Translations under genes and position numbers: made by a program | The notes under the pieces: model-generated | Told to the model about the DNA's origin: nothing | Databases searched by the model: none | What the model saw: the letters and a program-made list of their open reading frames with translations, nothing else | NCBI GenBank assembly: GCA_947168515.1 | Contig: CAMVMF010000004.1 | Location: forward strand, 42,073-106,072 | Direction of reading: 5' to 3' | DNA: 64,000 nucleotides | From: an uncultured Bacteroidales bacterium | GTDB lineage: Bacteria > Bacteroidota > Bacteroidia > Bacteroidales > P3 | Part shown: in pieces, positions 1 through 64,000 of the stretch | How the letters are laid out: each line of letters opens with the position of its first letter | How positions within the stretch are numbered: position 1 is the first letter of the stretch

Positions 1-1474
1 TTTTGGCAAGTTCGTAGGCATCCATGGTAGTAAGCATTGCCGAGAAGCGTTTGATCATCATTTGAAATTCACCAATACGCTGGGCGGTGCCACTATTGAT
101 GGCCAGACCGAAAGAGGGAAGATTTTCTATCACCGTCCACATGGCCACATCGTTGTCGGCTGCGGCAATGCGTATTTTATCTATACTTGTCTGGCCGATG
201 CCACGTGTGGGATAGTTGATGACACGCAACAACGATTCTTCATCGTAGTTGTTGATGACCAGCCGCATGTAGGCCAAAACATCCTTGATTTCGCGACGGC
301 CATAGAAGGAGAGCCCCTGATAGATGCGGTAGGGAATAGTGGCTTTTCGCAAAGCCTCCTCAATGGCGCGAGACTGTACATTGGTGCGGTAGAGGATGGC
401 AAAGGATTTGTACTCCATATCCTCCCCTATATGCGCCTGCTCGATGGCTTCGGCCACCTGCCGTCCTTCGTCGCGCTCGTCTATGGCACGAATCAGTTTG
501 ATGCGGTTGCCTTGGGCATTGTCAGTCCATATCTCTTTCTGGATTTGTTCCTTGTTGTTGGCGATAACGGAGTTGGCGGCATTGACGATTACCTTGGTGG
601 AGCGGTAGTTCTGCTCCAGTTTGAAAAGGTTCAAATTAGGGTAGTCGCGACGGAAATTGAAGATGTTCTGTATGTTGGCGCCTCGGAAGGCATAGATGCT
701 CTGAGCGTCGTCGCCCACCACACAGATGTTCTGAAAGCGGGCGGCCAGTTTTTTCACTATCAGATACTGCGAGTAGTTGGTGTCTTGGTACTCGTCTACC
801 ATGATGTACTTGAATCGGTTCTGGTATTTCAGCAGCACGTCGGGGAAGTCGCGCAGTAGTATGTTCATGTTGAACAGCAGGTCGTCAAAGTCCATCGACA
901 TGGAGGTGCGCAGACGCTTGTTGTAGAGCTTGTAGATCTCGCCTATCAAGGGTCTGTGGCTGTCTTTGTCAGTCTGTTGTATCTCGGGGTTGGAAGCATA
1001 GTCCTCGGGTCCCATCAGGTTGCTCTTGGCCATGGAGATACGATTCAGGACATAGCCCGGACTATAGGTCTTGGGGTCGAGGTTGAGATTCTTGACAATC
1101 TGCTTGATGGCCGACTTGCTGTCGTCGTTGTCGTAGATGGTAAAGGTGCTTGTGTATCCTAACTTGGAGGCTTCGGAACGCAGGATGCGGGCAAAGACCG
1201 AGTGAAAGGTACCCATCCAGATGTTGCGGGCATCGGGGCCCACCAGTTTCATGATGCGCTCCTTCATCTCTCCGGCTGCCTTGTTGGTGAAGGTGAGAGC
1301 AAGGATGTTCCATGGGCTCGCCCCTTGCTGTATGAGATAGGCGATGCGATGAGTAAGGGTCTTGGTCTTGCCAGAGCCGGCCCCTGCGATAATCATGACG
1401 GGGCCTTCGGTGCATTCGACGGCCTGACGTTGACTGTCGTTGAGCTGGCTGAGTATGTTTTCTGCTTGGTTCAT
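1..1474 (-). CDS. uvrD: ATP-dependent DNA helicase UvrD/PcrA (partial, C-terminus beyond window)
   Basis: Superfamily 1 3'-5' DNA helicase of repair and replication restart. The reading frame opens at the ATG at 1474 and stays open to the window edge, giving about 491 residues. Visible are the Q-motif region NDSQRQAV, Walker A AGAGSGKT (residues 30-37), motif Ia LTFTNKAAGEM, the GTFHS motif, Walker B VDEYQD, the QSIYAFRGA motif and QNYRST. The start is 9 nt after the stop of yigZ, so the two genes are probably one transcript. The C-terminal motifs (VI and the UvrD tail) lie outside the window, so PcrA and UvrD cannot be told apart here. Confidence 0.93.
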   Translation of the reverse strand, partial: MNQAENILSQLNDSQRQAVECTEGPVMIIAGAGSGKTKTLTHRIAYLIQQGASPWNILALTFTNKAAGEMKERIMKLVGPDARNIWMGTFHSVFARILRSEASKLGYTSTFTIYDNDDSKSAIKQIVKNLNLDPKTYSPGYVLNRISMAKSNLMGPEDYASNPEIQQTDKDSHRPLIGEIYKLYNKRLRTSMSMDFDDLLFNMNILLRDFPDVLLKYQNRFKYIMVDEYQDTNYSQYLIVKKLAARFQNICVVGDDAQSIYAFRGANIQNIFNFRRDYPNLNLFKLEQNYRSTKVIVNAANSVIANNKEQIQKEIWTDNAQGNRIKLIRAIDERDEGRQVAEAIEQAHIGEDMEYKSFAILYRTNVQSRAIEEALRKATIPYRIYQGLSFYGRREIKDVLAYMRLVINNYDEESLLRVINYPTRGIGQTSIDKIRIAAADNDVAMWTVIENLPSFGLAINSGTAQRIGEFQMMIKRFSAMLTTMDAYELAK

Positions 1475-1483
1475 TGTCTTCTT

Positions 1484-2131
1484 TTATTTATTGACGATTT
1501 CAATGTCAAGACCATAGAGTTTGGCCAAGGCATCGTATGCGCGCACGCTTTGCGACTGGCGGACACTGACATCGAGTCGGCAGTCTAGTTCAAAGACTTG
1601 ATTGTGGGGCGTGAGGCCCTGCTCCTTCAGTATGCGCATGACATCGTTCATGAGGGGGTACTCAAAGTGGAGCCGGTAGAGGACATCGATGGTACACTCT
1701 CGTATGGTGGCGTTGGCGATGGCATCGCGTGCCGCGGCCTTATAGGCGTTGGCAAGTCCCGAAGCACCTAGCAGTATGCCGCCAAAATAGCGCACTACTA
1801 CAATGAGTGTGTTGGTGAGGTCGGCCGAGAGCAGCTGTCCGTGAATGGGGCGGCCCCCAGTGCCTGAAGGTTCTCCGTCGTCGTTCACACGGTAGGCATC
1901 CTTGGTGGGGCCGAGGATGTAGGCGTAGCAGTGGTGGCGTGCATCGAAGTACTTCTTGCGGAGGTCGTCAAGGTGGGTTTTCACCTCCTCCACCGAGGCA
2001 ACGGGGAAAGCGAAGGCCAGAAACTTGCTGCCTTTTTCCTTGTACAGTCCCTCCGACGGGGCGGCAATGGTACGATAGGTGTCGTCAAACATAGTGGGTC
2101 TCAAAATCTTCATATTTGTATTAGCCGCCAA
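1484..2131 (-). CDS. yigZ: YigZ/IMPACT (UPF0029) family protein
   Basis: Protein of the YigZ/IMPACT family, about 200 residues as usual. The N-terminal domain carries the family block RHHCYAYILG followed by NDDGEPSGTGGRPI and VVVRYFGGILLG; a C-terminal ferredoxin-like domain follows. The biochemical role in bacteria is unsettled; the eukaryotic homologue IMPACT affects translation control. The longest start (2131) lies about 15 nt after the expected transcription start of the -7 box at 2153-2160. Internal ATGs at 2113 and 2092 are alternatives, and the one at 2092 gives the N-terminus most usual for the family. First gene of a pair with the helicase. Confidence 0.88.
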   Translation of the reverse strand: MAANTNMKILRPTMFDDTYRTIAAPSEGLYKEKGSKFLAFAFPVASVEEVKTHLDDLRKKYFDARHHCYAYILGPTKDAYRVNDDGEPSGTGGRPIHGQLLSADLTNTLIVVVRYFGGILLGASGLANAYKAAARDAIANATIRECTIDVLYRLHFEYPLMNDVMRILKEQGLTPHNQVFELDCRLDVSVRQSQSVRAYDALAKLYGLDIEIVNK

Positions 2132-2152
2132 AGACTAACCACAAATGAGGTG

Positions 2153-2160
2153 CAAAGATA
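2153..2160 (-). promoter_or_regulatory. Bacteroidota -7 box upstream of yigZ
   Basis: On the minus strand the sequence reads TATCTTTG, matching the TAnnTTTG -7 element of the main Bacteroidota sigma factor, 22 nt upstream of the longest yigZ start. Confidence 0.65.
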
Positions 2161-2189
2161 TAAAAAAAAAATGACATATTGGAACTAAG

Positions 2190-2602
2190 AGTGGCTGTAT
2201 ATTAAAAAAACGAGTACGGAATATGAGTTATTGGGATTCTTTGCATTGTCTCTTGTTGGACTGGTGTGCCGTCTTATCGAAGACACTAGCTGGTTGCATG
2301 GCACTATGAAGAATAAGCCGAACGGGTGGTTGGGTGAACAAGACGAAATAGCATGCCTTAAAAGGACAAGACGAAAAGAAAAACGCCCCTCCTGTGGTGG
2401 TGGGACGTTTCTTATTGGTATGTGACCATCCGCATTCCTCAGAAAAAGTCCTCATGGGACTCTATTACCAATCACACAATGTAAAAGCAGTGCATTGTGG
2501 CGATTGGAAGCCTATATCCCAACTGCATTTCCGATGGAGGCATTTCTTTATTGTGACCATAGCGGACAATCATTTTTGTGTTTTAGTTCAAAATGAAACT
2601 GA
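2190..2602. other. Intergenic region, no gene seen
   Basis: About 400 bp between the yigZ promoter and the end of asnS. The open frames here are short, overlap each other and look like no family. The only structure recognised is a terminator-like hairpin at 2381-2410. Confidence 0.6.
2381..2410 (-). terminator. Rho-independent terminator downstream of asnS
   Basis: The arms AAACG-CCC and GGG-A-CGTTT form a stem with a short GC-rich loop. Read on the minus strand the hairpin is followed by TTTTCTTTTCG, a U-rich tail. It lies about 190 nt past the asnS stop and would end the thyA-manC-asnS transcript. Confidence 0.55.
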
Positions 2603-4009
2603 CTAGAACTCGGCAGTCTTGGGGGTGCGGGGGAAGGGGATGACGTCGCGGATGTTGGCCATGCCGGTGACAAAGAGCATCAGACGCTCGAAGCCCAAGC
2701 CAAAGCCTGCGTGGGGGCAGGTGCCGTAGCGACGGGTGTCGAGATACCACCACATGTCCTTCATGGGGATGTTGCGCTCGGTGATGGAGGCCATGAGTTT
2801 GTCGTAGTTCTCCTCGCGGACGGAGCCACCAATGATTTCGCCAATCTGAGGGAATAGAACATCGGTGCCTTGGACGGTCTTGCCATCATCGTTCTGCTTC
2901 ATGTAGAAGGCCTTGATTTCCTTGGGATAGTCTATCATGATGACGGGTTTCTTGAAGTGCTCCTCGACGAGGAAGCGTTCATGCTCGCTGGCGAGGTCGA
3001 CACCCCAGTATACAGGGAACTCGAATTTGCGACCGTTTTTCACAGCCTCTTCCAAAATGCGGATGCCTTCGGTGTAGGGGAGACGGACGAAGTCGGTGTC
3101 CACAACGCTCCTGAGGCGTTCGATGAGGCCTTTGTCAATCATCTTGTTGAGGAACTCAAGGTCATCGGCACAGTGGTCAAGAGCCCAGCGGACACAGTAT
3201 TTGATAAATTCTTCTTCGAGGGCTGTGAGGTCGTCGAGCTGATAAAAGGCCATTTCGGGCTCCACCATCCAAAATTCGGCCAGGTGACGCGGAGTGTTGC
3301 TGTTCTCGGCGCGGAAAGTGGGACCAAAGGTGTATATCTTGCCCAGGGCGGTGGCTCCCAGTTCGCCTTCGAGCTGGCCACTGACGGTGAGGGCGGTCAT
3401 CTTGCCAAAGAAGTCTTGGTCGTAATCAACGCTGCCGTCCTCTTTGCGGGGGAGATTGTTGAGGTCGAGTGTAGTCACCTGGAACATCTCGCCGGCGCCT
3501 TCGCAGTCGGAGGCGGTGATGAGGGGTGTATGGAAATAAAAGAAGCCGCGCTCATGGAAGAAAGTGTGGATGGCGTAGGCCATATTGTGGCGGATGCGGC
3601 AGATAGCTCCAAAGGTATTGGTGCGGAGGCGCAAGTGGCCTATCTCGCGGAGGAATTCCATGGAATGGCCCTTCTTCTGCAAGGGATAGGTGTTGGGGTC
3701 GGCCTCGCCATAGAGGAGTATCTCTTGGGCCTGGATTTCGACACTCTGACCGGCTCCTTGGGAGGTGACCAGTTTGCCATCGACACTGATGCAGGCACCC
3801 GTGGTGATGCGGCGCAATAGGTCCTCATCAAAGTTGGCAAGGTCAACCACTACTTGGATATTGTTGATGGTGGAACCGTCGTTCAGGGCAATGAAAGCAA
3901 CGTTTTTGTTGCCACGTTTGGTCCGCACCCATCCTTTGACGTTGATGGTGGAATCAATCCATTGTTCTGCACTCGGTGAAAGGAGCTGTTTGATTTCGAT
4001 TCGTTTCAT
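2603..4009 (-). CDS. asnS: Asparaginyl-tRNA synthetase
   Basis: Class IIb aminoacyl-tRNA synthetase that charges tRNA-Asn; about 468 residues, normal length. An N-terminal OB-fold anticodon-binding domain ([17 protein letters not shown]) is followed by the catalytic domain with motif 2 ([19 protein letters not shown]) and motif 3 ([15 protein letters not shown]). The ATG at 4009 gives the usual start [10 protein letters not shown]; an upstream in-frame ATG at 4033 touches the manC stop and would add eight residues. Only 24 nt separate it from manC, which suggests cotranscription from thyA through manC. Confidence 0.96.
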
Positions 4010-4033
4010 GATATTTTGTTGTTTATTATTCAT

Positions 4034-5119
4034 TTATTTTTTCTTGTGAAAGCTACTAAGCATCTGGTTGAGTTCAACATCGGACGAAAACTTCACGATG
4101 CGGTCCTCTTGGTCACGAGGACAGATAAGGAGCATGTTGTCGTCGCCTGCAATGATATAGCCATCGAGTCCTTGCACCACAATAGTCTTTCTACTGGGGA
4201 TATGGACAACCGTGTTGTGGACCTCATAGGGGAAGACGGTGCCGGAGATGATGCTGTTGCCGTTTTCGTCATGAGGATAGGTGTTGTATAGCAAATCCCA
4301 GGTTTCAACATCGGACCACGGGAATGAACCTTCGAGAACGTAAACATTCTCGGCATGTTCCATGATGCCGAAATCGACGGAGATAGTGTCGCAAAGAGAA
4401 TATACGCGCTCGACCTCAGTGGCTGGGGTATCGGCCGTAAGGGCAAAAATGCTCTTGGCGATATTGGGCAGATAGGTGTCGTACGCTTTGCGAAGCGTGG
4501 ATAGACGCCATACAAAAATACCCGCGTTCCAGAAGAATTCGCCTGTGGAGATAAATTGGCGTGCCATCTCGACAGGGGGTTTCTCGGTGAATGTAATGAC
4601 CTTATGAAGATTAGGTGCCTCTGGGAGGGCTGGTGCTTCGCTAAACTGGATATACCCATACTTGGTCTTGGGGTCGGTGGGGCGCATGCCAATGGTGACA
4701 ATGTAGTCGTGATTGGCAGTAATGGTGAGTGCCTGTAGGATATCGTGGTCAAACTTTACCTCGTCAAAGACGGCATGGTCAGAAGGAGTGACGATGATAT
4801 TGGCTTCAGCGTCACGCCTGCTGATAATTGAAGCGGCGTAGGCTATGCAGGGTGCCGTGCTGCGACGGTATGGTTCGCTAAGCACTTGGTATGGCAACAG
4901 GTTGGGAATCTGTTCGCGCACGCGGTCGACATAAAGACTATTAGTGACGATGATGATGTTCTCGCGAGGACAGATACGCTCGAAACGGTGGAAGGTGCTT
5001 TGAAGCATAGACTCACCATTGCCCAAGAGGTCGATGAATTGCTTGGGATTATTGGCCTGGCTGATGGGCCAGAAACGGGTGCCGAAGCCACCTGCCATTA
5101 TGATACAGTAGTTGTTCAA
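4034..5119 (-). CDS. manC: Mannose-1-phosphate guanylyltransferase
   Basis: Makes GDP-mannose from mannose-1-phosphate and GTP. The nucleotidyltransferase signature MAGGFGTRFWP is at residues 8-18, followed by NPKQFIDLLG; TPSDHAVFD and FTEKPP mark the active-site region. At 361 residues it has the GDP-mannose pyrophosphorylase domain with its beta-helix-like tail, but not the phosphomannose isomerase domain found in bifunctional ManC/AlgA proteins. A separate manA lies at 62211-63284. It sits between thyA (41 nt upstream) and asnS (24 nt downstream). GDP-mannose feeds surface polysaccharide and protein glycosylation in this phylum. Confidence 0.93.
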   Translation of the reverse strand: MNNYCIIMAGGFGTRFWPISQANNPKQFIDLLGNGESMLQSTFHRFERICPRENIIIVTNSLYVDRVREQIPNLLPYQVLSEPYRRSTAPCIAYAASIISRRDAEANIIVTPSDHAVFDEVKFDHDILQALTITANHDYIVTIGMRPTDPKTKYGYIQFSEAPALPEAPNLHKVITFTEKPPVEMARQFISTGEFFWNAGIFVWRLSTLRKAYDTYLPNIAKSIFALTADTPATEVERVYSLCDTISVDFGIMEHAENVYVLEGSFPWSDVETWDLLYNTYPHDENGNSIISGTVFPYEVHNTVVHIPSRKTIVVQGLDGYIIAGDDNMLLICPRDQEDRIVKFSSDVELNQMLSSFHKKK

Positions 5120-5160
5120 GATTATTAGGTGTTGTGTTATTTATCTGTTTTGAATATATT

Positions 5161-5955
5161 TTATACGCTCACGTCGCCTTTGATGTGTGGGTGTGGATTG
5201 TATCCTTCCAGTTGGAAGTCTTCGTAGTCAAAGTCAAAAATGCTTTTCTTGTCGGGATTGAGGTGCATGGAAGGCAGTGGACGTGGGTCGCGGGTCAGTT
5301 GAAGGCGGCATTGCTCTATATGGTTGTTATATATATGCGCATCGCCCAGAGTGTGGACAAAGTCGCCATACTGGAGACCACATGCTTGTGCTATCATCAT
5401 AGTAAAAAGGGCATACGAGGCGATGTTAAAGGGAACGCCAAGGAATATGTCGGCCGAACGCTGGTAAAGCTGACAGCTGAGACGTCCGTTGACCACATAG
5501 AACTGGAAGAGTATGTGGCATGGGGGCAGATGCATCTGTTCCAACTCGCCAACATTCCAAGCCGAAACTAAGAGACGACGGGAGTCAGGGTTACGTTTTA
5601 TTTCGTCAATTAGATTGCTTATTTGGTCAATGCGACGACCATCGGCACAACCCCATGAACGCCATTGGTGACCGTAAATAGGTCCTAGCTCGCCATCGGG
5701 CCCAGCCCATTCGTCCCAGATGCTTACCTTGTGGTCGTGGAGGTACTGCACGTTGGTGTCGCCACGGATGAACCAAAGCAGTTCATATATGATGGAGCGA
5801 AGATGAAGTTTCTTAGTGGTCAGCAACGGGAACCCATCATCCAGGTGGAACCGCATCTGGTAACCAAAGGTACTGAGCGTACCTGTGCCGGTGCGGTCGT
5901 GTTTGGATACCCCGTGGTCCAACACATATTGCAGTAGATCAAGGTATTGTTTCAT
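5161..5955 (-). CDS. thyA: Thymidylate synthase
   Basis: Methylates dUMP to dTMP using methylenetetrahydrofolate. At 264 residues it matches the Escherichia coli enzyme in length and can be aligned over its whole length. The phosphate-binding Arg lies in KHDRTGTGT, the catalytic Cys146 in LPPCH, and the nucleotide-binding segment is [17 protein letters not shown]. The usual Bacteroidales neighbour folA is not adjacent. A palindrome at 5962-5979 is only 6 nt upstream of the ATG. The order thyA-manC-asnS mixes unrelated housekeeping functions. Confidence 0.97.
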
Positions 5956-5961
5956 ATATGT

Positions 5962-5979
5962 CCTTTATAACTATAAAGG
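5962..5979 (-). promoter_or_regulatory. Palindrome directly upstream of thyA
   Basis: CCTTTATA and TATAAAGG are perfect 8-bp arms around a 2-nt centre, ending 6 nt before the thyA ATG. The position suits an operator or a translation-control hairpin; no binding protein is known to me. Confidence 0.4.
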
Positions 5980-6006
5980 ATAACGAAAGAAGTCTTTTAT
6001 TATTAT

Positions 6007-6028
6007 ACCAACAGATTATTTTGTTGGT
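6007..6028 (-). terminator. Hairpin downstream of the PNGase F-like gene
   Basis: ACCAACA and TGTTGGT form a 7-bp stem with an 8-nt loop. On the minus strand it is followed by an A/T-rich tail without a clean T-run, so it is a weak terminator candidate. Confidence 0.4.
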
Positions 6029-6039
6029 TAATACTTCTT

Positions 6040-7866
6040 TTATTGCTGGAGCAGCACTCCGCTGACACACCAGTGGCTGAAGCTGCCAGCCTGTGGTTTA
6101 CCCTGAGGAATGGCCACGGTAAGGGTATGGTTGCCGCGCGACAGTTTGGGCAGGGTGAAATAGACAGGCTGTGTGGCGGTACCCGGACACCAACCGCTGC
6201 GGGAGAAGTCACTGCTGGACATTCCGTTCCAAAAGTTGCCACTGACGGGGTTCCACTCACGATAACGGCCGCAGTCGCTGCGCCAGGGGGTGTGGGTGAA
6301 AACGGGTTGGCCATCGATGAGTATGGTGTGGGTTTTGGGGTTGAACTCGTCGCCCCCATCCCATCCACCATGGCCTGTAGCAATATATCGGAGTCTGTAT
6401 TGGGCGTTGGTGTCATAGATGCTGAAAGAAACTTTGATGCTATCGGTGTCGAACAGCTTTCCGTAGTTCTGTCCAGCCATCTCCAGCACGTTGCATGTGT
6501 TGAAAAGTGGACGCGGTTGGCTGTTGGAGGGTTCAGGCAGTGTAGGGTCAGAGTCGCCAGGATAGGACTTGATATCGAGGGTGACAGTGTGACCGCCTTT
6601 GTCATAGTTGCCAATCCAAATGCCAATCCACACTTCGCCCTGTAGCAGTTGTGCCAGGTCAGTCACCTCCTGCTTATAGTATGCTTCATCTTCCCAGTCA
6701 AGGCCGTCTATCTGTACACGGTCGTTGAACTGGCCCACACCAAAGGGGGTGAAGAAACGCATGAGCTCTACAGGTGGCTCATAAATGAAGGATGAGAGAT
6801 AGTATTGATGCTGACGGCTGATGCCGGGCAGAAAACCCTGATAGCGCTCGCCGTCGCGTCCGATGAAGCAGGGCAGACTGTCGGGGTGGCTGTTGATGCC
6901 GTCGAAAAAGTTAGGCTTCAAATCCACATACGCTTCTGGAATGACAAAAACCGACCCAGTGCGGTCGTAGGCATCACCGTTACTGCGTTGCCGCAATTCG
7001 AGGAAAGTTTGGTAGTGGAGAGGGAGCTGGGGCAGCCGAACACGTTTGAGAGCGAGCGTACCGCCTGCATAGTGCAACACACTGTCAAAGGGTGTGTTCT
7101 CGCGGTAGTTTCCTTCAATGTGGTCGTTCTTGCCGCACCAGCACAGCTGCACGCTGTCAAACACTCTTGTGGTGATAACCATGTGATTACGTTTGATGTC
7201 AGACAGTTGCCGCCAAGTGACGGGTATGGCATTGCTGCTGGGGTAGAATTTGCTGCTGTGCATCTTTTCTGTTTTGGCCAGCTGCATCTGGCATTGTCCA
7301 TTACGCCAAAAACTCACCAGCAACCCTGGGAAACGTCCATAGTGGGGAAGAGGCGTGATGTCGCGCGGAGCCACGCCGCCACGACTGTTGTTACGGTTCC
7401 ACCAAGTTTTAAACGGTTGCACGTAGAATTCCATCTTGTTGCTGTTGATGGAGCAAGTGTAGCGAGTGAGACCATTCACTTGTGCAGTGTCGAATTTGAT
7501 ATCGGTGCGCCCAAATGGGGTGGCAGTACGGTAACACTGACTCCTGTCGCTATCAAATATGGTGGTAATGGTGATGATGCTGTCTTCATCGACAAAGATA
7601 TCATCAACCGAATAGCCCGGGATGTAATTCCCTTTGGCATTGGCTGCGGGTTGGTACTCTCCGGGTAACGATTGGCCATCGGCTATAAGGTATTGGTCGA
7701 AACCGCCAATTTCTATTTGCACATATTGGGTATCGATTCTCTCACCGTAGTTGTACACCTCGTATATAAAGTGGTTGTCGGTGCGTGAGACCTTGACGGG
7801 TTTCACGTTCTGCGCCATACAGAGAGTGGTACCCAATAAAAGAAGGAAGAAGAATGTCTTTTTCAT
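6040..7866 (-). CDS. Exported PNGase F-like peptide-N-glycosidase
   Basis: Predicted enzyme releasing N-glycans from glycoproteins. A signal peptide (residues 1-18) ends LCMA, with mature Gln19. The C-terminal half follows PNGase F: AYDRTGSVF puts Asp301 at the position of catalytic Asp60; FFTPFGVG matches the FITPYWVG segment; GGDEFNPKTHT puts Glu507 at Glu206; SGWCPGTA matches AGWCPGMA. The third acidic residue, Glu118, appears to be replaced (Gly415 in my alignment). The N-terminal 250 residues are extra and may be like the bowl domain of PNGase F-II types. It is the last gene of a unit with a beta-galactosidase. The family is clear; activity depends on how much the missing Glu matters. 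Confidence 0.82.
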   Translation of the reverse strand: MKKTFFFLLLLGTTLCMAQNVKPVKVSRTDNHFIYEVYNYGERIDTQYVQIEIGGFDQYLIADGQSLPGEYQPAANAKGNYIPGYSVDDIFVDEDSIITITTIFDSDRSQCYRTATPFGRTDIKFDTAQVNGLTRYTCSINSNKMEFYVQPFKTWWNRNNSRGGVAPRDITPLPHYGRFPGLLVSFWRNGQCQMQLAKTEKMHSSKFYPSSNAIPVTWRQLSDIKRNHMVITTRVFDSVQLCWCGKNDHIEGNYRENTPFDSVLHYAGGTLALKRVRLPQLPLHYQTFLELRQRSNGDAYDRTGSVFVIPEAYVDLKPNFFDGINSHPDSLPCFIGRDGERYQGFLPGISRQHQYYLSSFIYEPPVELMRFFTPFGVGQFNDRVQIDGLDWEDEAYYKQEVTDLAQLLQGEVWIGIWIGNYDKGGHTVTLDIKSYPGDSDPTLPEPSNSQPRPLFNTCNVLEMAGQNYGKLFDTDSIKVSFSIYDTNAQYRLRYIATGHGGWDGGDEFNPKTHTILIDGQPVFTHTPWRSDCGRYREWNPVSGNFWNGMSSSDFSRSGWCPGTATQPVYFTLPKLSRGNHTLTVAIPQGKPQAGSFSHWCVSGVLLQQ

Positions 7867-7887
7867 TTGTAATTGCTATAGAGAGTG

Positions 7888-8979
7888 TTATTTCTGGCTG
7901 CCAGTATCGGAGGACTCATTGCCCTCATCGGGCAGGTCTATAACCTTGAAACGGGACTGCCGCTGATGCCAACGGTCGAGAGCCAACTGCCGCAGGTCGG
8001 CCACATCGTCTCTCTCGTCCATAATCTCTAATCCAACAATGGTTTCGATTATATCTTCAAGTGTAATGATGCCTTGGAAGCTGCCATATTCGTCTATCAC
8101 ACAGGCGATATGCCGTTTGTTGCTGAGCATTGAATTCCATATTTCAGAAACAGGCAGTTTCTCGCCATACATGGCAATCTCGCGTTTGATGTCGCCGAGG
8201 GTGGTGTTGAATTTGTCTTCGGTGAGCATCTCTAGGGCCTCGCTGCGGAGCACATAGCCGGTAATATACTCGTCGGAGTCGCTGTAAACAGGGATGCGCG
8301 AAAAGTGAGAGTAGGTCTTGTCGAGATAGAACTCCTTGAGGGTCATCTGCTCAGGTGCGATGGCGGCCACCGTGGTGGGAGTCATCACGTCTTCGGCCTT
8401 CACGTCGTCCAGCTTGATAACGTTCTGGATGATTTTGTTCTCGTCTTCGTCAATGACCTCTTCGTCTTCGGCCATATCGGCCATGGCGGCCACTTCCTCA
8501 CGGCTGACAGCTGTCTCATCCTCGTCGGTGGCAGCGATGCTTTTGCTGAGCTTCTCTACTACCCACACAATTGGGAAAAGGAGGGTAATGATGATATGCA
8601 ATGTCCGTGCGGTGAAGCCCATAAGTTTCCTCCAATAGTTGGTTCCGATGGTCTTAGGAATGATTTCGGAGAACACCAGAATGAGGATGGTGGTAATGAT
8701 GGACACCAATCCGAACCAACGGCTGCCAAAAACCGCTGTGGCTTGGGCACCTACCCCGGCAGCACCAATGGTGTTGGCAATGGTGTTGAGCGAGAGGATG
8801 GCCGCTATAGGGCGGGCGTTGTCGGTTTTGTATTTCTTGAACCGTTTGGCGGGCTTGTAGCCTTCGTCCTCTCGCATATTGACGAAGGACAGGGGAGTTG
8901 ACATCAGCGTGGCTTCCAATATCGAGCAAATAAACGATATTGCCATAGCTGAGAAAAGGAATATGAACAAAAGTGCCAT
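7888..8979 (-). CDS. CNNM/CBS-domain membrane protein (HlyC/CorC-like family)
   Basis: Inner-membrane protein of the CNNM family, linked in other species to divalent cation (Mg/Co) efflux; called hemolysin in old annotation. Residues 1-145 form the CNNM (DUF21) transmembrane domain with LEATLMSTPLSFV, NTIANTIGAAGVGA and FSEIIPKTIG. A CBS pair follows (VMTPTTVAAI, then IDEYGSFQGIITLEDIIE). The C-terminal CorC/HlyC domain of longer members is missing; the protein ends soon after the second CBS motif. It lies 5 nt after the beta-galactosidase and 21 nt before the PNGase F-like gene, an unexpected place for an ion transporter. Confidence 0.9.
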   Translation of the reverse strand: MALLFIFLFSAMAISFICSILEATLMSTPLSFVNMREDEGYKPAKRFKKYKTDNARPIAAILSLNTIANTIGAAGVGAQATAVFGSRWFGLVSIITTILILVFSEIIPKTIGTNYWRKLMGFTARTLHIIITLLFPIVWVVEKLSKSIAATDEDETAVSREEVAAMADMAEDEEVIDEDENKIIQNVIKLDDVKAEDVMTPTTVAAIAPEQMTLKEFYLDKTYSHFSRIPVYSDSDEYITGYVLRSEALEMLTEDKFNTTLGDIKREIAMYGEKLPVSEIWNSMLSNKRHIACVIDEYGSFQGIITLEDIIETIVGLEIMDERDDVADLRQLALDRWHQRQSRFKVIDLPDEGNESSDTGSQK

Positions 8980-8984
8980 TATTT

Positions 8985-11900
8985 CTATTTTACATTTATT
9001 TCGTCAATCATCAGCCAGGCAGGCTGTCCTGCGGCCACATGCCACTTGGGCAGGGCTTTTTGGCTGCGGATGCGGATACGCAGATATTTTACATTGGGCG
9101 CCTCAGCGGAATGGAAGAGGCTCTGTTTCGGAAGGAAGGAACAATGCATGGCCACTCGGCGACTATCCTTTTGATAGTCGGAGATGGGATGGACAGATGT
9201 GAGAGGCTTCCACTCAGAAAAGGTACGGCCGTTCTTGGACCATTGGACTTCGACAGCATCTGGTTGCAGCACCCAGTCGTTGGCACTATGACAAAAACCG
9301 ATAGAGACCTCTTCAAGTGTTGTGGGCTGACTCAGTCGGACATTCAAAAGAATGCTGTCACGTCCATTAAAACCGGTCCAGCCGTCCCCATAGTTGCCTG
9401 CTATGGCCAAACGGCCATCGTGCAATACGGAAGGAAAGTCTTTACAGTATTGGTAACTTGGGTAATTGGCGGGCTGGGTGCTGTCGCCATAGGTAGTGAC
9501 GCTGATGGAATCAACATAGTTCGTCGCAAGACTGGGCAATGGCATGGAAAAACTTCTTGGCTGGTCGAAATAGTAGCCACAATAATGCCAAAGGTTGACG
9601 CTATCGCTCTCCAAGGTAGGAACCATCACTATGCGGAATCGCTGAATGCTGTCGCCACTAATACGGTAGGCCTTTCTCACACCCGGTCCGCATGTGGCAG
9701 TGCCGAGACCAGCCTGACGAGCGTCGATATTGACGATATAGTAGTCGGCCTTGGTAAGATCCTTCACACGGCGAGACGCTGTCATAGTGCTGTCATCATA
9801 TTGGCGTATGCTGAAATTGATGCGGTTTTCATTGGCACTACAGAAATTAAGCCTCTTGTCGGCTACGGCAAAGGATGTCCAAAAGGCAGTGCGGTTGCCG
9901 CTTTCTTGAGGCACCACATGCATTTCGCCACAGACCTCATTGGGAGTGGTGGCATTATGACCTTGCCAAAGAGCCTCTTGTCGGTCTGGGTAAGTCTCAT
10001 AAAAATTACCCCACCACTCCACTTCGTGGCAAGCACTGTCTATGCCCAGCTGGATACCTAGCCGCGGAAGGGTGCGGTAATTGCCACAGGGCTGTATGAC
10101 AAAACTGAGTTGGAGGCGACCTTCGGCATCAATGTCTATTATTTCGCGCATGGTCATACTACGTCCTTCAGGACTGGTGAGTTCTAGCAATAGGTTGGCC
10201 TGTACCATGTGGTCGGCTTCGCCTATCTGGGTGATTTGACAGTCGATGGGGGTGAACTCAAGCTGGTCCAATCCTTCCCAAGCACGGGCACCATATGGGT
10301 CGACGAGGTCGTTGAGGGTGGGCGGACGCCAGAAATGGGGGCGTATGGGGTGCTTAAGCAACTCCTGACCGTAGTATTGGTAATGGGTTATATAGCCATT
10401 GCGTGTGTCAACAGTCAGTGCGAAAAGACCCTCGCGACTAACATTCAGGAGGTGGTTTGATTTGTGCAGTTGGCAGGAGAAACCTTCTATCGGTCCTTCC
10501 GGTATTGCGACAGAATCCACTGGCACCTCGATATTGGTTATTTCAAATTCGTTGTGGCTGTTCTCGTTGAAAGTCCATGTGATGTTGGAATCGTATGGGT
10601 CGTCAACTTCATAGCTGTCGCCAGTGAAATTGAAACGAATGAAGAAGCGCTCCCCAGGTAAAGGGGTGATGTCGGGCATACGGAGACTCATACGGCAGCT
10701 TTTGCCAGCGGGAAGGTCCGGATGGAGAGTGTCGCTGTATATGCTGTCACGAAGGGACGAGTATATCCGGTATTTGCAGATGAAGTCATTGGCATCGCGG
10801 AAGTTGAAGTCATTGTGGAGGGTATAGTATTGTTCGCCTGACTTAGTGGTTGTTTGGCTGACGTTGAGGTTCTGGTATACTTGCTGCACTTCACTAGCAT
10901 GGGCGTGGGGGCGACGGTCGCTGGCCACGATGCCGTTGGCACAGAAAGCATCGTCATCCCGGATGCCAGGCAGCGCACCAAGGTCACCGCCTACGGCATA
11001 CCATGTCTGGCCAGAAGCCAGGGTATTGTTGATAGAATCGTTGAAAGGCACTATGCATTTAGCCCCAGCCATACGGCTGTCGGTGCTGGGGATAATAAAA
11101 CTTTGGTCCACCCAATCCCACACAAAACCACCTTGTAATTGAGGATATTTGCTGATGGTGTCCCAATACTCCTTTAACCCACCCATGCTATTTCCCATGG
11201 CATGACAATACTCCACCATAATGAAGGGGCGGCGACGGTTGTCTTGAAGATTTTCTTTGGGGTCACAATCGGTAGGTCGTTTGTCTGTACGTGGAAAATA
11301 ATCCTCACGGCAGCGCCATTCACGGCAGTAGTCCGACAGGTAGTCTACACTGGAATACATTACTCCCACAATGTCGGTATTCCAGTCCATCACAGCGCGC
11401 TCATAAGTGACTGGGCGAGTGGTTTCAACACTTTTAAGGTACTTGTATGAACGCTGGGTGGCAATGCCGTTGCCACATTCGTTACCGAGGGACCAAACGA
11501 TTACCGAAGGATAGTTGCGGTCGCGGTAGTACATATTGTTCACGCGGTTGACCATGGGCTCTATCCACTCTTCCTTCTTTGCCAGACTATTTTCATCATA
11601 ACCTTGTGCATGAGACTCTATATTAGCCTCATCCCAAATATACATGCCGTATCGGTCGCACAGTTCATACCAGTATTCATCGTCAGGATAGTGGCTAGTA
11701 CGTACTGCATTGATGTTGAGATGTTTCATGAGCATTATGTCAAACTCCATCTCTTCCCGACTGACATAGTGCGCCGTATATGGACTATGTTCGTGACGAT
11801 TAGCACCTTTTATCGTGATGGGTACTCCGTTGATACAAAGCTGTCGTGTTGACATAAGTGTATCGCCTACACGATACTCTACCTCTTTGATGGCCACATT

Positions 11901-12938
11901 TCGAAAACCCACCTTACAGCCGAGGGTCTCTGTCACCGTGCCGCTGCCGTTCTTGAGACGCAGGATAAGGGTATAGAGATATGGCGTTTCTGCTGTCCAG
12001 GGATGGACGTTGCGCACACGGCAGGTTTGGCCATCGAAGTTGGCATACCAGTCGTTGGCATCAAGGTTTTTCTGTTCTTGTAGGACCTGATTGCCCTCAC
12101 TGTCTAAAAGCTCTATCTCCATGCTCATCTTTCCCGTGAGGGTGGCAGAAAGGTCTATGTTCAGGTCGAGGAGTCCGTCGCCATTGCGTTCGTTGATTCT
12201 CGAAACTACCTTGTAGTCGCTTATATACAGACGCGGGGTGCTGTAGAGACACACGTCACGTTCGATGCCGCTGAGACGCCACATGTCCTGACACTCCAGA
12301 TAGCTGCCATCGCTGAAACGTATGACTTTTACTGCCAGACGGTTTTGTCCGGGATGGACAAACTTCGTTATATCCCACTCTGCTGGAGTTTTGGAATCCT
12401 CGGAATAGCCGATTCGGGAGCCGTTAATATAGAGATACATGGCTGATTTTACAGCACCAAACTTGATAAATATATGGCGGCTGCGCCAACTCTCAGGCAC
12501 TTGGAAGTCGTATACATAACATCCCGTGGGGTTGAATTCGCGGGGTGCATAGGGCGGATTGGAGGGAAATTCGTTGTGAATATTGGCGTATACGGGAATT
12601 CCGAAACCCTGTGTCTCGATATTGCCTGGTACGGCAATGTCCGCCCAGTTGGTAACATCATAGTCATTTTTGAAGAAATTGGGTGGGCATGCGGCGGGAT
12701 CCTCTGCCATGAAAAATTTCCATGTACCATTGAGGCTACGGTAATAAGGCGATTCGCGGTAACGGAGGTCGGCAATGGCAGTTTCGTCAGCATATGGGAT
12801 TACATTCGTATGAGGTGCCTCTTTATTCAAACTGAACGTGTTTACGTCGTCCCATGCATCTTGCGCCACCACAGGTATGGGCATAGTAGCCAAAGTGAAG
12901 ATTATGAGTATTATAATAAAACAATATTTCTGTTTCAT
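8985..12938 (-). CDS. Exported GH2 beta-galactosidase with C-terminal discoidin-like domain
   Basis: Large secreted glycoside hydrolase family 2 enzyme, 1,317 residues. A signal peptide ends PVVA with mature Gln26. The sugar-binding domain (residues 60-240), immunoglobulin-like domain, TIM barrel and beta-galactosidase small-chain region follow in order. The acid/base is Glu487 in WSLGNECGNG and the nucleophile Glu576 in MVEYCHAMGNS; both are intact. The last 170 residues (TYGDSTQPANYPSYQYC to YLRIRIRSQKALP) look like an F5/8 type C carbohydrate-binding domain. First gene of a unit with the CNNM protein and the PNGase F-like enzyme, fitting removal of terminal galactose before glycan release. 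The -7 box is at 12955-12962. Confidence 0.93.
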   Translation of the reverse strand: MKQKYCFIIILIIFTLATMPIPVVAQDAWDDVNTFSLNKEAPHTNVIPYADETAIADLRYRESPYYRSLNGTWKFFMAEDPAACPPNFFKNDYDVTNWADIAVPGNIETQGFGIPVYANIHNEFPSNPPYAPREFNPTGCYVYDFQVPESWRSRHIFIKFGAVKSAMYLYINGSRIGYSEDSKTPAEWDITKFVHPGQNRLAVKVIRFSDGSYLECQDMWRLSGIERDVCLYSTPRLYISDYKVVSRINERNGDGLLDLNIDLSATLTGKMSMEIELLDSEGNQVLQEQKNLDANDWYANFDGQTCRVRNVHPWTAETPYLYTLILRLKNGSGTVTETLGCKVGFRNVAIKEVEYRVGDTLMSTRQLCINGVPITIKGANRHEHSPYTAHYVSREEMEFDIMLMKHLNINAVRTSHYPDDEYWYELCDRYGMYIWDEANIESHAQGYDENSLAKKEEWIEPMVNRVNNMYYRDRNYPSVIVWSLGNECGNGIATQRSYKYLKSVETTRPVTYERAVMDWNTDIVGVMYSSVDYLSDYCREWRCREDYFPRTDKRPTDCDPKENLQDNRRRPFIMVEYCHAMGNSMGGLKEYWDTISKYPQLQGGFVWDWVDQSFIIPSTDSRMAGAKCIVPFNDSINNTLASGQTWYAVGGDLGALPGIRDDDAFCANGIVASDRRPHAHASEVQQVYQNLNVSQTTTKSGEQYYTLHNDFNFRDANDFICKYRIYSSLRDSIYSDTLHPDLPAGKSCRMSLRMPDITPLPGERFFIRFNFTGDSYEVDDPYDSNITWTFNENSHNEFEITNIEVPVDSVAIPEGPIEGFSCQLHKSNHLLNVSREGLFALTVDTRNGYITHYQYYGQELLKHPIRPHFWRPPTLNDLVDPYGARAWEGLDQLEFTPIDCQITQIGEADHMVQANLLLELTSPEGRSMTMREIIDIDAEGRLQLSFVIQPCGNYRTLPRLGIQLGIDSACHEVEWWGNFYETYPDRQEALWQGHNATTPNEVCGEMHVVPQESGNRTAFWTSFAVADKRLNFCSANENRINFSIRQYDDSTMTASRRVKDLTKADYYIVNIDARQAGLGTATCGPGVRKAYRISGDSIQRFRIVMVPTLESDSVNLWHYCGYYFDQPRSFSMPLPSLATNYVDSISVTTYGDSTQPANYPSYQYCKDFPSVLHDGRLAIAGNYGDGWTGFNGRDSILLNVRLSQPTTLEEVSIGFCHSANDWVLQPDAVEVQWSKNGRTFSEWKPLTSVHPISDYQKDSRRVAMHCSFLPKQSLFHSAEAPNVKYLRIRIRSQKALPKWHVAAGQPAWLMIDEINVK

Positions 12939-12954
12939 GCGTATAAATAAAATG

Positions 12955-12962
12955 CAAAGATA
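12955..12962 (-). promoter_or_regulatory. -7 box of the beta-galactosidase operon
   Basis: TATCTTTG on the minus strand, 17 nt upstream of the beta-galactosidase ATG, which implies a very short leader. No clear -33 TTTG is seen at the expected distance. Confidence 0.55.
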
Positions 12963-13089
12963 CTAAAAATAATTGAGATACTAGAATTATGGTTGGTGAA
13001 TTCTGAATTATAAACCAGAGGGCCATCCAACCAATAATCCCGGACCCAGATTGACAAATCAGGCACCTCTCCTCCTTAGCAGAATCTTT

Positions 13090-13123
13090 TTTGTACCGAT
13101 TCCAATTTTTCTTTGTATTTTTG
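13090..13123 (+). promoter_or_regulatory. rsgA promoter
   Basis: TTTG at 13090-13093 and TATTTTTG at 13116-13123 with a 22-bp gap form a Bacteroidota promoter on the plus strand, 59 nt upstream of the favoured rsgA start. Confidence 0.55.
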
Positions 13124-13182
13124 CAAATTGAATCGGCTCCGCGACAATTGTTCATAGGAACCTGATGCTTAATACTTACGCG

Positions 13183-14163
13183 ATGGTTGGACTGGTCATA
13201 CGAACCACTGGCAGCTGGTACAAGGTGCTGCCCAAAGGTGCTGCCCAATGTGCTCTCGACCCCGATTGGGAGCACGCGCTGGTGGACTGCCGCTTGCGCG
13301 GCAACTATCGCCTGCGCGGCAATAAGCAGACTAACCCTGTGGCTGTGGGCGACGAGGTGGAGTATGAACTGCAGGAAGACCGTACAGGCGTTATCAGTGA
13401 AGTGTGCGACCGTCGTAACTATATTGTGCGCAAAGCCACCAAACTCAGCAAGCAAACCCATGTCATTGCCTCCAACCTCGACCGCCTCTGCATCGTGGCC
13501 ACCCTCGGCTTCCCCCGCACCTCCACAGGCTTCATCGACCGCCTGCTGGTAACCGCCGAAGCCTACCATATCCCCGCCTGCATCATCTTCAACAAGTCCG
13601 ACCTCTATGACGACTCCCTCTGGGAGATACACAACGAACTAAAGAACATTTACCAAGCCGCTGGCTATCCGGTCTTGGCCGTCAGTGCCCTCAAAGGCGA
13701 CGGCATCGAGACTGTGCGCCAAATGATTGCCGGGCAAACGGTGCTCTTCAGTGGCCACTCGGGCGTGGGCAAGTCGGCCTTGCTGGGTGCCATCGCCCCG
13801 GGACTCGACCTCCGCGTGGGCGAGGTCAGCGAGTGGAGCCTCAAAGGCAAGCACACCACCACCTTTGCCGAGATGTTCCCCATTCTCCTCCCTGGCACTA
13901 CTGACGGCCAACCCACCTTCCTCATCGACACCCCCGGCATCAAGGAGTTCGGCATGGTAGACTTTTCTCCCGAAGAGCTTTCCCATTTCTTTCCCGAAAT
14001 GCGTCGCGTACTTCACGACTGCCATTTTGCCAACTGCACCCACCGACACGAACCTCACTGCGCCGTTAAACAGGCCGTTGACGAAGGACTCATTAGCACT
14101 GAACGCTACAACAACTACCTCGGCATCTACGACCAGATAGAAAACGGCAACGAGACATGGTAG
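13183..14163 (+). CDS. rsgA: Ribosome small-subunit-dependent GTPase A
   Basis: Circularly permuted GTPase that helps mature the 30S subunit. An N-terminal OB fold (LVIRTTGSWYKVL, then DEVEYEL) is followed by G4 (FNKSD), G1 (GHSGVGKSAL), switch region KGKHTTT and G3 (DTPGIKEFG). A C-terminal zinc knuckle (CHFANCTHRHEPHCAV) completes the protein; 326 residues is normal. The ATG at 13183 gives the usual family start MVGLVIRTTGSWY; an in-frame ATG at 13165 would add six residues. It is single and faces away from the beta-galactosidase operon. Its transcript runs toward attL of the element, where the hairpin at 14297-14319 can stop it. Confidence 0.95.
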   Translation: MVGLVIRTTGSWYKVLPKGAAQCALDPDWEHALVDCRLRGNYRLRGNKQTNPVAVGDEVEYELQEDRTGVISEVCDRRNYIVRKATKLSKQTHVIASNLDRLCIVATLGFPRTSTGFIDRLLVTAEAYHIPACIIFNKSDLYDDSLWEIHNELKNIYQAAGYPVLAVSALKGDGIETVRQMIAGQTVLFSGHSGVGKSALLGAIAPGLDLRVGEVSEWSLKGKHTTTFAEMFPILLPGTTDGQPTFLIDTPGIKEFGMVDFSPEELSHFFPEMRRVLHDCHFANCTHRHEPHCAVKQAVDEGLISTERYNNYLGIYDQIENGNETW

Positions 14164-14296
14164 TTAGTGAGTCATCCTATATTTTTGTGGCGGGTGGAGA
14201 CAGCGTATGGTGTTCCAACGTATCACACTCTCAATGTTTGCCATTTTTTACTTTCACTTAGTTGATGGTTCTATCGGTTTTTATATAAACAAAAGA

Positions 14297-14319
14297 ACGA
14301 TGGCCCTACCGACCATCGT
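14297..14319. terminator. Bidirectional hairpin at attL (displaced tRNA-Arg terminator)
   Basis: ACGATGG and CCATCGT form a 7-bp stem with a 9-nt loop. On the plus strand it is followed by TTTG and can end rsgA. On the minus strand it is followed by TCTTTTGTTT and lies just past the att copy, where the tRNA-Arg terminator would have been before integration. Confidence 0.6.
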
Positions 14320-14338
14320 TTTGTACCCCCTGGGGGAA
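14317..14338. repeat. attL: 22-bp direct repeat of the tRNA-Arg 3' end
   Basis: A 22-bp sequence containing GTACCCCCTGGGGGAA is identical to 29948-29969, where it forms the 3' part of tRNA-Arg(CCT). The first base outside the repeat differs on both sides. It marks the left end of a 15.6-kb integrated element. Confidence 0.85.
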
Positions 14339-14375
14339 CACAACAAGCAATGAATTTCAGTATGTTATAAAATAT

Positions 14376-14402
14376 TTGGGAAAAATATGGGAAAGAACTT
14401 GA
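14376..14402. repeat. Integrase arm-type repeat, left
   Basis: Two TGGGAAA boxes about one helical turn apart followed by GAA.TTGA. A near-identical copy in the same orientation lies at 29795-29821 near the other att site (24 of 27 positions match). Paired repeats close to both att cores suit integrase arm-binding sites. Confidence 0.5.
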
Positions 14403-14459
14403 AAAAACAATGTAAAATTTCCACCCTTTCTATGGCTGATTTTTCCCCTTTTCGTGGTG

Positions 14460-14490
14460 CAAAGATACGGACATTTTCCGACATGGCAAA
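14460..14490 (-). promoter_or_regulatory. Leftward promoter near attL
   Basis: On the minus strand TTTG (14487-14490), a 19-bp gap and TATCTTTG (14460-14467) match the Bacteroidota promoter well. It fires out toward attL, where no coding frame with a good start is seen, so it may make a short RNA or be a relic. Confidence 0.5.
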
Positions 14491-14694
14491 AACTTTTTTT
14501 CCGCAGTCCTCCACGATCCGTCTCCGCTTTCCGCTCCCCACCGATGCCGGAGAATGAAAAAAAACTGCGTTCATTGTGTCAAATTCTCGATGGTACGGAG
14601 TGCGGTGCCAATAATCCAGGCAGTCGCAAAAGAATAGCCCGCCAAGATGAGCAGGGGCAGGCTTTCAACAAAGACGAAAAGGAAAGGATGCAGG

Positions 14695-15246
14695 TCAATA
14701 TGAATGATAGAGCCAATTGAGGTTTGAGTAGTACACGCCTTTTCGGGTGTGCCATTGTCCGAGTTTCACCACCATGTCACCACGCATAAAGATGAACCGA
14801 GACGAGCCACGCTGACTCTCTACATACCGCCACAAACGTTCTTTGTCCTCGTCCAGCAGGTCGGTGCGTTTGCCGTCCACGATGTCGTGGTACATCGGCA
14901 GGAAACGCTCACGGAAGAATATCTCGCTGTCGGTCATATCATCGTGGGAGGGGATAGGCAGAACGCCATTGTGGGCGAACCAAATGCCTGTTGCTGGGTC
15001 GTGGAACGGATGACAGTTCTCTTCGGTGACGGAGCCGTGGGTGGCGAGCCGGAAGTGGATTATACACGCAGCGTCCTTGTGTCGCCTTTTGATGGCTTGC
15101 AGGAAACAGGAGAGGTCGAGTGTCTTGCAGTGGTTCCCGTCTGCGTCTGCAAATCCCATGCCGTGGGGGTTGGCTCTGTGAATGGCTTTGAGTGTATTAA
15201 TGGGGGGTGTCTTAATGCCCGATGGAATGTAAAGTATGCAGCACAT
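14695..15246 (-). CDS. Class II glutamine amidotransferase-like protein
   Basis: Ntn-type glutaminase domain of 183 residues, predicted to release ammonia from glutamine. The ATG at 15246 puts Cys at residue 2, as this family needs for its N-terminal nucleophile; an upstream ATG at 15306 would bury it. Also visible are HFRLATHGS (64-72), the conserved ENCHPF (76-81) and AHNG (91-94). No synthase domain is attached. It is the last gene of a unit with an amidoligase of the glutamine-synthetase-like fold, so it probably supplies ammonia, or works on the same substrate, for amide-bond formation. The substrate is unknown. Confidence 0.75.
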   Translation of the reverse strand: MCCILYIPSGIKTPPINTLKAIHRANPHGMGFADADGNHCKTLDLSCFLQAIKRRHKDAACIIHFRLATHGSVTEENCHPFHDPATGIWFAHNGVLPIPSHDDMTDSEIFFRERFLPMYHDIVDGKRTDLLDEDKERLWRYVESQRGSSRFIFMRGDMVVKLGQWHTRKGVYYSNLNWLYHSY

Positions 15247-15271
15247 ATCTCTGTTTTTTTGTGGGTTTGTG

Positions 15272-15358
15272 TTATTGTCCGATAATGGCTCGGATGATTT
15301 CTTCAAGGGTCGTGCAGTCGGTCAAGTCTGCGGTGATGATGGCAATTGCTTTTTCCAT
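15272..15358 (-). CDS. Small open frame of 28 residues between amidoligase and amidotransferase
   Basis: ATG at 15358 to TAA at 15272, encoding MEKAIAIITADLTDC and then TTLEEIIRAIIGQ. It lies in the roughly 200-nt gap between the amidoligase stop and the amidotransferase start, on the same strand. It has no recognisable domain and could be a short helical peptide. Whether it is translated is unknown; its interest is its place beside two enzymes of a peptide/amide-modifying type. Confidence 0.3.
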   Translation of the reverse strand: MEKAIAIITADLTDCTTLEEIIRAIIGQ

Positions 15359-15455
15359 TGTGGTGTGTTTTTGTCTTGGGGTGTCTTGTATGGTTCTTTT
15401 GGCTTTTCACTGTCGGTTGTGGGTTGGTGTCCTTGCTGAGCCGATGCAGCCCCGA

Positions 15456-16382
15456 TTAGAGGGCTGCAAAGGCTTGGGAACGGCTGCTGAAGTATGCCTT
15501 TTCTTCTGCGGTCAGAAATTCGATGTCGTTGATTGACGCAACAGGGGCGGTCAGTCGGTTCTCGGCAGACCAGTGTACAAGTTTGATGCAGAAACGAGCC
15601 CATGCTGCTATTTTCTCGTAGTTGGTGCTGCCTTGGTGTTGGCGAAACTCGATTGTGTGATGTCTGCCCCAGGATGTGGCGTTGATTTTGTAGTAGCGGT
15701 CGTTGCTGAACACGTTGCAGATGTCACGGGCTGTCGTGGCTGCGGTCAGTTCGCCTTCGCTGATGTTGCCGTGCAGGGGTTGGCAGTAGTGGTTGCCGCT
15801 TCGTCTGCTGGGTGCCATGAATGAATCAATGACGGCTTCAAGATGGTAGTAGTTGGCGAACACGTTGCAGTATTGCCTTTCGCTGATGTTGCCGCCTACG
15901 TGGACGTGCAGACCCGTGGAGCGGTTCACCCTTGCACCAGCCTCGGTGAGGGTACTGCAACACGCCTTGAGGCTGTCGAAGCCTTGCTTGCTGTTGTTGA
16001 GTATGGGGCTGACACATTCGATTGGGTCGTTGCCGTGGATTGAGCTGTCGGGAACGAGTTTGTAGTGGCTGCGGTTGTCGGTGTGGTTGTACGACTCATG
16101 GCGAAAGTCCAGACCATGACGGCTGGCGATGATGCCGATTGTGTTGGGTCGTGCGTTGCAGCACTCTATTTCCACGCCGAAGGTGTACGATGCGAGGAGC
16201 TGCCGCCTTGCCCTGTCCGCCGCCGCTGCTTTCAGTCCCTGCCGTGCCACCATCCGCTCGGTGAAGAATAGGGTCTGAATGTCGGTCTCGGTAAGTCCGA
16301 TTTTGAGGAGTTTCTGCCGCTTTTCGGCTTTCGTGGCTTTCTCTTTCATTATGGCTTGCGCCTGTTCTCTTATGGTACTCAT
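15456..16382 (-). CDS. Amidoligase-family enzyme (glutamine-synthetase-like COOH-NH2 ligase)
   Basis: 308 residues of the Amidoligase_2 type: ATP-dependent ligases of the glutamine synthetase fold predicted to join a carboxyl to an amine. Key blocks are FGVEIEC (68-74, acidic metal ligands), KLVPDSSI (108-115), IECVSPIL (121-128), GLHVHVG (157-163), PSRR (191-194) and IEFRQHQGS (244-252). Residues 1-60 are a charged helical extension. It sits 18 nt after a 105-aa gene of unknown function and is followed by a class II glutaminase domain. Comparative genomics has described such ligase/amidotransferase pairs in phages and mobile elements, but substrates are not known. Confidence 0.82.
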   Translation of the reverse strand: MSTIREQAQAIMKEKATKAEKRQKLLKIGLTETDIQTLFFTERMVARQGLKAAAADRARRQLLASYTFGVEIECCNARPNTIGIIASRHGLDFRHESYNHTDNRSHYKLVPDSSIHGNDPIECVSPILNNSKQGFDSLKACCSTLTEAGARVNRSTGLHVHVGGNISERQYCNVFANYYHLEAVIDSFMAPSRRSGNHYCQPLHGNISEGELTAATTARDICNVFSNDRYYKINATSWGRHHTIEFRQHQGSTNYEKIAAWARFCIKLVHWSAENRLTAPVASINDIEFLTAEEKAYFSSRSQAFAAL

Positions 16383-16400
16383 TGCTGGGGGTGTTTGGGA

Positions 16401-16718
16401 TTATTGCTTGGTTATGCCATCGAGTAAGTTAGAGGGGGTGTTTACAAGTTCATCCTCTTGGTCGAGGACAGCCGAAAAGCCAACAAAATCCTGCACTTCT
16501 TTGACGAGGCTGCTGCCCGCCTCTTCAAGGTCGTGGAAGTTGGCTTCGAGCTTGCCCTCTTCATCCTCTTTTTGGAATGTGCCGACAAATTCAAGTATGT
16601 CGCTGAACACGCAGAACACTCGGCGGTAGAGTTCAATCGCAGCCTTGGTGCGGTTCGACAGATTGGTGGTTGCCGTTGCGGTCTGTTGTGCCGCTGTGGT
16701 GTTGGTCTTGTTGCTCAT
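16401..16718 (-). CDS. Hypothetical acidic helical protein of the amidoligase module
   Basis: 105 residues, not recognised. The first 20 residues are Thr/Ala/Gln-rich and probably disordered. The remainder is helical and acidic (QKEDEEGKLEANFHDLEE) with a hydrophobic segment around YRRVFCVFSDILEFVG. It lies between the WYL_2-like gene and the amidoligase with 18-19 nt gaps, so it is almost certainly cotranscribed. It could be a partner or substrate of the ligase; nothing in the sequence decides this. Confidence 0.6.
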   Translation of the reverse strand: MSNKTNTTAAQQTATATTNLSNRTKAAIELYRRVFCVFSDILEFVGTFQKEDEEGKLEANFHDLEEAGSSLVKEVQDFVGFSAVLDQEDELVNTPSNLLDGITKQ

Positions 16719-16737
16719 CTTTTTTGTGTTTTATGGG

Positions 16738-17061
16738 TTAAACAATGCTGATTAGGTTTGCTTTCTTGAAGCAGCGCCAAGCCTGCTTTTCGCTGTCGAA
16801 GTAGGTCTGCACGGTGTCGTTCTTCTGCCGCGGGTTGCCGTCGCTGGTCGGGGGAATCAAGGCGGCTGCAAGGGTTCCGTATGCCTCGCGGATTGTGCCG
16901 TCCACTTTCTGAAAGTAGAACTTTACGATGCGGCTCTTCATTGCCACACGAAGTTTGAAGTTGCGCCACGCCGTCTTGAGCGCGTCCGAAAGGGTCATAC
17001 CGTTGCGCTTGACGAACTGCCAGGCGGTCTGCATAATGTCTTTTAATGTCTCTCTTTTCAT
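16738..17061 (-). CDS. WYL_2 (DUF2693)-like SH3-fold protein
   Basis: 107 residues. An N-terminal helix pair (MTLSDALKTAW) is followed by a small beta-barrel (VKFYFQKVDGTIREAYGTL) and the ending VQTYFDSEKQAWRCFKKANLI, the pattern I know from the DUF2693/WYL_2 family common on Bacteroidales plasmids and islands. The function is unknown; SH3-like folds of this kind may bind nucleic acid or ligands. First gene of the leftward amidoligase unit, with a -7 box at 17108-17115. Confidence 0.7.
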   Translation of the reverse strand: MKRETLKDIMQTAWQFVKRNGMTLSDALKTAWRNFKLRVAMKSRIVKFYFQKVDGTIREAYGTLAAALIPPTSDGNPRQKNDTVQTYFDSEKQAWRCFKKANLISIV

Positions 17062-17107
17062 TGCTGTGAAAATTTATATTGTTGTATTATTTCTTAATTT
17101 TACACCG

Positions 17108-17115
17108 CAAAGATA
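17108..17115 (-). promoter_or_regulatory. -7 box of the amidoligase module
   Basis: TATCTTTG on the minus strand, 47 nt upstream of the WYL_2-like gene. It lies in a very A/T-rich divergent region (17062-17332) shared with the XRE regulator. Confidence 0.55.
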
Positions 17116-17298
17116 CAACATTATTTTAATATGATAAAATTTTTAACACTTTTATTTTACTTTTCTTTATATTTATTGAATTCAAATATTTGATTATTAC
17201 TTATATTACAACGATACAAAATTTTACTTTATTTTATAACTCAAACTATATTTTAACAAATAATTTTGCTTTTATTTCTGCAATTTGAGTATATTTTG

Positions 17299-17306
17299 TA
17301 TCTTTG
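17299..17306 (+). promoter_or_regulatory. -7 box of the XRE regulator gene
   Basis: TATCTTTG on the plus strand, 26 nt upstream of the regulator ATG. It is back to back with the promoter of the amidoligase unit. Confidence 0.55.
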
Positions 17307-17332
17307 CAATTGGATTTTGATATAATTAAATA

Positions 17333-17632
17333 ATGGATTTTAGAAGCAACATTAAAGCACTGTGTAAGTTACACGGCATTACACAGAAAGAGCTGGCGGA
17401 GAAAATCGGCATAACGAACTCCGCACTCAACATCTCGTTGAGCAAAAATAATCCTCGTTATTCAACCCTTGAGAGCATCGCCGAGGCTCTTGACGTGAGC
17501 GTGTCGCAGCTCCTGCAAACGCCGGAAGAGTGGGAACTGCAGAACGAGCAGCAGCCAGCCGAGGAGAATGCAAAGGTGCTGTGCTGCCCCCACTGCGGAG
17601 AGGAAATCGAACTTTACATCAAGGCTCTGTAG
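17333..17632 (+). CDS. XRE-family regulator with C-terminal zinc-ribbon-like motif
   Basis: 99 residues. Residues 5-62 form a lambda-repressor-like helix-turn-helix (GITQKELAEKIGITNSALN, then LESIAEALDVSVSQLL). The C-terminus carries CCPHCGEEIELYIK, half of a zinc-ribbon-like motif. It is transcribed away from the amidoligase unit and shares its 270-bp control region, so it probably represses or activates that unit and itself. A 41-aa membrane-protein frame follows 2 nt after its stop. Confidence 0.8.
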   Translation: MDFRSNIKALCKLHGITQKELAEKIGITNSALNISLSKNNPRYSTLESIAEALDVSVSQLLQTPEEWELQNEQQPAEENAKVLCCPHCGEEIELYIKAL

Positions 17633-17634
17633 GG

Positions 17635-17760
17635 ATGGATGTCCATACGGTTGAGGTTCTGCGAGCGGTGGTCGCCATAAGCGCAACCGTCTCTTTTGTT
17701 GCGTCGGTGGTGCTGCTGTGCCTTATCGTACTCCAGCGTCGGGAAGACAAACGCAAATAG
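17635..17760 (+). CDS. Small single-pass membrane protein
   Basis: 41 residues from the ATG at 17635, 2 nt after the XRE gene stop. The middle (VVAISATVSFVASVVLLCL) is a strong transmembrane helix and the end (QRREDKRK) is positively charged, so the C-terminus should face the cytoplasm. Not recognised. Tight coupling to the regulator supports it being real. Confidence 0.5.
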   Translation: MDVHTVEVLRAVVAISATVSFVASVVLLCLIVLQRREDKRK

Positions 17761-17814
17761 ACATCGCCCTGCGACCGTTCGGCGGTGTGCCTGGTGTACT
17801 CCTGCGCTGACCGT

Positions 17815-17959
17815 CTACGGATTTGTAGAAACTGCGAAAGGAGTATCTACAGATTTGTAGAAACCACGAAAGGAGAGCCTACAGATTTGTAGAAACCACG
17901 AAAGGAGAGCCTACAGATTTGTAGAAACTGCGGATAGGAGTTTGTAGAAACTGCGAATA
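17815..17959. repeat. 32-bp tandem repeat, 4.6 copies
   Basis: Units begin at 17815, 17847, 17879 and 17911 with an exact 32-bp period, and a partial fifth starts at 17941. Each full unit contains CTACAGATTTGTAG (CTACGG in the first), an inverted repeat with 5-bp arms, followed by AAAC and a CG-containing stretch. There are no spacers. Possible roles are protein-binding sites or an iteron array. Confidence 0.8.
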
Positions 17960-17997
17960 CAGCCGACAGATCTGTGCCGACGTATGGGCAAAAGAAA

Positions 17998-18023
17998 AGC
18001 CCGCTCCGATGAGGGAACGGGCT
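17998..18023 (-). terminator. Terminator of the higBA pair
   Basis: AGCCCG and CGGGCT stem; on the minus strand it is followed by TTTTCTTTTG. It lies about 75 nt past the higA stop. Confidence 0.65.
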
Positions 18024-18097
18024 GTGTGCTGTCAGTCAGCAATAGTTGGGCTTTTGTTGCCGTTGGTCTGTCTGTGTGTTGCGAAAAAGCAAGGGGA

Positions 18098-18424
18098 TTA
18101 CCAAAGAGCCACCCTGCCCATATCGCCAAGGTCAATGCTGGCGGTCTTTGCACCGAGAGCTTTGAACGCACGGAGGATTGATGAGTACGCAGGGCTTTTG
18201 CCGTTCTCAATCTTCGACACTTGGGATTTCTGTACCCCCATACGCTCACCGAGCTGCTCTTGGGTAAGTCCCTGTTTCCTGCGTTCTGCCTTGATTGCCT
18301 CGCCTATGCGATAATCATCGAGAGCCTTGCGGACTTCTGCCTCGTATTCTTCCCTTTCAGGAGTGCCTTTCTTGCCAACGTATTTGTCGAGCATCTGCTC
18401 TTGTGTCATTGCTTCCATATCCAT
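18098..18424 (-). CDS. higA: HigA-type XRE antitoxin
   Basis: 108 residues. A helical N-terminus (MLDKYVGKKGTPEREEYE) is followed by a helix-turn-helix (QGLTQEQLGERMGVQKSQVSK). The start at 18424 overlaps the last base of the toxin stop (TAATG). Toxin-first order with an XRE antitoxin behind is the HigBA arrangement. It should neutralise the toxin and repress the promoter at 18773-18780. Confidence 0.8.
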   Translation of the reverse strand: MDMEAMTQEQMLDKYVGKKGTPEREEYEAEVRKALDDYRIGEAIKAERRKQGLTQEQLGERMGVQKSQVSKIENGKSPAYSSILRAFKALGAKTASIDLGDMGRVALW

Positions 18425-18753
18425 TATTTTTTGAAGTACAGGTTTCTTATTTGTTCTGCTTTTGTAATTTCTTTTCTTGGTGTCTTTTGCGTCTTTTTCT
18501 CTATTCCGTGTGTGGCCACAATCAACGTATCGGTTCGAGTATCCCAAAACGAGAACAGTCTGTATTCGTTGCCGCTGTATTCTGTGCGGAGTTCCCATAT
18601 TTCTGACCCTTCAAGTTTTTTGAACAGCCTTGTGTCTTTCACACCACCGCACACCAGGTCGGCATTAAAGAATATCTTGCGCCTTGCCTTGTCGGGTAAC
18701 GAACCGATAAAGTCTTGTGCGTCTTTAAGATATATCACTTTTGCATTCATCAT
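18424..18753 (-). CDS. higB: HigB/RelE-type toxin
   Basis: 109 residues of the phage Gp49/HigB-like RelE family: VIYLKDAQDFIGSLP, KIFFNADLV, LFKKLEGSEIWELR, YRLFSFWD and TLIVATHGIEKKTQKTP are in the usual order. Members cleave mRNA on the ribosome. The longest frame opens at 18783, but the -7 box at 18773-18780 overlaps that start, so the ATG at 18753 (or 18750) is preferred. It is translationally coupled to the antitoxin. Confidence 0.82.
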   Translation of the reverse strand: MMNAKVIYLKDAQDFIGSLPDKARRKIFFNADLVCGGVKDTRLFKKLEGSEIWELRTEYSGNEYRLFSFWDTRTDTLIVATHGIEKKTQKTPRKEITKAEQIRNLYFKK

Positions 18754-18772
18754 TTCTTGATGTTTGATGTTG

Positions 18773-18780
18773 CAAAGATA
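18773..18780 (-). promoter_or_regulatory. -7 box of higBA
   Basis: TATCTTTG on the minus strand, 20 nt upstream of the preferred toxin start. Confidence 0.55.
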
Positions 18781-18839
18781 CAAAATATTTCCGACATAGG
18801 AAACTTTTTTGAAACATTTTTAAGAAAAGGCACAAAGAA

Positions 18840-18888
18840 AGCCCCACCATACAAATAGGACAACAGACGGAGAATTGTTGGTGGGGCT
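18840..18888 (-). terminator. Terminator of the tape-measure gene
   Basis: A 10-bp stem (AGCCCCACCA with TGGTGGGGCT) and a long loop; on the minus strand it is followed by TTCTTTG. The same stem sequence ends the small-terminase gene at 23306-23368. Confidence 0.7.
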
Positions 18889-18912
18889 GGCACAATAGGT
18901 ATTGCCGTGCTT

Positions 18913-21900
18913 TTAATTTCTTATCTTAACTCCGCGCATTTCGATTGTGTCTTTCAAATTATGGATGTCGTTGTCGATACGGACAAGACGCTCCGTGTAG
19001 ATCTCAATCTGCCGGACACTGCCGAGTATGGCGTTGGTGTTGTCGCGGATGATGTTGGAGTTTTCGGAGATTGTGAACGTATGCCCCTGGATGGTGGTGG
19101 CTCTGCCGTTCAGTTCGTCCACGCTGTCCTGCGAGGCTGTGGCAATGCCACGAGCCTGGGCAGAGCGGTCGTTGGCAGAGTCACCCCAGCCGAGTCCAGC
19201 CAAAGAGAATTGCTGGCGTACCTGCTCCCACAGGTCAGTTATGCCGCGACCAGTGGCACGCATATCGTTAGCTATTTGAGTGAAGTCTGCTGCGCTCCAA
19301 TCCACATTTGCCTGCCATCCCTCCACACTTGTATCAATGCCCTGCTGTTGTGCTAACTGTTTTTGGTAATTGTTGATTACTTGGTTGAGTCGCTGCATCA
19401 ACGGCTGAACGAAAACAGTCTGATAGATTATGTTCTTAATCATATCGTCAATGCTTTCGTCTATTTTCTTGAACACGGTAGTGAGGTTGTCGCCGAACTC
19501 CTTGAAGATGTCGAGCCACTTGTTTGCGAGGCTCTGCATATCTATGCCAGCAAGTCCCTCAAACATCTCGCGCACTCGTTCCTGTATGCTGTACGTTGCC
19601 TCGGCAATCTTGTTGTCAAGTTCGACAATCTCATCGGAGTTCTCGGAATAACCTTGAGCCAGAAGCTCATTTCTTTTTTGACGAAGCAGGTCGAGAGAGA
19701 GTTGGTCACCTTTTAGCAGGATATTGAAATATTCAATCGCATTAAGAGAGCCTTGCTCATACAAGGCGTTCATCTCCTCAATTAAAGCCTTGCGGCGAAG
19801 GTCTAACTCGTAGTCTTTGTGGTTCTCTTGATTGGCATATTGGTGTGTGATATTGCTCTCCACTCCGTGACCCCAATTAAGATAAAGGTTCATCAATCTA
19901 CGAAGGTCTGCCTCTGATAACGTTTCGTGGTTTTTTAGTTTGTCAAACGATGCATTCGTTTCTGCACTCCATCCTTCACGATATACAGGCAAATCAAAAT
20001 TTCTGAACAACTCCCACAAGTGATCCCAATCGAGTTGGGAAAAGGCGGCAAAAGTATCTGCCCCATTTCTTAATGCTCTCCAGTTGCTCTCGCTATCGTA
20101 ATTTGAATCAGAACGCAGGGAATTGATTGCATCAAGGAGCGATTTTCTGTAATTGCCATAGTCAAGTGACGAAATAGTGCTGTGCAGACTGTCAACAGAA
20201 CTGATAAGCGAGCCTATGCCGCTGATAACTTCCGAAAGATAGTCGTGTGCCTCTTCCGTGCGTTGCTCCTCTTCCTCTGCCCTTTGTGCGTCGGATTCCA
20301 ATATGCCAGTCAGAACCCCCTGCCCGATGCCGAGGACTGCGCCGATGACCGCTCCCCAACCGCCACCAATCTGGGCACCTGCGGCGGCATAGCTCCCTGC
20401 GGTGGAGATAGTGTCGGCGATGTCCTGGAACGTGTCGGCCATCTGCTCCAGCTTGGCGTTGTTGGTGGCCTCTGCGAACTCACGCATAGCGTCAGCGAGA
20501 CCGCCGACAATGCTCGACACCTTGCCCAGTCCGTTGACAAGGTAATCCACGCCCCGCTGCACCTCTTCCTTGGTCTTGCCCGTGAAAGCGTCGGAGAACG
20601 CCTCTTTGAGGCTGTAGCCCTTGCTCATATCACGCAGCTCGTTGCGAACCTCACGGATTCTCTGCTTGAGACTATCGAACTCGTCGGCGGTGAGGTGGGC
20701 TTGGTAGGCAAGGTTGAAATCATCGAGGCTCATCCCCTCCATTTCGTCAAGGGCGCGCTTCGCCTCCTCGATGTTCTCGACGGTCTGCTCATTGAACACG
20801 TCCCCGATGTTGTTTCGGATGAACTCCTGCTGTAGGTTCTTGACGGTTTGCTTGTATTGTTTTTCCAGTTCTTTCAATGAGGCTTGAAGTGCCGCCTTCT
20901 TCTTCGGGTCTGCCTCGGCATTTGCCGCCGCCTCAAGTTCGGCACGTTTTGTGCTATACTCTTCGTCGGTGTTGGTCAACTGCTGTTGAAATCCCACATA
21001 ATCACCAAGGAGCATATCAAAAAGTTCTTTCTGTTTCGATCTGTATGCTTGGTCGAAAAGAGCGAGCTGTTCATCCGATGCGCCTTTTTCCATCAGCTTG
21101 GCACGGTCAGCGTTGTATTGTTTTTCAAGTGCTATCCGCTGGGCAAAATATGACGAATCCGCCTCAATGATGCCAGCAATTGCTTCACGTTCATTCTGCT
21201 TCCATTTCGCATTCTCGTTCTCTCTGATTACGGCGAAACTATTAGCTATATCGACCAAACCTTGGCTGTATGATTCGAGTTCGTCGGAAGATAGCCCACT
21301 GTTCTCGTCGATGGGTTTGGCTCCGTTGTACGGGTTACTTTCGCTATCCGATTTCGGATGTTGTGCTGCCCATTCCTTTGCTTTCAGCTTTCGCCATTCG
21401 TTGACTTTTTCTTTTTCCTGTTCCTCAATCTTCGCGATTTCCTTTCGGTGGTTAAGGTCGAGCTGCTTTAATGTTTTGTCAAGGCCGCTCTCCATTGCGT
21501 CAATACCGATTTGTTCAATATCCCACGCCGTTTGCCGCTCGAGCTGCCCGGCAGATTGCCTGTATGCTGCCATAGCCTGTTCGTACTCGCGTTGCAGCCG
21601 TTTCTGCGTTTCCCGGTTGCGACGTGTCTGTTCGCTTCGTTCCCTCGCCCGTGACTCCTCTTCCCTCTTTTTGTTTCCATAGAGACCGTACAGCTTTGAT
21701 TCTATCTGTTCGATTTCTTGGTCAATCTCAAGGATGGATTTTTGCCCTTCGGCAGTCTCTTTGCTGTATAAGGCTTTCCTTTTCTGCGCACGGGCGATGT
21801 CCCAGTTGAGGGATGCCATTTGGATGAGAAGAGCTTTTTCGTATTCTCCGCCTGCAACAGCTTTCTCAAGAGCCTGTGTATAGGCATCCTGCATCGAGTG

Positions 21901-23181
21901 TTCTGCGACACTTTTGCCGGAGCGTGCAAGTTCAGCCGATAAGTCACTCACCTCTTTCATCGTCTGCCTGACTGCTTCAATGTTTTTCGTATCTGAATTG
22001 TACGCATTCTTATCGTTGAGATAATTGTTTTTTCCGCTCACGTCAGCAGGAGAAATAGAAATTTCGAAAGACGCTTCACGCTCTGCTTCAGCGTGTTCTT
22101 TGGCAGCTTGTGCCGCTTCTTTGTGTCGTTTTGTCACGAGCGCAACAGCCGTGACAATGGCTGTAATGGCCGAAAGGATTAATCCGAGCGGATTGGCTTT
22201 CAATGTCGCCCATAATGCCTTAACTGAACCTGTAGCGGTTTTGGCACCTCCTGAGACCCCAAGGAATGCAGCCTTCATCCTCGTCAATGAAAGCATAAAA
22301 GCGGAGTTCTTTTGCAACGTTTTCATCACCTGCTGCAAACCCATCATCGCTGCGATACACCCCTGTACTCTCGTCTGAACCTTTTGCAGTTCCTCACTCT
22401 TACCCCCGAAGATTGCTATTGCACCTTGAACTGCACTGAATCCTCCTACCAACCCCTGCCATCCAGACACAACCCCCTGTAGCCCTGCCGTATTACCTGC
22501 AAGCATTTGGGCTTCTTTGTTTACCTCGTTGATTGTCATTCCGAGGTTGCGGGCTTGTTCCTGCAGCTGTTGGTAAGCGTCGGAGGATTTCACAGCTGCC
22601 ACTGCTGTTTCGCCACCCTGCTGACGTGCTTCGATGATGAGGTTCTGCATCTCGTTGCGGACTTGCTGAAGTCTGCTGCGGAGCGAGGTGTGGGCGTCGC
22701 AGTTTTCCGACACTTGAGATACGATATCCTTGTATTTCTTTTCTTCCTCAACCAGCGAGTCGGTTACTTTCCCAATTTCTGTGTTGACCTCCTCGTACAT
22801 CGACAAAATGCTGCCTATTTCTGCTTGGTACGCCTTTAGTTTGCGGTACTGGTTGTCATCGCCAGCCATAAACGCATCGCTTGCCGCCTTGCCGAGCCGT
22901 TCATACTCCTCTTTGAGTTGTTTTAATGCCGACTGGGTCTGATTGGCGAGTGGCTCAAGTGTCGACCAGGCGGCGCTGATTTTATTGCCGACTTGGCTAA
23001 TTTGTACTCCCATTGCATTGAAGCCCCTGGTTGACATTTTGAAAGCGGTATCAATAGACGAACCGCTTTGCTCTGCACTTTCGGACAGCCTTTTAATACT
23101 CTCTTTTGCTTGTTCGAGCTGGGCTTGAAACTGTCCTTTGTCAAGTCCGAGCCTAATCCAAATATTTCCGTCTGAATCCAT
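18913..23181 (-). CDS. Phage tail tape-measure protein (orphan)
   Basis: 1,422 residues with the build of a siphophage tape-measure protein, which sets tail length and is ejected with the DNA. The N-terminus (WIRLGLDKGQFQAQLEQAKES) resembles phage tape-measure N-termini. KANPLGLILSAITAIV, a typical tape-measure motif, forms a hydrophobic segment near residue 335. A long Glu/Arg/Gln-rich coiled coil spans roughly 500-720, and a Gly/Ala-rich membrane-active-looking stretch (GGWGAVIGAVLGIGQG) follows. No tail tube, chaperone, baseplate or fibre gene is next to it. It has its own promoter region (TACTTTTG at 23209-23216) and terminator, so it behaves as a single-gene cassette. Confidence 0.85.
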   Translation of the reverse strand: MDSDGNIWIRLGLDKGQFQAQLEQAKESIKRLSESAEQSGSSIDTAFKMSTRGFNAMGVQISQVGNKISAAWSTLEPLANQTQSALKQLKEEYERLGKAASDAFMAGDDNQYRKLKAYQAEIGSILSMYEEVNTEIGKVTDSLVEEEKKYKDIVSQVSENCDAHTSLRSRLQQVRNEMQNLIIEARQQGGETAVAAVKSSDAYQQLQEQARNLGMTINEVNKEAQMLAGNTAGLQGVVSGWQGLVGGFSAVQGAIAIFGGKSEELQKVQTRVQGCIAAMMGLQQVMKTLQKNSAFMLSLTRMKAAFLGVSGGAKTATGSVKALWATLKANPLGLILSAITAIVTAVALVTKRHKEAAQAAKEHAEAEREASFEISISPADVSGKNNYLNDKNAYNSDTKNIEAVRQTMKEVSDLSAELARSGKSVAEHSMQDAYTQALEKAVAGGEYEKALLIQMASLNWDIARAQKRKALYSKETAEGQKSILEIDQEIEQIESKLYGLYGNKKREEESRARERSEQTRRNRETQKRLQREYEQAMAAYRQSAGQLERQTAWDIEQIGIDAMESGLDKTLKQLDLNHRKEIAKIEEQEKEKVNEWRKLKAKEWAAQHPKSDSESNPYNGAKPIDENSGLSSDELESYSQGLVDIANSFAVIRENENAKWKQNEREAIAGIIEADSSYFAQRIALEKQYNADRAKLMEKGASDEQLALFDQAYRSKQKELFDMLLGDYVGFQQQLTNTDEEYSTKRAELEAAANAEADPKKKAALQASLKELEKQYKQTVKNLQQEFIRNNIGDVFNEQTVENIEEAKRALDEMEGMSLDDFNLAYQAHLTADEFDSLKQRIREVRNELRDMSKGYSLKEAFSDAFTGKTKEEVQRGVDYLVNGLGKVSSIVGGLADAMREFAEATNNAKLEQMADTFQDIADTISTAGSYAAAGAQIGGGWGAVIGAVLGIGQGVLTGILESDAQRAEEEEQRTEEAHDYLSEVISGIGSLISSVDSLHSTISSLDYGNYRKSLLDAINSLRSDSNYDSESNWRALRNGADTFAAFSQLDWDHLWELFRNFDLPVYREGWSAETNASFDKLKNHETLSEADLRRLMNLYLNWGHGVESNITHQYANQENHKDYELDLRRKALIEEMNALYEQGSLNAIEYFNILLKGDQLSLDLLRQKRNELLAQGYSENSDEIVELDNKIAEATYSIQERVREMFEGLAGIDMQSLANKWLDIFKEFGDNLTTVFKKIDESIDDMIKNIIYQTVFVQPLMQRLNQVINNYQKQLAQQQGIDTSVEGWQANVDWSAADFTQIANDMRATGRGITDLWEQVRQQFSLAGLGWGDSANDRSAQARGIATASQDSVDELNGRATTIQGHTFTISENSNIIRDNTNAILGSVRQIEIYTERLVRIDNDIHNLKDTIEMRGVKIRN

Positions 23182-23208
23182 TTGTTTTATGTGTTAAAAA
23201 AACATTTG

Positions 23209-23216
23209 CAAAAGTA
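23209..23216 (-). promoter_or_regulatory. -7 box upstream of the tape-measure gene
   Basis: TACTTTTG on the minus strand fits TAnnTTTG, 28 nt upstream of the ATG. No -33 TTTG is obvious. Confidence 0.4.
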
Positions 23217-23305
23217 CGACATTACAACTAATTACGCATCAAGAAGACAACTTTATTTTTTGATTTTCGGCATTGTCAAAAAAATAATTGAGGAAGTGCA
23301 AAGAA

Positions 23306-23368
23306 AGCCCCACCGCAGCGTGTGAAAATCTTGTTTTCGCAGGAAAGGAGCAGGTGCTGGGTGGGGCT
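23306..23368 (-). terminator. Terminator of the small-terminase gene
   Basis: AGCCCCACC pairs with GGTGGGGCT across a 45-nt loop; on the minus strand it is followed by TTCTTTGC. Stem and tail match the terminator after the tape-measure gene. Confidence 0.65.
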
Positions 23369-23410
23369 GTAACTGTAGTCGAAAGGCACTCGTAGATGTA
23401 ACCGAAACAA

Positions 23411-23848
23411 TCAAGTCTCGTTCATTCGGGCGTTGCGTTGTTTCTCCTCGATTTCCTTTTCAATCCAGCGTGAGATGTCCACGCCCTCTTCTGCGGTGTG
23501 GTTGAGGGTCATCACCTCTCCGAAGCCCTCGTCTTTGCCGAGGGTGGACATCAGATATCGCAGCATTGAGGAGTCGGGAGGCTGTTCCCATCCCACGACA
23601 CGTCCCTGCGGGTCTTTGATTGGTATGCCGAGAGCCACGATGTTGGCGGTCATAACCGCATCGTCGAGCATCTTTTTTCGGCTGGCACGGACGGCTTTCT
23701 CAAATTCGGGGTCATTCTTCGCCCACTCCCACAGTGTGGAGCGGTCAACGCCGAGGATTGCGGCGGTGTTGGTGAGGTGTCCGCCTGTCTGCTTTAGCGT
23801 CTCCTTGAACCTTTTGAGGGTCGGTTTCTTGTATGGTCTGCTTGGCAT
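23411..23848 (-). CDS. Small-terminase-like helix-turn-helix protein
   Basis: 145 residues. The N-terminal helix-turn-helix (GGHLTNTAAILGVDRSTLWEW, residues about 22-42) followed by AKNDPEFEKAVRASRKKMLDDAV is typical of phage small terminase subunits, which recognise packaging sites. A Pro-rich middle (IPIKDPQGRVVGWEQPP) leads into LRYLMSTLGKDEGFGE. No large terminase follows. The start is 32 nt after the ParB-like gene. In staphylococcal pathogenicity islands, satellite-encoded small terminases redirect helper packaging; the same role here is inference. A general phage regulator is the alternative. Confidence 0.65.
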   Translation of the reverse strand: MPSRPYKKPTLKRFKETLKQTGGHLTNTAAILGVDRSTLWEWAKNDPEFEKAVRASRKKMLDDAVMTANIVALGIPIKDPQGRVVGWEQPPDSSMLRYLMSTLGKDEGFGEVMTLNHTAEEGVDISRWIEKEIEEKQRNARMNET

Positions 23849-23879
23849 ATCGTTTGGGGGCTTTTCGTGATGTGTCGTT

Positions 23880-24734
23880 TTATATTCCGAGGCGTTGTAG
23901 GAACTCTTCGCCGTCGATAATCATCGAGGAGGTGAACCGGTAGCCCATCGCATCGCAGAAGTCAGCCAATCGGTCGGGGTTGTCGAACTGAAGCATGATG
24001 TACGCAGCATTCTCTGCGTTGCGGCTGTCCGATGTCTCGGTGTTGGTCTTTTTCTTGGCTTGTATCTCCTCCTTGCTGGCGTGGGGCTGTGCCGCCCTCT
24101 GCTCGGCTATATCGTCAAACGTCCGCTCGCTGCCGTTAAGGGTGTGCAGGGGCTGCTGCGTGGACTGCTTTGTCGGCTGCTGGGGTGCGGTGAGGAAGTC
24201 TGCCCCGAAGTCCTGTATCGGGGCAATGTCGGAGGCTGACACTATGAGGGATTGCAGTTGTGCGTAGTCCTCGTCCGACAGCCCGACGGCTTTTGCGTCT
24301 ATCTGGTCGGCATACTGTGCCACGAGGTTGTAGTCGGCTTTACTGTTGCCGATAGCCATATATGTGAGCTGCTCCAGTTCGGTCTTCTGGTCGAACTCCA
24401 CCACCTCCACCTTCAGCGTGTAGTCCGTGGCTGGTGTGCCGTCGTACTTGTGGATGATGTCGAGGGCCTGCACACGGCGGTGTCCGTCCACAAGGTTGCC
24501 AGTGGTGCGGTTCCACACGATGCCGCCGAGGTAGCCGTTGGCTTTGATGTTCGCCACCTGCTGCTTGACCTGCTTGTCTGTGTGCCGCTTGGGATTGTAG
24601 GGGTTGAGGACAATATCGCTGCGGAGGATATCCTGCGTCACGCTTTGCCTGATCTCCTTCGGCTGTTTCTTCGCCTTGGTGGTCGTGGCGGTCTTGCTGG
24701 CGTTGTCGTCTATGCTATTGCTTTGCTTGCTCAT
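23880..24734 (-). CDS. ParB/Srx-fold nuclease-domain protein (IbrB-like)
   Basis: 284 residues. The N-terminal ParB-like domain shows LNPYNPKRHTDKQVKQQVANI, GGIVWNRTTGNLVDGHRRVQALD (the GHRR phosphate-binding motif is intact) and a C-terminal region QDFGADFL. A low-complexity Thr/Gln linker (about 185-225) leads to a small C-terminal domain (AAYIMLQFDNPDRLADFCDAMGYRF). It overlaps the PAPS-reductase gene by 20 bp, so the two are coupled. ParB-like plus PAPS-reductase pairs (IbrB/IbrA) occur on phages and islands; their chemistry is not settled. Confidence 0.8.
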   Translation of the reverse strand: MSKQSNSIDDNASKTATTTKAKKQPKEIRQSVTQDILRSDIVLNPYNPKRHTDKQVKQQVANIKANGYLGGIVWNRTTGNLVDGHRRVQALDIIHKYDGTPATDYTLKVEVVEFDQKTELEQLTYMAIGNSKADYNLVAQYADQIDAKAVGLSDEDYAQLQSLIVSASDIAPIQDFGADFLTAPQQPTKQSTQQPLHTLNGSERTFDDIAEQRAAQPHASKEEIQAKKKTNTETSDSRNAENAAYIMLQFDNPDRLADFCDAMGYRFTSSMIIDGEEFLQRLGI

Positions 24735-25404
24735 GTTCGGTGATGATGAATCGGGTTCGTGGAAACTTGGTGTATATTTTTTCGAGGTCTGTGGGATAAT
24801 GCTGCTGGAGATATTTGAGGTAGTTGTAGTCGCTCACGTCGCAACCGCAGGACTGACCACCGCCGCCGTAGGATTCGGGGGCTTTGAGGTTGTTGTGGCT
24901 GATGTACTCCAGCACCTCCTTGTTGCCGTATGTGGACAGCGGATAGAATTTCTTTCCTGCATGGCAGATGCTCTCCTTGCCATTCTTGTAGGAACGGAGC
25001 ATCAAAAGGCGGTTGAGGCTGTCGGTCTGTTTGAATCCGAGACAAGCCCATTCCACACCAGTCCGCTCCCTCACCTTGTCTATGATGTCGGCGAGTTTCC
25101 ACAGCCTCTGTTTCGGGTTTTTCTCAATGCCCATATAGCCGTACTTTATCCAGGAGTAGAGTCCGTAGTGAGGCACCTGCATCCATTCGGCGTTTTGGTA
25201 CTTGTTGGCGGCGTATGCGTGATATGGCTTGATGTGGTCGAGGTCGGGGATGACGTACATATACACGCAGACGATTCGCCTGAAATGAGGGGAGCAGAGG
25301 TCGAGCAGGGCTATGCTGTCCTTGCCGGAGAGGGAGTGCATCAGAATGATGCTGTCGGTCTCGGCTGCAATGTCTCTGATTATCTCTTTTGCTCGTTCTA
25401 ACAT
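24715..25404 (-). CDS. PAPS-reductase-family ATP pyrophosphatase (IbrA-like)
   Basis: 229 residues from the ATG at 25404. The PP-loop LSGKDSIALLD (residues 25-35), VPHYGLYSWIKYGYMG, GFKQTDSLNRLLML and a Cys-containing tail (GGGGQSCGCDVSDYNYL) place it in the adenylyl-transfer PAPS reductase/DndC/IbrA group. The frame extends upstream to 25629, but that 75-residue stretch is low-complexity and hydrophilic, so I start at MLERAKEII. Mobile-element members are associated with DNA or nucleotide modification rather than sulfate assimilation; no dnd genes are nearby. Translationally coupled to the ParB-like gene. Confidence 0.82.
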   Translation of the reverse strand: MLERAKEIIRDIAAETDSIILMHSLSGKDSIALLDLCSPHFRRIVCVYMYVIPDLDHIKPYHAYAANKYQNAEWMQVPHYGLYSWIKYGYMGIEKNPKQRLWKLADIIDKVRERTGVEWACLGFKQTDSLNRLLMLRSYKNGKESICHAGKKFYPLSTYGNKEVLEYISHNNLKAPESYGGGGQSCGCDVSDYNYLKYLQQHYPTDLEKIYTKFPRTRFIITEHEQAKQ

Positions 25405-25667
25405 CTTGTGTGGTGTCTGTCGGGTGTCCTTGTTGTTGATTTTTGCGTTTCTTTTGCCCTCTGTGGGCGTTTTCTTGTGTTGGGTGGTCGGTTGTCCGTC
25501 CTCGGTCTGTTCGTGGCTCTGTGGGGCGGTTCCGTGGCTCTGTGTGGCTCTTGTGTCTGTTCCCTTATCTGCGGAGTGTCGCTTGTGGCATTGTTTGAAA
25601 GGCTGCGGTGCTACACAGAAACACCACAAAGCCTTTCACATTGCCGCTTTCGCTGCGTCATTGGACG

Positions 25668-25805
25668 TTATCCAAGTACACGCGGACGGCGGCGGCTGGC
25701 TGCACCCATGCTTGAGGCTCTTCCCTGCCAGTATCTGTCCTCGGTGCGGTATCGGGTGACAGTGCCGTCGGGATTCTGCCTCTGGGCATAATACTCTCGT
25801 GCCAT
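25668..25805 (-). CDS. Small basic protein of 45 residues
   Basis: ATG at 25805 to TAA at 25668, with the Shine-Dalgarno-like AGAAAGGAG 8 nt upstream, unusually strong for this phylum. It begins MAREYYAQRQNPDGTVTRY and ends in an Arg-rich tail (SRRRPRVLG). Not recognised. It lies between the ASCH and PAPS-reductase genes on the same strand. An overlapping 60-aa frame (25658-25840) is less convincing. Confidence 0.5.
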   Translation of the reverse strand: MAREYYAQRQNPDGTVTRYRTEDRYWQGRASSMGAASRRRPRVLG

Positions 25806-25876
25806 AGCATTCTCCTTTCTGATTTTTGAGGGTTAGACAATCGGGTTAATTATCAGACAAAATTTTCAACTATCAA

Positions 25877-26323
25877 TCAAAGTCCACGGCTGCTCACGAT
25901 GTCGCAAATGTGGAACCAAAAGAACCACGGTCGGTCGTCCCTTGGCATTTTGGCGTACTGCTGCCACTCGTTGTCGTAGTCGTGGAAACCGAATCGGTCG
26001 CCCAAGTCCTTGATGTCCTCTTCGCACATACAGGCAAGCCCGCAGTAGTCGAGCAGGACGTTCAGTTCATACCGCCCGCCTCTGTCGTAGAAGTGGATGG
26101 CGAAGATGTCTTTCATCGGCCACACAAGGTCGGAGAGCCGTCCCTCTTCCCTGGCTTTGGCGTTGAGAGCCGTCTTGTCGGGGTCGAGGAACATTTCACA
26201 ATTCTTGTTGCTATAGGAGCGTATCTCTACAGTCTTGCTGCCGCTCAATATCTCTTGGGCATGGGTCTTGTAGATGGTGAGGCTGTACGCCTCTTCTTTC
26301 TGTCCGTCGTATTCTATCTGCAT
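25877..26323 (-). CDS. ASCH/PUA-like domain protein
   Basis: 148 residues. LTIYKTHAQEILSGSKTVEIRSYS is the usual opening of an ASCH domain, a PUA-like fold thought to bind RNA or modified nucleotides; IFAIHFYDRGGRYEL follows. The end (RPWFFWFHICDIV) is aromatic-rich. The start at 26323 is preferred over 26347 because the -7 box TAATTTTG lies at 26345-26352. Phage ASCH proteins have been proposed to act on nucleic acid or to block host defence; nothing here tells which. Confidence 0.65.
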   Translation of the reverse strand: MQIEYDGQKEEAYSLTIYKTHAQEILSGSKTVEIRSYSNKNCEMFLDPDKTALNAKAREEGRLSDLVWPMKDIFAIHFYDRGGRYELNVLLDYCGLACMCEEDIKDLGDRFGFHDYDNEWQQYAKMPRDDRPWFFWFHICDIVSSRGL

Positions 26324-26344
26324 AGTGTCTCGGTTTTTTATTTG

Positions 26345-26352
26345 CAAAATTA
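26345..26352 (-). promoter_or_regulatory. -7 box of the ASCH gene
   Basis: TAATTTTG on the minus strand, 21 nt upstream of the preferred ATG. Confidence 0.45.
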
Positions 26353-26814
26353 CGAAATTTATTTGATATGTGCAAGATTTTCTTCAAGTTATGTCGCTTT
26401 TGGTTGCGGAGGTGTCCGATTTCTCTACACGCACGCGATTAGCTGTTGTGTTTGTCGGGTTTGGTGGAGTGGTCGGTGGTGCTGCGGTCGGGGTCGCACG
26501 CGCGGTGTTTTCTCTGTCTGTCGCCTGTTGCACGGGGTGAGTCGCCCTGCCTGTCTGTCGCTGCCCCTCGCCCTCGCCGTGGTTGTCTCTGACCTCGCCA
26601 CCCTGCCTGCGTAGCACTGGCGAAAATCCGAAAGGGAAAAACGACGGCGTGTCTGTCTGTTGTCATTTCTCGCGTGTCTGTCTGGCAGACATGCCGTCTT
26701 TTTTCTTTTTTTTTCTTTCTTTCATCTGACTCTGATTCTATATCTATATCTTTATCTGTTCAACAAGTGTTCAACAAGTGTTCAACAAGTGTTCAACAAG
26801 TGTTCAACAAGTGT
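26348..26814. other. Candidate origin region, no confident gene
   Basis: Between the ASCH promoter and the replication gene. The right part has five 11-bp iteron-like repeats (26757-26811) next to a long pyrimidine tract rich in T (about 26697-26756). The left part is GC-rich with two overlapping Arg/Thr/Pro-rich frames that look like chance. Confidence 0.55.
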
Positions 26815-26820
26815 TCAATA
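26757..26820. repeat. Iteron-like 11-bp repeats, five full copies and one partial
   Basis: TGTTCAACAAG is repeated exactly from 26757 to 26811, and a partial sixth copy ends at 26820. Each unit holds the palindrome TGTTCAACA. The array starts within the stop codon of the replication gene and borders a T-rich tract, the usual build of an iteron-type replication origin. Confidence 0.75.
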
Positions 26821-27393
26821 ATCTCCGTCTCTTTTGAGTTTTTGAACCCATCGTTTCAAAGATGCTCTCCAATATTTTATTACTGGTTTGTTGTCTTCAT
26901 CATAAAACCCAATAGTGTTGTTATAATCATACCATCGTTTTCCCACACTAACATCAATGTTATTTTTCTTACAGTACTCCTTCACTTCGTCTTCCGTTGG
27001 CACTTTCCACACGTCGGCTGTTTCATTTTTCCCTGCTCGTTTTGCCGCCGATACTCTACCTGCCACAGCTCGTTTCTCGGAAGTGGCCACCACATCATCC
27101 ATGTGTTTTTTCAATCGTGGCGAGTAGAAGAATTTAAAATCATTGTCAAATTCAAATAATCCATAATTTTGCACAACTTTTTCCACCAGCTCTTCATTTG
27201 AACCAATCTTGTATGCGATAGCCTTGTAATTGTCGGACAATTTGAAGTTTTCGGAAGTCGCAAGTAGTTCGAGAATCATAAAATATATGCCGTAGCCTGC
27301 TGCTCCCAAGTCTATCCTGAGATTGATGATTTTATCGTCATTTCGAGCCTCAACGTCATGTTTGAACCAGTACATTGCCATTAATTTGCCCAT
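26815..27393 (-). CDS. DUF4373/Lin1244-type replication protein
   Basis: 192 residues. The N-terminal 100 residues (YWFKHDVEARNDDKI, LGAAGYGIYFMILELLA, FYSPRLKKHMD) match the winged-helix domain found at the N-terminus of phage replication initiation or helicase-loader proteins. A linker (KRAVAGRVSAAKRAG) leads to a small C-terminal domain (DVWKVPTEDEVKEYC). The ATG overlaps the preceding stop (TGATGG). The TGA stop lies in the edge of an 11-bp repeat array. Most likely the origin-binding or loader protein of the element. Confidence 0.72.
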   Translation of the reverse strand: MGKLMAMYWFKHDVEARNDDKIINLRIDLGAAGYGIYFMILELLATSENFKLSDNYKAIAYKIGSNEELVEKVVQNYGLFEFDNDFKFFYSPRLKKHMDDVVATSEKRAVAGRVSAAKRAGKNETADVWKVPTEDEVKEYCKKNNIDVSVGKRWYDYNNTIGFYDEDNKPVIKYWRASLKRWVQKLKRDGDY

Positions 27394-27641
27394 CAGTCAC
27401 CTCCTTTCCGGCGATGTTCAAACAGCGGGCTCAACTCCTCGACCTCTGCCATGTGTTCACGGTAGTTCTCGGCGGTGATGCCTCGCCGTTTCAGCTCGTC
27501 AAGAAACGGCTGGTATTTGTCGTAGTCCTTGATGGTGATGAGAACCATCTCGTCACGTTTTTTCTTCGGTGTGCTGCCCCGCCTGGTCTTCCTCTTGGGC
27601 TTTGCCTTGTACGAGGTCGGTCTCTTGTTGTTTTTCTTCAT
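27393..27641 (-). CDS. Small basic protein of the replication operon
   Basis: 82 residues from the ATG at 27641, which overlaps the previous stop (ATGA). A strongly basic N-terminus (KKNNKRPTSYKAKPKRKTRR) and a helical acidic C-terminus (YDKYQPFLDELKRRG). Not recognised; the basic tail suggests nucleic-acid binding. Confidence 0.6.
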   Translation of the reverse strand: MKKNNKRPTSYKAKPKRKTRRGSTPKKKRDEMVLITIKDYDKYQPFLDELKRRGITAENYREHMAEVEELSPLFEHRRKGGD

Positions 27642-27865
27642 TGTTGTTGCTCCTTTCCGTTGTCTATCCAGTAGCGTTTGAAGTACCTGCCGTCCTCTGC
27701 CGTCCATTCGTCGAGGATTGGAACGCCGAGGTAGCGGAGACGGGATATTTGACACCCTACAGAGGTTATGCAAGTGCCGAGCTTTTCGCCAAGTTCCTGC
27801 ATCGTGTGTCTTCTGCCGTCGGATAGTGCCTCTATAACTCCGTCCTTCAATGGTGCCTTTCTCAC
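27638..27865 (-). CDS. Winged-helix protein B (GTG start)
   Basis: 75 residues. The GTG at 27865 overlaps the TGA of the preceding gene (GTGA), and the gene ends in an ATGA overlap with the next. The fold is a small winged helix: DGVIEALSDGRRHTMQEL, ISRLRYLGVPILDEW, RYFKRYWID. It is a tandem paralogue of 27862-28077. Confidence 0.7.
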   Translation of the reverse strand: MRKAPLKDGVIEALSDGRRHTMQELGEKLGTCITSVGCQISRLRYLGVPILDEWTAEDGRYFKRYWIDNGKEQQQ

Positions 27866-28077
27866 TGCTGGCTGATTAATGTATAAACTTTGTAACGCAC
27901 CCCCTGCGAGTTCACGCACCACTCGTCCACGATCTGTACGCCTTTGGCACGGAGGTGGCTGATTGATGTCCTTGCGTCCGATGTCTTGCAAAGGTCGTTC
28001 AGCTCGTAGTTGCTATGGGGCTTGCCGTCGGCGAGGATGGCGAGGATTGCCGCCTGTGTGGGTGCTTTCTGTTTCAT
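27862..28077 (-). CDS. Winged-helix protein A
   Basis: 71 residues. AILAILADGKPHSNYELNDL, SISHLRAKGVQIVDEW and GVRYKVYTL give a small winged helix of the kind found in phage and plasmid helix-turn-helix proteins. It shares the DEW and RYK-Y blocks with the next gene. The ATG at 28077 overlaps the previous stop (ATGA). Confidence 0.72.
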   Translation of the reverse strand: MKQKAPTQAAILAILADGKPHSNYELNDLCKTSDARTSISHLRAKGVQIVDEWCVNSQGVRYKVYTLISQQ

Positions 28078-28310
28078 ACGGCTGCTGGTTTGCGGGTTAT
28101 CTGACGGGCCTGCTCCTCGATTTCGCTTTGAGGGACGATACGTGCCGAGCCAATGATTTTGTTCAGTTCCGATTTCAGAAAGTAAAGTTTCTTCCCGAAA
28201 GGCTTGTATGCCGGAATAACTCTTTTGTGGGTGTACTGGTACATCTGCCCAGTTGTGATGCCGAGATATTGACAAGCAGCCTCAAATGTGATAAAATCTT
28301 CGTTGTTCAT
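28074..28310 (-). CDS. Excisionase-like MerR/HTH_17 protein
   Basis: 78 residues: FITFEAACQYLGITTGQMYQYTHKRVIPAYKPFGKKLYFLKSEL is a MerR-type helix-turn-helix of the excisionase class. The longer frame from 28403 crosses the -7 box TATTTTTG at 28343-28350, so the ATG at 28310 is chosen. It is first in a five-gene chain of overlapping stops and starts down to 26815, so it may also regulate that operon. Confidence 0.75.
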   Translation of the reverse strand: MNNEDFITFEAACQYLGITTGQMYQYTHKRVIPAYKPFGKKLYFLKSELNKIIGSARIVPQSEIEEQARQITRKPAAV

Positions 28311-28342
28311 TATACTGAATATTTTATTATGTTTTTCGGCTG

Positions 28343-28350
28343 CAAAAATA
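28343..28350 (-). promoter_or_regulatory. -7 box of the excisionase/replication operon
   Basis: TATTTTTG on the minus strand, 32 nt upstream of the excisionase start. Confidence 0.5.
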
Positions 28351-28421
28351 ATAAGAAAAAATCGGATTTTTTGCAAGAAGAATTTGATAAACTCGTTAGT
28401 CAAATAAAAAGTGTTTTAATT

Positions 28422-28499
28422 TGTCTGTTTTTGTTGTATTCTGTTGTTTTTGTTAAAAAGTTTAACTTTCCAAATAACAGAATACAACAAAAACAGACA
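28422..28499. repeat. Perfect 24-bp inverted repeat between xis and int
   Basis: The arm 28422-28445 is exactly the reverse complement of 28476-28499. The 30-nt spacer holds a second small hairpin (GTTAAA, AAG, TTTAAC). It overlaps the tail of the integrase terminator. Possible roles: regulator site, origin-type hairpin or strong bidirectional terminator. Confidence 0.85.
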
Positions 28500-28526
28500 C
28501 CCCACTTTCTATAATTTGGGGTGTCT
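28495..28526 (-). terminator. Integrase terminator
   Basis: AGACACCCCA and TGGGGTGTCT form a 10-bp stem with a 12-nt loop. On the minus strand it is followed by GTTTTTGTTG. About 40 nt past the integrase stop. Confidence 0.7.
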
Positions 28527-28564
28527 TTGGGTGTTTTTACAAAAAATTGGAGTGTCCGAGGGCG

Positions 28565-29740
28565 TTATTCCTCGATGCTGGGCAGGCTGTTCACAAGCTC
28601 CCTCTTGCGGTCGTCGAATACCTTGGTGTAAATCTGCGTGACCTTGGTGTCGGCGTGGCCCAGCAGCTCCGAGGTCGCCCGCAGGTCTTTGAGGTTGTAG
28701 TACGTGTTGGCACCAAAGGAGTGTCGGGCGCAATGCCACGTGATGTGCTTGTTGATTCCGGCACGGCTCACCCAGTGCTGGAGCGATTTGTTGCAAGCCA
28801 CGGGACTGCCGAGGTGGAAGACGAGACTGTCTGGCTCTCCTTTGCCTATCATCGCCAGCACGTCGGGACGCAGGGGTACGGTGTTGGTGCGCCTGGTTTT
28901 CTGCTGCTGGAACGTGAGGGTGCATTCCTCATAGTTGATGTTGCGGTACCGCAGCTCCTTGACATCGCAGAACCGCAGCCCTGTGAAGAGGGAGAGGATG
29001 AACGCACGCCGCACATCGTCACTCTGTCGGTCGAACTTGCATTGCAGGAGCCTGGTAATCTCGTCGGCGGTCAAAACGTCCTTCTTCAGTCGCCCTTCGT
29101 CCTCCACCTTTGCCGTGATGCCGTCGCATGGGTTGTCGAGGAACACGCCCTGCTTGGTGGCCGCTGTGATGATTTTCTTGAAACGCTTGTAGAGGGTCTT
29201 GGCTCCCTCGCCTCTGCAATCCTTCTCCAGTTGCTCCACGAATGCCTCCACAAGGTCGGGGGTGAGTTGGTCGGGGTGGATGCACTTCGAGAAGAGTGCG
29301 TAGCGTCTGCTGCCCTCGATGAACGAGCGGAACCGCTTCACGGAGAGCCGCAACACCCTCTCGTCAGCCTTGGAGTACTCGCCGATGTAGTCCTCAAACC
29401 ATTCGTAGAGGTTTATCTTGCTGCGGTCGGCGGCGAACATAAAGCCTCGGCTTTTCGACAGGAACTCCCTCTCCCTCGTTTCCCTCACCACCTTGGCGGT
29501 CTCCTTTGTCACTCGGTTGTGTTCGCTCTCGGCAGGGGTGAGGTGCTTTTTGTTCCACAACCATAGGTCGGTTTTCTCCTGCTTCCGTTGCTGGCGATAT
29601 GTCCTTTTTCCCTCCTCGTCCACTTCGATGGTGTTGCCGAGTATGTACACCAGCCGCAACTTCACAATCTCCCCACCGCGTGCTTCCCTCATCTCAACAT
29701 AAGGGTTTCCGCTGATTAAAATACTCTTACTCTTTGCCAT
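28565..29740 (-). CDS. int: Tyrosine site-specific integrase
   Basis: 391 residues with an arm-binding N-terminus, SAM-like core-binding domain (about 110-205) and catalytic domain. All catalytic residues are seen: Arg256 (TGLRFCDV), Lys281 region (QQKTRRTNTVPL), His336 and Arg339 (HCARHSFG), His362 (LGHADTKVT) and Tyr371 (IYTK). It is of the Bacteroidetes integrase type and lies next to the tRNA-Arg att site, transcribed away from it. It should integrate and excise the 15.6-kb element between the 22-bp repeats. The -7 box is at 29771-29778. Confidence 0.95.
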   Translation of the reverse strand: MAKSKSILISGNPYVEMREARGGEIVKLRLVYILGNTIEVDEEGKRTYRQQRKQEKTDLWLWNKKHLTPAESEHNRVTKETAKVVRETREREFLSKSRGFMFAADRSKINLYEWFEDYIGEYSKADERVLRLSVKRFRSFIEGSRRYALFSKCIHPDQLTPDLVEAFVEQLEKDCRGEGAKTLYKRFKKIITAATKQGVFLDNPCDGITAKVEDEGRLKKDVLTADEITRLLQCKFDRQSDDVRRAFILSLFTGLRFCDVKELRYRNINYEECTLTFQQQKTRRTNTVPLRPDVLAMIGKGEPDSLVFHLGSPVACNKSLQHWVSRAGINKHITWHCARHSFGANTYYNLKDLRATSELLGHADTKVTQIYTKVFDDRKRELVNSLPSIEE

Positions 29741-29770
29741 ATTATTTTATGATATCTTATTTTATTTTTG

Positions 29771-29778
29771 CAAAGATA
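29771..29778 (-). promoter_or_regulatory. -7 box of the integrase gene
   Basis: TATCTTTG on the minus strand, 30 nt upstream of the integrase ATG and 17 nt from the right arm-type repeat, so integrase could repress its own gene. Confidence 0.55.
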
Positions 29779-29794
29779 CATTTTATTTTTATTT

Positions 29795-29821
29795 TTGGGA
29801 AAGATTTGGGAAAGAATTTGA
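29795..29821. repeat. Integrase arm-type repeat, right
   Basis: Matches 14376-14402 at 24 of 27 positions in the same orientation, with two TGGGAAA boxes. Located between the integrase promoter and attR. Confidence 0.5.
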
Positions 29822-29929
29822 GTAAAAAATATAAAATAACAACAAATAAACTCAAATACCCCTTTGTTGGGTGATTATTCGTAAACACTTGGTTTATAGC
29901 AATATTATACTATGTTTCAGGCAATAAAA

Positions 29930-29947
29930 AAGGAGGTCGTTTGACCT
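29930..29947 (-). terminator. Terminator of tRNA-Arg supplied by the element
   Basis: GGAGGTC and GACCTCC form a 7-bp stem with a 4-nt loop. On the minus strand it is followed by TTTTTTATT. It begins directly after the att repeat, inside the element. Confidence 0.75.
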
Positions 29948-29969
29948 CCGTTTTGTACCCCCTGGGGGA
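29948..29969. repeat. attR: 22-bp repeat inside tRNA-Arg
   Basis: Identical to 14317-14338. It covers the end of the T loop, the 3' half of the T stem and the 3' acceptor strand of tRNA-Arg, plus a few bases beyond. Confidence 0.85.
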
Positions 29970-30026
29970 ATCGAACCCTCATTTAAAGTTTAGGAAACTT
30001 CCGTTCTATCCGTTGAACTAAGGAGG
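29955..30026 (-). tRNA. tRNA-Arg (anticodon CCT)
   Basis: A 72-nt cloverleaf on the minus strand: acceptor GCCTCCT with AGGGGGT, D stem GTTC with GAAC, anticodon loop TTCCTAA (anticodon CCT, reading AGG) and T loop TTCGATT. CCA is not encoded. The T stem GAGGG/CCCCC has one A-C mismatch. It lies 47 nt after infB and could be read from that operon; a small hairpin (TTGTCG/CGACAA, 30034-30051) separates them. Confidence 0.9.
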
Positions 30027-30073
30027 CAACCTTTGTCGAATTAACGACAATTGTTATGTTTTATTGTTTAATC

Positions 30074-33000
30074 TTACAATTTTCGTTTGATTTCGATAAT
30101 CTCATAGGCCTCAACGATGTCGCCAACCTTGATATCATTGAAATTCTCGATGCTCAGGCCGCAGTCCTGACCGCTGAAGACCTCCTTGACATCGTCTTTA
30201 AAACGCTTGAGAGAAGCCAACTTGCCAGTGTACACGACAATACCGTCGCGGATAATACGGACATTGTGCTGACGGGTGATTTTGCCATCTAAGCACATAC
30301 AGCCTGCAATGGTGCCAACCTTGCTGATCTTGAAGGTTTCGCGTATCTCGAGGTTAGCAACAATCTTTTCCTGTGTTTCAGGAGACAACATACCTTCGAT
30401 AGCGTCTTTTAGTTCGTTGATGGCATCGTAGATAATGCTGTAGAGGCGGATGTCTATGTGCTCGGTTTCAGCCATCTTACGGGCACCCACGGAAGGACGT
30501 ACTTGGAAGCCGATGATGATAGCATCGGAGGACATGGCCAACATGATGTCGCTCTCGGTTATCTGGCCCACAGCCTTATGGATAACATTGACTTGTACCT
30601 CATCGGTGGAAAGCTTCAACAAGGAGTCCGAAAGGGCTTCCACAGAACCGTCCACATCGCCCTTAACAATGATGTTCAGCTCCTTGAAGTTGCCTAAAGC
30701 AATACGGCGGCCAATCTCGTCCAGGGTGAGGTGCGTCTGGGTACGGAGACCTTGCTCACGCTGCAGTTGAGTACGTTTGGCTGCAATGTCTTTGGCTTCT
30801 TTCTCGTCCTCTGTGACGTTGAAAGTATCACCGGCCTGACAAGCTCCAGTAAGACCCAGCAACAGCACAGGCTGCGAAGGACCTGCACTCATGACTTCTT
30901 GGTTTCGCTCGTTGTACATTGCACGCACACGGCCACTGATGGCTCCTGCCACTATGGGGTCGCCCTTGTGCAGGGTTCCGTTTTCAACCAACAGTTTGGC
31001 CACATAGCCGCGACCTTTGTCCAACGAACTTTCCAGCACCGTGCCTTTGGCTCGTTTATTGGGATTGCCCTTCAGCTCCATAATGTCGGCCTGCAGAATG
31101 ACTTTCTCCAACAGCTCCTCCACGTTGATACCTTTCTTAGCACTGATATCCTGGCTCTGGTATTTACCACCCCATTCCTCTACGAGCAGATTCATATTGG
31201 CCAACTCGGTCTTGATACGGTCGGGGTCGGCTCCGGGTTTATCAATCTTGTTGATGGCGAATATAATGGGGACACCCGCGGCTTGAGCATGGTTGATGGC
31301 TTCAATGGTCTGAGGCATGATTTTGTCATCAGCCGCAATAACGATGATGGCAATATCGGTGACTTTGGCACCTCTGGCTCGCATGGCGGTGAAAGCTTCA
31401 TGGCCGGGGGTGTCGAGGAAAGTAATCTTGCGTCCTTCGGCAGTAGTGACTTCGTAGGCACCAATGTGCTGAGTAATACCACCAGCCTCTCCGGCAATGA
31501 CATTGGTCTTGCGTATATAGTCGAGCAGGGAGGTCTTACCATGGTCCACATGGCCCATGACGGTGACGATGGGGTTGCGGATAATGAGATCTTCGGGTTT
31601 GTCTTCCTCTTCTATCTTGTTCAGCTCGTCAATGACATCGGCACTGGCAAAACTGATCTCGAAACCAAATTCATCGGCAATGAGCTTGATGGTCTCGGCG
31701 TCGAGGCGCTGGTTGATGCTGACGAAGATACCCACCTGCATACAGGTGCTGATAATTTGGGTAACCGGCACATTCATCATCGTGGCCAGCTCGTTGGCGG
31801 TGACGAACTCTGTCACACGCAACGTCTTCTGGCTTTCCATCTGGTTCAGTTGTTCCTCTTCGATACGCTGATGGACTTTCTGACGTTTTTCGCGGTTGTG
31901 CTTGGATGTTTTGGACTTGCCCATAGGGCTCAGACGGGCTAGGGTGTCACGAATCTGCTTCTCAATTTCGGTGTCGTCAATTTCCACTTTCTGGGCTTTC
32001 TTTTCAGCCTTTTTCTTGCTGCCCTTACTTGAGTTGCGGTCATTGTTCTTATCGCTCTTGGCATCGTTGCCGCGGTTGTTTTTCTGGGCATTGCCACCCT
32101 TGCCACTACCGCTGTTGGCACCACCGCCATTGCTGTTTGAAACAGAAACCACCTTGTCGGTTTGGTCGCTGTTGTCGCTGACCTTTACGGCAGCTTTATT
32201 CTTGATGCGTTTGCGTTTCTTCTTCTCGGCTGCAGAAGGCTTAGGCTTATCGAACTGACTCAAGTCAATTTTGCCAACCACCGTGGTACCTTCCAGCTTC
32301 TGATACTGGGTTTCGATAAATTCAGGTTCGGGTTTTGCTGGGGCGGCAGGCTTCTCAGCAGGCTTTGTCTGGGTAGGATTTGCTGGTTGGGCCTTCTCCG
32401 CCATGGGTGCGGATTTAGCATTGGGGTCTTCCTTAGGCTCGGGTGCAGGCTTGGCTTCGGCAGCCTTTTTCTGTCCCTTGGGTTCCTCTGCCTGTTTTGA
32501 TTCCTTGGGCTCTGAGGCTTTCTTCTCGGCTTTCGACTTCTTCTTTTTGTCGGGACGGACCTTGCTATTGATAGCGTCTAAATCTATCTTGTTGATGATG
32601 TTAAGACCGCCTATCTGAGTGGGTTCAAAAGCGGGTTTCTCTTCCACTGGAGCCGGCTCTACAGGTGTTTCAACCTTAGATTCGGGCTCAGCCTTGGTCT
32701 CTGGTTCTACCTGATCGGCAGAGACGGGTTCGGGCGCCTCTTCAGTAACATCTTCGACAGGTTTGTCTTCAACATCCGGGACCTCGACTGGTGCAGGGGC
32801 TTCGGGGGCTTTGGGCTCGACGGGAGTGGCGGCAGGTTCGACGGGCTTGCTACCCTTGTTGTCCATACTGGAAGAGGTATTATAGTTCTTGATGATAACC
32901 TCCTCATTGTCTTCTTTGGTCTCTTCGGGACCAGCCTCAATGACGACATTGTTGCCACTAGGCGTTATCTCAATCTTGTCGGCTTGTTCTTTTACTGCAC

Positions 33001-33175
33001 GCTCGGCTTGGAAGGCAGCTTCCACCAACTCATACTGCTCGTCGGTCAGACGGGTGTTGGGGTTGGTCTCTACCTGATGGCCTTTCTTGGCTAGAAATTC
33101 CACTAAAGTGGAAATGCCGACATTCAGTTCTGTCGCCGCTTTTTTTAGTCTGATACCTTTTTTTTCTTCTGCCAT
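30074..33175 (-). CDS. infB: Translation initiation factor IF-2
   Basis: 1,033 residues. An IF2_N helix bundle ([23 protein letters not shown]) at the start, then about 400 residues of Pro/Glu/Lys-rich low-complexity linker as in other Bacteroidales, then the GTPase domain with [17 protein letters not shown] and NKIDK, followed by domains II-IV. It brings initiator tRNA to the 30S subunit. Last gene of rimP-nusA-infB. A 267-nt leader with two hairpins separates it from nusA. Confidence 0.97.
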
Positions 33176-33348
33176 TTTACACTCCTTTTTTATTGTTCAA
33201 CTTTTAAATGAGATTAATGAAAGCTACCGTTGTCAAATGCCGGATTCTGCCTTTTTCTCATCTCATGAGCTTATTCTCTTTTTATCAGCATTAATGCTTG
33301 CGCCTGCCTCCTTTGGGCTTGTGGCGATTCTTTCTTTTTTCTGCGGCT

Positions 33349-33420
33349 ATCGTTAGTCCTCGATGGTTACTAACGATTATTCTATTGTGGATAGAACATG
33401 AGAGCTGCCGCGTCTCTCAT
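33349..33420 (-). promoter_or_regulatory. Hairpins in the nusA-infB gap
   Basis: Two stems: 33349-33357 with 33369-33377 (ATCGTTAGT/ACTAACGAT, 9 bp) and 33398-33404 with 33414-33420 (ATGAGAG/CTCTCAT, 7 bp). Neither is followed by a T-run on the minus strand, so they may be RNA processing or leader structures rather than terminators. Confidence 0.45.
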
Positions 33421-33442
33421 CAGTCAAAAACGTTGGGATTCC

Positions 33443-34723
33443 CTATTCGTTTTTGTTTCCTTTGTTGGCATCTTTATCCCCATCCTCGTCATCAAATTCG
33501 GCTTTCAGTATGCGGATGACCTCGTCAATAGTCTCCTCCTCAAGGTCGGTGCGACTGAGCAGTTCCTCTTTGCTCAGGGCCAGCACACTCTTTGCGGTGT
33601 CGCAACCAATATTGATGAGAACGTCAATGATCCACTCGTCAATGTCGTCTGCAAACTCTTTCAGTTCTACATCATCGCTGTCTTCGTCGCCGGTGCGGTA
33701 GACGTCAATGTCAAATCCCACCAGTTTGCTAGCAAGCTTAATGTTGCAACCTCCCTTACCAATGGCCAAACTCACCTGGTCAGGCTCCATGAATACTTCT
33801 ATCTTCTTCTCTTCTTCATCTACTTTTAGCGAGGATACTTTGGCGGGAGCCAAAGCACGCTGCACCATAATGTCCAGACGGGGAGTATAGTTGATGACAT
33901 CGATATTCTCGTTGCGCAACTCGCGGACGATACCGTGGATACGCGCGCCCTTCACACCCACGCAAGAACCCACAGGGTCGATGCGGTCGTCGTAGCTCTC
34001 CACGGCTATCTTGGCACGCTCGCCAGGGATGCGCACAATATTCTTTATGGTTATGAGACCATCATAGATCTCCGGCACCTCGGCCTCCAACAGACGTTCC
34101 AAAAAGATGGGTGAAGTACGGCTGAGAACGATAACGGGATTGTTGTTCTTCATCTCCACTTTTAGCACCACGGCGCGCACAGTGTCGCCCTTGCGGTAAC
34201 GGTCTGTGGGAATCTGTTCGCTCTTGGGCAGCACCAACTCAATCTTTTCTTCATCCAAAATCAATATTTCTTTATTCCAAGGCTGGTAGACTTCCCCAAC
34301 GATAACTTCACCTACTTTCTCTTTGTATTTCTGGAAAATAAGAGACTTCTCATAGTCTTGTATTTTGCTCGACAGGTTCTGGCGGATGGCCAAGATCTCC
34401 CGACGGCCAAATTCTGTCAGATATATGGGTTCGGAGCATTCCTCTCCAACCTCAAAGTCATCCTCGATCTTGATGGCCTCGCTATAGGCTATTTCCGTGT
34501 TCTCGTCAGTCACTTGGCCATCTTCGACGATGGTGCGGTTGCGAAAAATCTCCAAGTCGCCCTTGTCGATGTTGACGATGATGTCGAAGTTGTCCTCTGT
34601 GCCGTAGCGCTTGGCCAGGGCTGTGCGGAACACCTCTTCCAATATATGCATCAAAGTCTCTCGGTCAATGTTCTTGTACTCTTTAAATTCAGAAAAAGAA
34701 TCGATCAGGTCTAACGTCTTCAT
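33443..34723 (-). CDS. nusA: Transcription termination/antitermination factor NusA
   Basis: 426 residues. NusA N-terminal domain (IDRETLMHILEEVFRTALAKRYG), S1 domain (EVIVGEVYQP onward), and two KH domains (DPVGSCVGVKGARIHGIVREL; VSLAIGKGGCNIKLASKL), then an acidic tail with a short helical repeat. Binds RNA polymerase and affects pausing and termination. Second gene of the operon, 52 nt after rimP. Confidence 0.97.
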   Translation of the reverse strand: MKTLDLIDSFSEFKEYKNIDRETLMHILEEVFRTALAKRYGTEDNFDIIVNIDKGDLEIFRNRTIVEDGQVTDENTEIAYSEAIKIEDDFEVGEECSEPIYLTEFGRREILAIRQNLSSKIQDYEKSLIFQKYKEKVGEVIVGEVYQPWNKEILILDEEKIELVLPKSEQIPTDRYRKGDTVRAVVLKVEMKNNNPVIVLSRTSPIFLERLLEAEVPEIYDGLITIKNIVRIPGERAKIAVESYDDRIDPVGSCVGVKGARIHGIVRELRNENIDVINYTPRLDIMVQRALAPAKVSSLKVDEEEKKIEVFMEPDQVSLAIGKGGCNIKLASKLVGFDIDVYRTGDEDSDDVELKEFADDIDEWIIDVLINIGCDTAKSVLALSKEELLSRTDLEEETIDEVIRILKAEFDDEDGDKDANKGNKNE

Positions 34724-34775
34724 TTGACTTATATTTGAACTATATTATTAATTCGTTGTTTATTGAGGCCTCAGC

Positions 34776-35219
34776 CTATTTGAAACTCAGCACCACTTTG
34801 GCCGACTTCACATCGGTATAGTTGAAGGTGAGTACTTGGGGGAGCACTTTCTTGGTACCTTTGGTTTTGATGGTGAACTGCTCCTCGTCGCAGTCAGCCA
34901 AGGTGCCTTCGTAGTTCTTCCCCTCAAAGGTCTCAACGGCAAGTTCGCGACCCATATGGCGGCGATACTGGCGCGGCATTTTCAGCGGGGCGTCGGCACC
35001 GGCAGAACTCACGTTGAGTTCAAAGTCCTCTTCGTCGCGGTTCAGCTGTTTCTCTATGGTGCGGCTCAACTCGATGCAGTCGTCGATATTGATGCCGTTA
35101 TCGCCGTCGATGTCCACAAAAATGCGGTTATCGGGGGTGATTTTCATACTTACGAGGAATTTGTCGCTACCCTCCAGCGCGTCCTTGACGATGTCTAAAA
35201 CCTTGAATTTGTCTATCAT
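34776..35219 (-). CDS. rimP: Ribosome maturation factor RimP
   Basis: 147 residues from the ATG at 35219. The N-terminal domain (VFVDIDGDNGINIDDCIELSRTIEKQL) and SSAGADAPLKMPRQYRRHMGREL block are typical of RimP, which helps mature the 30S subunit. The longer frame from 35264 overlaps the -7 box at 35262-35269. First gene of rimP-nusA-infB. Confidence 0.93.
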   Translation of the reverse strand: MIDKFKVLDIVKDALEGSDKFLVSMKITPDNRIFVDIDGDNGINIDDCIELSRTIEKQLNRDEEDFELNVSSAGADAPLKMPRQYRRHMGRELAVETFEGKNYEGTLADCDEEQFTIKTKGTKKVLPQVLTFNYTDVKSAKVVLSFK

Positions 35220-35261
35220 AAGCAATAAAAAAGGGAACTCTCGTCCCCTCAACAATCGCTG

Positions 35262-35269
35262 CAAAGATA
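35262..35269 (-). promoter_or_regulatory. -7 box of rimP-nusA-infB
   Basis: TATCTTTG on the minus strand, 42 nt upstream of the rimP start. Confidence 0.6.
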
Positions 35270-35466
35270 CACATTTTTTTTAACATAGCAAGAAAAAGAC
35301 TCACGAATTAACACATTCCCGCATTTCTAAACGCCTCATTATTTTTGAATATACAAATGCCGGGTACGAACACGGTATACTCCTTCTCTATTATCCCGAA
35401 AAACCTTTTCTTGCTAGGCAGAACACAAATGCCAAATACACTATTTTTGCAGAATTACGAAAAAAG

Positions 35467-35496
35467 TTTGTATATTGAAAATAAATTGTATCTTTG
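35467..35496 (+). promoter_or_regulatory. Strong Bacteroidota promoter for a small RNA
   Basis: TTTG at 35467-35470, an 18-bp gap, and TATCTTTG at 35489-35496. Transcription should start near 35503. Confidence 0.7.
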
Positions 35497-35502
35497 CAAT
35501 CG

Positions 35503-35706
35503 GTTTAGAACAGAATCCTAAACCCTATTATAGAAGCGTTATACTTCTTCTTGTGACTGAAAACCTGAGAAATTTTCAAAAGCTACACAAGATGGGTATG
35601 ATGGTTCGCGCATATAGCGTGGACTGATTACAACATCTAAGTAGGAAGGTATTTCTCAGGACCTTCTGTCAAAGACGTGGTATACAGCACCACGCTTCTT
35701 TTTTAT
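35503..35706 (+). ncRNA. Structured small RNA, 6S-like or Bacteroidales-1-like candidate
   Basis: About 200 nt between a good promoter and a terminator hairpin (CGTGGT/ACCACG with CTTCTTTTTT tail, 35680-35706). No open reading frame of note. Pairings seen: a 5' hairpin GGTTTAG/CTAAACC, a long-range 9-bp helix CCTGAGAAA/TTTCTCAGG enclosing about 80 nt, and GAAGCGT complementary to ACGCTTC near the end. Length and long-range stem suit a 6S-type RNA, but I cannot match a family. Confidence 0.6.
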
Positions 35707-35776
35707 AGTAAGGCTCCCTCTCGGTGCTGGAGAGAGCAAAAAAGTTGCGCCCGACACAAAGATAGGGATATACTCC

Positions 35777-36277
35777 ATGAAAAAAACAATTCTTACATTA
35801 TCTATTCTTGCTTCTGTACTTCTAATAGCAGGGTGTGGAACCCCTCCCAAATTAATTGGTGAAGTCAATATGATATCTACTAGAAATATCAGTACAGATT
35901 TCAACTACCAACAACTCACAGCTTATTCGGGTGGGAGTAATCGCCAACTAAAAAAATCAAAGAGCACAAATATTCAAGATGCCGTTACCCAAACAGTTAA
36001 ATCTGTACCTGGCGGAGAATTCCTAATGAATGTAAAAATATATCTCGTGAACAATCAATTTTATGCTGTTGAAGGTGATGTATGGGGACATTCTATCGAG
36101 AGTGGCGGTTATCAAGGATACAAAATTGGTGACCCGATAATGTGGAAAGATTCGTTTAGCAACTACAAAAAAGGTAAAATAATCGCAATAAAAGACACTG
36201 AAAAATGTGTTGTTGAAGATGAATCTGGCCGTAAATACACAATAAAGTTTGATGACCTAATGCGTTCTACTGAATAA
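35777..36277 (+). CDS. Lipoprotein of unknown function
   Basis: 166 residues with a signal and lipobox (LLIAGC, Cys20), so it is a lipid-anchored envelope protein. The middle has SVPGGEFLMNVKIYLVNNQFYAVEGDVWG and the end KGKIIAIKDTEKCVVEDESGRKYTIKFDDL, an SH3-like beta fold. Single gene after the small RNA. No function recognised. Confidence 0.75.
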   Translation: MKKTILTLSILASVLLIAGCGTPPKLIGEVNMISTRNISTDFNYQQLTAYSGGSNRQLKKSKSTNIQDAVTQTVKSVPGGEFLMNVKIYLVNNQFYAVEGDVWGHSIESGGYQGYKIGDPIMWKDSFSNYKKGKIIAIKDTEKCVVEDESGRKYTIKFDDLMRSTE

Positions 36278-36495
36278 CATTAAACCCAAATCGGTCATTA
36301 GTAGAGGAAAAAACAATACACACGTTACAGGAAGCAGATAATCAATAAACTGTATAGCAGATTTTCTAATGACGGTCATTAGCAATAATGACATCGTATA
36401 GCATTGTTTTCTTGTGTTATAGTCCATTTGTTACATATCCAATGACCGATTGGGGCTAATTAGTTTTCTTTCAGCAGAGATCACTACAACATATC

Positions 36496-36624
36496 ATGGG
36501 ACGATTAGTAGAAGTAACAAATAAACGTTGTATTGGAAAAGCAATATTCAGTGTATCCAACCCAGGAATATATTTCGTCAAGACAAATGGTTATCTATCT
36601 CAAAAAGTGATTGTTCTATATTAA
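36496..36624 (+). pseudogene. Remnant of a T9SS type A C-terminal sorting domain
   Basis: 42 codons, MGRLVEVTNKRC then FSVSNPGIYFVKTNGY and QKVIVLY. The order MGRLV, PGIYFVK and QK(V)IV is the signature of the Por/T9SS type A sorting domain at the C-terminus of large secreted proteins. No upstream passenger protein remains. It implies that T9SS cargo once stood here. Confidence 0.6.
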
Positions 36625-36723
36625 AAAGCGGAAGTTATTAATTGACTTTCCTCCAAGTATATTGTATTTATATATTTTCGGGTTCTTTATCATTTGTGAA
36701 ATTGGTGACTATTATAAACAAGA

Positions 36724-36750
36724 GAGAGGGTGCCACCTCGGCATCCTCTC
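36724..36750 (-). terminator. Hairpin after the DUF2442 remnant
   Basis: GAGAGGGTGCC and GGCATCCTCTC form an 11-bp stem with one G-T pair; on the minus strand it is followed by TCTTGTTT. Confidence 0.5.
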
Positions 36751-36809
36751 CCTTTATTACTTACGGGATATTATTTCCCATATTCAATCGTCTCTTCTGC
36801 TGCAACAGG

Positions 36810-36938
36810 TTAATCATTATTAGCGTCTATGGGCTTTCCGTGTTCGAAGATATACTCTGGAGCAATGTCAATAGTTCCGTTGCACCATTCAAGTGTGTCT
36901 GAGATGTGGAATTGTTTCAATGTATTCTTGTCTTCCAG
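36810..36938 (-). pseudogene. C-terminal remnant of a DUF2442-type protein
   Basis: About 42 residues ending in DTLEWCNGTIDIAPEYIF, close to the 'tieWpNG.DiaPE.Ly' ending of DUF2442 proteins, which often sit beside toxin-like genes. The N-terminal half is missing and the frame upstream is unrelated. Confidence 0.45.
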
Positions 36939-37040
36939 TGGTGCGGGTACGGGATAGAGATGATTAATTGTGTTTATAGCACAATAAAAATACAAATACG
37001 TCGTTTTGAACTTGTGATTTTTGCAGAAAATCCAAACCAA

Positions 37041-37071
37041 CACTTTGGATTTTCAGTAAAAATCCAAAGTG
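37041..37071 (+). promoter_or_regulatory. 13-bp perfect inverted repeat before the DUF4143 ATPase gene
   Basis: CACTTTGGATTTT and AAAATCCAAAGTG with a 5-nt loop end 33 nt before the ATG. A third half-site (AAAATCCAAA) lies just upstream near 37027-37036. It suits an operator or a leader hairpin. Confidence 0.5.
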
Positions 37072-37104
37072 CAAAAACGTTATTAAATTAAATATCAGCA
37101 TACA

Positions 37105-38244
37105 ATGTATAATAGGTACTTAGAGATAGATTTTAGCGACGATTGCAGTGTTTTTTTGTTTGGAGCACGCCAGACGGGGAAGTCGACATATCTCAGGACT
37201 CGTTTTCCGGAGGCTATGTACATCGACTTGTTGGATACCAACTTAAGCTCACGATACCGTCGCAAGCCCGGCTTGCTCTATAGCCAATTGGCAGGGAATA
37301 CCGAAAAGCCGCTGGTAATCATCGATGAGATTGCCGAGGTGCCCGAACTGCTCAATGAGGTGCACCGACTGATTTCGGAATATGGATTCCAGTTCATTTT
37401 GTGCGGTAGCAGTGCCCGAAAGTTGAAACGCAAGTCATACAACACGCTTGGCGGCAGGGCTTATCCTTGTTACTTCTATCCTCTTGTGAGTTGCGAGATA
37501 CCCGATTTCGACATAGACAGGGCTGTGAGGGGCGGGATGCTCCCCACTCATTACCTTTCGGACAACCCGTCCATTCGGCTGGCAGCATACGTGGACGTGT
37601 ACCTTAAAGAGGAAATAAAAGCCGAAGCACTGGTGCGTAATATAAGCACCTTCCAACGGTTCTTAGAGGTCTCAGCCCTCTCTGACGGCGAAATGCTCAA
37701 CTACAACAACGTGGCTTCGGACTGCGGGGTTAGCGCAACTACGGTGAAAGAGTATTTCTCGATACTGGAGGATAGCCTGATAGGGTATTTTATACCCGCC
37801 TATCGGCACGAAAAGAAACGCCGACTGGTCCAAGCCCCACGATTCTACTATTTTGACGTGGGCATCGCCAACCATTTGCTGCACCGAAAAGACCTGCAAA
37901 GGGGTACTGTTGAGTATGGTCATGCCTTTGAGCATTTCGTCATGCAAGAACTGAAGGCCTACATTGGGTACACCCACAACGAGCAGGAACTCTCGTATTG
38001 GCGAACCTATTCAGGGATAGAGGTTGACGCTGTTATTGGCGATGCAAAGATTGCCATTGAGATAAAATCGTCCGAGGAGGTGCTGCCCAAGCACCTAAAG
38101 GGTTTGAAAGCTTTTGGGGAGGAGCACCCCGACTGCCGACTAATAATAGTCTCGCTCGACCCGATAAATCGGAAGATTGGGGATATAGAAACGATATACA
38201 TTTACGACTTCCTGCAACAGCTATGGAAGGGGCTATTGTTCTAA
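37105..38244 (+). CDS. AAA_14/DUF4143 ATP-binding protein
   Basis: 379 residues. An N-terminal AAA ATPase core with Walker A FGARQTGKST (residues 18-27), Walker B LVIIDEIAEVPEL and sensor ILCGSSARKLKR; a C-terminal DUF4143 domain (winged-helix plus restriction-enzyme-like fold) with EVDAVIGDAKIAIEIKSSEE, where the E-V-D and E-I-K residues match a PD-(D/E)XK core. These genes are common as variable singletons in Bacteroidales; their role is not settled. A terminator follows at 38249-38278. Confidence 0.9.
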   Translation: MYNRYLEIDFSDDCSVFLFGARQTGKSTYLRTRFPEAMYIDLLDTNLSSRYRRKPGLLYSQLAGNTEKPLVIIDEIAEVPELLNEVHRLISEYGFQFILCGSSARKLKRKSYNTLGGRAYPCYFYPLVSCEIPDFDIDRAVRGGMLPTHYLSDNPSIRLAAYVDVYLKEEIKAEALVRNISTFQRFLEVSALSDGEMLNYNNVASDCGVSATTVKEYFSILEDSLIGYFIPAYRHEKKRRLVQAPRFYYFDVGIANHLLHRKDLQRGTVEYGHAFEHFVMQELKAYIGYTHNEQELSYWRTYSGIEVDAVIGDAKIAIEIKSSEEVLPKHLKGLKAFGEEHPDCRLIIVSLDPINRKIGDIETIYIYDFLQQLWKGLLF

Positions 38245-38248
38245 AACG

Positions 38249-38278
38249 AAAGAGGATGCCTTGCGAAGCATCCTCTTT
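38249..38278. terminator. Bidirectional terminator between the ATPase gene and iorB
   Basis: AAAGAGGATGC and GCATCCTCTTT form an 11-bp stem with an 8-nt loop between convergent genes; A and T runs on the arms allow use from both sides. Confidence 0.75.
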
Positions 38279-38300
38279 CTGTATATTAGAGCTATAAATT

Positions 38301-38864
38301 TTATTTCGCATCGCGGCCGGCGCGGATGGCCTTGATGTTGGTCTCGACGACGGCGTCGCCCTTGCGGCCAAAGATGGCCTTGATGGCTTTCTCCAGTTCG
38401 TCGAACTCAATCTCAAGGTAGGGAGCGGCAGCACCCAGCAGCACCATGTTGCCACGGGCGTTGATCTCCTTGGCAATGGCGTTGGCGTTAAAGCTCACGC
38501 ACTTTTTCAGCTTGGCCAATTCGGCATTCACCTTCTCAATGTCGGGATAGTTCTTGATGTTGATGAAGGGGTCGCTGTTGGTGATGACCACACCGTCGGG
38601 GGCCAGGAAAGGCAGATAGCGCAGGGCCTCCATGGGCTCGGAGCTGAGGATAATGTCGGCCTTGCCTTCGGGGATGACATCGGCGAAGATGGGCTCGCTG
38701 CTGATGCGGAGGTGGCTGAACACCGAACCGCCACGCTGCGACATGCCGTGGATTTCGCTCTGTTTAACATTCATGCCCAAGTTGAGGGCTGCATCGCTGA
38801 TGATTTTGGCCACGGAGACGATACCGTCACCGCCTACGCCACAAAGTATGATGTCTTTTTTCAT
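38301..38864 (-). CDS. iorB: Indolepyruvate ferredoxin oxidoreductase, beta subunit
   Basis: 187 residues of the gamma-type domain of 2-oxoacid:ferredoxin oxidoreductases: ILCGVGGDGIVSVAKIISDAAL, GMSQRGGSVFSHLRI, PEGKADIILSSEPMEALRYLPF and NMVLLGAAAP are all as expected. Works with IorA in oxidative decarboxylation of aryl pyruvates, or in reverse. 82 nt downstream of iorA. Confidence 0.92.
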   Translation of the reverse strand: MKKDIILCGVGGDGIVSVAKIISDAALNLGMNVKQSEIHGMSQRGGSVFSHLRISSEPIFADVIPEGKADIILSSEPMEALRYLPFLAPDGVVITNSDPFINIKNYPDIEKVNAELAKLKKCVSFNANAIAKEINARGNMVLLGAAAPYLEIEFDELEKAIKAIFGRKGDAVVETNIKAIRAGRDAK

Positions 38865-38946
38865 CTTGTGTTCTATTTTTATTTCTGAATAATCGGAGTA
38901 ATCATAGTATTCTGAAAACTCCGATTACTCAGACTATTCTAACAAT

Positions 38947-40536
38947 TTATTTGTTCTTAGCTGCCACGCGCTTTTTGTTCTCAACAATGCATACGCGCTG
39001 GGGGATGATGACGCTGACGCCGTCGTAGGCAATCTCCTCTTCAAGAATCTTGACAAACTCGTCGTAGTTCTTCTTCAGAGGCACCACGTGACGGATGTGG
39101 TCTGGGTCGACACCGAGGCCCTTGCAGATTTTGAAGAGCTTCATGTTGGCACTGGAGGGCTGGCCGCCGGTCATGGCGGTGATGTCGTTGTCAAGAATCA
39201 TGACCACCACGTTGGCCTTCTCGTTGATGCAGTCGAGCAGGCCGGTCATACCACTGTGGCCGAAAGTACCGTCGCCAATGACTGCCACCGAGGGGAAGAT
39301 ACCCATTTCGGCAGCACCCTTGGCCATGGTGATGGAGGCACCCATGCAGACCGTGGTGTTGATGGCACCCATATTGAAACCGAGAGTGTAGCAACCGATG
39401 TCGCCAAAAACACGACCGTGCTCATATTTCTTCATCACATCGACGAGAGCCTCATAGCTGTCGATATGGGGGCATCCCTGGCAGAGTGCTGGAGGACGGT
39501 TGGTAACCACCTCGGGCACTGCGGGACCATTGGCAACCGGAAGTCCAAGAGCCTTGGCCACCTTCTCGGCATTCATCTCGCCGTCGCGACGGATGGTTTC
39601 GTCCAAACGTCCGTGCACGGGCTTGCCCTTGCCAAGACAGCCTTTGATCTGCTCCTCGACAAAAGGCTGGCCGTCTTCGAGAACCAGAATTTCGTCGCAC
39701 TCGTCATACAGCTTGCCGAGCATGCCGGTGGGCAGAGGATACTGCGTAATCTTCACAACAGGATAGGGGCACTTGCCGCCAGGGAAATTCTCCAGCAAAT
39801 AGTTGTAAGCAATACCTGTGGTGACTATTCCGCGGCTCTTGTCGGTGCCGGGGATATACTGGTTGTAGCCGCTGGTCTCTGAGCATTCAACAAACTTAGG
39901 CTGTTTGTCGATGAGGTCGCGATAGAGGACCTTGGCATTGGCGGGCAGAAGCACGAAAGTCTTGGGGTCGGTAGGATAATTGATGGGGTTCTGAGGCAGG
40001 GGGGCACGGCGCTCCACACCGGCACGGCTGTGGGCCAGACGGGTGGGGATGCGCAGGAGGATGGGGGTTCCCATCTTCTCGCTGAGCTCATAGCCAAAGA
40101 AAACCATGTCGTAGGCCTCCTGCTGGTTGCTGGGCTCCAGCATGGGAATCATGGCCCAATGGCCATAGAAGCGGCTGTCCTGCTCGTCCTGGCTGGAGAA
40201 CATGCTGGGGTCGTCGGCCACAACGATGATGACACCTTTGGTGCCGATGATGGCGGCATTCATAAAGGGGTCGCCGCAGACATTAAGACCGACATGCTTC
40301 ATGCAGGTCATGGCACGTTTGCCAGCATAGGCAACACCGATGGAAGCCTCGAGAGCGGTCTTCTCATTGGCACACCAGTTTGCACGGATACCCTTCTGGG
40401 CTGCCTCTTTCGATTTGATTACATATTCGGTGATCTGGGTGGAGGGGGTGCCAGGATAACTATTGATGGCACTACCGCCTGCATCAATAAATGCTTGAGC
40501 GATTGCTTCGTCGCCCAGTAAAAGTAACTTCGACAT
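38947..40536 (-). CDS. iorA: Indolepyruvate ferredoxin oxidoreductase, alpha subunit
   Basis: 529 residues. The N-terminal pyrimidine-binding domain (AGGSAINSYPGTPSTQITEYV) and the C-terminal TPP-binding domain (GDIGCYTLGFNMG, GDGTFGHSGMTGLLDC, LDNDITAMTGGQ) are intact, and PALCQGCPHID joins them. The usual C-terminal 2[4Fe-4S] ferredoxin-like domain is absent; the protein ends at VCIVENKKRV. Electrons must then pass through another route or partner. The -7 box is at 40578-40585. Confidence 0.92.
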   Translation of the reverse strand: MSKLLLLGDEAIAQAFIDAGGSAINSYPGTPSTQITEYVIKSKEAAQKGIRANWCANEKTALEASIGVAYAGKRAMTCMKHVGLNVCGDPFMNAAIIGTKGVIIVVADDPSMFSSQDEQDSRFYGHWAMIPMLEPSNQQEAYDMVFFGYELSEKMGTPILLRIPTRLAHSRAGVERRAPLPQNPINYPTDPKTFVLLPANAKVLYRDLIDKQPKFVECSETSGYNQYIPGTDKSRGIVTTGIAYNYLLENFPGGKCPYPVVKITQYPLPTGMLGKLYDECDEILVLEDGQPFVEEQIKGCLGKGKPVHGRLDETIRRDGEMNAEKVAKALGLPVANGPAVPEVVTNRPPALCQGCPHIDSYEALVDVMKKYEHGRVFGDIGCYTLGFNMGAINTTVCMGASITMAKGAAEMGIFPSVAVIGDGTFGHSGMTGLLDCINEKANVVVMILDNDITAMTGGQPSSANMKLFKICKGLGVDPDHIRHVVPLKKNYDEFVKILEEEIAYDGVSVIIPQRVCIVENKKRVAAKNK

Positions 40537-40577
40537 AGACAGTATCTTATTTATATATTAACTAATTTTTAATTTTG

Positions 40578-40585
40578 CAAAGATA
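40578..40585 (-). promoter_or_regulatory. -7 box of iorAB
   Basis: TATCTTTG on the minus strand, 41 nt upstream of iorA. Confidence 0.55.
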
Positions 40586-40635
40586 AACAAAAAAATCGAT
40601 GTGACCAAATTTATTTTCCTCCCCCGCCACACACA

Positions 40636-40672
40636 TAGGCCCATCATGTGCAGCGCACACGATGGCCTGTTT
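40636..40672. terminator. Hairpin between the hydrolase gene and iorA
   Basis: GGCC-ATC-TGTGC pairs with GCACA-GAT-GGCC with small bulges. The T-run is on the plus-strand side, so its use as a minus-strand terminator is uncertain. Confidence 0.4.
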
Positions 40673-40707
40673 TTTTATTGTTGGGGCAGAATATGGCTGA
40701 TAATTCT

Positions 40708-41844
40708 TTATTTTTGCTGCTGAAGCCAATTGAGAATGGGGAGAAGAACCCGGTCACTCGGAGCCTGTCCCAACTTGGCATATTCATCCACAGCCCCAGT
40801 ACTTTCTGCCGATAGCAACTGTCCCAAATGATTGATATCTTTCAATAGGAGGGTCTGACAAGGCACTCCCCCAGTTTGGCATGCGGCCTCGATAGCGGCC
40901 AGGTTGGGCTTGGCAGCCACTTGGCAGTCCTTCTCGCCTCCGATGGCCAACAGGGGGCAGGGTAACTGGGCGATATAACCGGCCGGATTGAGGCTTAGAA
41001 AAGTCATCAACCAAGGCTTGCTCATACTGACGGCCCAACCGTAGCATTCGACACTGGTCAGCCCTGTCTCCACCTTCTGCTCACGGCTGAGGCCTGCAGA
41101 ATGCTTCTTAAAGAGAGGACGAAAAGCCATGTTGAGTGTCTTGATCGTGTCAACCCCAACCCCGAGATGAATGGTATCGCAAACGGCAAAAAGGTCGCGC
41201 ATGCATGCCAGCCGCCGACTGATGAGGCTGTCTGGGAGTCCCCTCAATCTAAAAATATCTTCGTTTTGTTGCAAAAGCGTGGTTTTGCCGTCCAAGCCGG
41301 CACCTCCCAGCATAATAACACCTGCCACAGGATGGTCGGTCTGTCGGCTATGGGCGGCAACAATAGCAGCCACGGTGGCACCCTCGCTGTGGCCAAAAAG
41401 GTATATGCGGTTGGGGTCTATGCCCAAATCCTGTCTCTTCTGCAAATAACGCAGCTGGAACTCCACATCTGTGGCAAAATCTAATGTGGTGGCATGTTCT
41501 ATATCACCTGTCGACTCTCCCACACCGCGGTCGTCGCACCGCAGCACAGCATATCCGTTGGAGGAAAGGTAATTGGCAATCACCTTGAAAGGTTTGTGCC
41601 CAAAAACATCCTCATCGCGCCCCTGCGCACCCGAACCTGTGATAAGGATTACCGCAGGCACTTTCCCTTTGGCATCCTTAGGCACGGTGAGTGTACCGGC
41701 CAACTGCATCGAGTCGGTTGCTATGGCACCCTCTTCATGTCCCACTATTTTAATGACAACCTCTTGCTCAGAGTAAGACTGAGCCTGCATACTTCCGGCA
41801 AGGAAGGTCATGGCAAATGCCAACAATATAAACCTTATCTCCAT
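40708..41844 (-). CDS. Exported alpha/beta hydrolase
   Basis: 378 residues. A signal peptide ends SMQA with mature Gln22. Typical alpha/beta hydrolase blocks: ILITGSGAQGRDED, VLRCDDRGVGES, nucleophile elbow GHSEGATVA (Ser in GHSEG), an acid in GGEKDCQV and His in DINHLGQL. Similar to secreted acyl-peptidase or esterase-like proteins of Bacteroidales. Its ATG overlaps gldD by 10 bp. Confidence 0.88.
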   Translation of the reverse strand: MEIRFILLAFAMTFLAGSMQAQSYSEQEVVIKIVGHEEGAIATDSMQLAGTLTVPKDAKGKVPAVILITGSGAQGRDEDVFGHKPFKVIANYLSSNGYAVLRCDDRGVGESTGDIEHATTLDFATDVEFQLRYLQKRQDLGIDPNRIYLFGHSEGATVAAIVAAHSRQTDHPVAGVIMLGGAGLDGKTTLLQQNEDIFRLRGLPDSLISRRLACMRDLFAVCDTIHLGVGVDTIKTLNMAFRPLFKKHSAGLSREQKVETGLTSVECYGWAVSMSKPWLMTFLSLNPAGYIAQLPCPLLAIGGEKDCQVAAKPNLAAIEAACQTGGVPCQTLLLKDINHLGQLLSAESTGAVDEYAKLGQAPSDRVLLPILNWLQQQK

Positions 41845-42434
41845 CTTACCGATTCCATTATGTGGTCCATATCAGCTTGCAAATATTCCAGCACAGGAGC
41901 CAGCGAGTCGTTGTTGGGCGTAACATCTATGTAGAGGGCACCCCGAAGGAAATGGTTGTTGCTGTCGGTGAGCCAAAACTGATAGGTACTGGCAACATTC
42001 TGTCCTTTGAGATGGTAGGTGGTACCATACAGATTGTGTTTCTTGTCCATAAAGCGGTTCTCGTCCACGCCAGAAGAGAAGTGGAAATTATCCTCGACAA
42101 AGCGGTACGAGGTGTCCACTTGTGCCTTGAGTTCCTTGGGGCTGCGCAACCGTTTGTAGGATAGGAAGACATAGCCTTTGTATTTGGGGTACTCCAAGGT
42201 GAACCACTTGTCCTGTGAGCGGTCAGGATTGTCTTTCCACTTCAGCTGCGAAAGGGTACTCCTTTCAAAGGTGAACGGCAGCTCAACGGTATCGCAAACA
42301 GTATAGGCATGCTCTGGCAAGTCTATGCGCAAATAGGCTGTGGGCTTGGGGGCCTCGTCGCTACGTCTATGGCAGGAGACTAACGAGGTACAGACTCCCA
42401 ACAAACAAATCATTATTAACAGTTTACTCTTCAT
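41835..42434 (-). CDS. gldD: Gliding motility lipoprotein GldD
   Basis: 199 residues with lipobox SLVSC (Cys21). AYLRIDLPEHAY near the start and TDSNNHFLRGALYID plus NNDSLAPVLEYLQADMDHIMES at the end match GldD, an envelope lipoprotein needed for gliding in Flavobacterium. Bacteroidales that do not glide also carry it. It overlaps the hydrolase gene by 10 bp. Confidence 0.88.
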   Translation of the reverse strand: MKSKLLIMICLLGVCTSLVSCHRRSDEAPKPTAYLRIDLPEHAYTVCDTVELPFTFERSTLSQLKWKDNPDRSQDKWFTLEYPKYKGYVFLSYKRLRSPKELKAQVDTSYRFVEDNFHFSSGVDENRFMDKKHNLYGTTYHLKGQNVASTYQFWLTDSNNHFLRGALYIDVTPNNDSLAPVLEYLQADMDHIMESVRWR

Positions 42435-42460
42435 ATATCTTTATTTCAAAATGGACGCTT

Positions 42461-42877
42461 CTATTTGAGCAAAAAATGTTGTTTGTGCAGTTTGGGATGG
42501 TTCATCAGCAACCCCACGTCAAAAAGGTCTATGCTGACATTATATTTGGTGTTGCCACATTGAGCCTCCCACCGCAGCTCACGCTGTCGGTTGCCATGGG
42601 GCCGGCTCACCACCTTCAGTGAGCCAAAAGTCAATGGATCACCCTCCAACACTGCCTCATCGTCATCATAACAGACCTGCCTCAGATGGTAATGATCGGT
42701 CAGCTTATAGACCAGCTCGTGATACCTGCGACATCCCGTGGTATGTTCCTCTGCCACCTTTTTGGACAAATCTTTCGACAACTGGGCGAATAGCACCTTT
42801 CTGTACATGTCGAACACAAACGGCGAATGAACACGATACTGCGTCTGAGCCCTAATCCAATACTGCAATCGATTCAT
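42461..42877 (-). CDS. Short protein with HSPFVFD motif (possible methyltransferase-family derivative)
   Basis: 138 residues from the ATG at 42877, 11 nt from the -7 box at 42889-42896. The N-terminus RAQTQYRVHSPFVFDMYRKVL and C-terminus SIDLFDVGLLMNHPKLHKQHF resemble the two ends of a Bacteroidetes SAM-dependent methyltransferase-like family, but the central SAM-binding domain is not there. It could be a distinct short family or an internally deleted gene. Confidence 0.6.
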   Translation of the reverse strand: MNRLQYWIRAQTQYRVHSPFVFDMYRKVLFAQLSKDLSKKVAEEHTTGCRRYHELVYKLTDHYHLRQVCYDDDEAVLEGDPLTFGSLKVVSRPHGNRQRELRWEAQCGNTKYNVSIDLFDVGLLMNHPKLHKQHFLLK

Positions 42878-42888
42878 AACGAAATGCA

Positions 42889-42896
42889 AAGATACG
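42889..42896 (-). promoter_or_regulatory. -7 box of the HSPFVFD gene
   Basis: TATCTTTG on the minus strand; implies a nearly leaderless transcript starting close to the ATG at 42877. Confidence 0.5.
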
Positions 42897-42926
42897 CATT
42901 TTTTCGTTTCCATCGAAAAAAAGTCG

Positions 42927-42934
42927 TATCTTTG
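42927..42934 (+). promoter_or_regulatory. -7 box of the lptE unit
   Basis: TATCTTTG on the plus strand, 47 nt upstream of the 56-aa gene at 42982; divergent from the HSPFVFD gene. Confidence 0.55.
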
Positions 42935-42981
42935 CACCCAAAACAAACTAAGTTAAATATATAACTCTTTTTGCTAAACAC

Positions 42982-43152
42982 ATGAATAACAACATTAAAT
43001 TAAAAATCGACGAAGTGGTTGCCGAGATTTCTAAAATCAACGACCTACCCCAAAAAATCGCCATCCTCGACTACATGGAGCAACAGTCCTCCTACATGCT
43101 CTGGCTGCTTCAAGACGAGGAGCACATCGACCACGACGCCAACAACGTATAG
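42982..43152 (+). CDS. Small acidic helical protein
   Basis: 56 residues: NNIKLKIDEVVAEISKIND then IAILDYMEQQSSYMLWLLQDEE. A promoter lies 47 nt upstream. It is acidic and mostly helical; not recognised. About 120 nt before lptE. Confidence 0.6.
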   Translation: MNNNIKLKIDEVVAEISKINDLPQKIAILDYMEQQSSYMLWLLQDEEHIDHDANNV

Positions 43153-43273
43153 CGTTCGGCCAGCTATTGCTCCCCACACCGACACGCAACCATGTCTCAT
43201 GCATCGGACATCAGTCCGATGGCATGTTTTGACATCTTGAAAAAACTGATACCCCCGAATCCTCTAGCACATC

Positions 43274-43780
43274 ATGCGGAAATTTTTTGCCCTCATTTTC
43301 ATAGCAACTTTCGCCACCCTCTGTGGCTGCACTGGAGGCTATTCCTTCACGGGTGCTTCCATCCCTGTCGAAGCCAAAACCATTTCTATCAGCCAGTTCC
43401 CCAACTATGCCTCTACGGTAAATCCTCAGCTCAGTCAGAAAATCTACGATGGTCTGCAGCAAATGTTCTCTTCCCAAACCAGCCTCAACCTCTCTCCCGA
43501 AGAAGGCGACCTGCAAATCAGCGGCGAAATCACCGACTACAGCACCCGGGCATCCTCTATCAGCAGTTCGGACAACGTGGCTACCAACCGCCTCACCATC
43601 ACCATCCGCGTCAAATTCACCAACCGTTTCGACCCCAAGGCCGACTTTGAACAATCCTTCTCCCGTTTCAAGGACTACAACGCCTCTCTCGACCTCTCTG
43701 CTGTGGAGGCAGGATTGGTTAGCGAAATTGTAAACGAGCTATGCGAAGACATCTTCAACAAGTCCGTGGTCAACTGGTAG
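43274..43780 (+). CDS. lptE: LptE-family LPS assembly lipoprotein
   Basis: 168 residues; lipobox TLCGC with Cys19, followed by GGYSFTGASIPVEAKTISI, the start typical of the Bacteroidetes LptE-like family. LptE plugs LptD in the outer membrane for LPS insertion. Overlaps the DUF2723 gene by 40 bp. Confidence 0.85.
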   Translation: MRKFFALIFIATFATLCGCTGGYSFTGASIPVEAKTISISQFPNYASTVNPQLSQKIYDGLQQMFSSQTSLNLSPEEGDLQISGEITDYSTRASSISSSDNVATNRLTITIRVKFTNRFDPKADFEQSFSRFKDYNASLDLSAVEAGLVSEIVNELCEDIFNKSVVNW

Positions 43781-45993
43781 GCCGTCTCGACCTCCTAATA
43801 GGATGGCTGCTGGCATTGGGTGCCACGCTGGTATACGTCCTGTGTCTAGAACCTTCTGTCAGTTTTTGGGATTCTGGCGAGTTCATCTCCGTCTCCACCC
43901 TCCTTCAGGTGGGTCATCCTCCAGGAGCTCCTCTCTATCAACTCCTAGCTCATCTTTTCTCCCTCCTGGCTGGCAACAACATGCTGGCCGTAGCCCCGTG
44001 GTGCAATGCCCTTTCGGCCATCTCGGCAGGCCTGACGGTCATGTTCCTCTATTGGACCATCCTATTGCTCTTTCCTCCGCAGCAGTGCAACAAAATACTC
44101 TCCCGCCCACGGGTTGGGGCACTCGTCGGAGCCCTTTGCTATCTTTTTTGCGACACCGCATGGTTTTCTGCTGTGGAGAGCGAGGTATACAGCCTTGCCA
44201 TGCTCATCGCATCCATTTTGTTGTGGAGCATGATGCGCTGGTACCGCAGCCCCAACCGCCGTCAAGCCCAGCGCTGGCTGCTGCTCATAGCCCTCCTTTT
44301 GGGCATGGGTTACTGCGTCCACCAGCTCACCCTCCTCACCGCCCCCACCCTCCTGCTGCTCTTCATCTTCAAGGCCGTGGAACAGAAAAAAGCCGGACAG
44401 CGACTCCCCGTCAAATCTTTTCTGACCCAACTGCTCCCCTTCTGCCTGTTGTTTTTCATCCTAGGCCTCACCCCTTACATTATCATCCCCATCCGGGCCG
44501 CCGCAGGCCCCCCCATCAATGAGGGCAATCCCTCCACTGCCGAGGAGTTCAAGATCTATCTCAACCGCGAACGCTACGAGAAAGCCCCCCTCTACCCTCG
44601 CATGTGGCGTCACCGGGCCAACGACCAATTCTACAACTCCACCTGGAACGGGGGCGACACCAATTTCCTCGGCAACTTACAGTTTTACGGTTCCTATCAG
44701 CTCACCTACATGTACCTGCGTTACCTGATGTGGAACTTCTCTGGCCGCTACAACGACCGCCAAGGCTACGGCTCGCCGCAGAACGGGCAGTTCCTTACTG
44801 GTGTGCCCCCCCTCGACCGCCTGCTGGTGGGTACCGCCGAGCGTCCGCCTGACTCGCTGCACACAAATGGCCACAACATATACTATATGCTGCCTCTGCT
44901 GCTGGGCATCCTGGGGCTGGTGGTGCTCTCCGACAACAAAAAATCCTTTTGGGCCGTGCTCACCTTGTTCTTAATGGGCGGCGTGGTGCTGTCGGTCTAC
45001 CTCAACCACCCCTGCTACGAACCTCGCGAACGCGACTACGCCTACATTCTCAGTTTCTACGCTTTCTGCATCTTCATTGGACATGGAGCTGGCTGGATTG
45101 TGGAACAGGTAGCCCGTCTCTTGCCAAAGGTCCGCATTAACTCCAGTGTTGGTTCGCTCCTAGGCACGGCTCTGGTGCTGGCCGTCCCACTGCTTATGGC
45201 CTGTCAGAACTGGGACGACCACGACCGCAGCGGACGCTTCATAGCCCACGATGCCGGAGCCAACATTCTCAACTCTTGCGACAGCAACGAACAGGGGGCC
45301 GTGCTGTTCTGCTATGGCGACAACGACACCTTCCCTCTCTGGTATCTGCAAACAGTAGAACACGAGCGGACCGATGTGCGGGTGGAGAATATCGGCCTGA
45401 TGGGATGGGCAAACTTCAGCAATCTGCTGCAGGAGAGTATACAACTAGGCCGTCCGGTATACTTTACCCACTATGCCTACAATCAGTTCCATGGCTACTT
45501 CGATGGGCGGCTACAGCTGGAGGGCAACGCCTATCGCCTGAGCGCTACCCCCTGTGACAGCGTGGCCGTAGAGCCTTTCTACCGCCACGTGATGAAACAC
45601 ATGGGCTGGCAGCCTCTCGAACTTGTGTACATCGACGAAACCTGCTGCAAGTTTTTGGAACAGTACTGGCGCGACGTAGTCCTGCTGGCCGAGAACCTCA
45701 GCAACCTCGGAATGGAAGCACAGGCCGACAGCGCGCTCATAAAAACCTCCAGTGAGATACCCCTCTCCACCCTGCAAACCCCAAGCCTCATCTACGACAT
45801 AGCCCAAGCCTATGCCCACGCCGGCAATAAGGACCAGGCACTTCATATCCTCCGCTACCTCTCCACCATTCTCACAGACCAGCTCAACTACTACCACACC
45901 CTCCCGGCGGAACGGCAGAAGGCACTCACTTACACCCTTCAGCCCCGAGAAGAACTGGCCGCAAAGCTTTCATTACCAACAAATAATCAGTGA
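43741..45993 (+). CDS. DUF2723 membrane protein (glycosyltransferase-like)
   Basis: 750 residues. The N-terminal DUF2723 domain has many membrane segments and LEPSVSFWDSGEFISVS plus QVGHPPGAPLYQL, with the acidic residue in WDSGEF placed like the catalytic Asp/Glu of GT-C O-mannosyltransferases. A soluble periplasmic part follows (residues about 480-750), with TPR-like helices at the end. Predicted to glycosylate proteins using lipid-linked sugar. The start at 43741 lies inside lptE; a later start is possible. Confidence 0.88.
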   Translation: MRRHLQQVRGQLVGRLDLLIGWLLALGATLVYVLCLEPSVSFWDSGEFISVSTLLQVGHPPGAPLYQLLAHLFSLLAGNNMLAVAPWCNALSAISAGLTVMFLYWTILLLFPPQQCNKILSRPRVGALVGALCYLFCDTAWFSAVESEVYSLAMLIASILLWSMMRWYRSPNRRQAQRWLLLIALLLGMGYCVHQLTLLTAPTLLLLFIFKAVEQKKAGQRLPVKSFLTQLLPFCLLFFILGLTPYIIIPIRAAAGPPINEGNPSTAEEFKIYLNRERYEKAPLYPRMWRHRANDQFYNSTWNGGDTNFLGNLQFYGSYQLTYMYLRYLMWNFSGRYNDRQGYGSPQNGQFLTGVPPLDRLLVGTAERPPDSLHTNGHNIYYMLPLLLGILGLVVLSDNKKSFWAVLTLFLMGGVVLSVYLNHPCYEPRERDYAYILSFYAFCIFIGHGAGWIVEQVARLLPKVRINSSVGSLLGTALVLAVPLLMACQNWDDHDRSGRFIAHDAGANILNSCDSNEQGAVLFCYGDNDTFPLWYLQTVEHERTDVRVENIGLMGWANFSNLLQESIQLGRPVYFTHYAYNQFHGYFDGRLQLEGNAYRLSATPCDSVAVEPFYRHVMKHMGWQPLELVYIDETCCKFLEQYWRDVVLLAENLSNLGMEAQADSALIKTSSEIPLSTLQTPSLIYDIAQAYAHAGNKDQALHILRYLSTILTDQLNYYHTLPAERQKALTYTLQPREELAAKLSLPTNNQ

Positions 45994-46056
45994 GACGAAA
46001 AAAAATTTTAACCTCGGTGTAGTTTTTTAAATAGTTTTTACGGTAATATATATAAG

Positions 46057-46524
46057 ATGAAGCACCACGACCCGTTTGACAATTTGCTGCAGAGCTACCG
46101 TGGACTGATATTCTCGCTCTGTCGGCGATATAGTCACCGAGGTTTAGAGATAGAGGACATGGTCCAGGAAGCCACTATTGCACTTTGGCGAACCCGTGAG
46201 CGGGTGCTGCCGCTACCAAAACTACAACAGGCAGCCCTAGTGTGGAGAATTGCTCACAATGCAGTGGTTGACTGCCTCAGACGTACTGAAGACACCCAGG
46301 CCCTGCGCGAAGACTACGACGAAGCTGCCGAGGATAATTCACTGGTACGTGAGTTGCATGAGCAGATAGCCCTGCTGGACGAACCCAACCGCACCATCGT
46401 GCGCATGCAGCTGGAAGGTTACAGCTACGAAGAAATCGGCGAGGAACTGGGCATGTCCGTTAAGAACGTAAGCGTTAGACTGGTGCGGATTAAAGAAGAA
46501 CTAAGAAAAAAAATGACCCTATGA
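46057..46524 (+). CDS. ECF-type RNA polymerase sigma factor
   Basis: 155 residues. Sigma-70 region 2 (LLQSYRGLIFSLCRRYS, IEDMVQEATIALWR) and region 4 (LDEPNRTIVRMQLEGYSYEEIGEELGMSVKNVSVRLVRIKEELRKK). Its last codons overlap the next gene (ATGA), a small membrane protein, as in sigma/anti-sigma pairs. Confidence 0.92.
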   Translation: MKHHDPFDNLLQSYRGLIFSLCRRYSHRGLEIEDMVQEATIALWRTRERVLPLPKLQQAALVWRIAHNAVVDCLRRTEDTQALREDYDEAAEDNSLVRELHEQIALLDEPNRTIVRMQLEGYSYEEIGEELGMSVKNVSVRLVRIKEELRKKMTL

Positions 46525-46802
46525 ACGAACAAGAGTTTGACAACCTATGGCAGAAAACCACCGCAGAAGGGAAAGCCCATCGACTGGCCCTGCAATATCC
46601 CGCCTGGGAACGCAAAAGACGCCAAGTGCGCAATGGAGTGGTGGCTGTATTGGTAGTGGGAGTGATGACCGCCGTCACCATACCCATGGTGCGACCCGCG
46701 GTTGCTGACGAATACCCTATGGTTTGCTGCAACCGAACCAACATAGACGATGCCCAGTGGGTGTCGTTGGCCTCAGAAATGCTGACCCTTGATTTAATGT
46801 GA
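46521..46802 (+). CDS. Small membrane protein, likely anti-sigma partner
   Basis: 93 residues, with a cytoplasmic N-terminus (NEQEFDNLWQKTTAEGKAHRLALQYPAWERKRR), one transmembrane helix (GVVAVLVVGVMTAVTIPMV) and a short outer tail. Coupled to the sigma gene by a 4-bp overlap. Position and topology suit an anti-sigma factor; there is no zinc-binding ASD motif. Confidence 0.65.
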   Translation: MNEQEFDNLWQKTTAEGKAHRLALQYPAWERKRRQVRNGVVAVLVVGVMTAVTIPMVRPAVADEYPMVCCNRTNIDDAQWVSLASEMLTLDLM

Positions 46803-46812
46803 TTTATTTATT

Positions 46813-47241
46813 GTGAAAAGAATACTACTTATATTATTATTGCTGCTGCCCATAGCTGCTGGTGCCCAAAGCCACCTCTATGAGCGCTACGCCTCGCAGA
46901 AAGACTTGGCCGTAGCGCAAGTGAACGGCTTTGCACTGAGCGACAGCGTTAGGGTAGACGTTGTGCTGGTGGTTGCCGACAACGATGCCGCGTGGCAACG
47001 GTTGATGAAGGAGTACGCCATCCGCCCCGGCCACGGGTCCACCTCCTGGCTGGGCGAAGCCAATGCTCCCGCACGACGCACCCGCTGGTCAAAAAAGCCA
47101 GTGTGCAAAGTGGTGGCCTCGCACGACCGCCGCACCCTGGCATTCTACCGCATAGACAGCACCGAGCAGTACGAAGCCCTGCTCAACTATCAAATAAAAG
47201 CCCTCGAAGGCTCAAATACAAAATCAGACAAAAAACGTTAA
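46813..47241 (+). CDS. Exported protein of the sigma operon
   Basis: 142 residues with a GTG start. A signal peptide ends AAGA with mature Gln. The middle has LSDSVRVDVVLVVADNDAAWQRLMKEY; the end is basic. Not recognised. It lies 10 nt after the membrane protein and belongs to the sigma unit. Confidence 0.65.
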   Translation: MKRILLILLLLLPIAAGAQSHLYERYASQKDLAVAQVNGFALSDSVRVDVVLVVADNDAAWQRLMKEYAIRPGHGSTSWLGEANAPARRTRWSKKPVCKVVASHDRRTLAFYRIDSTEQYEALLNYQIKALEGSNTKSDKKR

Positions 47242-47256
47242 TCCCTCTAAACAAAG

Positions 47257-48318
47257 ATGAAAGCAAGACTAATCATACCCATTTTTGCCCTTCTGCTGTG
47301 CGCCACCGCCTGCAAGGAAGAGCAACCCTATATCAGCCAAAACTGCACCATAGTCTACTCTGTCGACGGCGAAGAACAGACGACCGTGGTAAAGAACAGC
47401 TCGGAATGGGAACAACTATTGGACCAATTTTGCAACTACGCCGAAGAAGGCAAGTCGGTGACCTTCCACAACCTCAACGCCAAGCCCTCCGACCTGAATG
47501 CTAAGGGAAAAACCTCCCAATCCAACAACAATAACAACACCATCACCACCAAAGACCGCAACGAGATTAAAGCCTGGATGCGCCGTATGGAACAATCGGG
47601 CAAAACCGTGAACGTGACTTACGACCGGCAGACCGGCGTTTGGAACGGTCAGGCCTATGCCGTGTCGCCCCATATGCAGGACACTGTCATAGGCGATGGC
47701 TACAGCGGAGTGCTCGTCTCGGTCCCACTGCAAGGATTATTGCCTTTCGAAAATTCCAGTCTTCCCGTTTATGGACTGCGCATAAATGCCGACACCACCC
47801 TGGTCATCATGCGCGACAACTACCTCCTGTCGTCCGACAGCTGGTTTGACGGACACACCTTGGGCGACTCCGTAACACTCTACGGACAAATCCTAATCTT
47901 CAACGCCCAGTCGGGTGATGCCATCTTCATCCTCAACATTACTAGCATTACCACCGCCACCGTTACCGGCACATGGCAGTATTCCAACTCCATTCAATAT
48001 TCTCGTGTTGACGACTATACCTACATGGTAGACCTCGAATACTACTGCCCCCAAGAAAACGGCATTGCCATATACTACACCTTCAACAACGACGGCAGCG
48101 CCACCCGTACCGAAATCAATGGCCCCACCCAGACCGACAACGGCACATGGAACTTTAGCAACGACCAATTTTTATGCAACCTTGCCGACCTAAATGGCGG
48201 TGGATGGGACATCATTTGGCTCACCGACAACACAATGATCATCTCTAGAATGAGAACCAACGACAAGAACCAGCCCACTATCGAACAAATCACGCTCGAA
48301 AGAAATCAGAGCAAATAA
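47257..48318 (+). CDS. Lipoprotein of the sigma operon
   Basis: 353 residues; lipobox CATAC, Cys19. A middle section is Asn-rich (SQSNNNNNTITTK) and the C-terminal part is a beta-rich DGSATRTEINGPTQTDNGTW type domain, like lipocalin-style or DUF5004-type stress lipoproteins. Function not known. 15 nt after the previous gene. Confidence 0.7.
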   Translation: MKARLIIPIFALLLCATACKEEQPYISQNCTIVYSVDGEEQTTVVKNSSEWEQLLDQFCNYAEEGKSVTFHNLNAKPSDLNAKGKTSQSNNNNNTITTKDRNEIKAWMRRMEQSGKTVNVTYDRQTGVWNGQAYAVSPHMQDTVIGDGYSGVLVSVPLQGLLPFENSSLPVYGLRINADTTLVIMRDNYLLSSDSWFDGHTLGDSVTLYGQILIFNAQSGDAIFILNITSITTATVTGTWQYSNSIQYSRVDDYTYMVDLEYYCPQENGIAIYYTFNNDGSATRTEINGPTQTDNGTWNFSNDQFLCNLADLNGGGWDIIWLTDNTMIISRMRTNDKNQPTIEQITLERNQSK

Positions 48319-48342
48319 ATATCATCTTCACAAAACAATAAT

Positions 48343-48873
48343 ATGAAAAGACTAGTCCTTATAATAGCCGCCGCCCTGTTGCTGGGCATGACTGCCTGCC
48401 AAAAAGAAAACATCCAGCCCATCAACAACAATGGCCGCAATGTCATGGTCAAAAGCACCTCCGACCTTATCGGCACCAGCTGGACCTACACTCACAGCGA
48501 CACCATCATCTTTGACATAGACAGCATACAAGGCATCATCATAAACTACGAGTTCAGCCTCTATTTCGACAGCACCTATGCCCACCTTTCTTTCCCCAAC
48601 GACATCAGCATCCGAGACATGATGGAGAACGAGAGTAGGTTCAGCCTCGAAGAAATCGAAAGCATGAACTTTGCCTACTCCTACGACCCCGCCACACTCT
48701 CTGGCCATCTGTCAGCCAACACCTACAATGAAGAAGGCATCCCAAGCACCTTTCAGTTGCCATTCACCTACGACAGTGCCTCCGATGCAATCGTCATTCC
48801 CCTGACCATAGCTACAGATGGCGACACAACCGACACCATCACCCTCCAGCTCATCTTCCACCGCCATATTTGA
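48343..48873 (+). CDS. Lipoprotein, paralogue 1
   Basis: 176 residues; lipobox GMTAC, Cys19. LIGTSWTY, DSTYAHLSFPND, EEIESMNFAYSYDP and a beta-rich end ITLQLIFHRHI are shared with the protein at 49581-50144 (same blocks, same order). Looks like a lipocalin-type envelope lipoprotein of unknown role. Probably last gene of the sigma unit. Confidence 0.7.
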   Translation: MKRLVLIIAAALLLGMTACQKENIQPINNNGRNVMVKSTSDLIGTSWTYTHSDTIIFDIDSIQGIIINYEFSLYFDSTYAHLSFPNDISIRDMMENESRFSLEEIESMNFAYSYDPATLSGHLSANTYNEEGIPSTFQLPFTYDSASDAIVIPLTIATDGDTTDTITLQLIFHRHI

Positions 48874-49580
48874 TAGGCCCTCCGTCCAATCAATATCCCT
48901 CAAACCCAAAGGCCCCATACCAGCCGGTAAAAAAGACTGTATGTCAAGCCGAAAACCTCGGATGAGAAACAATACCGACCCATTCTGCCACCAAATCTAA
49001 ACCTATCGGCCTCACCAACCAAGGGCTATTAGAAAACGACTCATGAAATGGAACGTTTTCGTTAAGCCGAATGCAGACAAGCTTGAGATTGTTCTCCGCT
49101 TCGCTATCGAAAGTCCACAGGACTTTCTTCATATGCTGAGGCGAGAAAACGTCTGTTTCGAAGAAACAAACATAAACAATCCATCAAAAGGCTGCCGCTT
49201 ATTTTGCGGCAGCCTTTTTTTTGACACCACATCATCCTATCCGCCCGAAATCCATTACAGCAAAAGACACCCACACCAATTCAAACCACCCCCTCCACCT
49301 CCCTTACCAAGACTCAATAGCACACACCGTGCGCCCATTAAATCTAGAACGCATTTACATTATACTTATACTATCTTTAATTTATGAAATATAAATAAAG
49401 AATAATACAAACATAATATATATAGGATGAAGTGGGCATCCCCATTAGTTAAATAGATGTTAATTTTCGATTAGATTGTAGTTTTTGATTTTTTCGTTTC
49501 GTTCTTATAGGCGAACAAAGACATGAGAAAGATAAAAACGAAAAAATAAAAAATAGTACAAACAAAAAAAATTATTCAAA
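48874..49580. other. Intergenic region with terminator
   Basis: About 700 bp between the two paralogous lipoprotein genes. It holds a strong terminator (49186-49222). The open frames here (for example 49043-49387) run through the terminator or into Pro/His-rich sequence and are not convincing. Near 49400-49440, TAATATATATAGGATGAAG resembles the sequence just before the sigma factor gene (46040-46060). Confidence 0.5.
49186..49222 (+). terminator. Strong Rho-independent terminator
   Basis: GGCTGCCGC and GCGGCAGCC form a 9-bp GC-rich stem with flanking A and T runs (TTTTTTTT after it). About 310 nt after the first lipoprotein paralogue. Confidence 0.85.
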
Positions 49581-50144
49581 ATGAAAAAAAGCATCCTTTT
49601 AATCGCTGCCGCTATGCTCCTCAGCATGACCGCTTGCCAGAAAGAAGACATCAGCCCCATCAACAACAACACCAACACTTTCCAGGACGATAACGTGATG
49701 GTGAAGAGCACTGCCGACCTGATTGGCACCGACTGGACCTTCACCCTCAATCTCCTCGACTCCATGTTTGTCTCTGGCAGCTGCGGCTGGGACAGCATCA
49801 TGGGCTCCAGCTTCCAACTGAACTTCGGTCTGAACTTCGACTCCACCTATGCCCATCTTTCTTTCCCCGACGAGGTAGTTGTCATGAGCATGGTTGAGAC
49901 CGACGGCCAGTACAGCATGGAAGAGATTGAGAGCATGAACTTTGCCTATGCCTACGACCCCACCACTCAAACCGGCAGCCTGACCGCCAACACTTTTGAC
50001 GACAACGGCAACCCCGACACCATGCAGATCCCCTTCAACTACGACACCACCACCGATGCCATCCTCATCGACCTGCACTTTGCCTACGGCTTTGACGAGA
50101 GCGACACCGTCACCTATCAGTTGGTCTTCCACCGCAATATCTAA
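49581..50144 (+). CDS. Lipoprotein, paralogue 2
   Basis: 187 residues; lipobox SMTAC, Cys19. Shares the blocks MVKSTADLIGTDWTF, DSTYAHLSFPDE, EEIESMNFAYAYDP and YQLVFHRNI with the gene at 48343. Differs in the DSMFVSGSCGWDSIMG segment. Followed by a clear terminator at 50181-50210. Confidence 0.75.
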   Translation: MKKSILLIAAAMLLSMTACQKEDISPINNNTNTFQDDNVMVKSTADLIGTDWTFTLNLLDSMFVSGSCGWDSIMGSSFQLNFGLNFDSTYAHLSFPDEVVVMSMVETDGQYSMEEIESMNFAYAYDPTTQTGSLTANTFDDNGNPDTMQIPFNYDTTTDAILIDLHFAYGFDESDTVTYQLVFHRNI

Positions 50145-50180
50145 AAACGAGTTAGAAATATAATTTGGTAAAAGCTCCCG

Positions 50181-50210
50181 GGGAGGCATTTAAAATGCCT
50201 CCCTATTTTT
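50181..50210 (+). terminator. Terminator of lipoprotein paralogue 2
   Basis: GGGAGGCATTT and AAATGCCTCCC, 11-bp stem, followed by TATTTTTTTAT. Confidence 0.85.
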
Positions 50211-50246
50211 TTATATTCGCGCGTATACTAATTCACGAAAAAGTTG

Positions 50247-50254
50247 TATCTTTG
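50247..50254 (+). promoter_or_regulatory. -7 box of mrdA-rodA
   Basis: TATCTTTG on the plus strand, 24 nt upstream of the mrdA ATG. Confidence 0.6.
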
Positions 50255-50278
50255 CATTTTAAATAATAGGGCTTTTTC

Positions 50279-52129
50279 ATGTCCAATCAGTATAGCAATC
50301 GCAGTGGAATAGTGAAGATTATCTTCCTCGTGGTCGGCATTATTTTTGTCGGCCGCCTATCCATGTTACAGATTTTCGACAAGGAGTACAAAGAAAAAGC
50401 CAAGAACCAATCGCTCCGCAACATCACCCAATATCCTGCCCGCGGCCTCATGTACGACCGCAACGGAGAGCTACTCGTATACAACGAGGCTGTCTACGAC
50501 CTTATGGTCATCCCCCGCATGGTTAAAAACCTCGACACCAATTATTTCTGCCAATCGGTCGGCATCACCCGTGAAGATTTCGAAGAGCGCATGCACAAGG
50601 CCACCGTCTATTCGCCCTACTCCGCCTCCATCTTCATGAAGCAGATATCCAAAGAGGAATTTGGCCGTTGGGAGAACATCCTATACAAGTTCAAGGGATT
50701 CTATATCTCCAAACGCACCCTCCGCCTGTACAGCAAACCCATTGCCGCCCACGTGTTGGGATATGTGGGCGAGGTCAACGAGCACGACCTCGAAACCAAG
50801 CCCTACTACAAACGCGGCGACTATATTGGCAAAAGTGGTCTCGAATACTCGTATGAAAAAGAGCTCCGTGGCATCAAAGGCAAGAGAATCATGCAGGTGG
50901 ATGTCCACAACCGCGAGATAGGTTCCTATATGCATGGCCAGCTCGACACCATGGCTGTAGAGGGCATGAACCTCTACACCACCCTCGACGCCGACCTGCA
51001 GGAGTATGCCGAGAAGCTGATGGCCAACAAGCGCGGATGCGTGGTGGCCATCGAGCCCTCCACCGGCGAGGTCCTCACCCTCCTCTCCGCCCCCTGCTAC
51101 GACCCCAACATGCTGGTGGGGCGCATCCGTGGACAGAACTTCGTCAAGCTCAACGAAGACATCTCCAAACCTCTTTTCAACCGAGCCCTGCAAGCCCAGT
51201 ATCCTCCCGGATCCATCTTCAAGGTGGCGCAAGCCATGGTTGCCCTGCATCTGGGTGTCATCACGCCCAACACGGGCTTCGTCTGCGACAAGGTGCTTGG
51301 CTGCCACAACCACCCCAGCGCCCGCTCTGTGGCAGAGGCCATCAAAATGTCCTGCAACCCCTATTTCTACTACACCTACCGCCGCATCATCCAGCAAGGC
51401 AAATACAAGAATGCCAACAAAGACAGCCAATACGGCCTCACCGTCTGGCGCGACTATATGCTGCGTTTCGGCTTCGGCCAACGGCTCGACATCGACCTGC
51501 CGAACGTCAAGGCCGGCAACATCCCCGACACCGCCTTCTACAACAAGTGGTACGGCAAGGATGGCTGGGCCTTCCGCACCATCTATTCCAACTCCATCGG
51601 CCAGGGCGAGGTGGAGGTCGTCCCGCTGCAGATGGCCAATCTAGCTGCCATCGTTGCCAACCGTGGCTACTACTACACACCTCATCTGGTGCGCTACTAC
51701 GGCCCCGACTCCACCCGCAACCCCCTCTTCTACGAAAAGCACGAGACCGGCATCGAGAAAAGATACTTCGACATTGCCGCCCAAGGTATGTACGATGTGG
51801 TGCACGGGGCCGGCGGCACCGCACATAAGGCCGACGTGCCCGGCATCTCGGTCTGCGGCAAGACAGGCACCGCCGAGAACTACGGCAACGACCACTCCGT
51901 CTTCATCGCCTTCGCCCCCATGGACAACCCCAAAATTGCCGTGGCAGTGTATGTGGAGAACGCCCAGGGCGGCGGCGGCACATGGGCAGCCCCCATCGCC
52001 GGCCTCATCATCGAGAAATACCTCAAGGGAGAGATTGAGCGTAAAGATGTGGATGAATACTACACCAACATCAATCCCTGCCAGAAACTGCCGCTTACAA
52101 GACGTGTAAAGAAACCCAAAAAAAGATAA
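50279..52129 (+). CDS. mrdA: Penicillin-binding protein 2
   Basis: 616 residues. One N-terminal transmembrane helix, PBP dimerisation domain with RGLMYDRNGELLVYN, and transpeptidase domain with SxxK (YPPGSIFK), SxN (SCN) and KTG (CGKTGTAEN), all intact. Crosslinks peptidoglycan for cell elongation with RodA, whose gene starts 9 nt later. Confidence 0.96.
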   Translation: MSNQYSNRSGIVKIIFLVVGIIFVGRLSMLQIFDKEYKEKAKNQSLRNITQYPARGLMYDRNGELLVYNEAVYDLMVIPRMVKNLDTNYFCQSVGITREDFEERMHKATVYSPYSASIFMKQISKEEFGRWENILYKFKGFYISKRTLRLYSKPIAAHVLGYVGEVNEHDLETKPYYKRGDYIGKSGLEYSYEKELRGIKGKRIMQVDVHNREIGSYMHGQLDTMAVEGMNLYTTLDADLQEYAEKLMANKRGCVVAIEPSTGEVLTLLSAPCYDPNMLVGRIRGQNFVKLNEDISKPLFNRALQAQYPPGSIFKVAQAMVALHLGVITPNTGFVCDKVLGCHNHPSARSVAEAIKMSCNPYFYYTYRRIIQQGKYKNANKDSQYGLTVWRDYMLRFGFGQRLDIDLPNVKAGNIPDTAFYNKWYGKDGWAFRTIYSNSIGQGEVEVVPLQMANLAAIVANRGYYYTPHLVRYYGPDSTRNPLFYEKHETGIEKRYFDIAAQGMYDVVHGAGGTAHKADVPGISVCGKTGTAENYGNDHSVFIAFAPMDNPKIAVAVYVENAQGGGGTWAAPIAGLIIEKYLKGEIERKDVDEYYTNINPCQKLPLTRRVKKPKKR

Positions 52130-52138
52130 CCCCGCACC

Positions 52139-53395
52139 ATGCCTACCGAGAAAATACGTTTTGACTGGATTACCGTTGCACTCTACCTCTTCCTGGTGTT
52201 CTTCGGTTGGCTCAACATCTATGCCGCCTGCTACGACGAGAATCACCCCGAAATCCTCGATTTCTCCTGCCAGCATGGCAAACAGATTATTTGGATGGGC
52301 GTAGCCTTTGTTACGGCCCTATGCGTCATCCTCATCAAACCCCGCATCTTTTCCAACATAGCCTATATCATCTACGGCATCGTCGTCGCCCTGCTGGTGC
52401 TGACGCTTTTCATCGGCACCGTCACCAATGGCGGACAGTCGTGGATCGACTTTGGCGCTTTCAAGCTACAGCCGTCCGAATTTGCCAAATTTGCCACCGC
52501 CCTGGCACTTGCCAAATACGTAGGCGACATCAACACCGACCTCAAACAACGGCAGACCCAGTTGGTGCTATCCTCCATGGTGCTTATCCCGTGCCTGCTC
52601 ATCCTCTTGCAGCACGACACCGGCTCGGCACTCGTCTTCACCTCTTTCCTGCTGGCCTTCTTTCGCGAAGGTCTCTCACCTTATATCCTCATCATCGGGG
52701 CCACGGCCATCATACTCTTCATCGCCGCCCTGCTTGTCAACAAATTCCTTCTTATCGGCATCCTCGCCCTGCTTGCCCTAGGCTATCTCTTCCTTTGGCT
52801 CTCCAAACGCAGTGCCAAAGACTATTGGCACGTCGGCATCGTCTTCGCCGCCTGCTGCCTCTTCACGCTCTCGGTCGACTTTGCCTTCGAGCATATCCTG
52901 GAGAGCCACCAGCGCGACCGTATCTATGTCCTGCTGGGCAAAATAGAAGACCCCACGGGGGTGGGCTACAATGTCGACCAAGCCAAGATTGCCATCGGCT
53001 CCGGCGGCTTGGTGGGCAAGGGATTCCTCAACGGCACCATCACCAAGGCCGATTTCGTTCCGGAGCAGGAGACAGACTTTATCTTCTGCACTGTCGGCGA
53101 AGAGTGGGGATTCGTGGGAGGCATCGTGGTGGTGGCGGCCTATGTGCTGCTGCTCATCCGGCTCATCGTCCTTGCCGAACGGCAACGCTCCACCTTTGCA
53201 CGCTTCTATGGCTATTCCGTGGCCTCCATCCTTTTCTTCCATTTCTTCATCAACATCGGCATGGTCCTCGGACTCGTCCCCGTCATAGGCATCCCCCTAC
53301 CCTTCTTCAGCTATGGCGGTTCCTCCCTCATCGCCTTCACGCTCCTCCTCTTCATCTTCATCCGACAGGATGCCGACCGCAATGCCCTATTCTAA
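52139..53395 (+). CDS. rodA: Rod-shape-determining peptidoglycan polymerase RodA
   Basis: 418 residues of the SEDS family with about ten membrane segments. NGGQSWIDFGAFKLQPSEFAK, QHDTGSALV, and the end (PEQETDFIFCTVGEEWG; PLPFFSYGGSSLI) are the conserved SEDS blocks. Glycosyltransferase partner of PBP2. Confidence 0.96.
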   Translation: MPTEKIRFDWITVALYLFLVFFGWLNIYAACYDENHPEILDFSCQHGKQIIWMGVAFVTALCVILIKPRIFSNIAYIIYGIVVALLVLTLFIGTVTNGGQSWIDFGAFKLQPSEFAKFATALALAKYVGDINTDLKQRQTQLVLSSMVLIPCLLILLQHDTGSALVFTSFLLAFFREGLSPYILIIGATAIILFIAALLVNKFLLIGILALLALGYLFLWLSKRSAKDYWHVGIVFAACCLFTLSVDFAFEHILESHQRDRIYVLLGKIEDPTGVGYNVDQAKIAIGSGGLVGKGFLNGTITKADFVPEQETDFIFCTVGEEWGFVGGIVVVAAYVLLLIRLIVLAERQRSTFARFYGYSVASILFFHFFINIGMVLGLVPVIGIPLPFFSYGGSSLIAFTLLLFIFIRQDADRNALF

Positions 53396-53474
53396 AAAAA
53401 CAGACAATCCAACCCTCCTCCCAATCAATTGCATCATTTTAATCCACACATCCTCTAACCCCTAATCCAAGAAA

Positions 53475-54725
53475 ATGCCCAAGAAAACCACCACAGACGA
53501 AAAACACTGTTCTTTCTGCGGCCGCCCCGAGTCGCAAACACGCCTGCTGCTCACCGGTCTCAACGGCTACATCTGCGACTCCTGCATCGAGCAGGCCTCC
53601 CTCATGCTCAAAGACTTCAACCGCAGCACCCCCTCGCATTACAAAAAGACTGAAGCCATACCCACCCCCCAGCAAATCAAGGAATACCTCGACCTCTACG
53701 TCATTGGCCAAGAAGATGCCAAACGCGTGCTGGCCGTCTCGGTCTATAACCACTACAAGCGTCTCAAATACTTCGAAGAGCACCACAACGACAACAACGA
53801 TGTCGAAATCGAAAAATCCAACATCATCATCGTAGGCGAGACCGGCACCGGCAAGACCCTCATGGCCCGCACCATCGCCCGGATGCTCGACGTGCCCTTC
53901 TGCATTGCCGATGCCACCACCCTCACCGAGGCCGGCTATGTGGGCGACGATGTCGAGAATGTCCTCGTGCGGCTCCTGCAGGCCGCCGACTACGACGTGG
54001 CCGCTGCCGAGCGTGGCATCGTCTTTATTGACGAAATAGACAAAATCGCCCGCAAGAGCGACAACCCTTCCATTACCCGCGACGTTTCTGGGGAGGGCGT
54101 GCAGCAGGCCATGCTCAAACTCCTCGAAGGGGCCGTAGTCAACGTGCCGCCCCAAGGCGGCCGCAAGCATCCCGAGCAGCAGATGATCCAGGTCAACACC
54201 CGCAACATCCTCTTCATCGCCGGCGGTGCGTTCGACGGCATCGAACGTAGCATCGCCTCCCGCATCAAGTCCAACGTCATCGGCTACAACGGCACCCGCA
54301 CCCGCGAGGAAATCGACCAGCACAACATGCTGCGCTACATCCTTCCCATGGACCTCAAGCACTTCGGACTCATCCCCGAACTCGTCGGCCGTTTCCCACT
54401 GCTCACCCACCTCAACCCCCTCGACCGCAACGCGCTCCGCCGCATCCTCACCGAGCCCAAAAACGCCCTCACCAAGCAATACCAAGAGCTCTTCAAGATG
54501 GACGGCGTCACGCTCGAATTCGACAAAGGGGCCCTGGATGCCGTAGTCGACACCGCTGTGGAGTACAAACTCGGGGCCCGCGGCCTACGCTCCATCATGG
54601 AGAACATCATGTACGACCTCATGTACGACCTCCCCAACAAGGAGAAAGGCAGCAAGGTGCGCATCACCAAGAAACTAGCCCTCGAACAAATCAACAAGTC
54701 CAGCATCAACCCTACATTAAAATAA
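53475..54725 (+). CDS. clpX: ATP-dependent protease ATP-binding subunit ClpX
   Basis: 416 residues. N-terminal zinc finger ([15 protein letters not shown], then CDSC), AAA+ core with Walker [12 protein letters not shown], Walker [11 protein letters not shown], pore loop GYVGDD, and C-terminal D2 small domain. Unfolds substrates for ClpP, which is not nearby. 80 nt after rodA. Confidence 0.96.
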
Positions 54726-54740
54726 AAAACACCCAAAAAC

Positions 54741-55445
54741 ATGAAAAAAATCATCCTCATCGTTCTCGCCATGTTCCTTGTTTTCAGCGGAGCAGAGGCC
54801 CAGAAAAAGAAAACCGGCAAAACCGTTAGCAACAAAGTGACCGTCGACGGCAAGACCACCAGCGACATCCTGGTTACCGAATCGCGCCTGCTTCCCCCTC
54901 CCGAGATAGGACTGGACATTCCGCTGCACGCAGTCCTCAAAAATCGTCAGACCGTCCGCAAATTCCGCGAGGAAGAAATCCCTATGGAAATGCTCTCCAG
55001 CCTCCTGTGGAGTGCCTACGGCTACAACCGCCCCGAGGAGCAGAAACGTGTAGTCCCCTCCGCAGTCAACTGTCAGGAATACGACATCTACGTCTTCACT
55101 CGCGATGGTGCCTTTCTCTATAATGCCGAGAAAAACACTTTGGACATGGTGGTCCCGGGCGACAACCGCGCCATCATCAGCCAACAGAAATTTTTCGCCA
55201 TCGCCCCTGTCTCTATCGTCATGGTGGCCAACTACGACCGCATGACCATGTTCAAGGAAGAGGCCACACGCGACTTCTACGCTGCCACCGACTGCGGCTA
55301 CATCAGCCAGGACATCTACCTCTACTGCTCCGCTGCCGAACTGGCCACAGTGGCTTGCGGCGGCATCGACCGCGAGGCCATCCACAAACTCCTCCACATC
55401 AAAAACGGCCGCGCCATGCTGGCCCATCCCGTGGGAATGAAATAA
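54741..55445 (+). CDS. Exported nitroreductase-like protein
   Basis: 234 residues. A signal peptide ends GAEA with mature Gln. The rest is a nitroreductase fold of the SagB/ThcOx-like type: LKNRQTVRKFREEEIPMEMLSSLLWSAYGYNR, VVPSAVNCQEYDIYVF, and a late AAELATVACGGIDREAI block with the GG usual near the FMN site. FMN enzymes of this fold are normally cytoplasmic, so export is unusual. 15 nt after clpX. Confidence 0.85.
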   Translation: MKKIILIVLAMFLVFSGAEAQKKKTGKTVSNKVTVDGKTTSDILVTESRLLPPPEIGLDIPLHAVLKNRQTVRKFREEEIPMEMLSSLLWSAYGYNRPEEQKRVVPSAVNCQEYDIYVFTRDGAFLYNAEKNTLDMVVPGDNRAIISQQKFFAIAPVSIVMVANYDRMTMFKEEATRDFYAATDCGYISQDIYLYCSAAELATVACGGIDREAIHKLLHIKNGRAMLAHPVGMK

Positions 55446-55462
55446 ACCCAGAGCCTGCCGTC

Positions 55463-55945
55463 ATGCTTCTGAGACTCACCAAGCAGTTCAGCTTCGAGAT
55501 GGCCCATGCCTTGCCCGACTACGAGGGCAAGTGCCACAACATCCACGGCCATTCCTACAAACTTTTTGTCACCATCGAAGGGGCACCCCTGCATCAGCAG
55601 GGTGCCCCTACGGACGGCATGGTCCTTGACTTCCACCAACTCAAAGAGATTGTCTCACACCACATCATCGAACCATTCGACCACTCCCTTGTCCTCCCCC
55701 GCCAGAAGAAAGACCTATGCCACAATCCTGACCCAAAACAGCTCCAACTCCCAACCCAACAAACCCTTCAAACCCAATTTGGTGACTATTCCGCCAAACT
55801 CATCCTCGTCGACTTCCAGCCCACCAGCGAGAACCTCCTTATGCATTTCTCCCACCTCCTCGACGGCTGCCTCCCTGCCGGCACCCGCCTCCACTCCCTC
55901 AAACTCTACGAGACCCAAACCTCCTGTGCCGAACTCATCCTTTAA
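55463..55945 (+). CDS. queD: 6-carboxytetrahydropterin synthase (QueD family)
   Basis: 160 residues from the ATG at 55463. Zinc ligands lie in FSFEMAHAL and HNIHGHSYK; the Cys is in GKCHNIHGH; DFHQLKEIV and FDHSLVL and LYETQTSCAEL complete the family pattern. Acts in queuosine precursor synthesis, or as a 6-pyruvoyl-tetrahydropterin synthase-like enzyme. It carries a low-complexity insert rich in Gln/Thr (around 94-112). 17 nt after the nitroreductase-like gene. Confidence 0.9.
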   Translation: MLLRLTKQFSFEMAHALPDYEGKCHNIHGHSYKLFVTIEGAPLHQQGAPTDGMVLDFHQLKEIVSHHIIEPFDHSLVLPRQKKDLCHNPDPKQLQLPTQQTLQTQFGDYSAKLILVDFQPTSENLLMHFSHLLDGCLPAGTRLHSLKLYETQTSCAELIL

Positions 55946-56417
55946 CCCCAATCGGTCGTTAGCTTTTGTGTCAGACTAGTATTTGTTTCCAGCAGATGGG
56001 AGGCATCACTCTCGCAGACAGGAATGTGGACAAGATGCCGAAAAGAAATGTCGCTGTGGCATAAACAAACCTTGACATGAGGGGCATTGCGAACAAGAGT
56101 CGGTCTAATGACCCATTTGGGAGACCATATCCATCAGCCCTGCACATCCTACCCAAGGATATGACTTGACAAGATACACCCCATCAAAAAATCTCATTTA
56201 ACCTAGCCCTATGGCAAGAAATCCCTTTCGAGGTAATAGACAAATTTTTAGGCTAAAATCCTTATAAGTGGTATAACAAACAGCCTGTTGTAGCATTCCA
56301 ACGGCAACAAAAAGGCGTTGCAACCATTTTGAAACGCCTTCTGTGTACTTATGTGTGTGGCTCAATGAGGCTAAGAGTGTGGTCATAGCCTATATGCAGT
56401 ATCTATAGGGAGTTTAT
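55946..56417. other. Intergenic region, no gene seen
   Basis: About 470 bp between convergent genes. At its left edge is a copy of CCCCAATCGGTCGTTAG, also seen twice near 36290-36456. No convincing coding frame. Confidence 0.5.
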
Positions 56418-56750
56418 TCAATTATCGGAAGACGGTTCGAAGTTGGCTGTGTAAATTTCCGATTTAGTAATAGGAAAGGAGTACGGATTTTCATAGATAC
56501 TATCATTCCAACTTTTGAATTGATAGCCATCATAGGGAACAGCTTCAATTCTGCACCATGGTTGAGAGCCTTCCATGTAGGTAAATATTCCTGCGTAACC
56601 TTGATTGTAGTTGGCCGAATTTACTCCAACGGCGTACCCATTGACATTTAGTTGTTTGAGCAAATCGTTAGGGTCGATTTCGCACGATGTTAATGCGATG
56701 CTTCCAAACAAGAAAAACATGGGGAAGAAGAATTTTCTAATTTTTTTCAT
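56418..56750 (-). CDS. Small lipoprotein with InlB-type repeat
   Basis: 110 residues; lipobox ALTSC, Cys23. The second half (CRIEAVPYDGYQFKSWNDSIYENPYSFPIT, then YTANFEP) is one copy of the bacterial repeat seen in InlB/Flg_new proteins. Single gene, surface-anchored, function unknown. Confidence 0.75.
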   Translation of the reverse strand: MKKIRKFFFPMFFLFGSIALTSCEIDPNDLLKQLNVNGYAVGVNSANYNQGYAGIFTYMEGSQPWCRIEAVPYDGYQFKSWNDSIYENPYSFPITKSEIYTANFEPSSDN

Positions 56751-57213
56751 GATGTCAAACGTCTTTTATGTGAATAGAATCTAAAGTTGTAGCCAATGGA
56801 CCACTGGGGGCAGAAGCCACCCGCTGCCTCGGGTGTAGTTGGAGGGATGTAGGAGAGTCTTTGACATGTAGATGAGGCTTCAGTCCACGCTTATACGCGC
56901 CAACCGCACCTATCTTGCATATCTTTGTAAGGTCCTTACATTTCCAACCGCAAGACGAAGGTATAACGCTTCGTGATTTCCTTCTGAAATCTGATGCAAA
57001 TATACACAAAAAATGCCAATCAATAAACAGACGAATTTATTTTTTTTGCTAACGCAATCAGTATCAGCTGAAAGAAAGCCGCATAGCTAGCGTTATTAAT
57101 TATTATTATCCGCTATAAAAACAAATAGTTTAACCCAACTTCATTCCTTATCTAGCCTAATCACCCAGACCTGAGAAGGTTGACTTATCTAGGTTAATAC
57201 GTTTATCAGTCAG
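56751..57213. other. Intergenic region, no gene seen
   Basis: About 460 bp between the small lipoprotein and the truncated NACHT gene. One 84-codon frame (56755-57009) has a Cys/Lys-rich look and no recognisable domain; I do not call it. The rest is A/T-rich. Confidence 0.5.
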
Positions 57214-57804
57214 TTACAAATGTACGTAAGCATGGTGCGGGCAGATTTCATTGAGGAGCCTGTCGAGTTCCTGGCGTTGGGCGGGGTCTTCCGCCAGCGG
57301 GCTTTCGTCGACAGCGTCGAGCAACAGGATGGTTTTCTTTTTCTCCTCATCGGGTTTGTTGCTGACAGTTTGGAGCGTGTCCTTATCGCGTAGGGAATAG
57401 ATTCTAATATCGTAGGGCAGGTCCCGCTCGGAATGCGCATCGATGTAGTCCTTGAATAGGTGTGTCAGTGCGGCAGTTTTGCCTGTTCCGGTGTCGCCCA
57501 AAAGGCAGAAGATACGGTTTCGGTTTGAGCCTTTGACAAAGATTTGGTTGATGAAATAGTCGCGCAGCAGTTGTTTTTGGTCGCCGGACTGCTTGAAGGT
57601 GAAATAAGGTTGGATGTAAATGCCATGGAGGTGGTCTTGGAAATCACTTGAAGGGAAATCCAAGTGCTTTGACAGGTATTCTTTACGCCATTTCTTCGTT
57701 TGGGGGAAAATGATTTGCCTTATGTTTGGGACGAAAGCCACAATGATGCCGAAGACTCCTACAATGATGCTAATTATTGTGATGATAGTACCTATTAGCT
57801 CCAT
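57214..57804 (-). pseudogene. Truncated membrane-anchored NACHT/STAND NTPase
   Basis: 196 residues from the ATG at 57804. One N-terminal transmembrane helix (LIGTIITIISIIVGVFGII), a short linker, then a NACHT P-loop (LLGDTGTGKTAALTHL, Walker A 103-110) and Walker B (ILLLDAVDES, 159-167). The frame stops at HAYVHL, exactly where the sensor strand (usually followed by TSR) should begin. The winged-helix and C-terminal sensor parts are missing. Full-length relatives include anti-phage STAND proteins. Likely a gene remnant. Confidence 0.65.
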
Positions 57805-57908
57805 AACGTTGTAAGGTGTTGTTAATATGCCTGTTTTCGGTAGCCCTTTGTAGAGTAGGGCGTTATTTTGTTTTTGCAAATATACGACTTATTTATGGAT
57901 TGGCAATA

Positions 57909-57934
57909 AAAAAGAGCCGCTGGGTGGCAGCTCT
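57909..57934. terminator. Terminator-like hairpin
   Basis: AAAGAGC and GCTCTTT arms with an inner C/G pairing; A-run on one side and T's on the other. Between the Rieske-like gene end (58044) and the NACHT remnant, both on the minus strand. Confidence 0.5.
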
Positions 57935-58043
57935 TTACATTATTGTTCTGGATTTGCTATCGCAACAAACGTGTACCGACTCCCAATAGTTACTATACAA
58001 ACAATGAGGTTAGGGTGTCGCCCCTTGGCAGCTATGGGGGAGA

Positions 58044-58493
58044 CTAGTAGTTGCTGATGTAAAGGGTGCTGCCATCGTAATAGGTGCTGTACTTGTAGAG
58101 GTAGCAGGAGGTGTGGCTGCCGTCGAGGGGACAGCCGTCGGCAAAGGTGTTGAACTGGGAATGGCACTTGGGACATTCGAGAACGATATTGCCGTAGCCT
58201 TGGGCCATCTCCAGCCGACCGGTGTCTAGGGGACAGGAACGCTCGTAGCAGACAAACTCGTTGTAGTTGACCCGCACAACGACAAGGCCGTTGGCACCCC
58301 CCACCAGATATTCGTATCCGTCGCTGGTGTTGATGCCGGGGTACAAGGGAGAGTTGGGGTCGATCTGGCAATTGGCTTCGCCGATAGGCACATGGCATTT
58401 CCCTTCCTTGCCGCAACCTACAATTGAAATGAGGGCCAGTAGGGCAGTTATGCCGACAATGAAATGGACAGCGATATTTGGTTTTCGGCTCAT
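58044..58493 (-). CDS. Rieske-like lipoprotein
   Basis: 149 residues; lipobox SIVGC, Cys27. FVCYERSCPLDTGR and LECPKCHSQFNTFADGCPLDG look like the two boxes of a Rieske-type 2Fe-2S domain, but the first box lacks the usual His after Cys (C-Y-E-R-S-C), so cluster binding is doubtful or altered. 15 nt after the glutaminyl-cyclase-like gene. Confidence 0.75.
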   Translation of the reverse strand: MSRKPNIAVHFIVGITALLALISIVGCGKEGKCHVPIGEANCQIDPNSPLYPGINTSDGYEYLVGGANGLVVVRVNYNEFVCYERSCPLDTGRLEMAQGYGNIVLECPKCHSQFNTFADGCPLDGSHTSCYLYKYSTYYDGSTLYISNY

Positions 58494-58508
58494 GGTTGGG
58501 TAAAATGG

Positions 58509-59519
58509 CTATTTAACCCCGTAGTCTCCATAGATGGTTTTGAGGACTACCTCGGCAGTGATACGGAGAGTGTTGCGGTCGATGTGGTCGAGATTGTCAT
58601 CCACGGTGTGCCAATGTTCGAAGAAACTCATGCCATGGGTGTTCTGTACGATGTCGATCATGGGTACTTTGGCTATGCGGTTGACATAGTAATGGTCGTC
58701 GAGGATGGGGTCAGTATCGGTATTCTCAAATATTTTGTCATGGCCGAGGGCGGCGGCAGCGGCCCACATCTTGTTCAGGACTCCCGGTGCATACTGGCGG
58801 CTGACCTCCTCTTTGGTATAGCGGGGCTGCTCGGTGCCCACCATGTCGAAAAGAACGCCATAGACAGCTGTGTAAAAGGGAGTGTGGGGATTGGCACTCC
58901 AATACTGAGAGCCTTTGCACCAGCTGTCCTCGACATAGTTGTCAGCCCATTCGGGACAGCCCTGGTCCTCGACATCAAAGAAGATAAAGTCGATGGAAAC
59001 GTCTGGACGCTGGGAGGTGATAACACGTGCCATTTCCATAAGCACACCCACACCGCTGGCACCATCGTTGGCCCCGAGGATGGGGCTACGATGGTTGTCC
59101 TTATCGTCGTCATGGTCGGCCCACATTCGGCTGTCCCAATGGGCAGCCAAGAGGATGCGTTTGCCTGTGGAGGCCTCGGCAGGGGCCTCGATGGAGGCGA
59201 TAATGTTCTTGCCGCGAACGGTGGTCCCATTCCAGAGAGTTGCGGGAAAGTCCTGCACGATGACGGTGTCGCACCAACGGCGCATCTGGCGCGCCAGATA
59301 GTTGGCGCACTCGGACTGGGCCTTGGTGCCGGGGATGCGGTAGCCGTAGGCCAGTTGGTCGGCAACGTACTGGTAGGCGGAGTCGGCATTGAACGCCGGG
59401 ATGGCCACTTGGCTGTAGTCGATAGTGGGGCTGTCCGCCGGAGTGGTTTTTTTGTTGGCGGGGCCGTTGCAGGCCACAAAGAGAGTGGCAACGGCTAAGA
59501 CGATAAGATAATTCTTCAT
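58509..59519 (-). CDS. M28-family lipoprotein, likely glutaminyl cyclase
   Basis: 336 residues; lipobox FVAC, Cys17. AAHWDS (125-130), GANDGASGVGVLMEMA (149-164), FFDVEDQG (180-187) and the C-terminal HWHTVDDNLDHID match zinc-dependent glutaminyl-peptide cyclotransferases; the mammalian enzyme has the close segment WHTMDDNEENLD. Such enzymes turn N-terminal Gln of exported proteins into pyroglutamate in T9SS bacteria. An aminopeptidase of the same family is the alternative. Confidence 0.82.
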   Translation of the reverse strand: MKNYLIVLAVATLFVACNGPANKKTTPADSPTIDYSQVAIPAFNADSAYQYVADQLAYGYRIPGTKAQSECANYLARQMRRWCDTVIVQDFPATLWNGTTVRGKNIIASIEAPAEASTGKRILLAAHWDSRMWADHDDDKDNHRSPILGANDGASGVGVLMEMARVITSQRPDVSIDFIFFDVEDQGCPEWADNYVEDSWCKGSQYWSANPHTPFYTAVYGVLFDMVGTEQPRYTKEEVSRQYAPGVLNKMWAAAAALGHDKIFENTDTDPILDDHYYVNRIAKVPMIDIVQNTHGMSFFEHWHTVDDNLDHIDRNTLRITAEVVLKTIYGDYGVK

Positions 59520-59545
59520 ATCAGAAGTGCCTTATATGAGAGAAT

Positions 59546-59592
59546 GGACGTTAGCCCCTTGCGGGGTTACCGCAAATGCGACTAACGTCCAA
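59546..59592. repeat. Hairpin between efp and the glutaminyl-cyclase-like gene
   Basis: GGACGTTAG and CTAACGTCC are 9-bp arms enclosing a second small stem (CCCC/GGGG). No T-run follows on the minus strand, so it may be a processing or partial termination site. Confidence 0.5.
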
Positions 59593-59618
59593 ATGGATTG
59601 TACAAAAATGTTTATAGA

Positions 59619-60182
59619 CTACTTGATACGCTCGGCGTACTCGTTGGTGCGGGTATCGACCTTGATGCGTTCGCCTTCTTTGATGAAGAGGGGCACGCGA
59701 ACCTGAACGCCGGGTTCTACCGTAGCGTCCTTCATGGCGTTGGTGGCGGTATTGCCAGCGAAACCGGGTTCGGTGTAGGTGACGACCGTCTCGATGAAGG
59801 GAGGCAGCTCGCAAATCAAGGGGGTCTCGGTGTCGGCCTCGACGGTCACCTCGACGTACTGTCCGTCCTTGAGGTACTGGGGAGCGTTGATGATGTTTTC
59901 GGGGATGTAGATTTGTTCATAAGTCTCGGTGTGCATGAAAACATGCATGTCGCCCTCTTTGTAGAGATAGGTATAGGGGCGACGCTCCACGCGGACGATG
60001 TCGATTTTGGCACCGCTGGGGAAGGTGTTTTCAAGGATGCGGCCAGTCTTGACGCTGCGCATTTTGGTGCGGACGAAAGCGGCACCTTTGCCGGGTTTTA
60101 CATGAAGGAACTCTACGATGGTGTAGATGTCGTTGTTGAAATTGATACAGAGTCCGTTCTTGATATCTGTGGTTGTTGCCAT
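59619..60182 (-). CDS. efp: Elongation factor P
   Basis: 187 residues. Domain I has the modification loop HVKPGKGAAFVRTK (Lys34 equivalent in PGKG), followed by TFPSGAKIDIV and the two OB domains ending VDTRTNEYAERIK. Relieves ribosome stalling at polyproline. 46 nt after the small membrane protein gene upstream. Confidence 0.95.
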   Translation of the reverse strand: MATTTDIKNGLCINFNNDIYTIVEFLHVKPGKGAAFVRTKMRSVKTGRILENTFPSGAKIDIVRVERRPYTYLYKEGDMHVFMHTETYEQIYIPENIINAPQYLKDGQYVEVTVEADTETPLICELPPFIETVVTYTEPGFAGNTATNAMKDATVEPGVQVRVPLFIKEGERIKVDTRTNEYAERIK

Positions 60183-60228
60183 ATAATGTGATTTTTAAAT
60201 TTCTGGTTTGCCGAAAGGGGCTTATTGC

Positions 60229-60501
60229 CTATTCTGTTTTTTGATTCTTGCGTTTTTCTTCGGAGTAGAGCTGGGTGAGGCGGCGGAGGTCACTTTTGAG
60301 GACATCAATCTCGGCATCGGCGGCCTGACGGCGGGTGCGTTCCATCATCATGCGGCTGAGAACAGCCAAAATGAGAATGATGAGGGTGAGATTGAGAGCC
60401 CCGGCACCCTGTTTGTGGAAGACGAAGTAGACGACGGTGGCCCCTACAATGAGAATGTACGATATGATTTCGTATATTCTAAGATTTCTCTGATAGTTCA
60501 T
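60229..60501 (-). CDS. Small membrane protein with coiled coil
   Basis: 90 residues. Two transmembrane helices (YEIISYILIVGATVVYFVF; LNLTLIILILAVLSRMMM) then a charged helix (AADAEIDVLKSDLRRLTQLYSEEKRKN). Not recognised. A -7 box TAACTTTG lies at 60515-60522, so it is first in the run to efp. Confidence 0.65.
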   Translation of the reverse strand: MNYQRNLRIYEIISYILIVGATVVYFVFHKQGAGALNLTLIILILAVLSRMMMERTRRQAADAEIDVLKSDLRRLTQLYSEEKRKNQKTE

Positions 60502-60926
60502 AACGCTAACATTGCAAAGTTAAACAACACATTTTGTTGATTTTATATATTTATACCATAATAAATCGAACAAAATTTTGCGATGCAAAGATACGAAAAA
60601 TGAGCAATATGGCAAATTTTTTTTTCTCGATAGAGAGGCAATGCTAATTCCGTGTTCTTCTCAGGTGTTATTTGATTACGACAAAATGCCGGCCAGCCAA
60701 AAACACCATTATTCGGGGAGGTTAGGGAGGTGGCAGATGCCCATGGACAAGGGCAGCGTAAAGGACGGTAATTTCTATTAAAAAACTGAAAAAGTTTGTT
60801 TATTCGAAGAAAAATTTGTTATTTTGTAAAATGAAGTAGCGGGGTTTGAAGGCAACGAACTTCGCATAAGATATTGAAGTCAAATATTATATTATTAAAA
60901 ATAGGAAATTACTAAAAAACGAGAAT
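60502..60926. other. Divergent control region
   Basis: About 425 bp between the leftward membrane protein and the rightward small lipoprotein. Minus-strand -7 boxes at 60515-60522 (TAACTTTG) and 60586-60593 (TATCTTTG). An open 67-codon plus frame (60578-60781) starts inside the promoter and is not called. Confidence 0.5.
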
Positions 60927-61130
60927 ATGAAAAAGTGCGCTAAGGTTTTCGTATCGCTACTCCTTCTGGTGGGCTTGTTCGGCATCACAGGTGGCCTTTC
61001 CTCTTGCAATTCCAACAAGGGTGTTTACATGAACACACCCAAAAAATACAAATCCAGCAAGACCATCAAGGACAACTATTCCGTAAAAGGAACGAACAAA
61101 AAGAACGGATCGACCTACCACTCCTATTGA
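60927..61130 (+). CDS. Small lipoprotein
   Basis: 67 residues; lipobox LSSC, Cys27. The mature part is short and basic (KKYKSSKTIKDNYSVKGTNKK). Not recognised. 9 nt before the thioredoxin-fold gene, so cotranscribed. Confidence 0.65.
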   Translation: MKKCAKVFVSLLLLVGLFGITGGLSSCNSNKGVYMNTPKKYKSSKTIKDNYSVKGTNKKNGSTYHSY

Positions 61131-61139
61131 CCGTAAAAT

Positions 61140-62129
61140 ATGGGCTATCTATCTTTCAGCCAGCGTGAGACAAGAAGTCTTGCGCGTTGGGTTGTATGCT
61201 TTCTGCTAGGGGTTTTCTGCTGCAATCCTGTGAGTGCCTTACTTCCACACGGCAATGAGGCCACCGATGAACCCCACTTCACAATCAGCGGGGAGAGCAG
61301 CCTGAGCGGCATTTTCACCCTGACGATATACGATGGGGACAGCACCTATCACACCTTTACCGACAAAGGCGAAAAAGGGATGTTCCTCTTCAGCGGAGAG
61401 GTGGCAAAGCCGGTATTGGCCTCGCTGCAGCACAGCACCATGAGCCGTCCGCTGTTTTTCTTTTTGGAAAACTCCGAGATACGCATATCGCTGAACGCCA
61501 CTCGCCCCGAATTGTCCGTCATACGCAACTCGCGTAGCAACAGCGAATATCGCTATCTCATGGAGCAATTTCGCAATGCCTCGGACCGCAATGGTTTCCT
61601 TAAACAATACGCCAAAGAGCAGCCCGCCTCCATCTATCTTCCCTTCGTGGTATACCAGGAGATGGGCAATCTCGACGACGGCGTGGTGCGCCAAATCATC
61701 AGCACGATTGCCGACGAAGGACGCCACACCTACCATTACACCCTGCTGCGAAGATGGATGAAGGCCACACCCGCCGTGTCGGAGGGGAGCGAGATGCCCG
61801 ACTTTGCCTATCTGAACAGCAAGAAGGAACGGTGTACCTTCGAGCAAACCCGCAATGCCGAAGGGGCCACGCTAATAGTGTTCAGTGCCACCTGGTGCGA
61901 CCGCTGCAAGACACAACTTGCAGAGGCCCCAAAGGCCCTTGGAGAAAAACCCATTGAGATACTCACCATCAACATCGACGACAACCCCAACGGATGGGAC
62001 GCCAACTACCTAAAACAGTTGAGTGTGGACCACATACCCTATATGATATTAGTGGACAAGAAAGGATTGGTAGTAGCGAGAGACATCAGGGTATGGGAGT
62101 TGGAGAGAGTGGTGAAGGCGGTGAAATAA
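61140..62129 (+). CDS. Exported thioredoxin-fold protein with DUF4369-like N-terminus
   Basis: 329 residues. A signal peptide ends PVSA with mature Leu. Residues about 45-130 (FTISGESSLSGIFTLTIYDGD) look like the DUF4369 lipocalin-like domain common before Bacteroidales thioredoxins; the C-terminal domain has FSATWCDRCKTQLAE, a CxxC redox centre, and a cis-Pro segment IPYMILVDKKG. Predicted periplasmic disulfide or cytochrome-maturation type redox protein. Confidence 0.85.
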   Translation: MGYLSFSQRETRSLARWVVCFLLGVFCCNPVSALLPHGNEATDEPHFTISGESSLSGIFTLTIYDGDSTYHTFTDKGEKGMFLFSGEVAKPVLASLQHSTMSRPLFFFLENSEIRISLNATRPELSVIRNSRSNSEYRYLMEQFRNASDRNGFLKQYAKEQPASIYLPFVVYQEMGNLDDGVVRQIISTIADEGRHTYHYTLLRRWMKATPAVSEGSEMPDFAYLNSKKERCTFEQTRNAEGATLIVFSATWCDRCKTQLAEAPKALGEKPIEILTINIDDNPNGWDANYLKQLSVDHIPYMILVDKKGLVVARDIRVWELERVVKAVK

Positions 62130-62210
62130 TCCTTTATCCCGTCGAACAACCAGTGGACACAGTTCCACACAGCATGTAGCATTTAAAGAGTTTCTGAAAT
62201 CAGAATAATA

Positions 62211-63284
62211 ATGGAAAGCAGTCTTTATCCTATGAAATTCATGCCCCTATTCAAGAACAAAGTATGGGGCGGAAACAAAATCAGTACTTTGGGATTTGAT
62301 TATTCACCGCTGCCCAACTGCGGCGAGCTGTGGTGCCTGTCGGGCGTGATAGGAAACGAGTCCGTCATCGTCAATGGTTTTTTGGCTGAGAACGACATCA
62401 ACGAGGTGCTGGAAACCTATATGGGAGAACTGATTGGCGAACAGAATTTCAACCACTTTGGTACAGAATTTCCACTGCTGCTGAAGATAATAGATGCCAA
62501 CGACGACCTTTCCATCCAGGTGCACCCCGACGACCGCTTGGCCCGTGAGCGTGGCATGGAAAACGGCAAAACCGAGATGTGGTACATCATGGAAGCCGAA
62601 CCTGGGGCCCAAATAGTGGATGGATTCAGCCAAGCCGTAACCAAGGAAGAGTATCAGCAATTCCTGCAGCTGGGCAAGCTGGAGAGCATCCTGCACATCG
62701 AGCGGCCACAGGCCGGCGACATGTTCTTCATCCCTGCCGGACGGGTCCACGCCCTCGGCAAAGGACTTCTGCTGGCCGAGATACAGCAAAACAGCGACTG
62801 CACATACCGCATATACGACTACAACCGTCCCGACACCAATGGCAAACTGCGCGAACTGCACACCGCCGAGGCTCTGGATGCCATTGACTTCAGCGAACTG
62901 AAAGACGGCAAGACCCACTACACCTACCGCGAGAACAGCACCACCCGTCTGGCCGAATGTCCTTACTTCACCACCAACCTCATCCCACTGACAAAGCCCC
63001 TGAAGAAGGACTTTCACGAATTAGAGTCTTTTGTCATCTACCTCTGCGTCGACGGCATAGCAGCCGTAAAGAGCATGGAGGAAATTGTTCCCATCCATGC
63101 AGGGGAATGTGTGCTGGTGCCTGCCGTGGCCGACACAGTGGAGCTCTTCTCAGAAGGACCCGCCAAACTGTTAGAAGTATATATCGACCCCGAGCAATGG
63201 ACAGACAAAGAGAGCCACAACCACGCTACCGACCGCGACTGGTTGGCACAGTTCGTCGGCGGCACAGGTTCCCTCATGGGCTAA
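62211..63284 (+). CDS. manA: Mannose-6-phosphate isomerase
   Basis: 357 residues, class I type. Zinc ligands lie in SIQVHPDDRLAR (Gln and His) and the Glu of TEMWYIME, and the next His in IPAGRVHALGKG. Interconverts fructose-6-phosphate and mannose-6-phosphate. With manC (4034-5119) it supports GDP-mannose synthesis. Single gene. Confidence 0.93.
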   Translation: MESSLYPMKFMPLFKNKVWGGNKISTLGFDYSPLPNCGELWCLSGVIGNESVIVNGFLAENDINEVLETYMGELIGEQNFNHFGTEFPLLLKIIDANDDLSIQVHPDDRLARERGMENGKTEMWYIMEAEPGAQIVDGFSQAVTKEEYQQFLQLGKLESILHIERPQAGDMFFIPAGRVHALGKGLLLAEIQQNSDCTYRIYDYNRPDTNGKLRELHTAEALDAIDFSELKDGKTHYTYRENSTTRLAECPYFTTNLIPLTKPLKKDFHELESFVIYLCVDGIAAVKSMEEIVPIHAGECVLVPAVADTVELFSEGPAKLLEVYIDPEQWTDKESHNHATDRDWLAQFVGGTGSLMG

Positions 63285-63335
63285 TCCATTCAACAAATAA
63301 TGGGGAGTTCTATATATTAAATGACTAAATTTCAT

Positions 63336-63366
63336 TTTGTTATATCAATGTATTTTCGTATTTTTG
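63336..63366 (+). promoter_or_regulatory. Promoter before the IS remnant
   Basis: TTTG (63336-63339), 19-bp gap, TATTTTTG (63359-63366); starts 28 nt before the transposase remnant. Confidence 0.55.
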
Positions 63367-63393
63367 CAGTATTAACAGAATAATGCAGCATAT

Positions 63394-64000
63394 ATGAAAT
63401 ACCGGTGTTGGGTTATTTGACAAGGAGAACACCCTTCAGGAATTACTCGAAAACGGCAATTCACTACCCAAGTTAAAGGAAATCATAGACTTCGAGCAGT
63501 TCCGCGACATTCTTGAGCCTGTATTTGATAACACGAGGAGGAAGAGTAATGCAGGTCGCAAGCCGTTCGACCCGGTGTTAATGTTCAAGGAGCTATTCCT
63601 GCAGAGGCTTTACGGCATGAGCGACCCACAGATAGAATACCACTATCAAAGATAGGACGAGTTCCCGGGACTTTCTTGACATCCAGAGTGTCGACGATGT
63701 TCCCGACGAGAAAACCGTGTGGAAATACAAGGATGCGCTGTCACAAAGCGGGACATACGATGAGTTGTTCAAGAGATTCAACAGTTATCTCGACAGTATA
63801 GGACTGATTGTGAACGAGGGCAAGATTATCGACGCGAGTTTTGTCATTGCCCCCACGGCAGCGCAACACGCGCGAGGAGAACAAGAAGATAAAGGAGGGG
63901 AAAGGAAAAGAATTGTTCAATGACAACCCACACAAGAAGTGCCACAACGTTGCACAAAGCGAGAGCAATGGGAACTTGTTCCTATTGCCGAGCCAAAGCA
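63394..64000 (+). pseudogene. IS5-type transposase pseudogene (runs past the window)
   Basis: Fragments of one IS5/DUF772-type transposase in several frames: GLFDKENTLQELLENGNS, GRKPFDPVLMFKELFLQRLYG, then after a TAG and frameshift (about 63652-63680) FLDIQSVDDVPDEKTVWKYKDALS, LIVNEGKIIDASFV, and after an extra C near 63850 a further fragment (EENKKIKEGKGKELFNDNPHKKCH). At least three frame changes, so it cannot be made as one protein. It is cut by the window end. Confidence 0.8.

Follow-up and report, generated by a model that had tools for sequence, protein, structure and literature searches.

PICIs and SaPIs carry an integrase at one end, divergent regulators, a replication gene, a small terminase (TerS) and att repeats at the 3' end of a tRNA gene, and the defining trait of the cf-PICIs is a capsid gene of their own. 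For phage satellites in general, PMC13376191 gives a size of about 7-20 kb and names the absence of virion structural genes, a trait that we also apply to PICIs. The Vibrio cholerae satellites PLE1, PLE4 and PLE11 encode their own tape-measure protein (TMP) together with a TAC and form chimeric tails with helper parts; deletion of tmp cuts their transduction by ~96%, 99% and 99.9%, respectively (PMC12987554, Nature 2026, in excerpt). That paper had no previous account of a TMP in a satellite to cite, and the legend of Extended Data Fig. 10 mentions putative tmp genes in a sampling of cf-PICIs. In the excerpted open-licence PMC literature, including PMC12324425, no satellite family with a tape measure is described for Bacteroidota or Bacteroides.

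Here we describe a 15.6-kb island (14317-29970) in a Bacteroidales chromosome, contained in a window, by which we mean the whole analysed stretch of 64,000 nucleotides. By comparison with related islands, it is probably a phage satellite with its own TerS and TMP that would use chimeric tails. The island resembles PICIs and SaPIs in size and in the features named for them at the outset, from the integrase to the att repeats, but it carries a structural tail gene, the 1,422-aa TMP, and a Bacteroidota backbone of PAPS, ParB and amidoligase-GATase genes. It shares with cf-PICIs the carriage of some structural genes, whereas a capsid gene was not found among its scanned ORFs. As in the PLEs, a TMP of its own is present; the island differs from them in host phylum, in its tRNA sites and in that its TMP is long, mosaic and placed immediately after TerS.

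Results

The island is bounded by two exact copies of a 22-bp direct repeat, CGTTTTGTACCCCCTGGGGGAA, at 14317-14338 (attL) and 29949-29970 (attR), as the sequence-only reading had reported, and this is the sole repeat of at least 14 bp between the compared end regions, 13001-15500 and 29741-30200. The target gene is a tRNA-Arg(CCT) at 29955-30027 on the minus strand, whose 3' end falls within the right copy. In G022, a genome of the same genus, infB, tRNA-Arg(CCT) and RsgA adjoin one another without the island (locus L075); infB there is 99.1% identical to that of the window, and the 3' stem of the tRNA is unlike the window's. This is the one empty site among 30 RsgA loci, the window's own included, the remaining 28 being uninformative because they lack infB within about 1.5 kb of RsgA. 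Because the three genes stand together in G022 without the insertion, 14317-29970 is, by comparison with this one genome, a discrete unit.

Genes were called by profile, 20 ORFs being scanned against Pfam and PHROGs; all lie on the minus strand unless stated, and conservation refers to two of the related islands described below, L004 and G033. At the tRNA end lies a tyrosine integrase of 391 aa (28565-29740; PF00589 7.2e-18, PF13102), followed by an excisionase-like HTH_17 gene (28074-28403; PF12728 5.3e-9, phrog_66), three small overlapping ORFs of 126, 117 and 137 aa (27393-28275; conserved in both islands) and a replication gene with a Lin1244_N domain (26815-27393; PF14297 1.9e-11, phrog_2562 4e-17), which adjoins iterons of 5.6 perfect copies of the 11-bp unit TGTTCAACAAG (26757-26818). 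An ASCH-like protein (25877-26347; PF04266 0.058, below the cut-off), 88% identical in L004 and 96% in G033, precedes a PAPS-reductase-like protein (24715-25629; phrog_424 8.5e-19), a ParB-like protein (23880-24734; phrog_9353 2e-42), a TerS of 145 aa (23411-23848; phrog_4044 4.1e-6) and the TMP (18913-23181; phrog_9959 4.1e-44). Beyond these are a putative toxin-antitoxin pair, made up of a Gp49/RelE-like toxin gene (18424-18783; PF05973 4.4e-18) and an HTH antitoxin-like gene (18098-18598; PF01381 5e-12), and a divergent HTH repressor-like regulator labelled cI (17333-17632, plus strand; PF01381, phrog_8), the stretch between the regulators holding a 32-bp unit repeated 3.6 times (17815-17928). 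The far end holds a WYL_2 protein (16738-17061; PF10902 4.8e-24), a conserved 105-aa ORF without an assigned function (16401-16718; 41% identical in L004, 71% in G033), an amidoligase-like gene (15456-16382; PF12224 1.4e-33, phrog_2443) and a class-II glutamine amidotransferase-like gene (GATase; 14695-15306; PF13230 1.6e-6; conserved in both islands).

Profile and repeat analysis thereby recovered the components named from the letters alone, among them the integrase, the excisionase-like gene, the iteron-bearing replication region, TerS and the TMP, and the 20 scanned ORFs matched no portal, large terminase (TerL), capsid or conjugation family, again as claimed. The locus is thus an att-bounded integrated element within the 7-20 kb range, with integrase, regulatory and replication genes and without a full virion gene set. 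PADLOC gave weak matches only, to the HTH, toxin and ParB-like regions, and megablast of 50,697 phage and 72,556 plasmid records gave no DNA match.

TerS homologues usually precede TerL: among 44 TerS loci in viral contigs, a TerL-like ORF lies within 4.5 kb in 37, the others being followed by a TMP (one, L004), by a contig end (three) or by neither (three). Across the order, 49 of 393 genomes matched TerS, with E <1e-25 in only three (the window's own, G425 and G341); the remaining matches are weak, partial and confined to the HTH region. A fold model of TerS reached only a mediocre pLDDT of 73, the fold search with it returned weak matches only (best 2ao9, E 0.086), and a profile search against solved structures found a single 25-residue peptide. 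NCBIfam has no name for TerS or the TMP, the latter matching only SMC models far below the cut-off. The gap between the two genes is overlapped only by a 53-aa ORF (23253-23414). By eye, a terminator-like hairpin precedes the TMP gene. The weak motif TACTTTTG, 35 bp before the TMP (23209-23216, minus strand), matches the Bacteroides -7 box consensus, TAnnTTTG; the -33 box matches at only two of four positions, and a sigma-70 promoter scan is ill-suited to Bacteroidota. A terminator scan returned 32 sites against 20.9 expected, flagging 18861-18841 after the TMP and none right after TerS.

Three att-bounded related islands were found at tRNA-Leu(CAA), namely L004, G033 and G055, with att repeats of 18, 39 and 15 bp; the backbone is kept in L004 and G033 and partly in G055. 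Nine genes common to three islands are intact, with dN/dS of 0.05-0.26 wherever computable, and these shared genes are under purifying selection. What varies is the slot after TerS. G033 has the same flanks with no TMP between them, the window's island has a TMP, L004 has a tail-chaperone-like gene closely spaced with both TerS and a TMP, and in G055 TerL adjoins TerS. The L004 gene is a candidate chaperone by position and weak homology, and a fold search with it returned nothing useful; the window's island, unlike L004 and the PLEs, has no ORF of tail-chaperone size before its TMP. Elsewhere, an Alistipes MAG contig (L047) has the order ParB-TerS-TMP, with a TMP of 1,229 aa, and its bin also holds a further TMP fragment along with a contig bearing TerL and portal genes. 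The contig ends of L046, a relative with TerS only, join inside one ORF, as those of a circle would. As related att-bounded islands share its backbone, the island is, on this comparison, not a one-off wreck.

Two further candidates were withdrawn, as either may be a cut full prophage: the contig of G020 stops nearby, and most of its compared genes match the contigs IMG58 and IMG103 at 90-100% identity, and in G031 the contig also carries phage tail genes farther upstream.

In its best-matching stretch, the TMP of the window reaches 45% identity with a prophage-type TMP, and its residues 698-1422 are 59% identical to the TMP of L004; a hydrophobic segment spans residues ~329-352. TMP halves are common to different phage TMPs. 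A tree of the C-terminal part, which has long branches, needs three label changes, and in a shuffle test the satellite label was not significantly clustered (131 of 500 as low). Together, mosaics and tree indicate that these TMPs were repeatedly exchanged with phage TMPs. In length, the satellite TMPs (1,229-1,566 aa) are not set apart from 13 phage-type TMPs compared (1,185-1,862 aa). Among viral contigs, no relative was confirmed with the single TMP as query, an alignment as query brought up two, L004 and IMG103, and in the window's own assembly the only match was the island's own TMP. One might regard the locus as a plain TerS-type satellite whose TMP is neutral or moron cargo from prophage recombination, as the backbone relatives without a TMP, G033 and G055, would allow. 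However, the C-terminal parts in the window and L004 (62% identical over 716 codons, pN 0.26, pS 0.72) are under purifying selection, and two lineages at the least, perhaps a third as well, carry a TMP but no recognised capsid gene, so that we consider this improbable.

Full-type phages, defined here by TerL, a portal, a gene in the chaperone position, a TMP and neighbouring late genes, likewise have PAPS-ParB-TerS at their front; no profile named a capsid in them, the 'capsid' of the Millionella prophage being positional only (Pfam: none). G587, IMG103 and this prophage have ParB, TerS and TMP proteins homologous to those of the island, as well as WYL_2, and G587 and IMG103 also share its amidoligase and GATase; unlike the island, all three have TerL, a portal and many more late-region genes. 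The locus could accordingly descend from such a phage by loss of the head genes and most of the tail genes, with TerS and the TMP surviving by chance, all the more as large genes presumably outlast random deletion more often. Yet the TMP of G587 and IMG103 comes downstream of the amidoligase-GATase genes, following GATase, whereas that of the window's island lies upstream; therefore, deletion alone from such phages cannot explain the island. Neither amidoligase nor GATase was matched in the regions examined of the Millionella prophage and CAPNO, which have the same front module, and the argument from gene order therefore rests on two phages. As the intact genes with low dN/dS, the G033 flanks without a TMP and the recurrence of the TerS-TMP adjacency in Alistipes also speak against decay, we regard it as unlikely. 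The sequence-only reading had set against itself the case of a full prophage at this locus with capsid and portal genes between TerS and TMP; full-type prophages with this TerS do have TerL and portal there, but not at the island's locus.

Discussion

What do these comparisons suggest about the role of the TMP? It may form its own transcription unit, as the hairpin seen by eye and the weak -7-like box would allow, which could befit a weapon or decoy that disrupts the assembly of helper tails or prevents superinfection without becoming part of the satellite's particles. Interference with tail assembly is reported as a bacterial defence, such immune systems being carried by PICIs, among others (PMC11364771, in excerpt). 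However, the TMP is full-length with a conserved C-terminal part, L004 retains its chaperone-like gene beside TerS and TMP, and PLE TMPs enter virions (PMC12987554, in excerpt), making such a role rather unlikely.

We favour the reading as a satellite because of the att-bounded relatives, the circle-like L046 contig, the purifying selection and the position of the TMP; of the earlier proposal, this part is supported, and the reshaping of helper tails is a prediction. Its principle is not new, being known from the V. cholerae PLEs (PMC12987554, in excerpt). The island would excise during growth of a helper phage, its TerS would select island DNA for helper heads, and its TMP would enter helper tails, yielding hybrid tails; the gain could be, for example, escape from, or competition with, helper tail assembly. 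From the general biology of tape measures, docking on the tip of the helper tail would fall to the C-terminal ~670 residues, which are the better conserved, and the N-terminal ~750, which are exchanged, would contribute to setting the length of the tail. We infer the helper dependence, the redirection by TerS, the incorporation of the TMP and the gain to the satellite. The window's own assembly yielded no helper prophage, only two weak and partial TerL-family matches; the same family also matches in 11 of 14 control genomes. Neither a circular nor a packaged form of the window's own island was seen.

Three things look new: the satellite family itself, the slot after TerS with its changeable content, and TMPs of mosaic build. 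Tentatively, we propose an undescribed Bacteroidota satellite family with an exchangeable 'hijack slot' after TerS, in which the C-terminal part of the TMP would stay with the satellites and the N-terminal half would be exchanged with local phages, re-tuning hybrid tails to the circulating helper; chimeric-tail piracy may then have arisen several times outside Vibrio. The islands would represent a second group of TMP-carrying satellites, in Bacteroidota, and their close relatives with and without a TMP a natural experiment in which the possible gains from an own tail ruler, whether in the range of helpers, in evading tail interference or in harming the helper, could be compared.

The island and its insertion site

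The island (14317-29970) is delimited by 22-bp direct repeats, one copy at 14317 and the second at 29949-29970, within the 3' end of tRNA-Arg(CCT). With the exception of one divergent HTH regulator, all recognised genes are on the minus strand, leading from the integrase through an HTH_17/excisionase-like gene, three small ORFs, a Lin1244_N replication gene that has 11-bp iterons at the stop codon, genes for ASCH-, PAPS- and ParB-like proteins, the small terminase (TerS), a 1,422-aa tape-measure protein (TMP) and a Gp49/HTH toxin-antitoxin pair to the divergent regulator, WYL_2, a 105-aa ORF, an amidoligase and a GATase. The gene inventory of the sequence-only reading is borne out: repeats, integrase, excisionase-like gene, iterons, TerS and TMP are all present, while no portal, large terminase (TerL), capsid or conjugation family was found in the 20 island ORFs scanned (Pfam, PHROGs). 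A 32-bp repeat (3.6 copies, 17815-17928) lies between the divergent regulators and might provide operators.

The island is a discrete unit: in a genome of the same genus (G022), infB, tRNA-Arg(CCT) and RsgA are consecutive, without the island, and infB is 99.1% identical to that of the window over the 451 residues present. RsgA was matched in 104 of 120 genomes searched; among the 30 loci fetched, which include the window's own, G022 alone has the island-free arrangement, and in the remaining 28 infB is out of reach, so that they neither support nor contradict a discrete unit.

Related islands and the slot after TerS

Of 190 genomes searched in the family, seven have a ParB match, and in five, counting the window's own, the match is good. 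Related islands bounded by repeats at the 3' end of tRNA-Leu(CAA) were found in a goat rumen MAG (G033; 39-bp repeats, about 11.5 kb), a yak MAG (G055; 15 bp, about 11.3 kb) and an IMG/VR contig (L004; 18 bp, about 16.8 kb). The window, L004 and G033 have GGTACAAA in common in their att cores, and the G055 core has GGTAC (compared: window, L055, L032, L036). The window integrase uses tRNA-Arg, whereas the 75-81% identical integrases of L004 and G033 use tRNA-Leu. At about 17086-17406 of L055, the whole contig of L004, part of another TerS gene is found past attR, perhaps left over from a tandem element that used this same tRNA-Leu.

What occupies the slot after TerS? In the window it is the TMP, in L004 a 154-aa gene and then a 1,566-aa TMP (gaps of 36 and 39 bp), in G033 a Gp49 pair and in G055, where TerL immediately precedes TerS, a toxin-antitoxin-type HTH gene, the latter two islands being without TMP. 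The toxin-antitoxin type does not track with the TMP, with one type in the window and G033 and another in L004 and G055. The window and G033 can be aligned on either side of the TMP, and terminator-like hairpins were read by eye 3' of TerS in both and 3' of the window TMP; a terminator scan flagged a site after the TMP and none of the others. In nine shared genes that were compared between the window, L004 and G033, internal stops are absent and dN/dS is 0.05-0.26 wherever computable, with one pair of cI (the divergent regulator) saturated and several dS values above 1. The C-terminal part of the TMP is 62% identical between the window and L004 over 716 codons (pN 0.26, pS 0.72, dS near saturation). 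The sequence shows a mobile-type island, under selection, in which the slot after TerS is changeable.

Among more distant relatives, a 10.8-kb Alistipes MAG contig (L047) carries ASCH-PAPS-ParB-TerS and, 302 bp later, a 1,229-aa TMP, with a small reading frame (about 70 codons) readable in between; its MAG, the binning of which could be wrong, also has a contig with TerL and portal as well as a fragment of another TMP, whose best-matching stretch is 56.5% identical. A 9,656-bp Alistipes contig (L046) has ASCH-PAPS-ParB-TerS, WYL_2, a regulator and an integrase, without TMP. Its ends join in frame within one ORF, both parts of which match one 266-aa prophage protein, a junction as would be expected of a circle; an overlap between the ends was sought and not found. 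IMG/VR 3300021254_003613 (21 kb) combines integrase, primase- and helicase-like genes, TMP, PAPS-ParB-TerS and amidoligase-GATase, with no TerL, portal or capsid family among the ORFs scanned, though IMG/VR records can be fragments. An integrase-TerS-ASCH-PAPS-ParB stretch in genome G425 contains no TMP or TerL match, the genome-wide TerL match being weak.

Position and ancestry of the tape-measure gene

On viral contigs, a TerL-like ORF lies within 4.5 kb of TerS in 37 of 44 loci, 16 of these calls depending on two reference TerLs whose own support is weak; the others show a TMP (one, L004), reach the contig end (three) or have neither (three). The usual place of this TerS family is before TerL. 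On the minus strand of G587, a 35-kb phage contig, portal-amidoligase-GATase is followed 6.5 kb on by a chaperone-position gene and TMP and, further along, by PAPS-ParB-TerS-TerL-WYL_2; a second full-type phage, IMG103, has ParB-TerL-WYL_2-portal-amidoligase-GATase, with the chaperone-position gene and TMP 19.6 kb on. The circular order is identical in both, with the TMP between GATase and PAPS, whereas in the islands it lies between TerS and WYL_2-amidoligase-GATase. Deletion alone cannot account for this position: the island TMP was inserted or moved. This argument is limited to the two phages, because Millionella and Capnocytophaga prophages have WYL_2 before ParB and, over the stretches read, nothing that matches amidoligase or GATase. 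The amidoligase-GATase pair (window 14695-16382; also L175, L177, L136, L137) recurs in phages and islands among the 12 of 65 amidoligase loci read, and follows the portal in G587 and IMG103.

Residues 1-378 and 528-800 of the window TMP are 56-57% identical to that of IMG103, and over residues 801-1422 identity is 61% to L004 but 40% to IMG103; the N-terminal half of the L004 TMP is closest to G587 (36-44%). When residues 698-1422 were searched against proteins, 195 matches resulted; among the 120 listed, 51 protein sequences (own included) come before the point at which the E-value jumps from 3.5e-152 to 1.3e-31. Among the 34 of these that were aligned, median identity to the window in 75-residue blocks is 15-34% up to residue 750 and 54-77% past it, with dips to 29 and 42%. 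The close TMP relatives P0002, P0011 and P0013 match residues 1-825 of the window at 94-100% identity, vary in a later stretch (about 976-1350), where identity goes down to 18-33%, and then share the conserved end: a segment nearer the C-terminal, tail-tip side has been swapped. A search of 297 relatives with the window TMP gave 12 matches including the window's own, the other 11 being partial and 22-37% identical (surroundings read for eight).

In a tree built from the last 650 residues of TMPs (n=17: four from islands or island-like contigs and 13 phage-type, one fragment left out), the satellite label needs three changes on well-supported branches; its clustering was not significant when labels were shuffled, 131 of 500 shuffles being as low, and the tree has some long branches. 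Island TMPs of 1,229 (L047), 1,422 (window), 1,443 (3300021254_003613) and 1,566 aa (L004) overlap in length with the phage-type ones (1,185-1,862 aa, n=13).

Proposed role and precedent

We propose that a helper would induce excision and replication of the island, that TerS would direct island DNA into helper heads and that chimeric tails would be nucleated or measured by the island TMP. Such a helper would resemble G587 or IMG103 in type, phages with a TerS 63% and 50% identical, respectively, to that of the window; no helper prophage was found in the window's own assembly (93% complete).

The PLE satellites of Vibrio cholerae encode a TMP and a tail chaperone (TAC) and make chimeric tails, and their transduction falls by about 96-99.9% without tmp (PMC12987554). 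Both PLE and the present island have their own TMP; chimeric tails have been demonstrated for PLE and are predicted for the island. The supposition that tail reshaping by a satellite's own TMP was undescribed for Bacteroidota holds for the literature searched, as far as its texts were accessible, in which no Bacteroidota satellite with its own TMP was found. Given the PLE precedent, the principle of a satellite-encoded TMP is thus already known, and the island would, within that literature, represent a new Bacteroidota variation on it.
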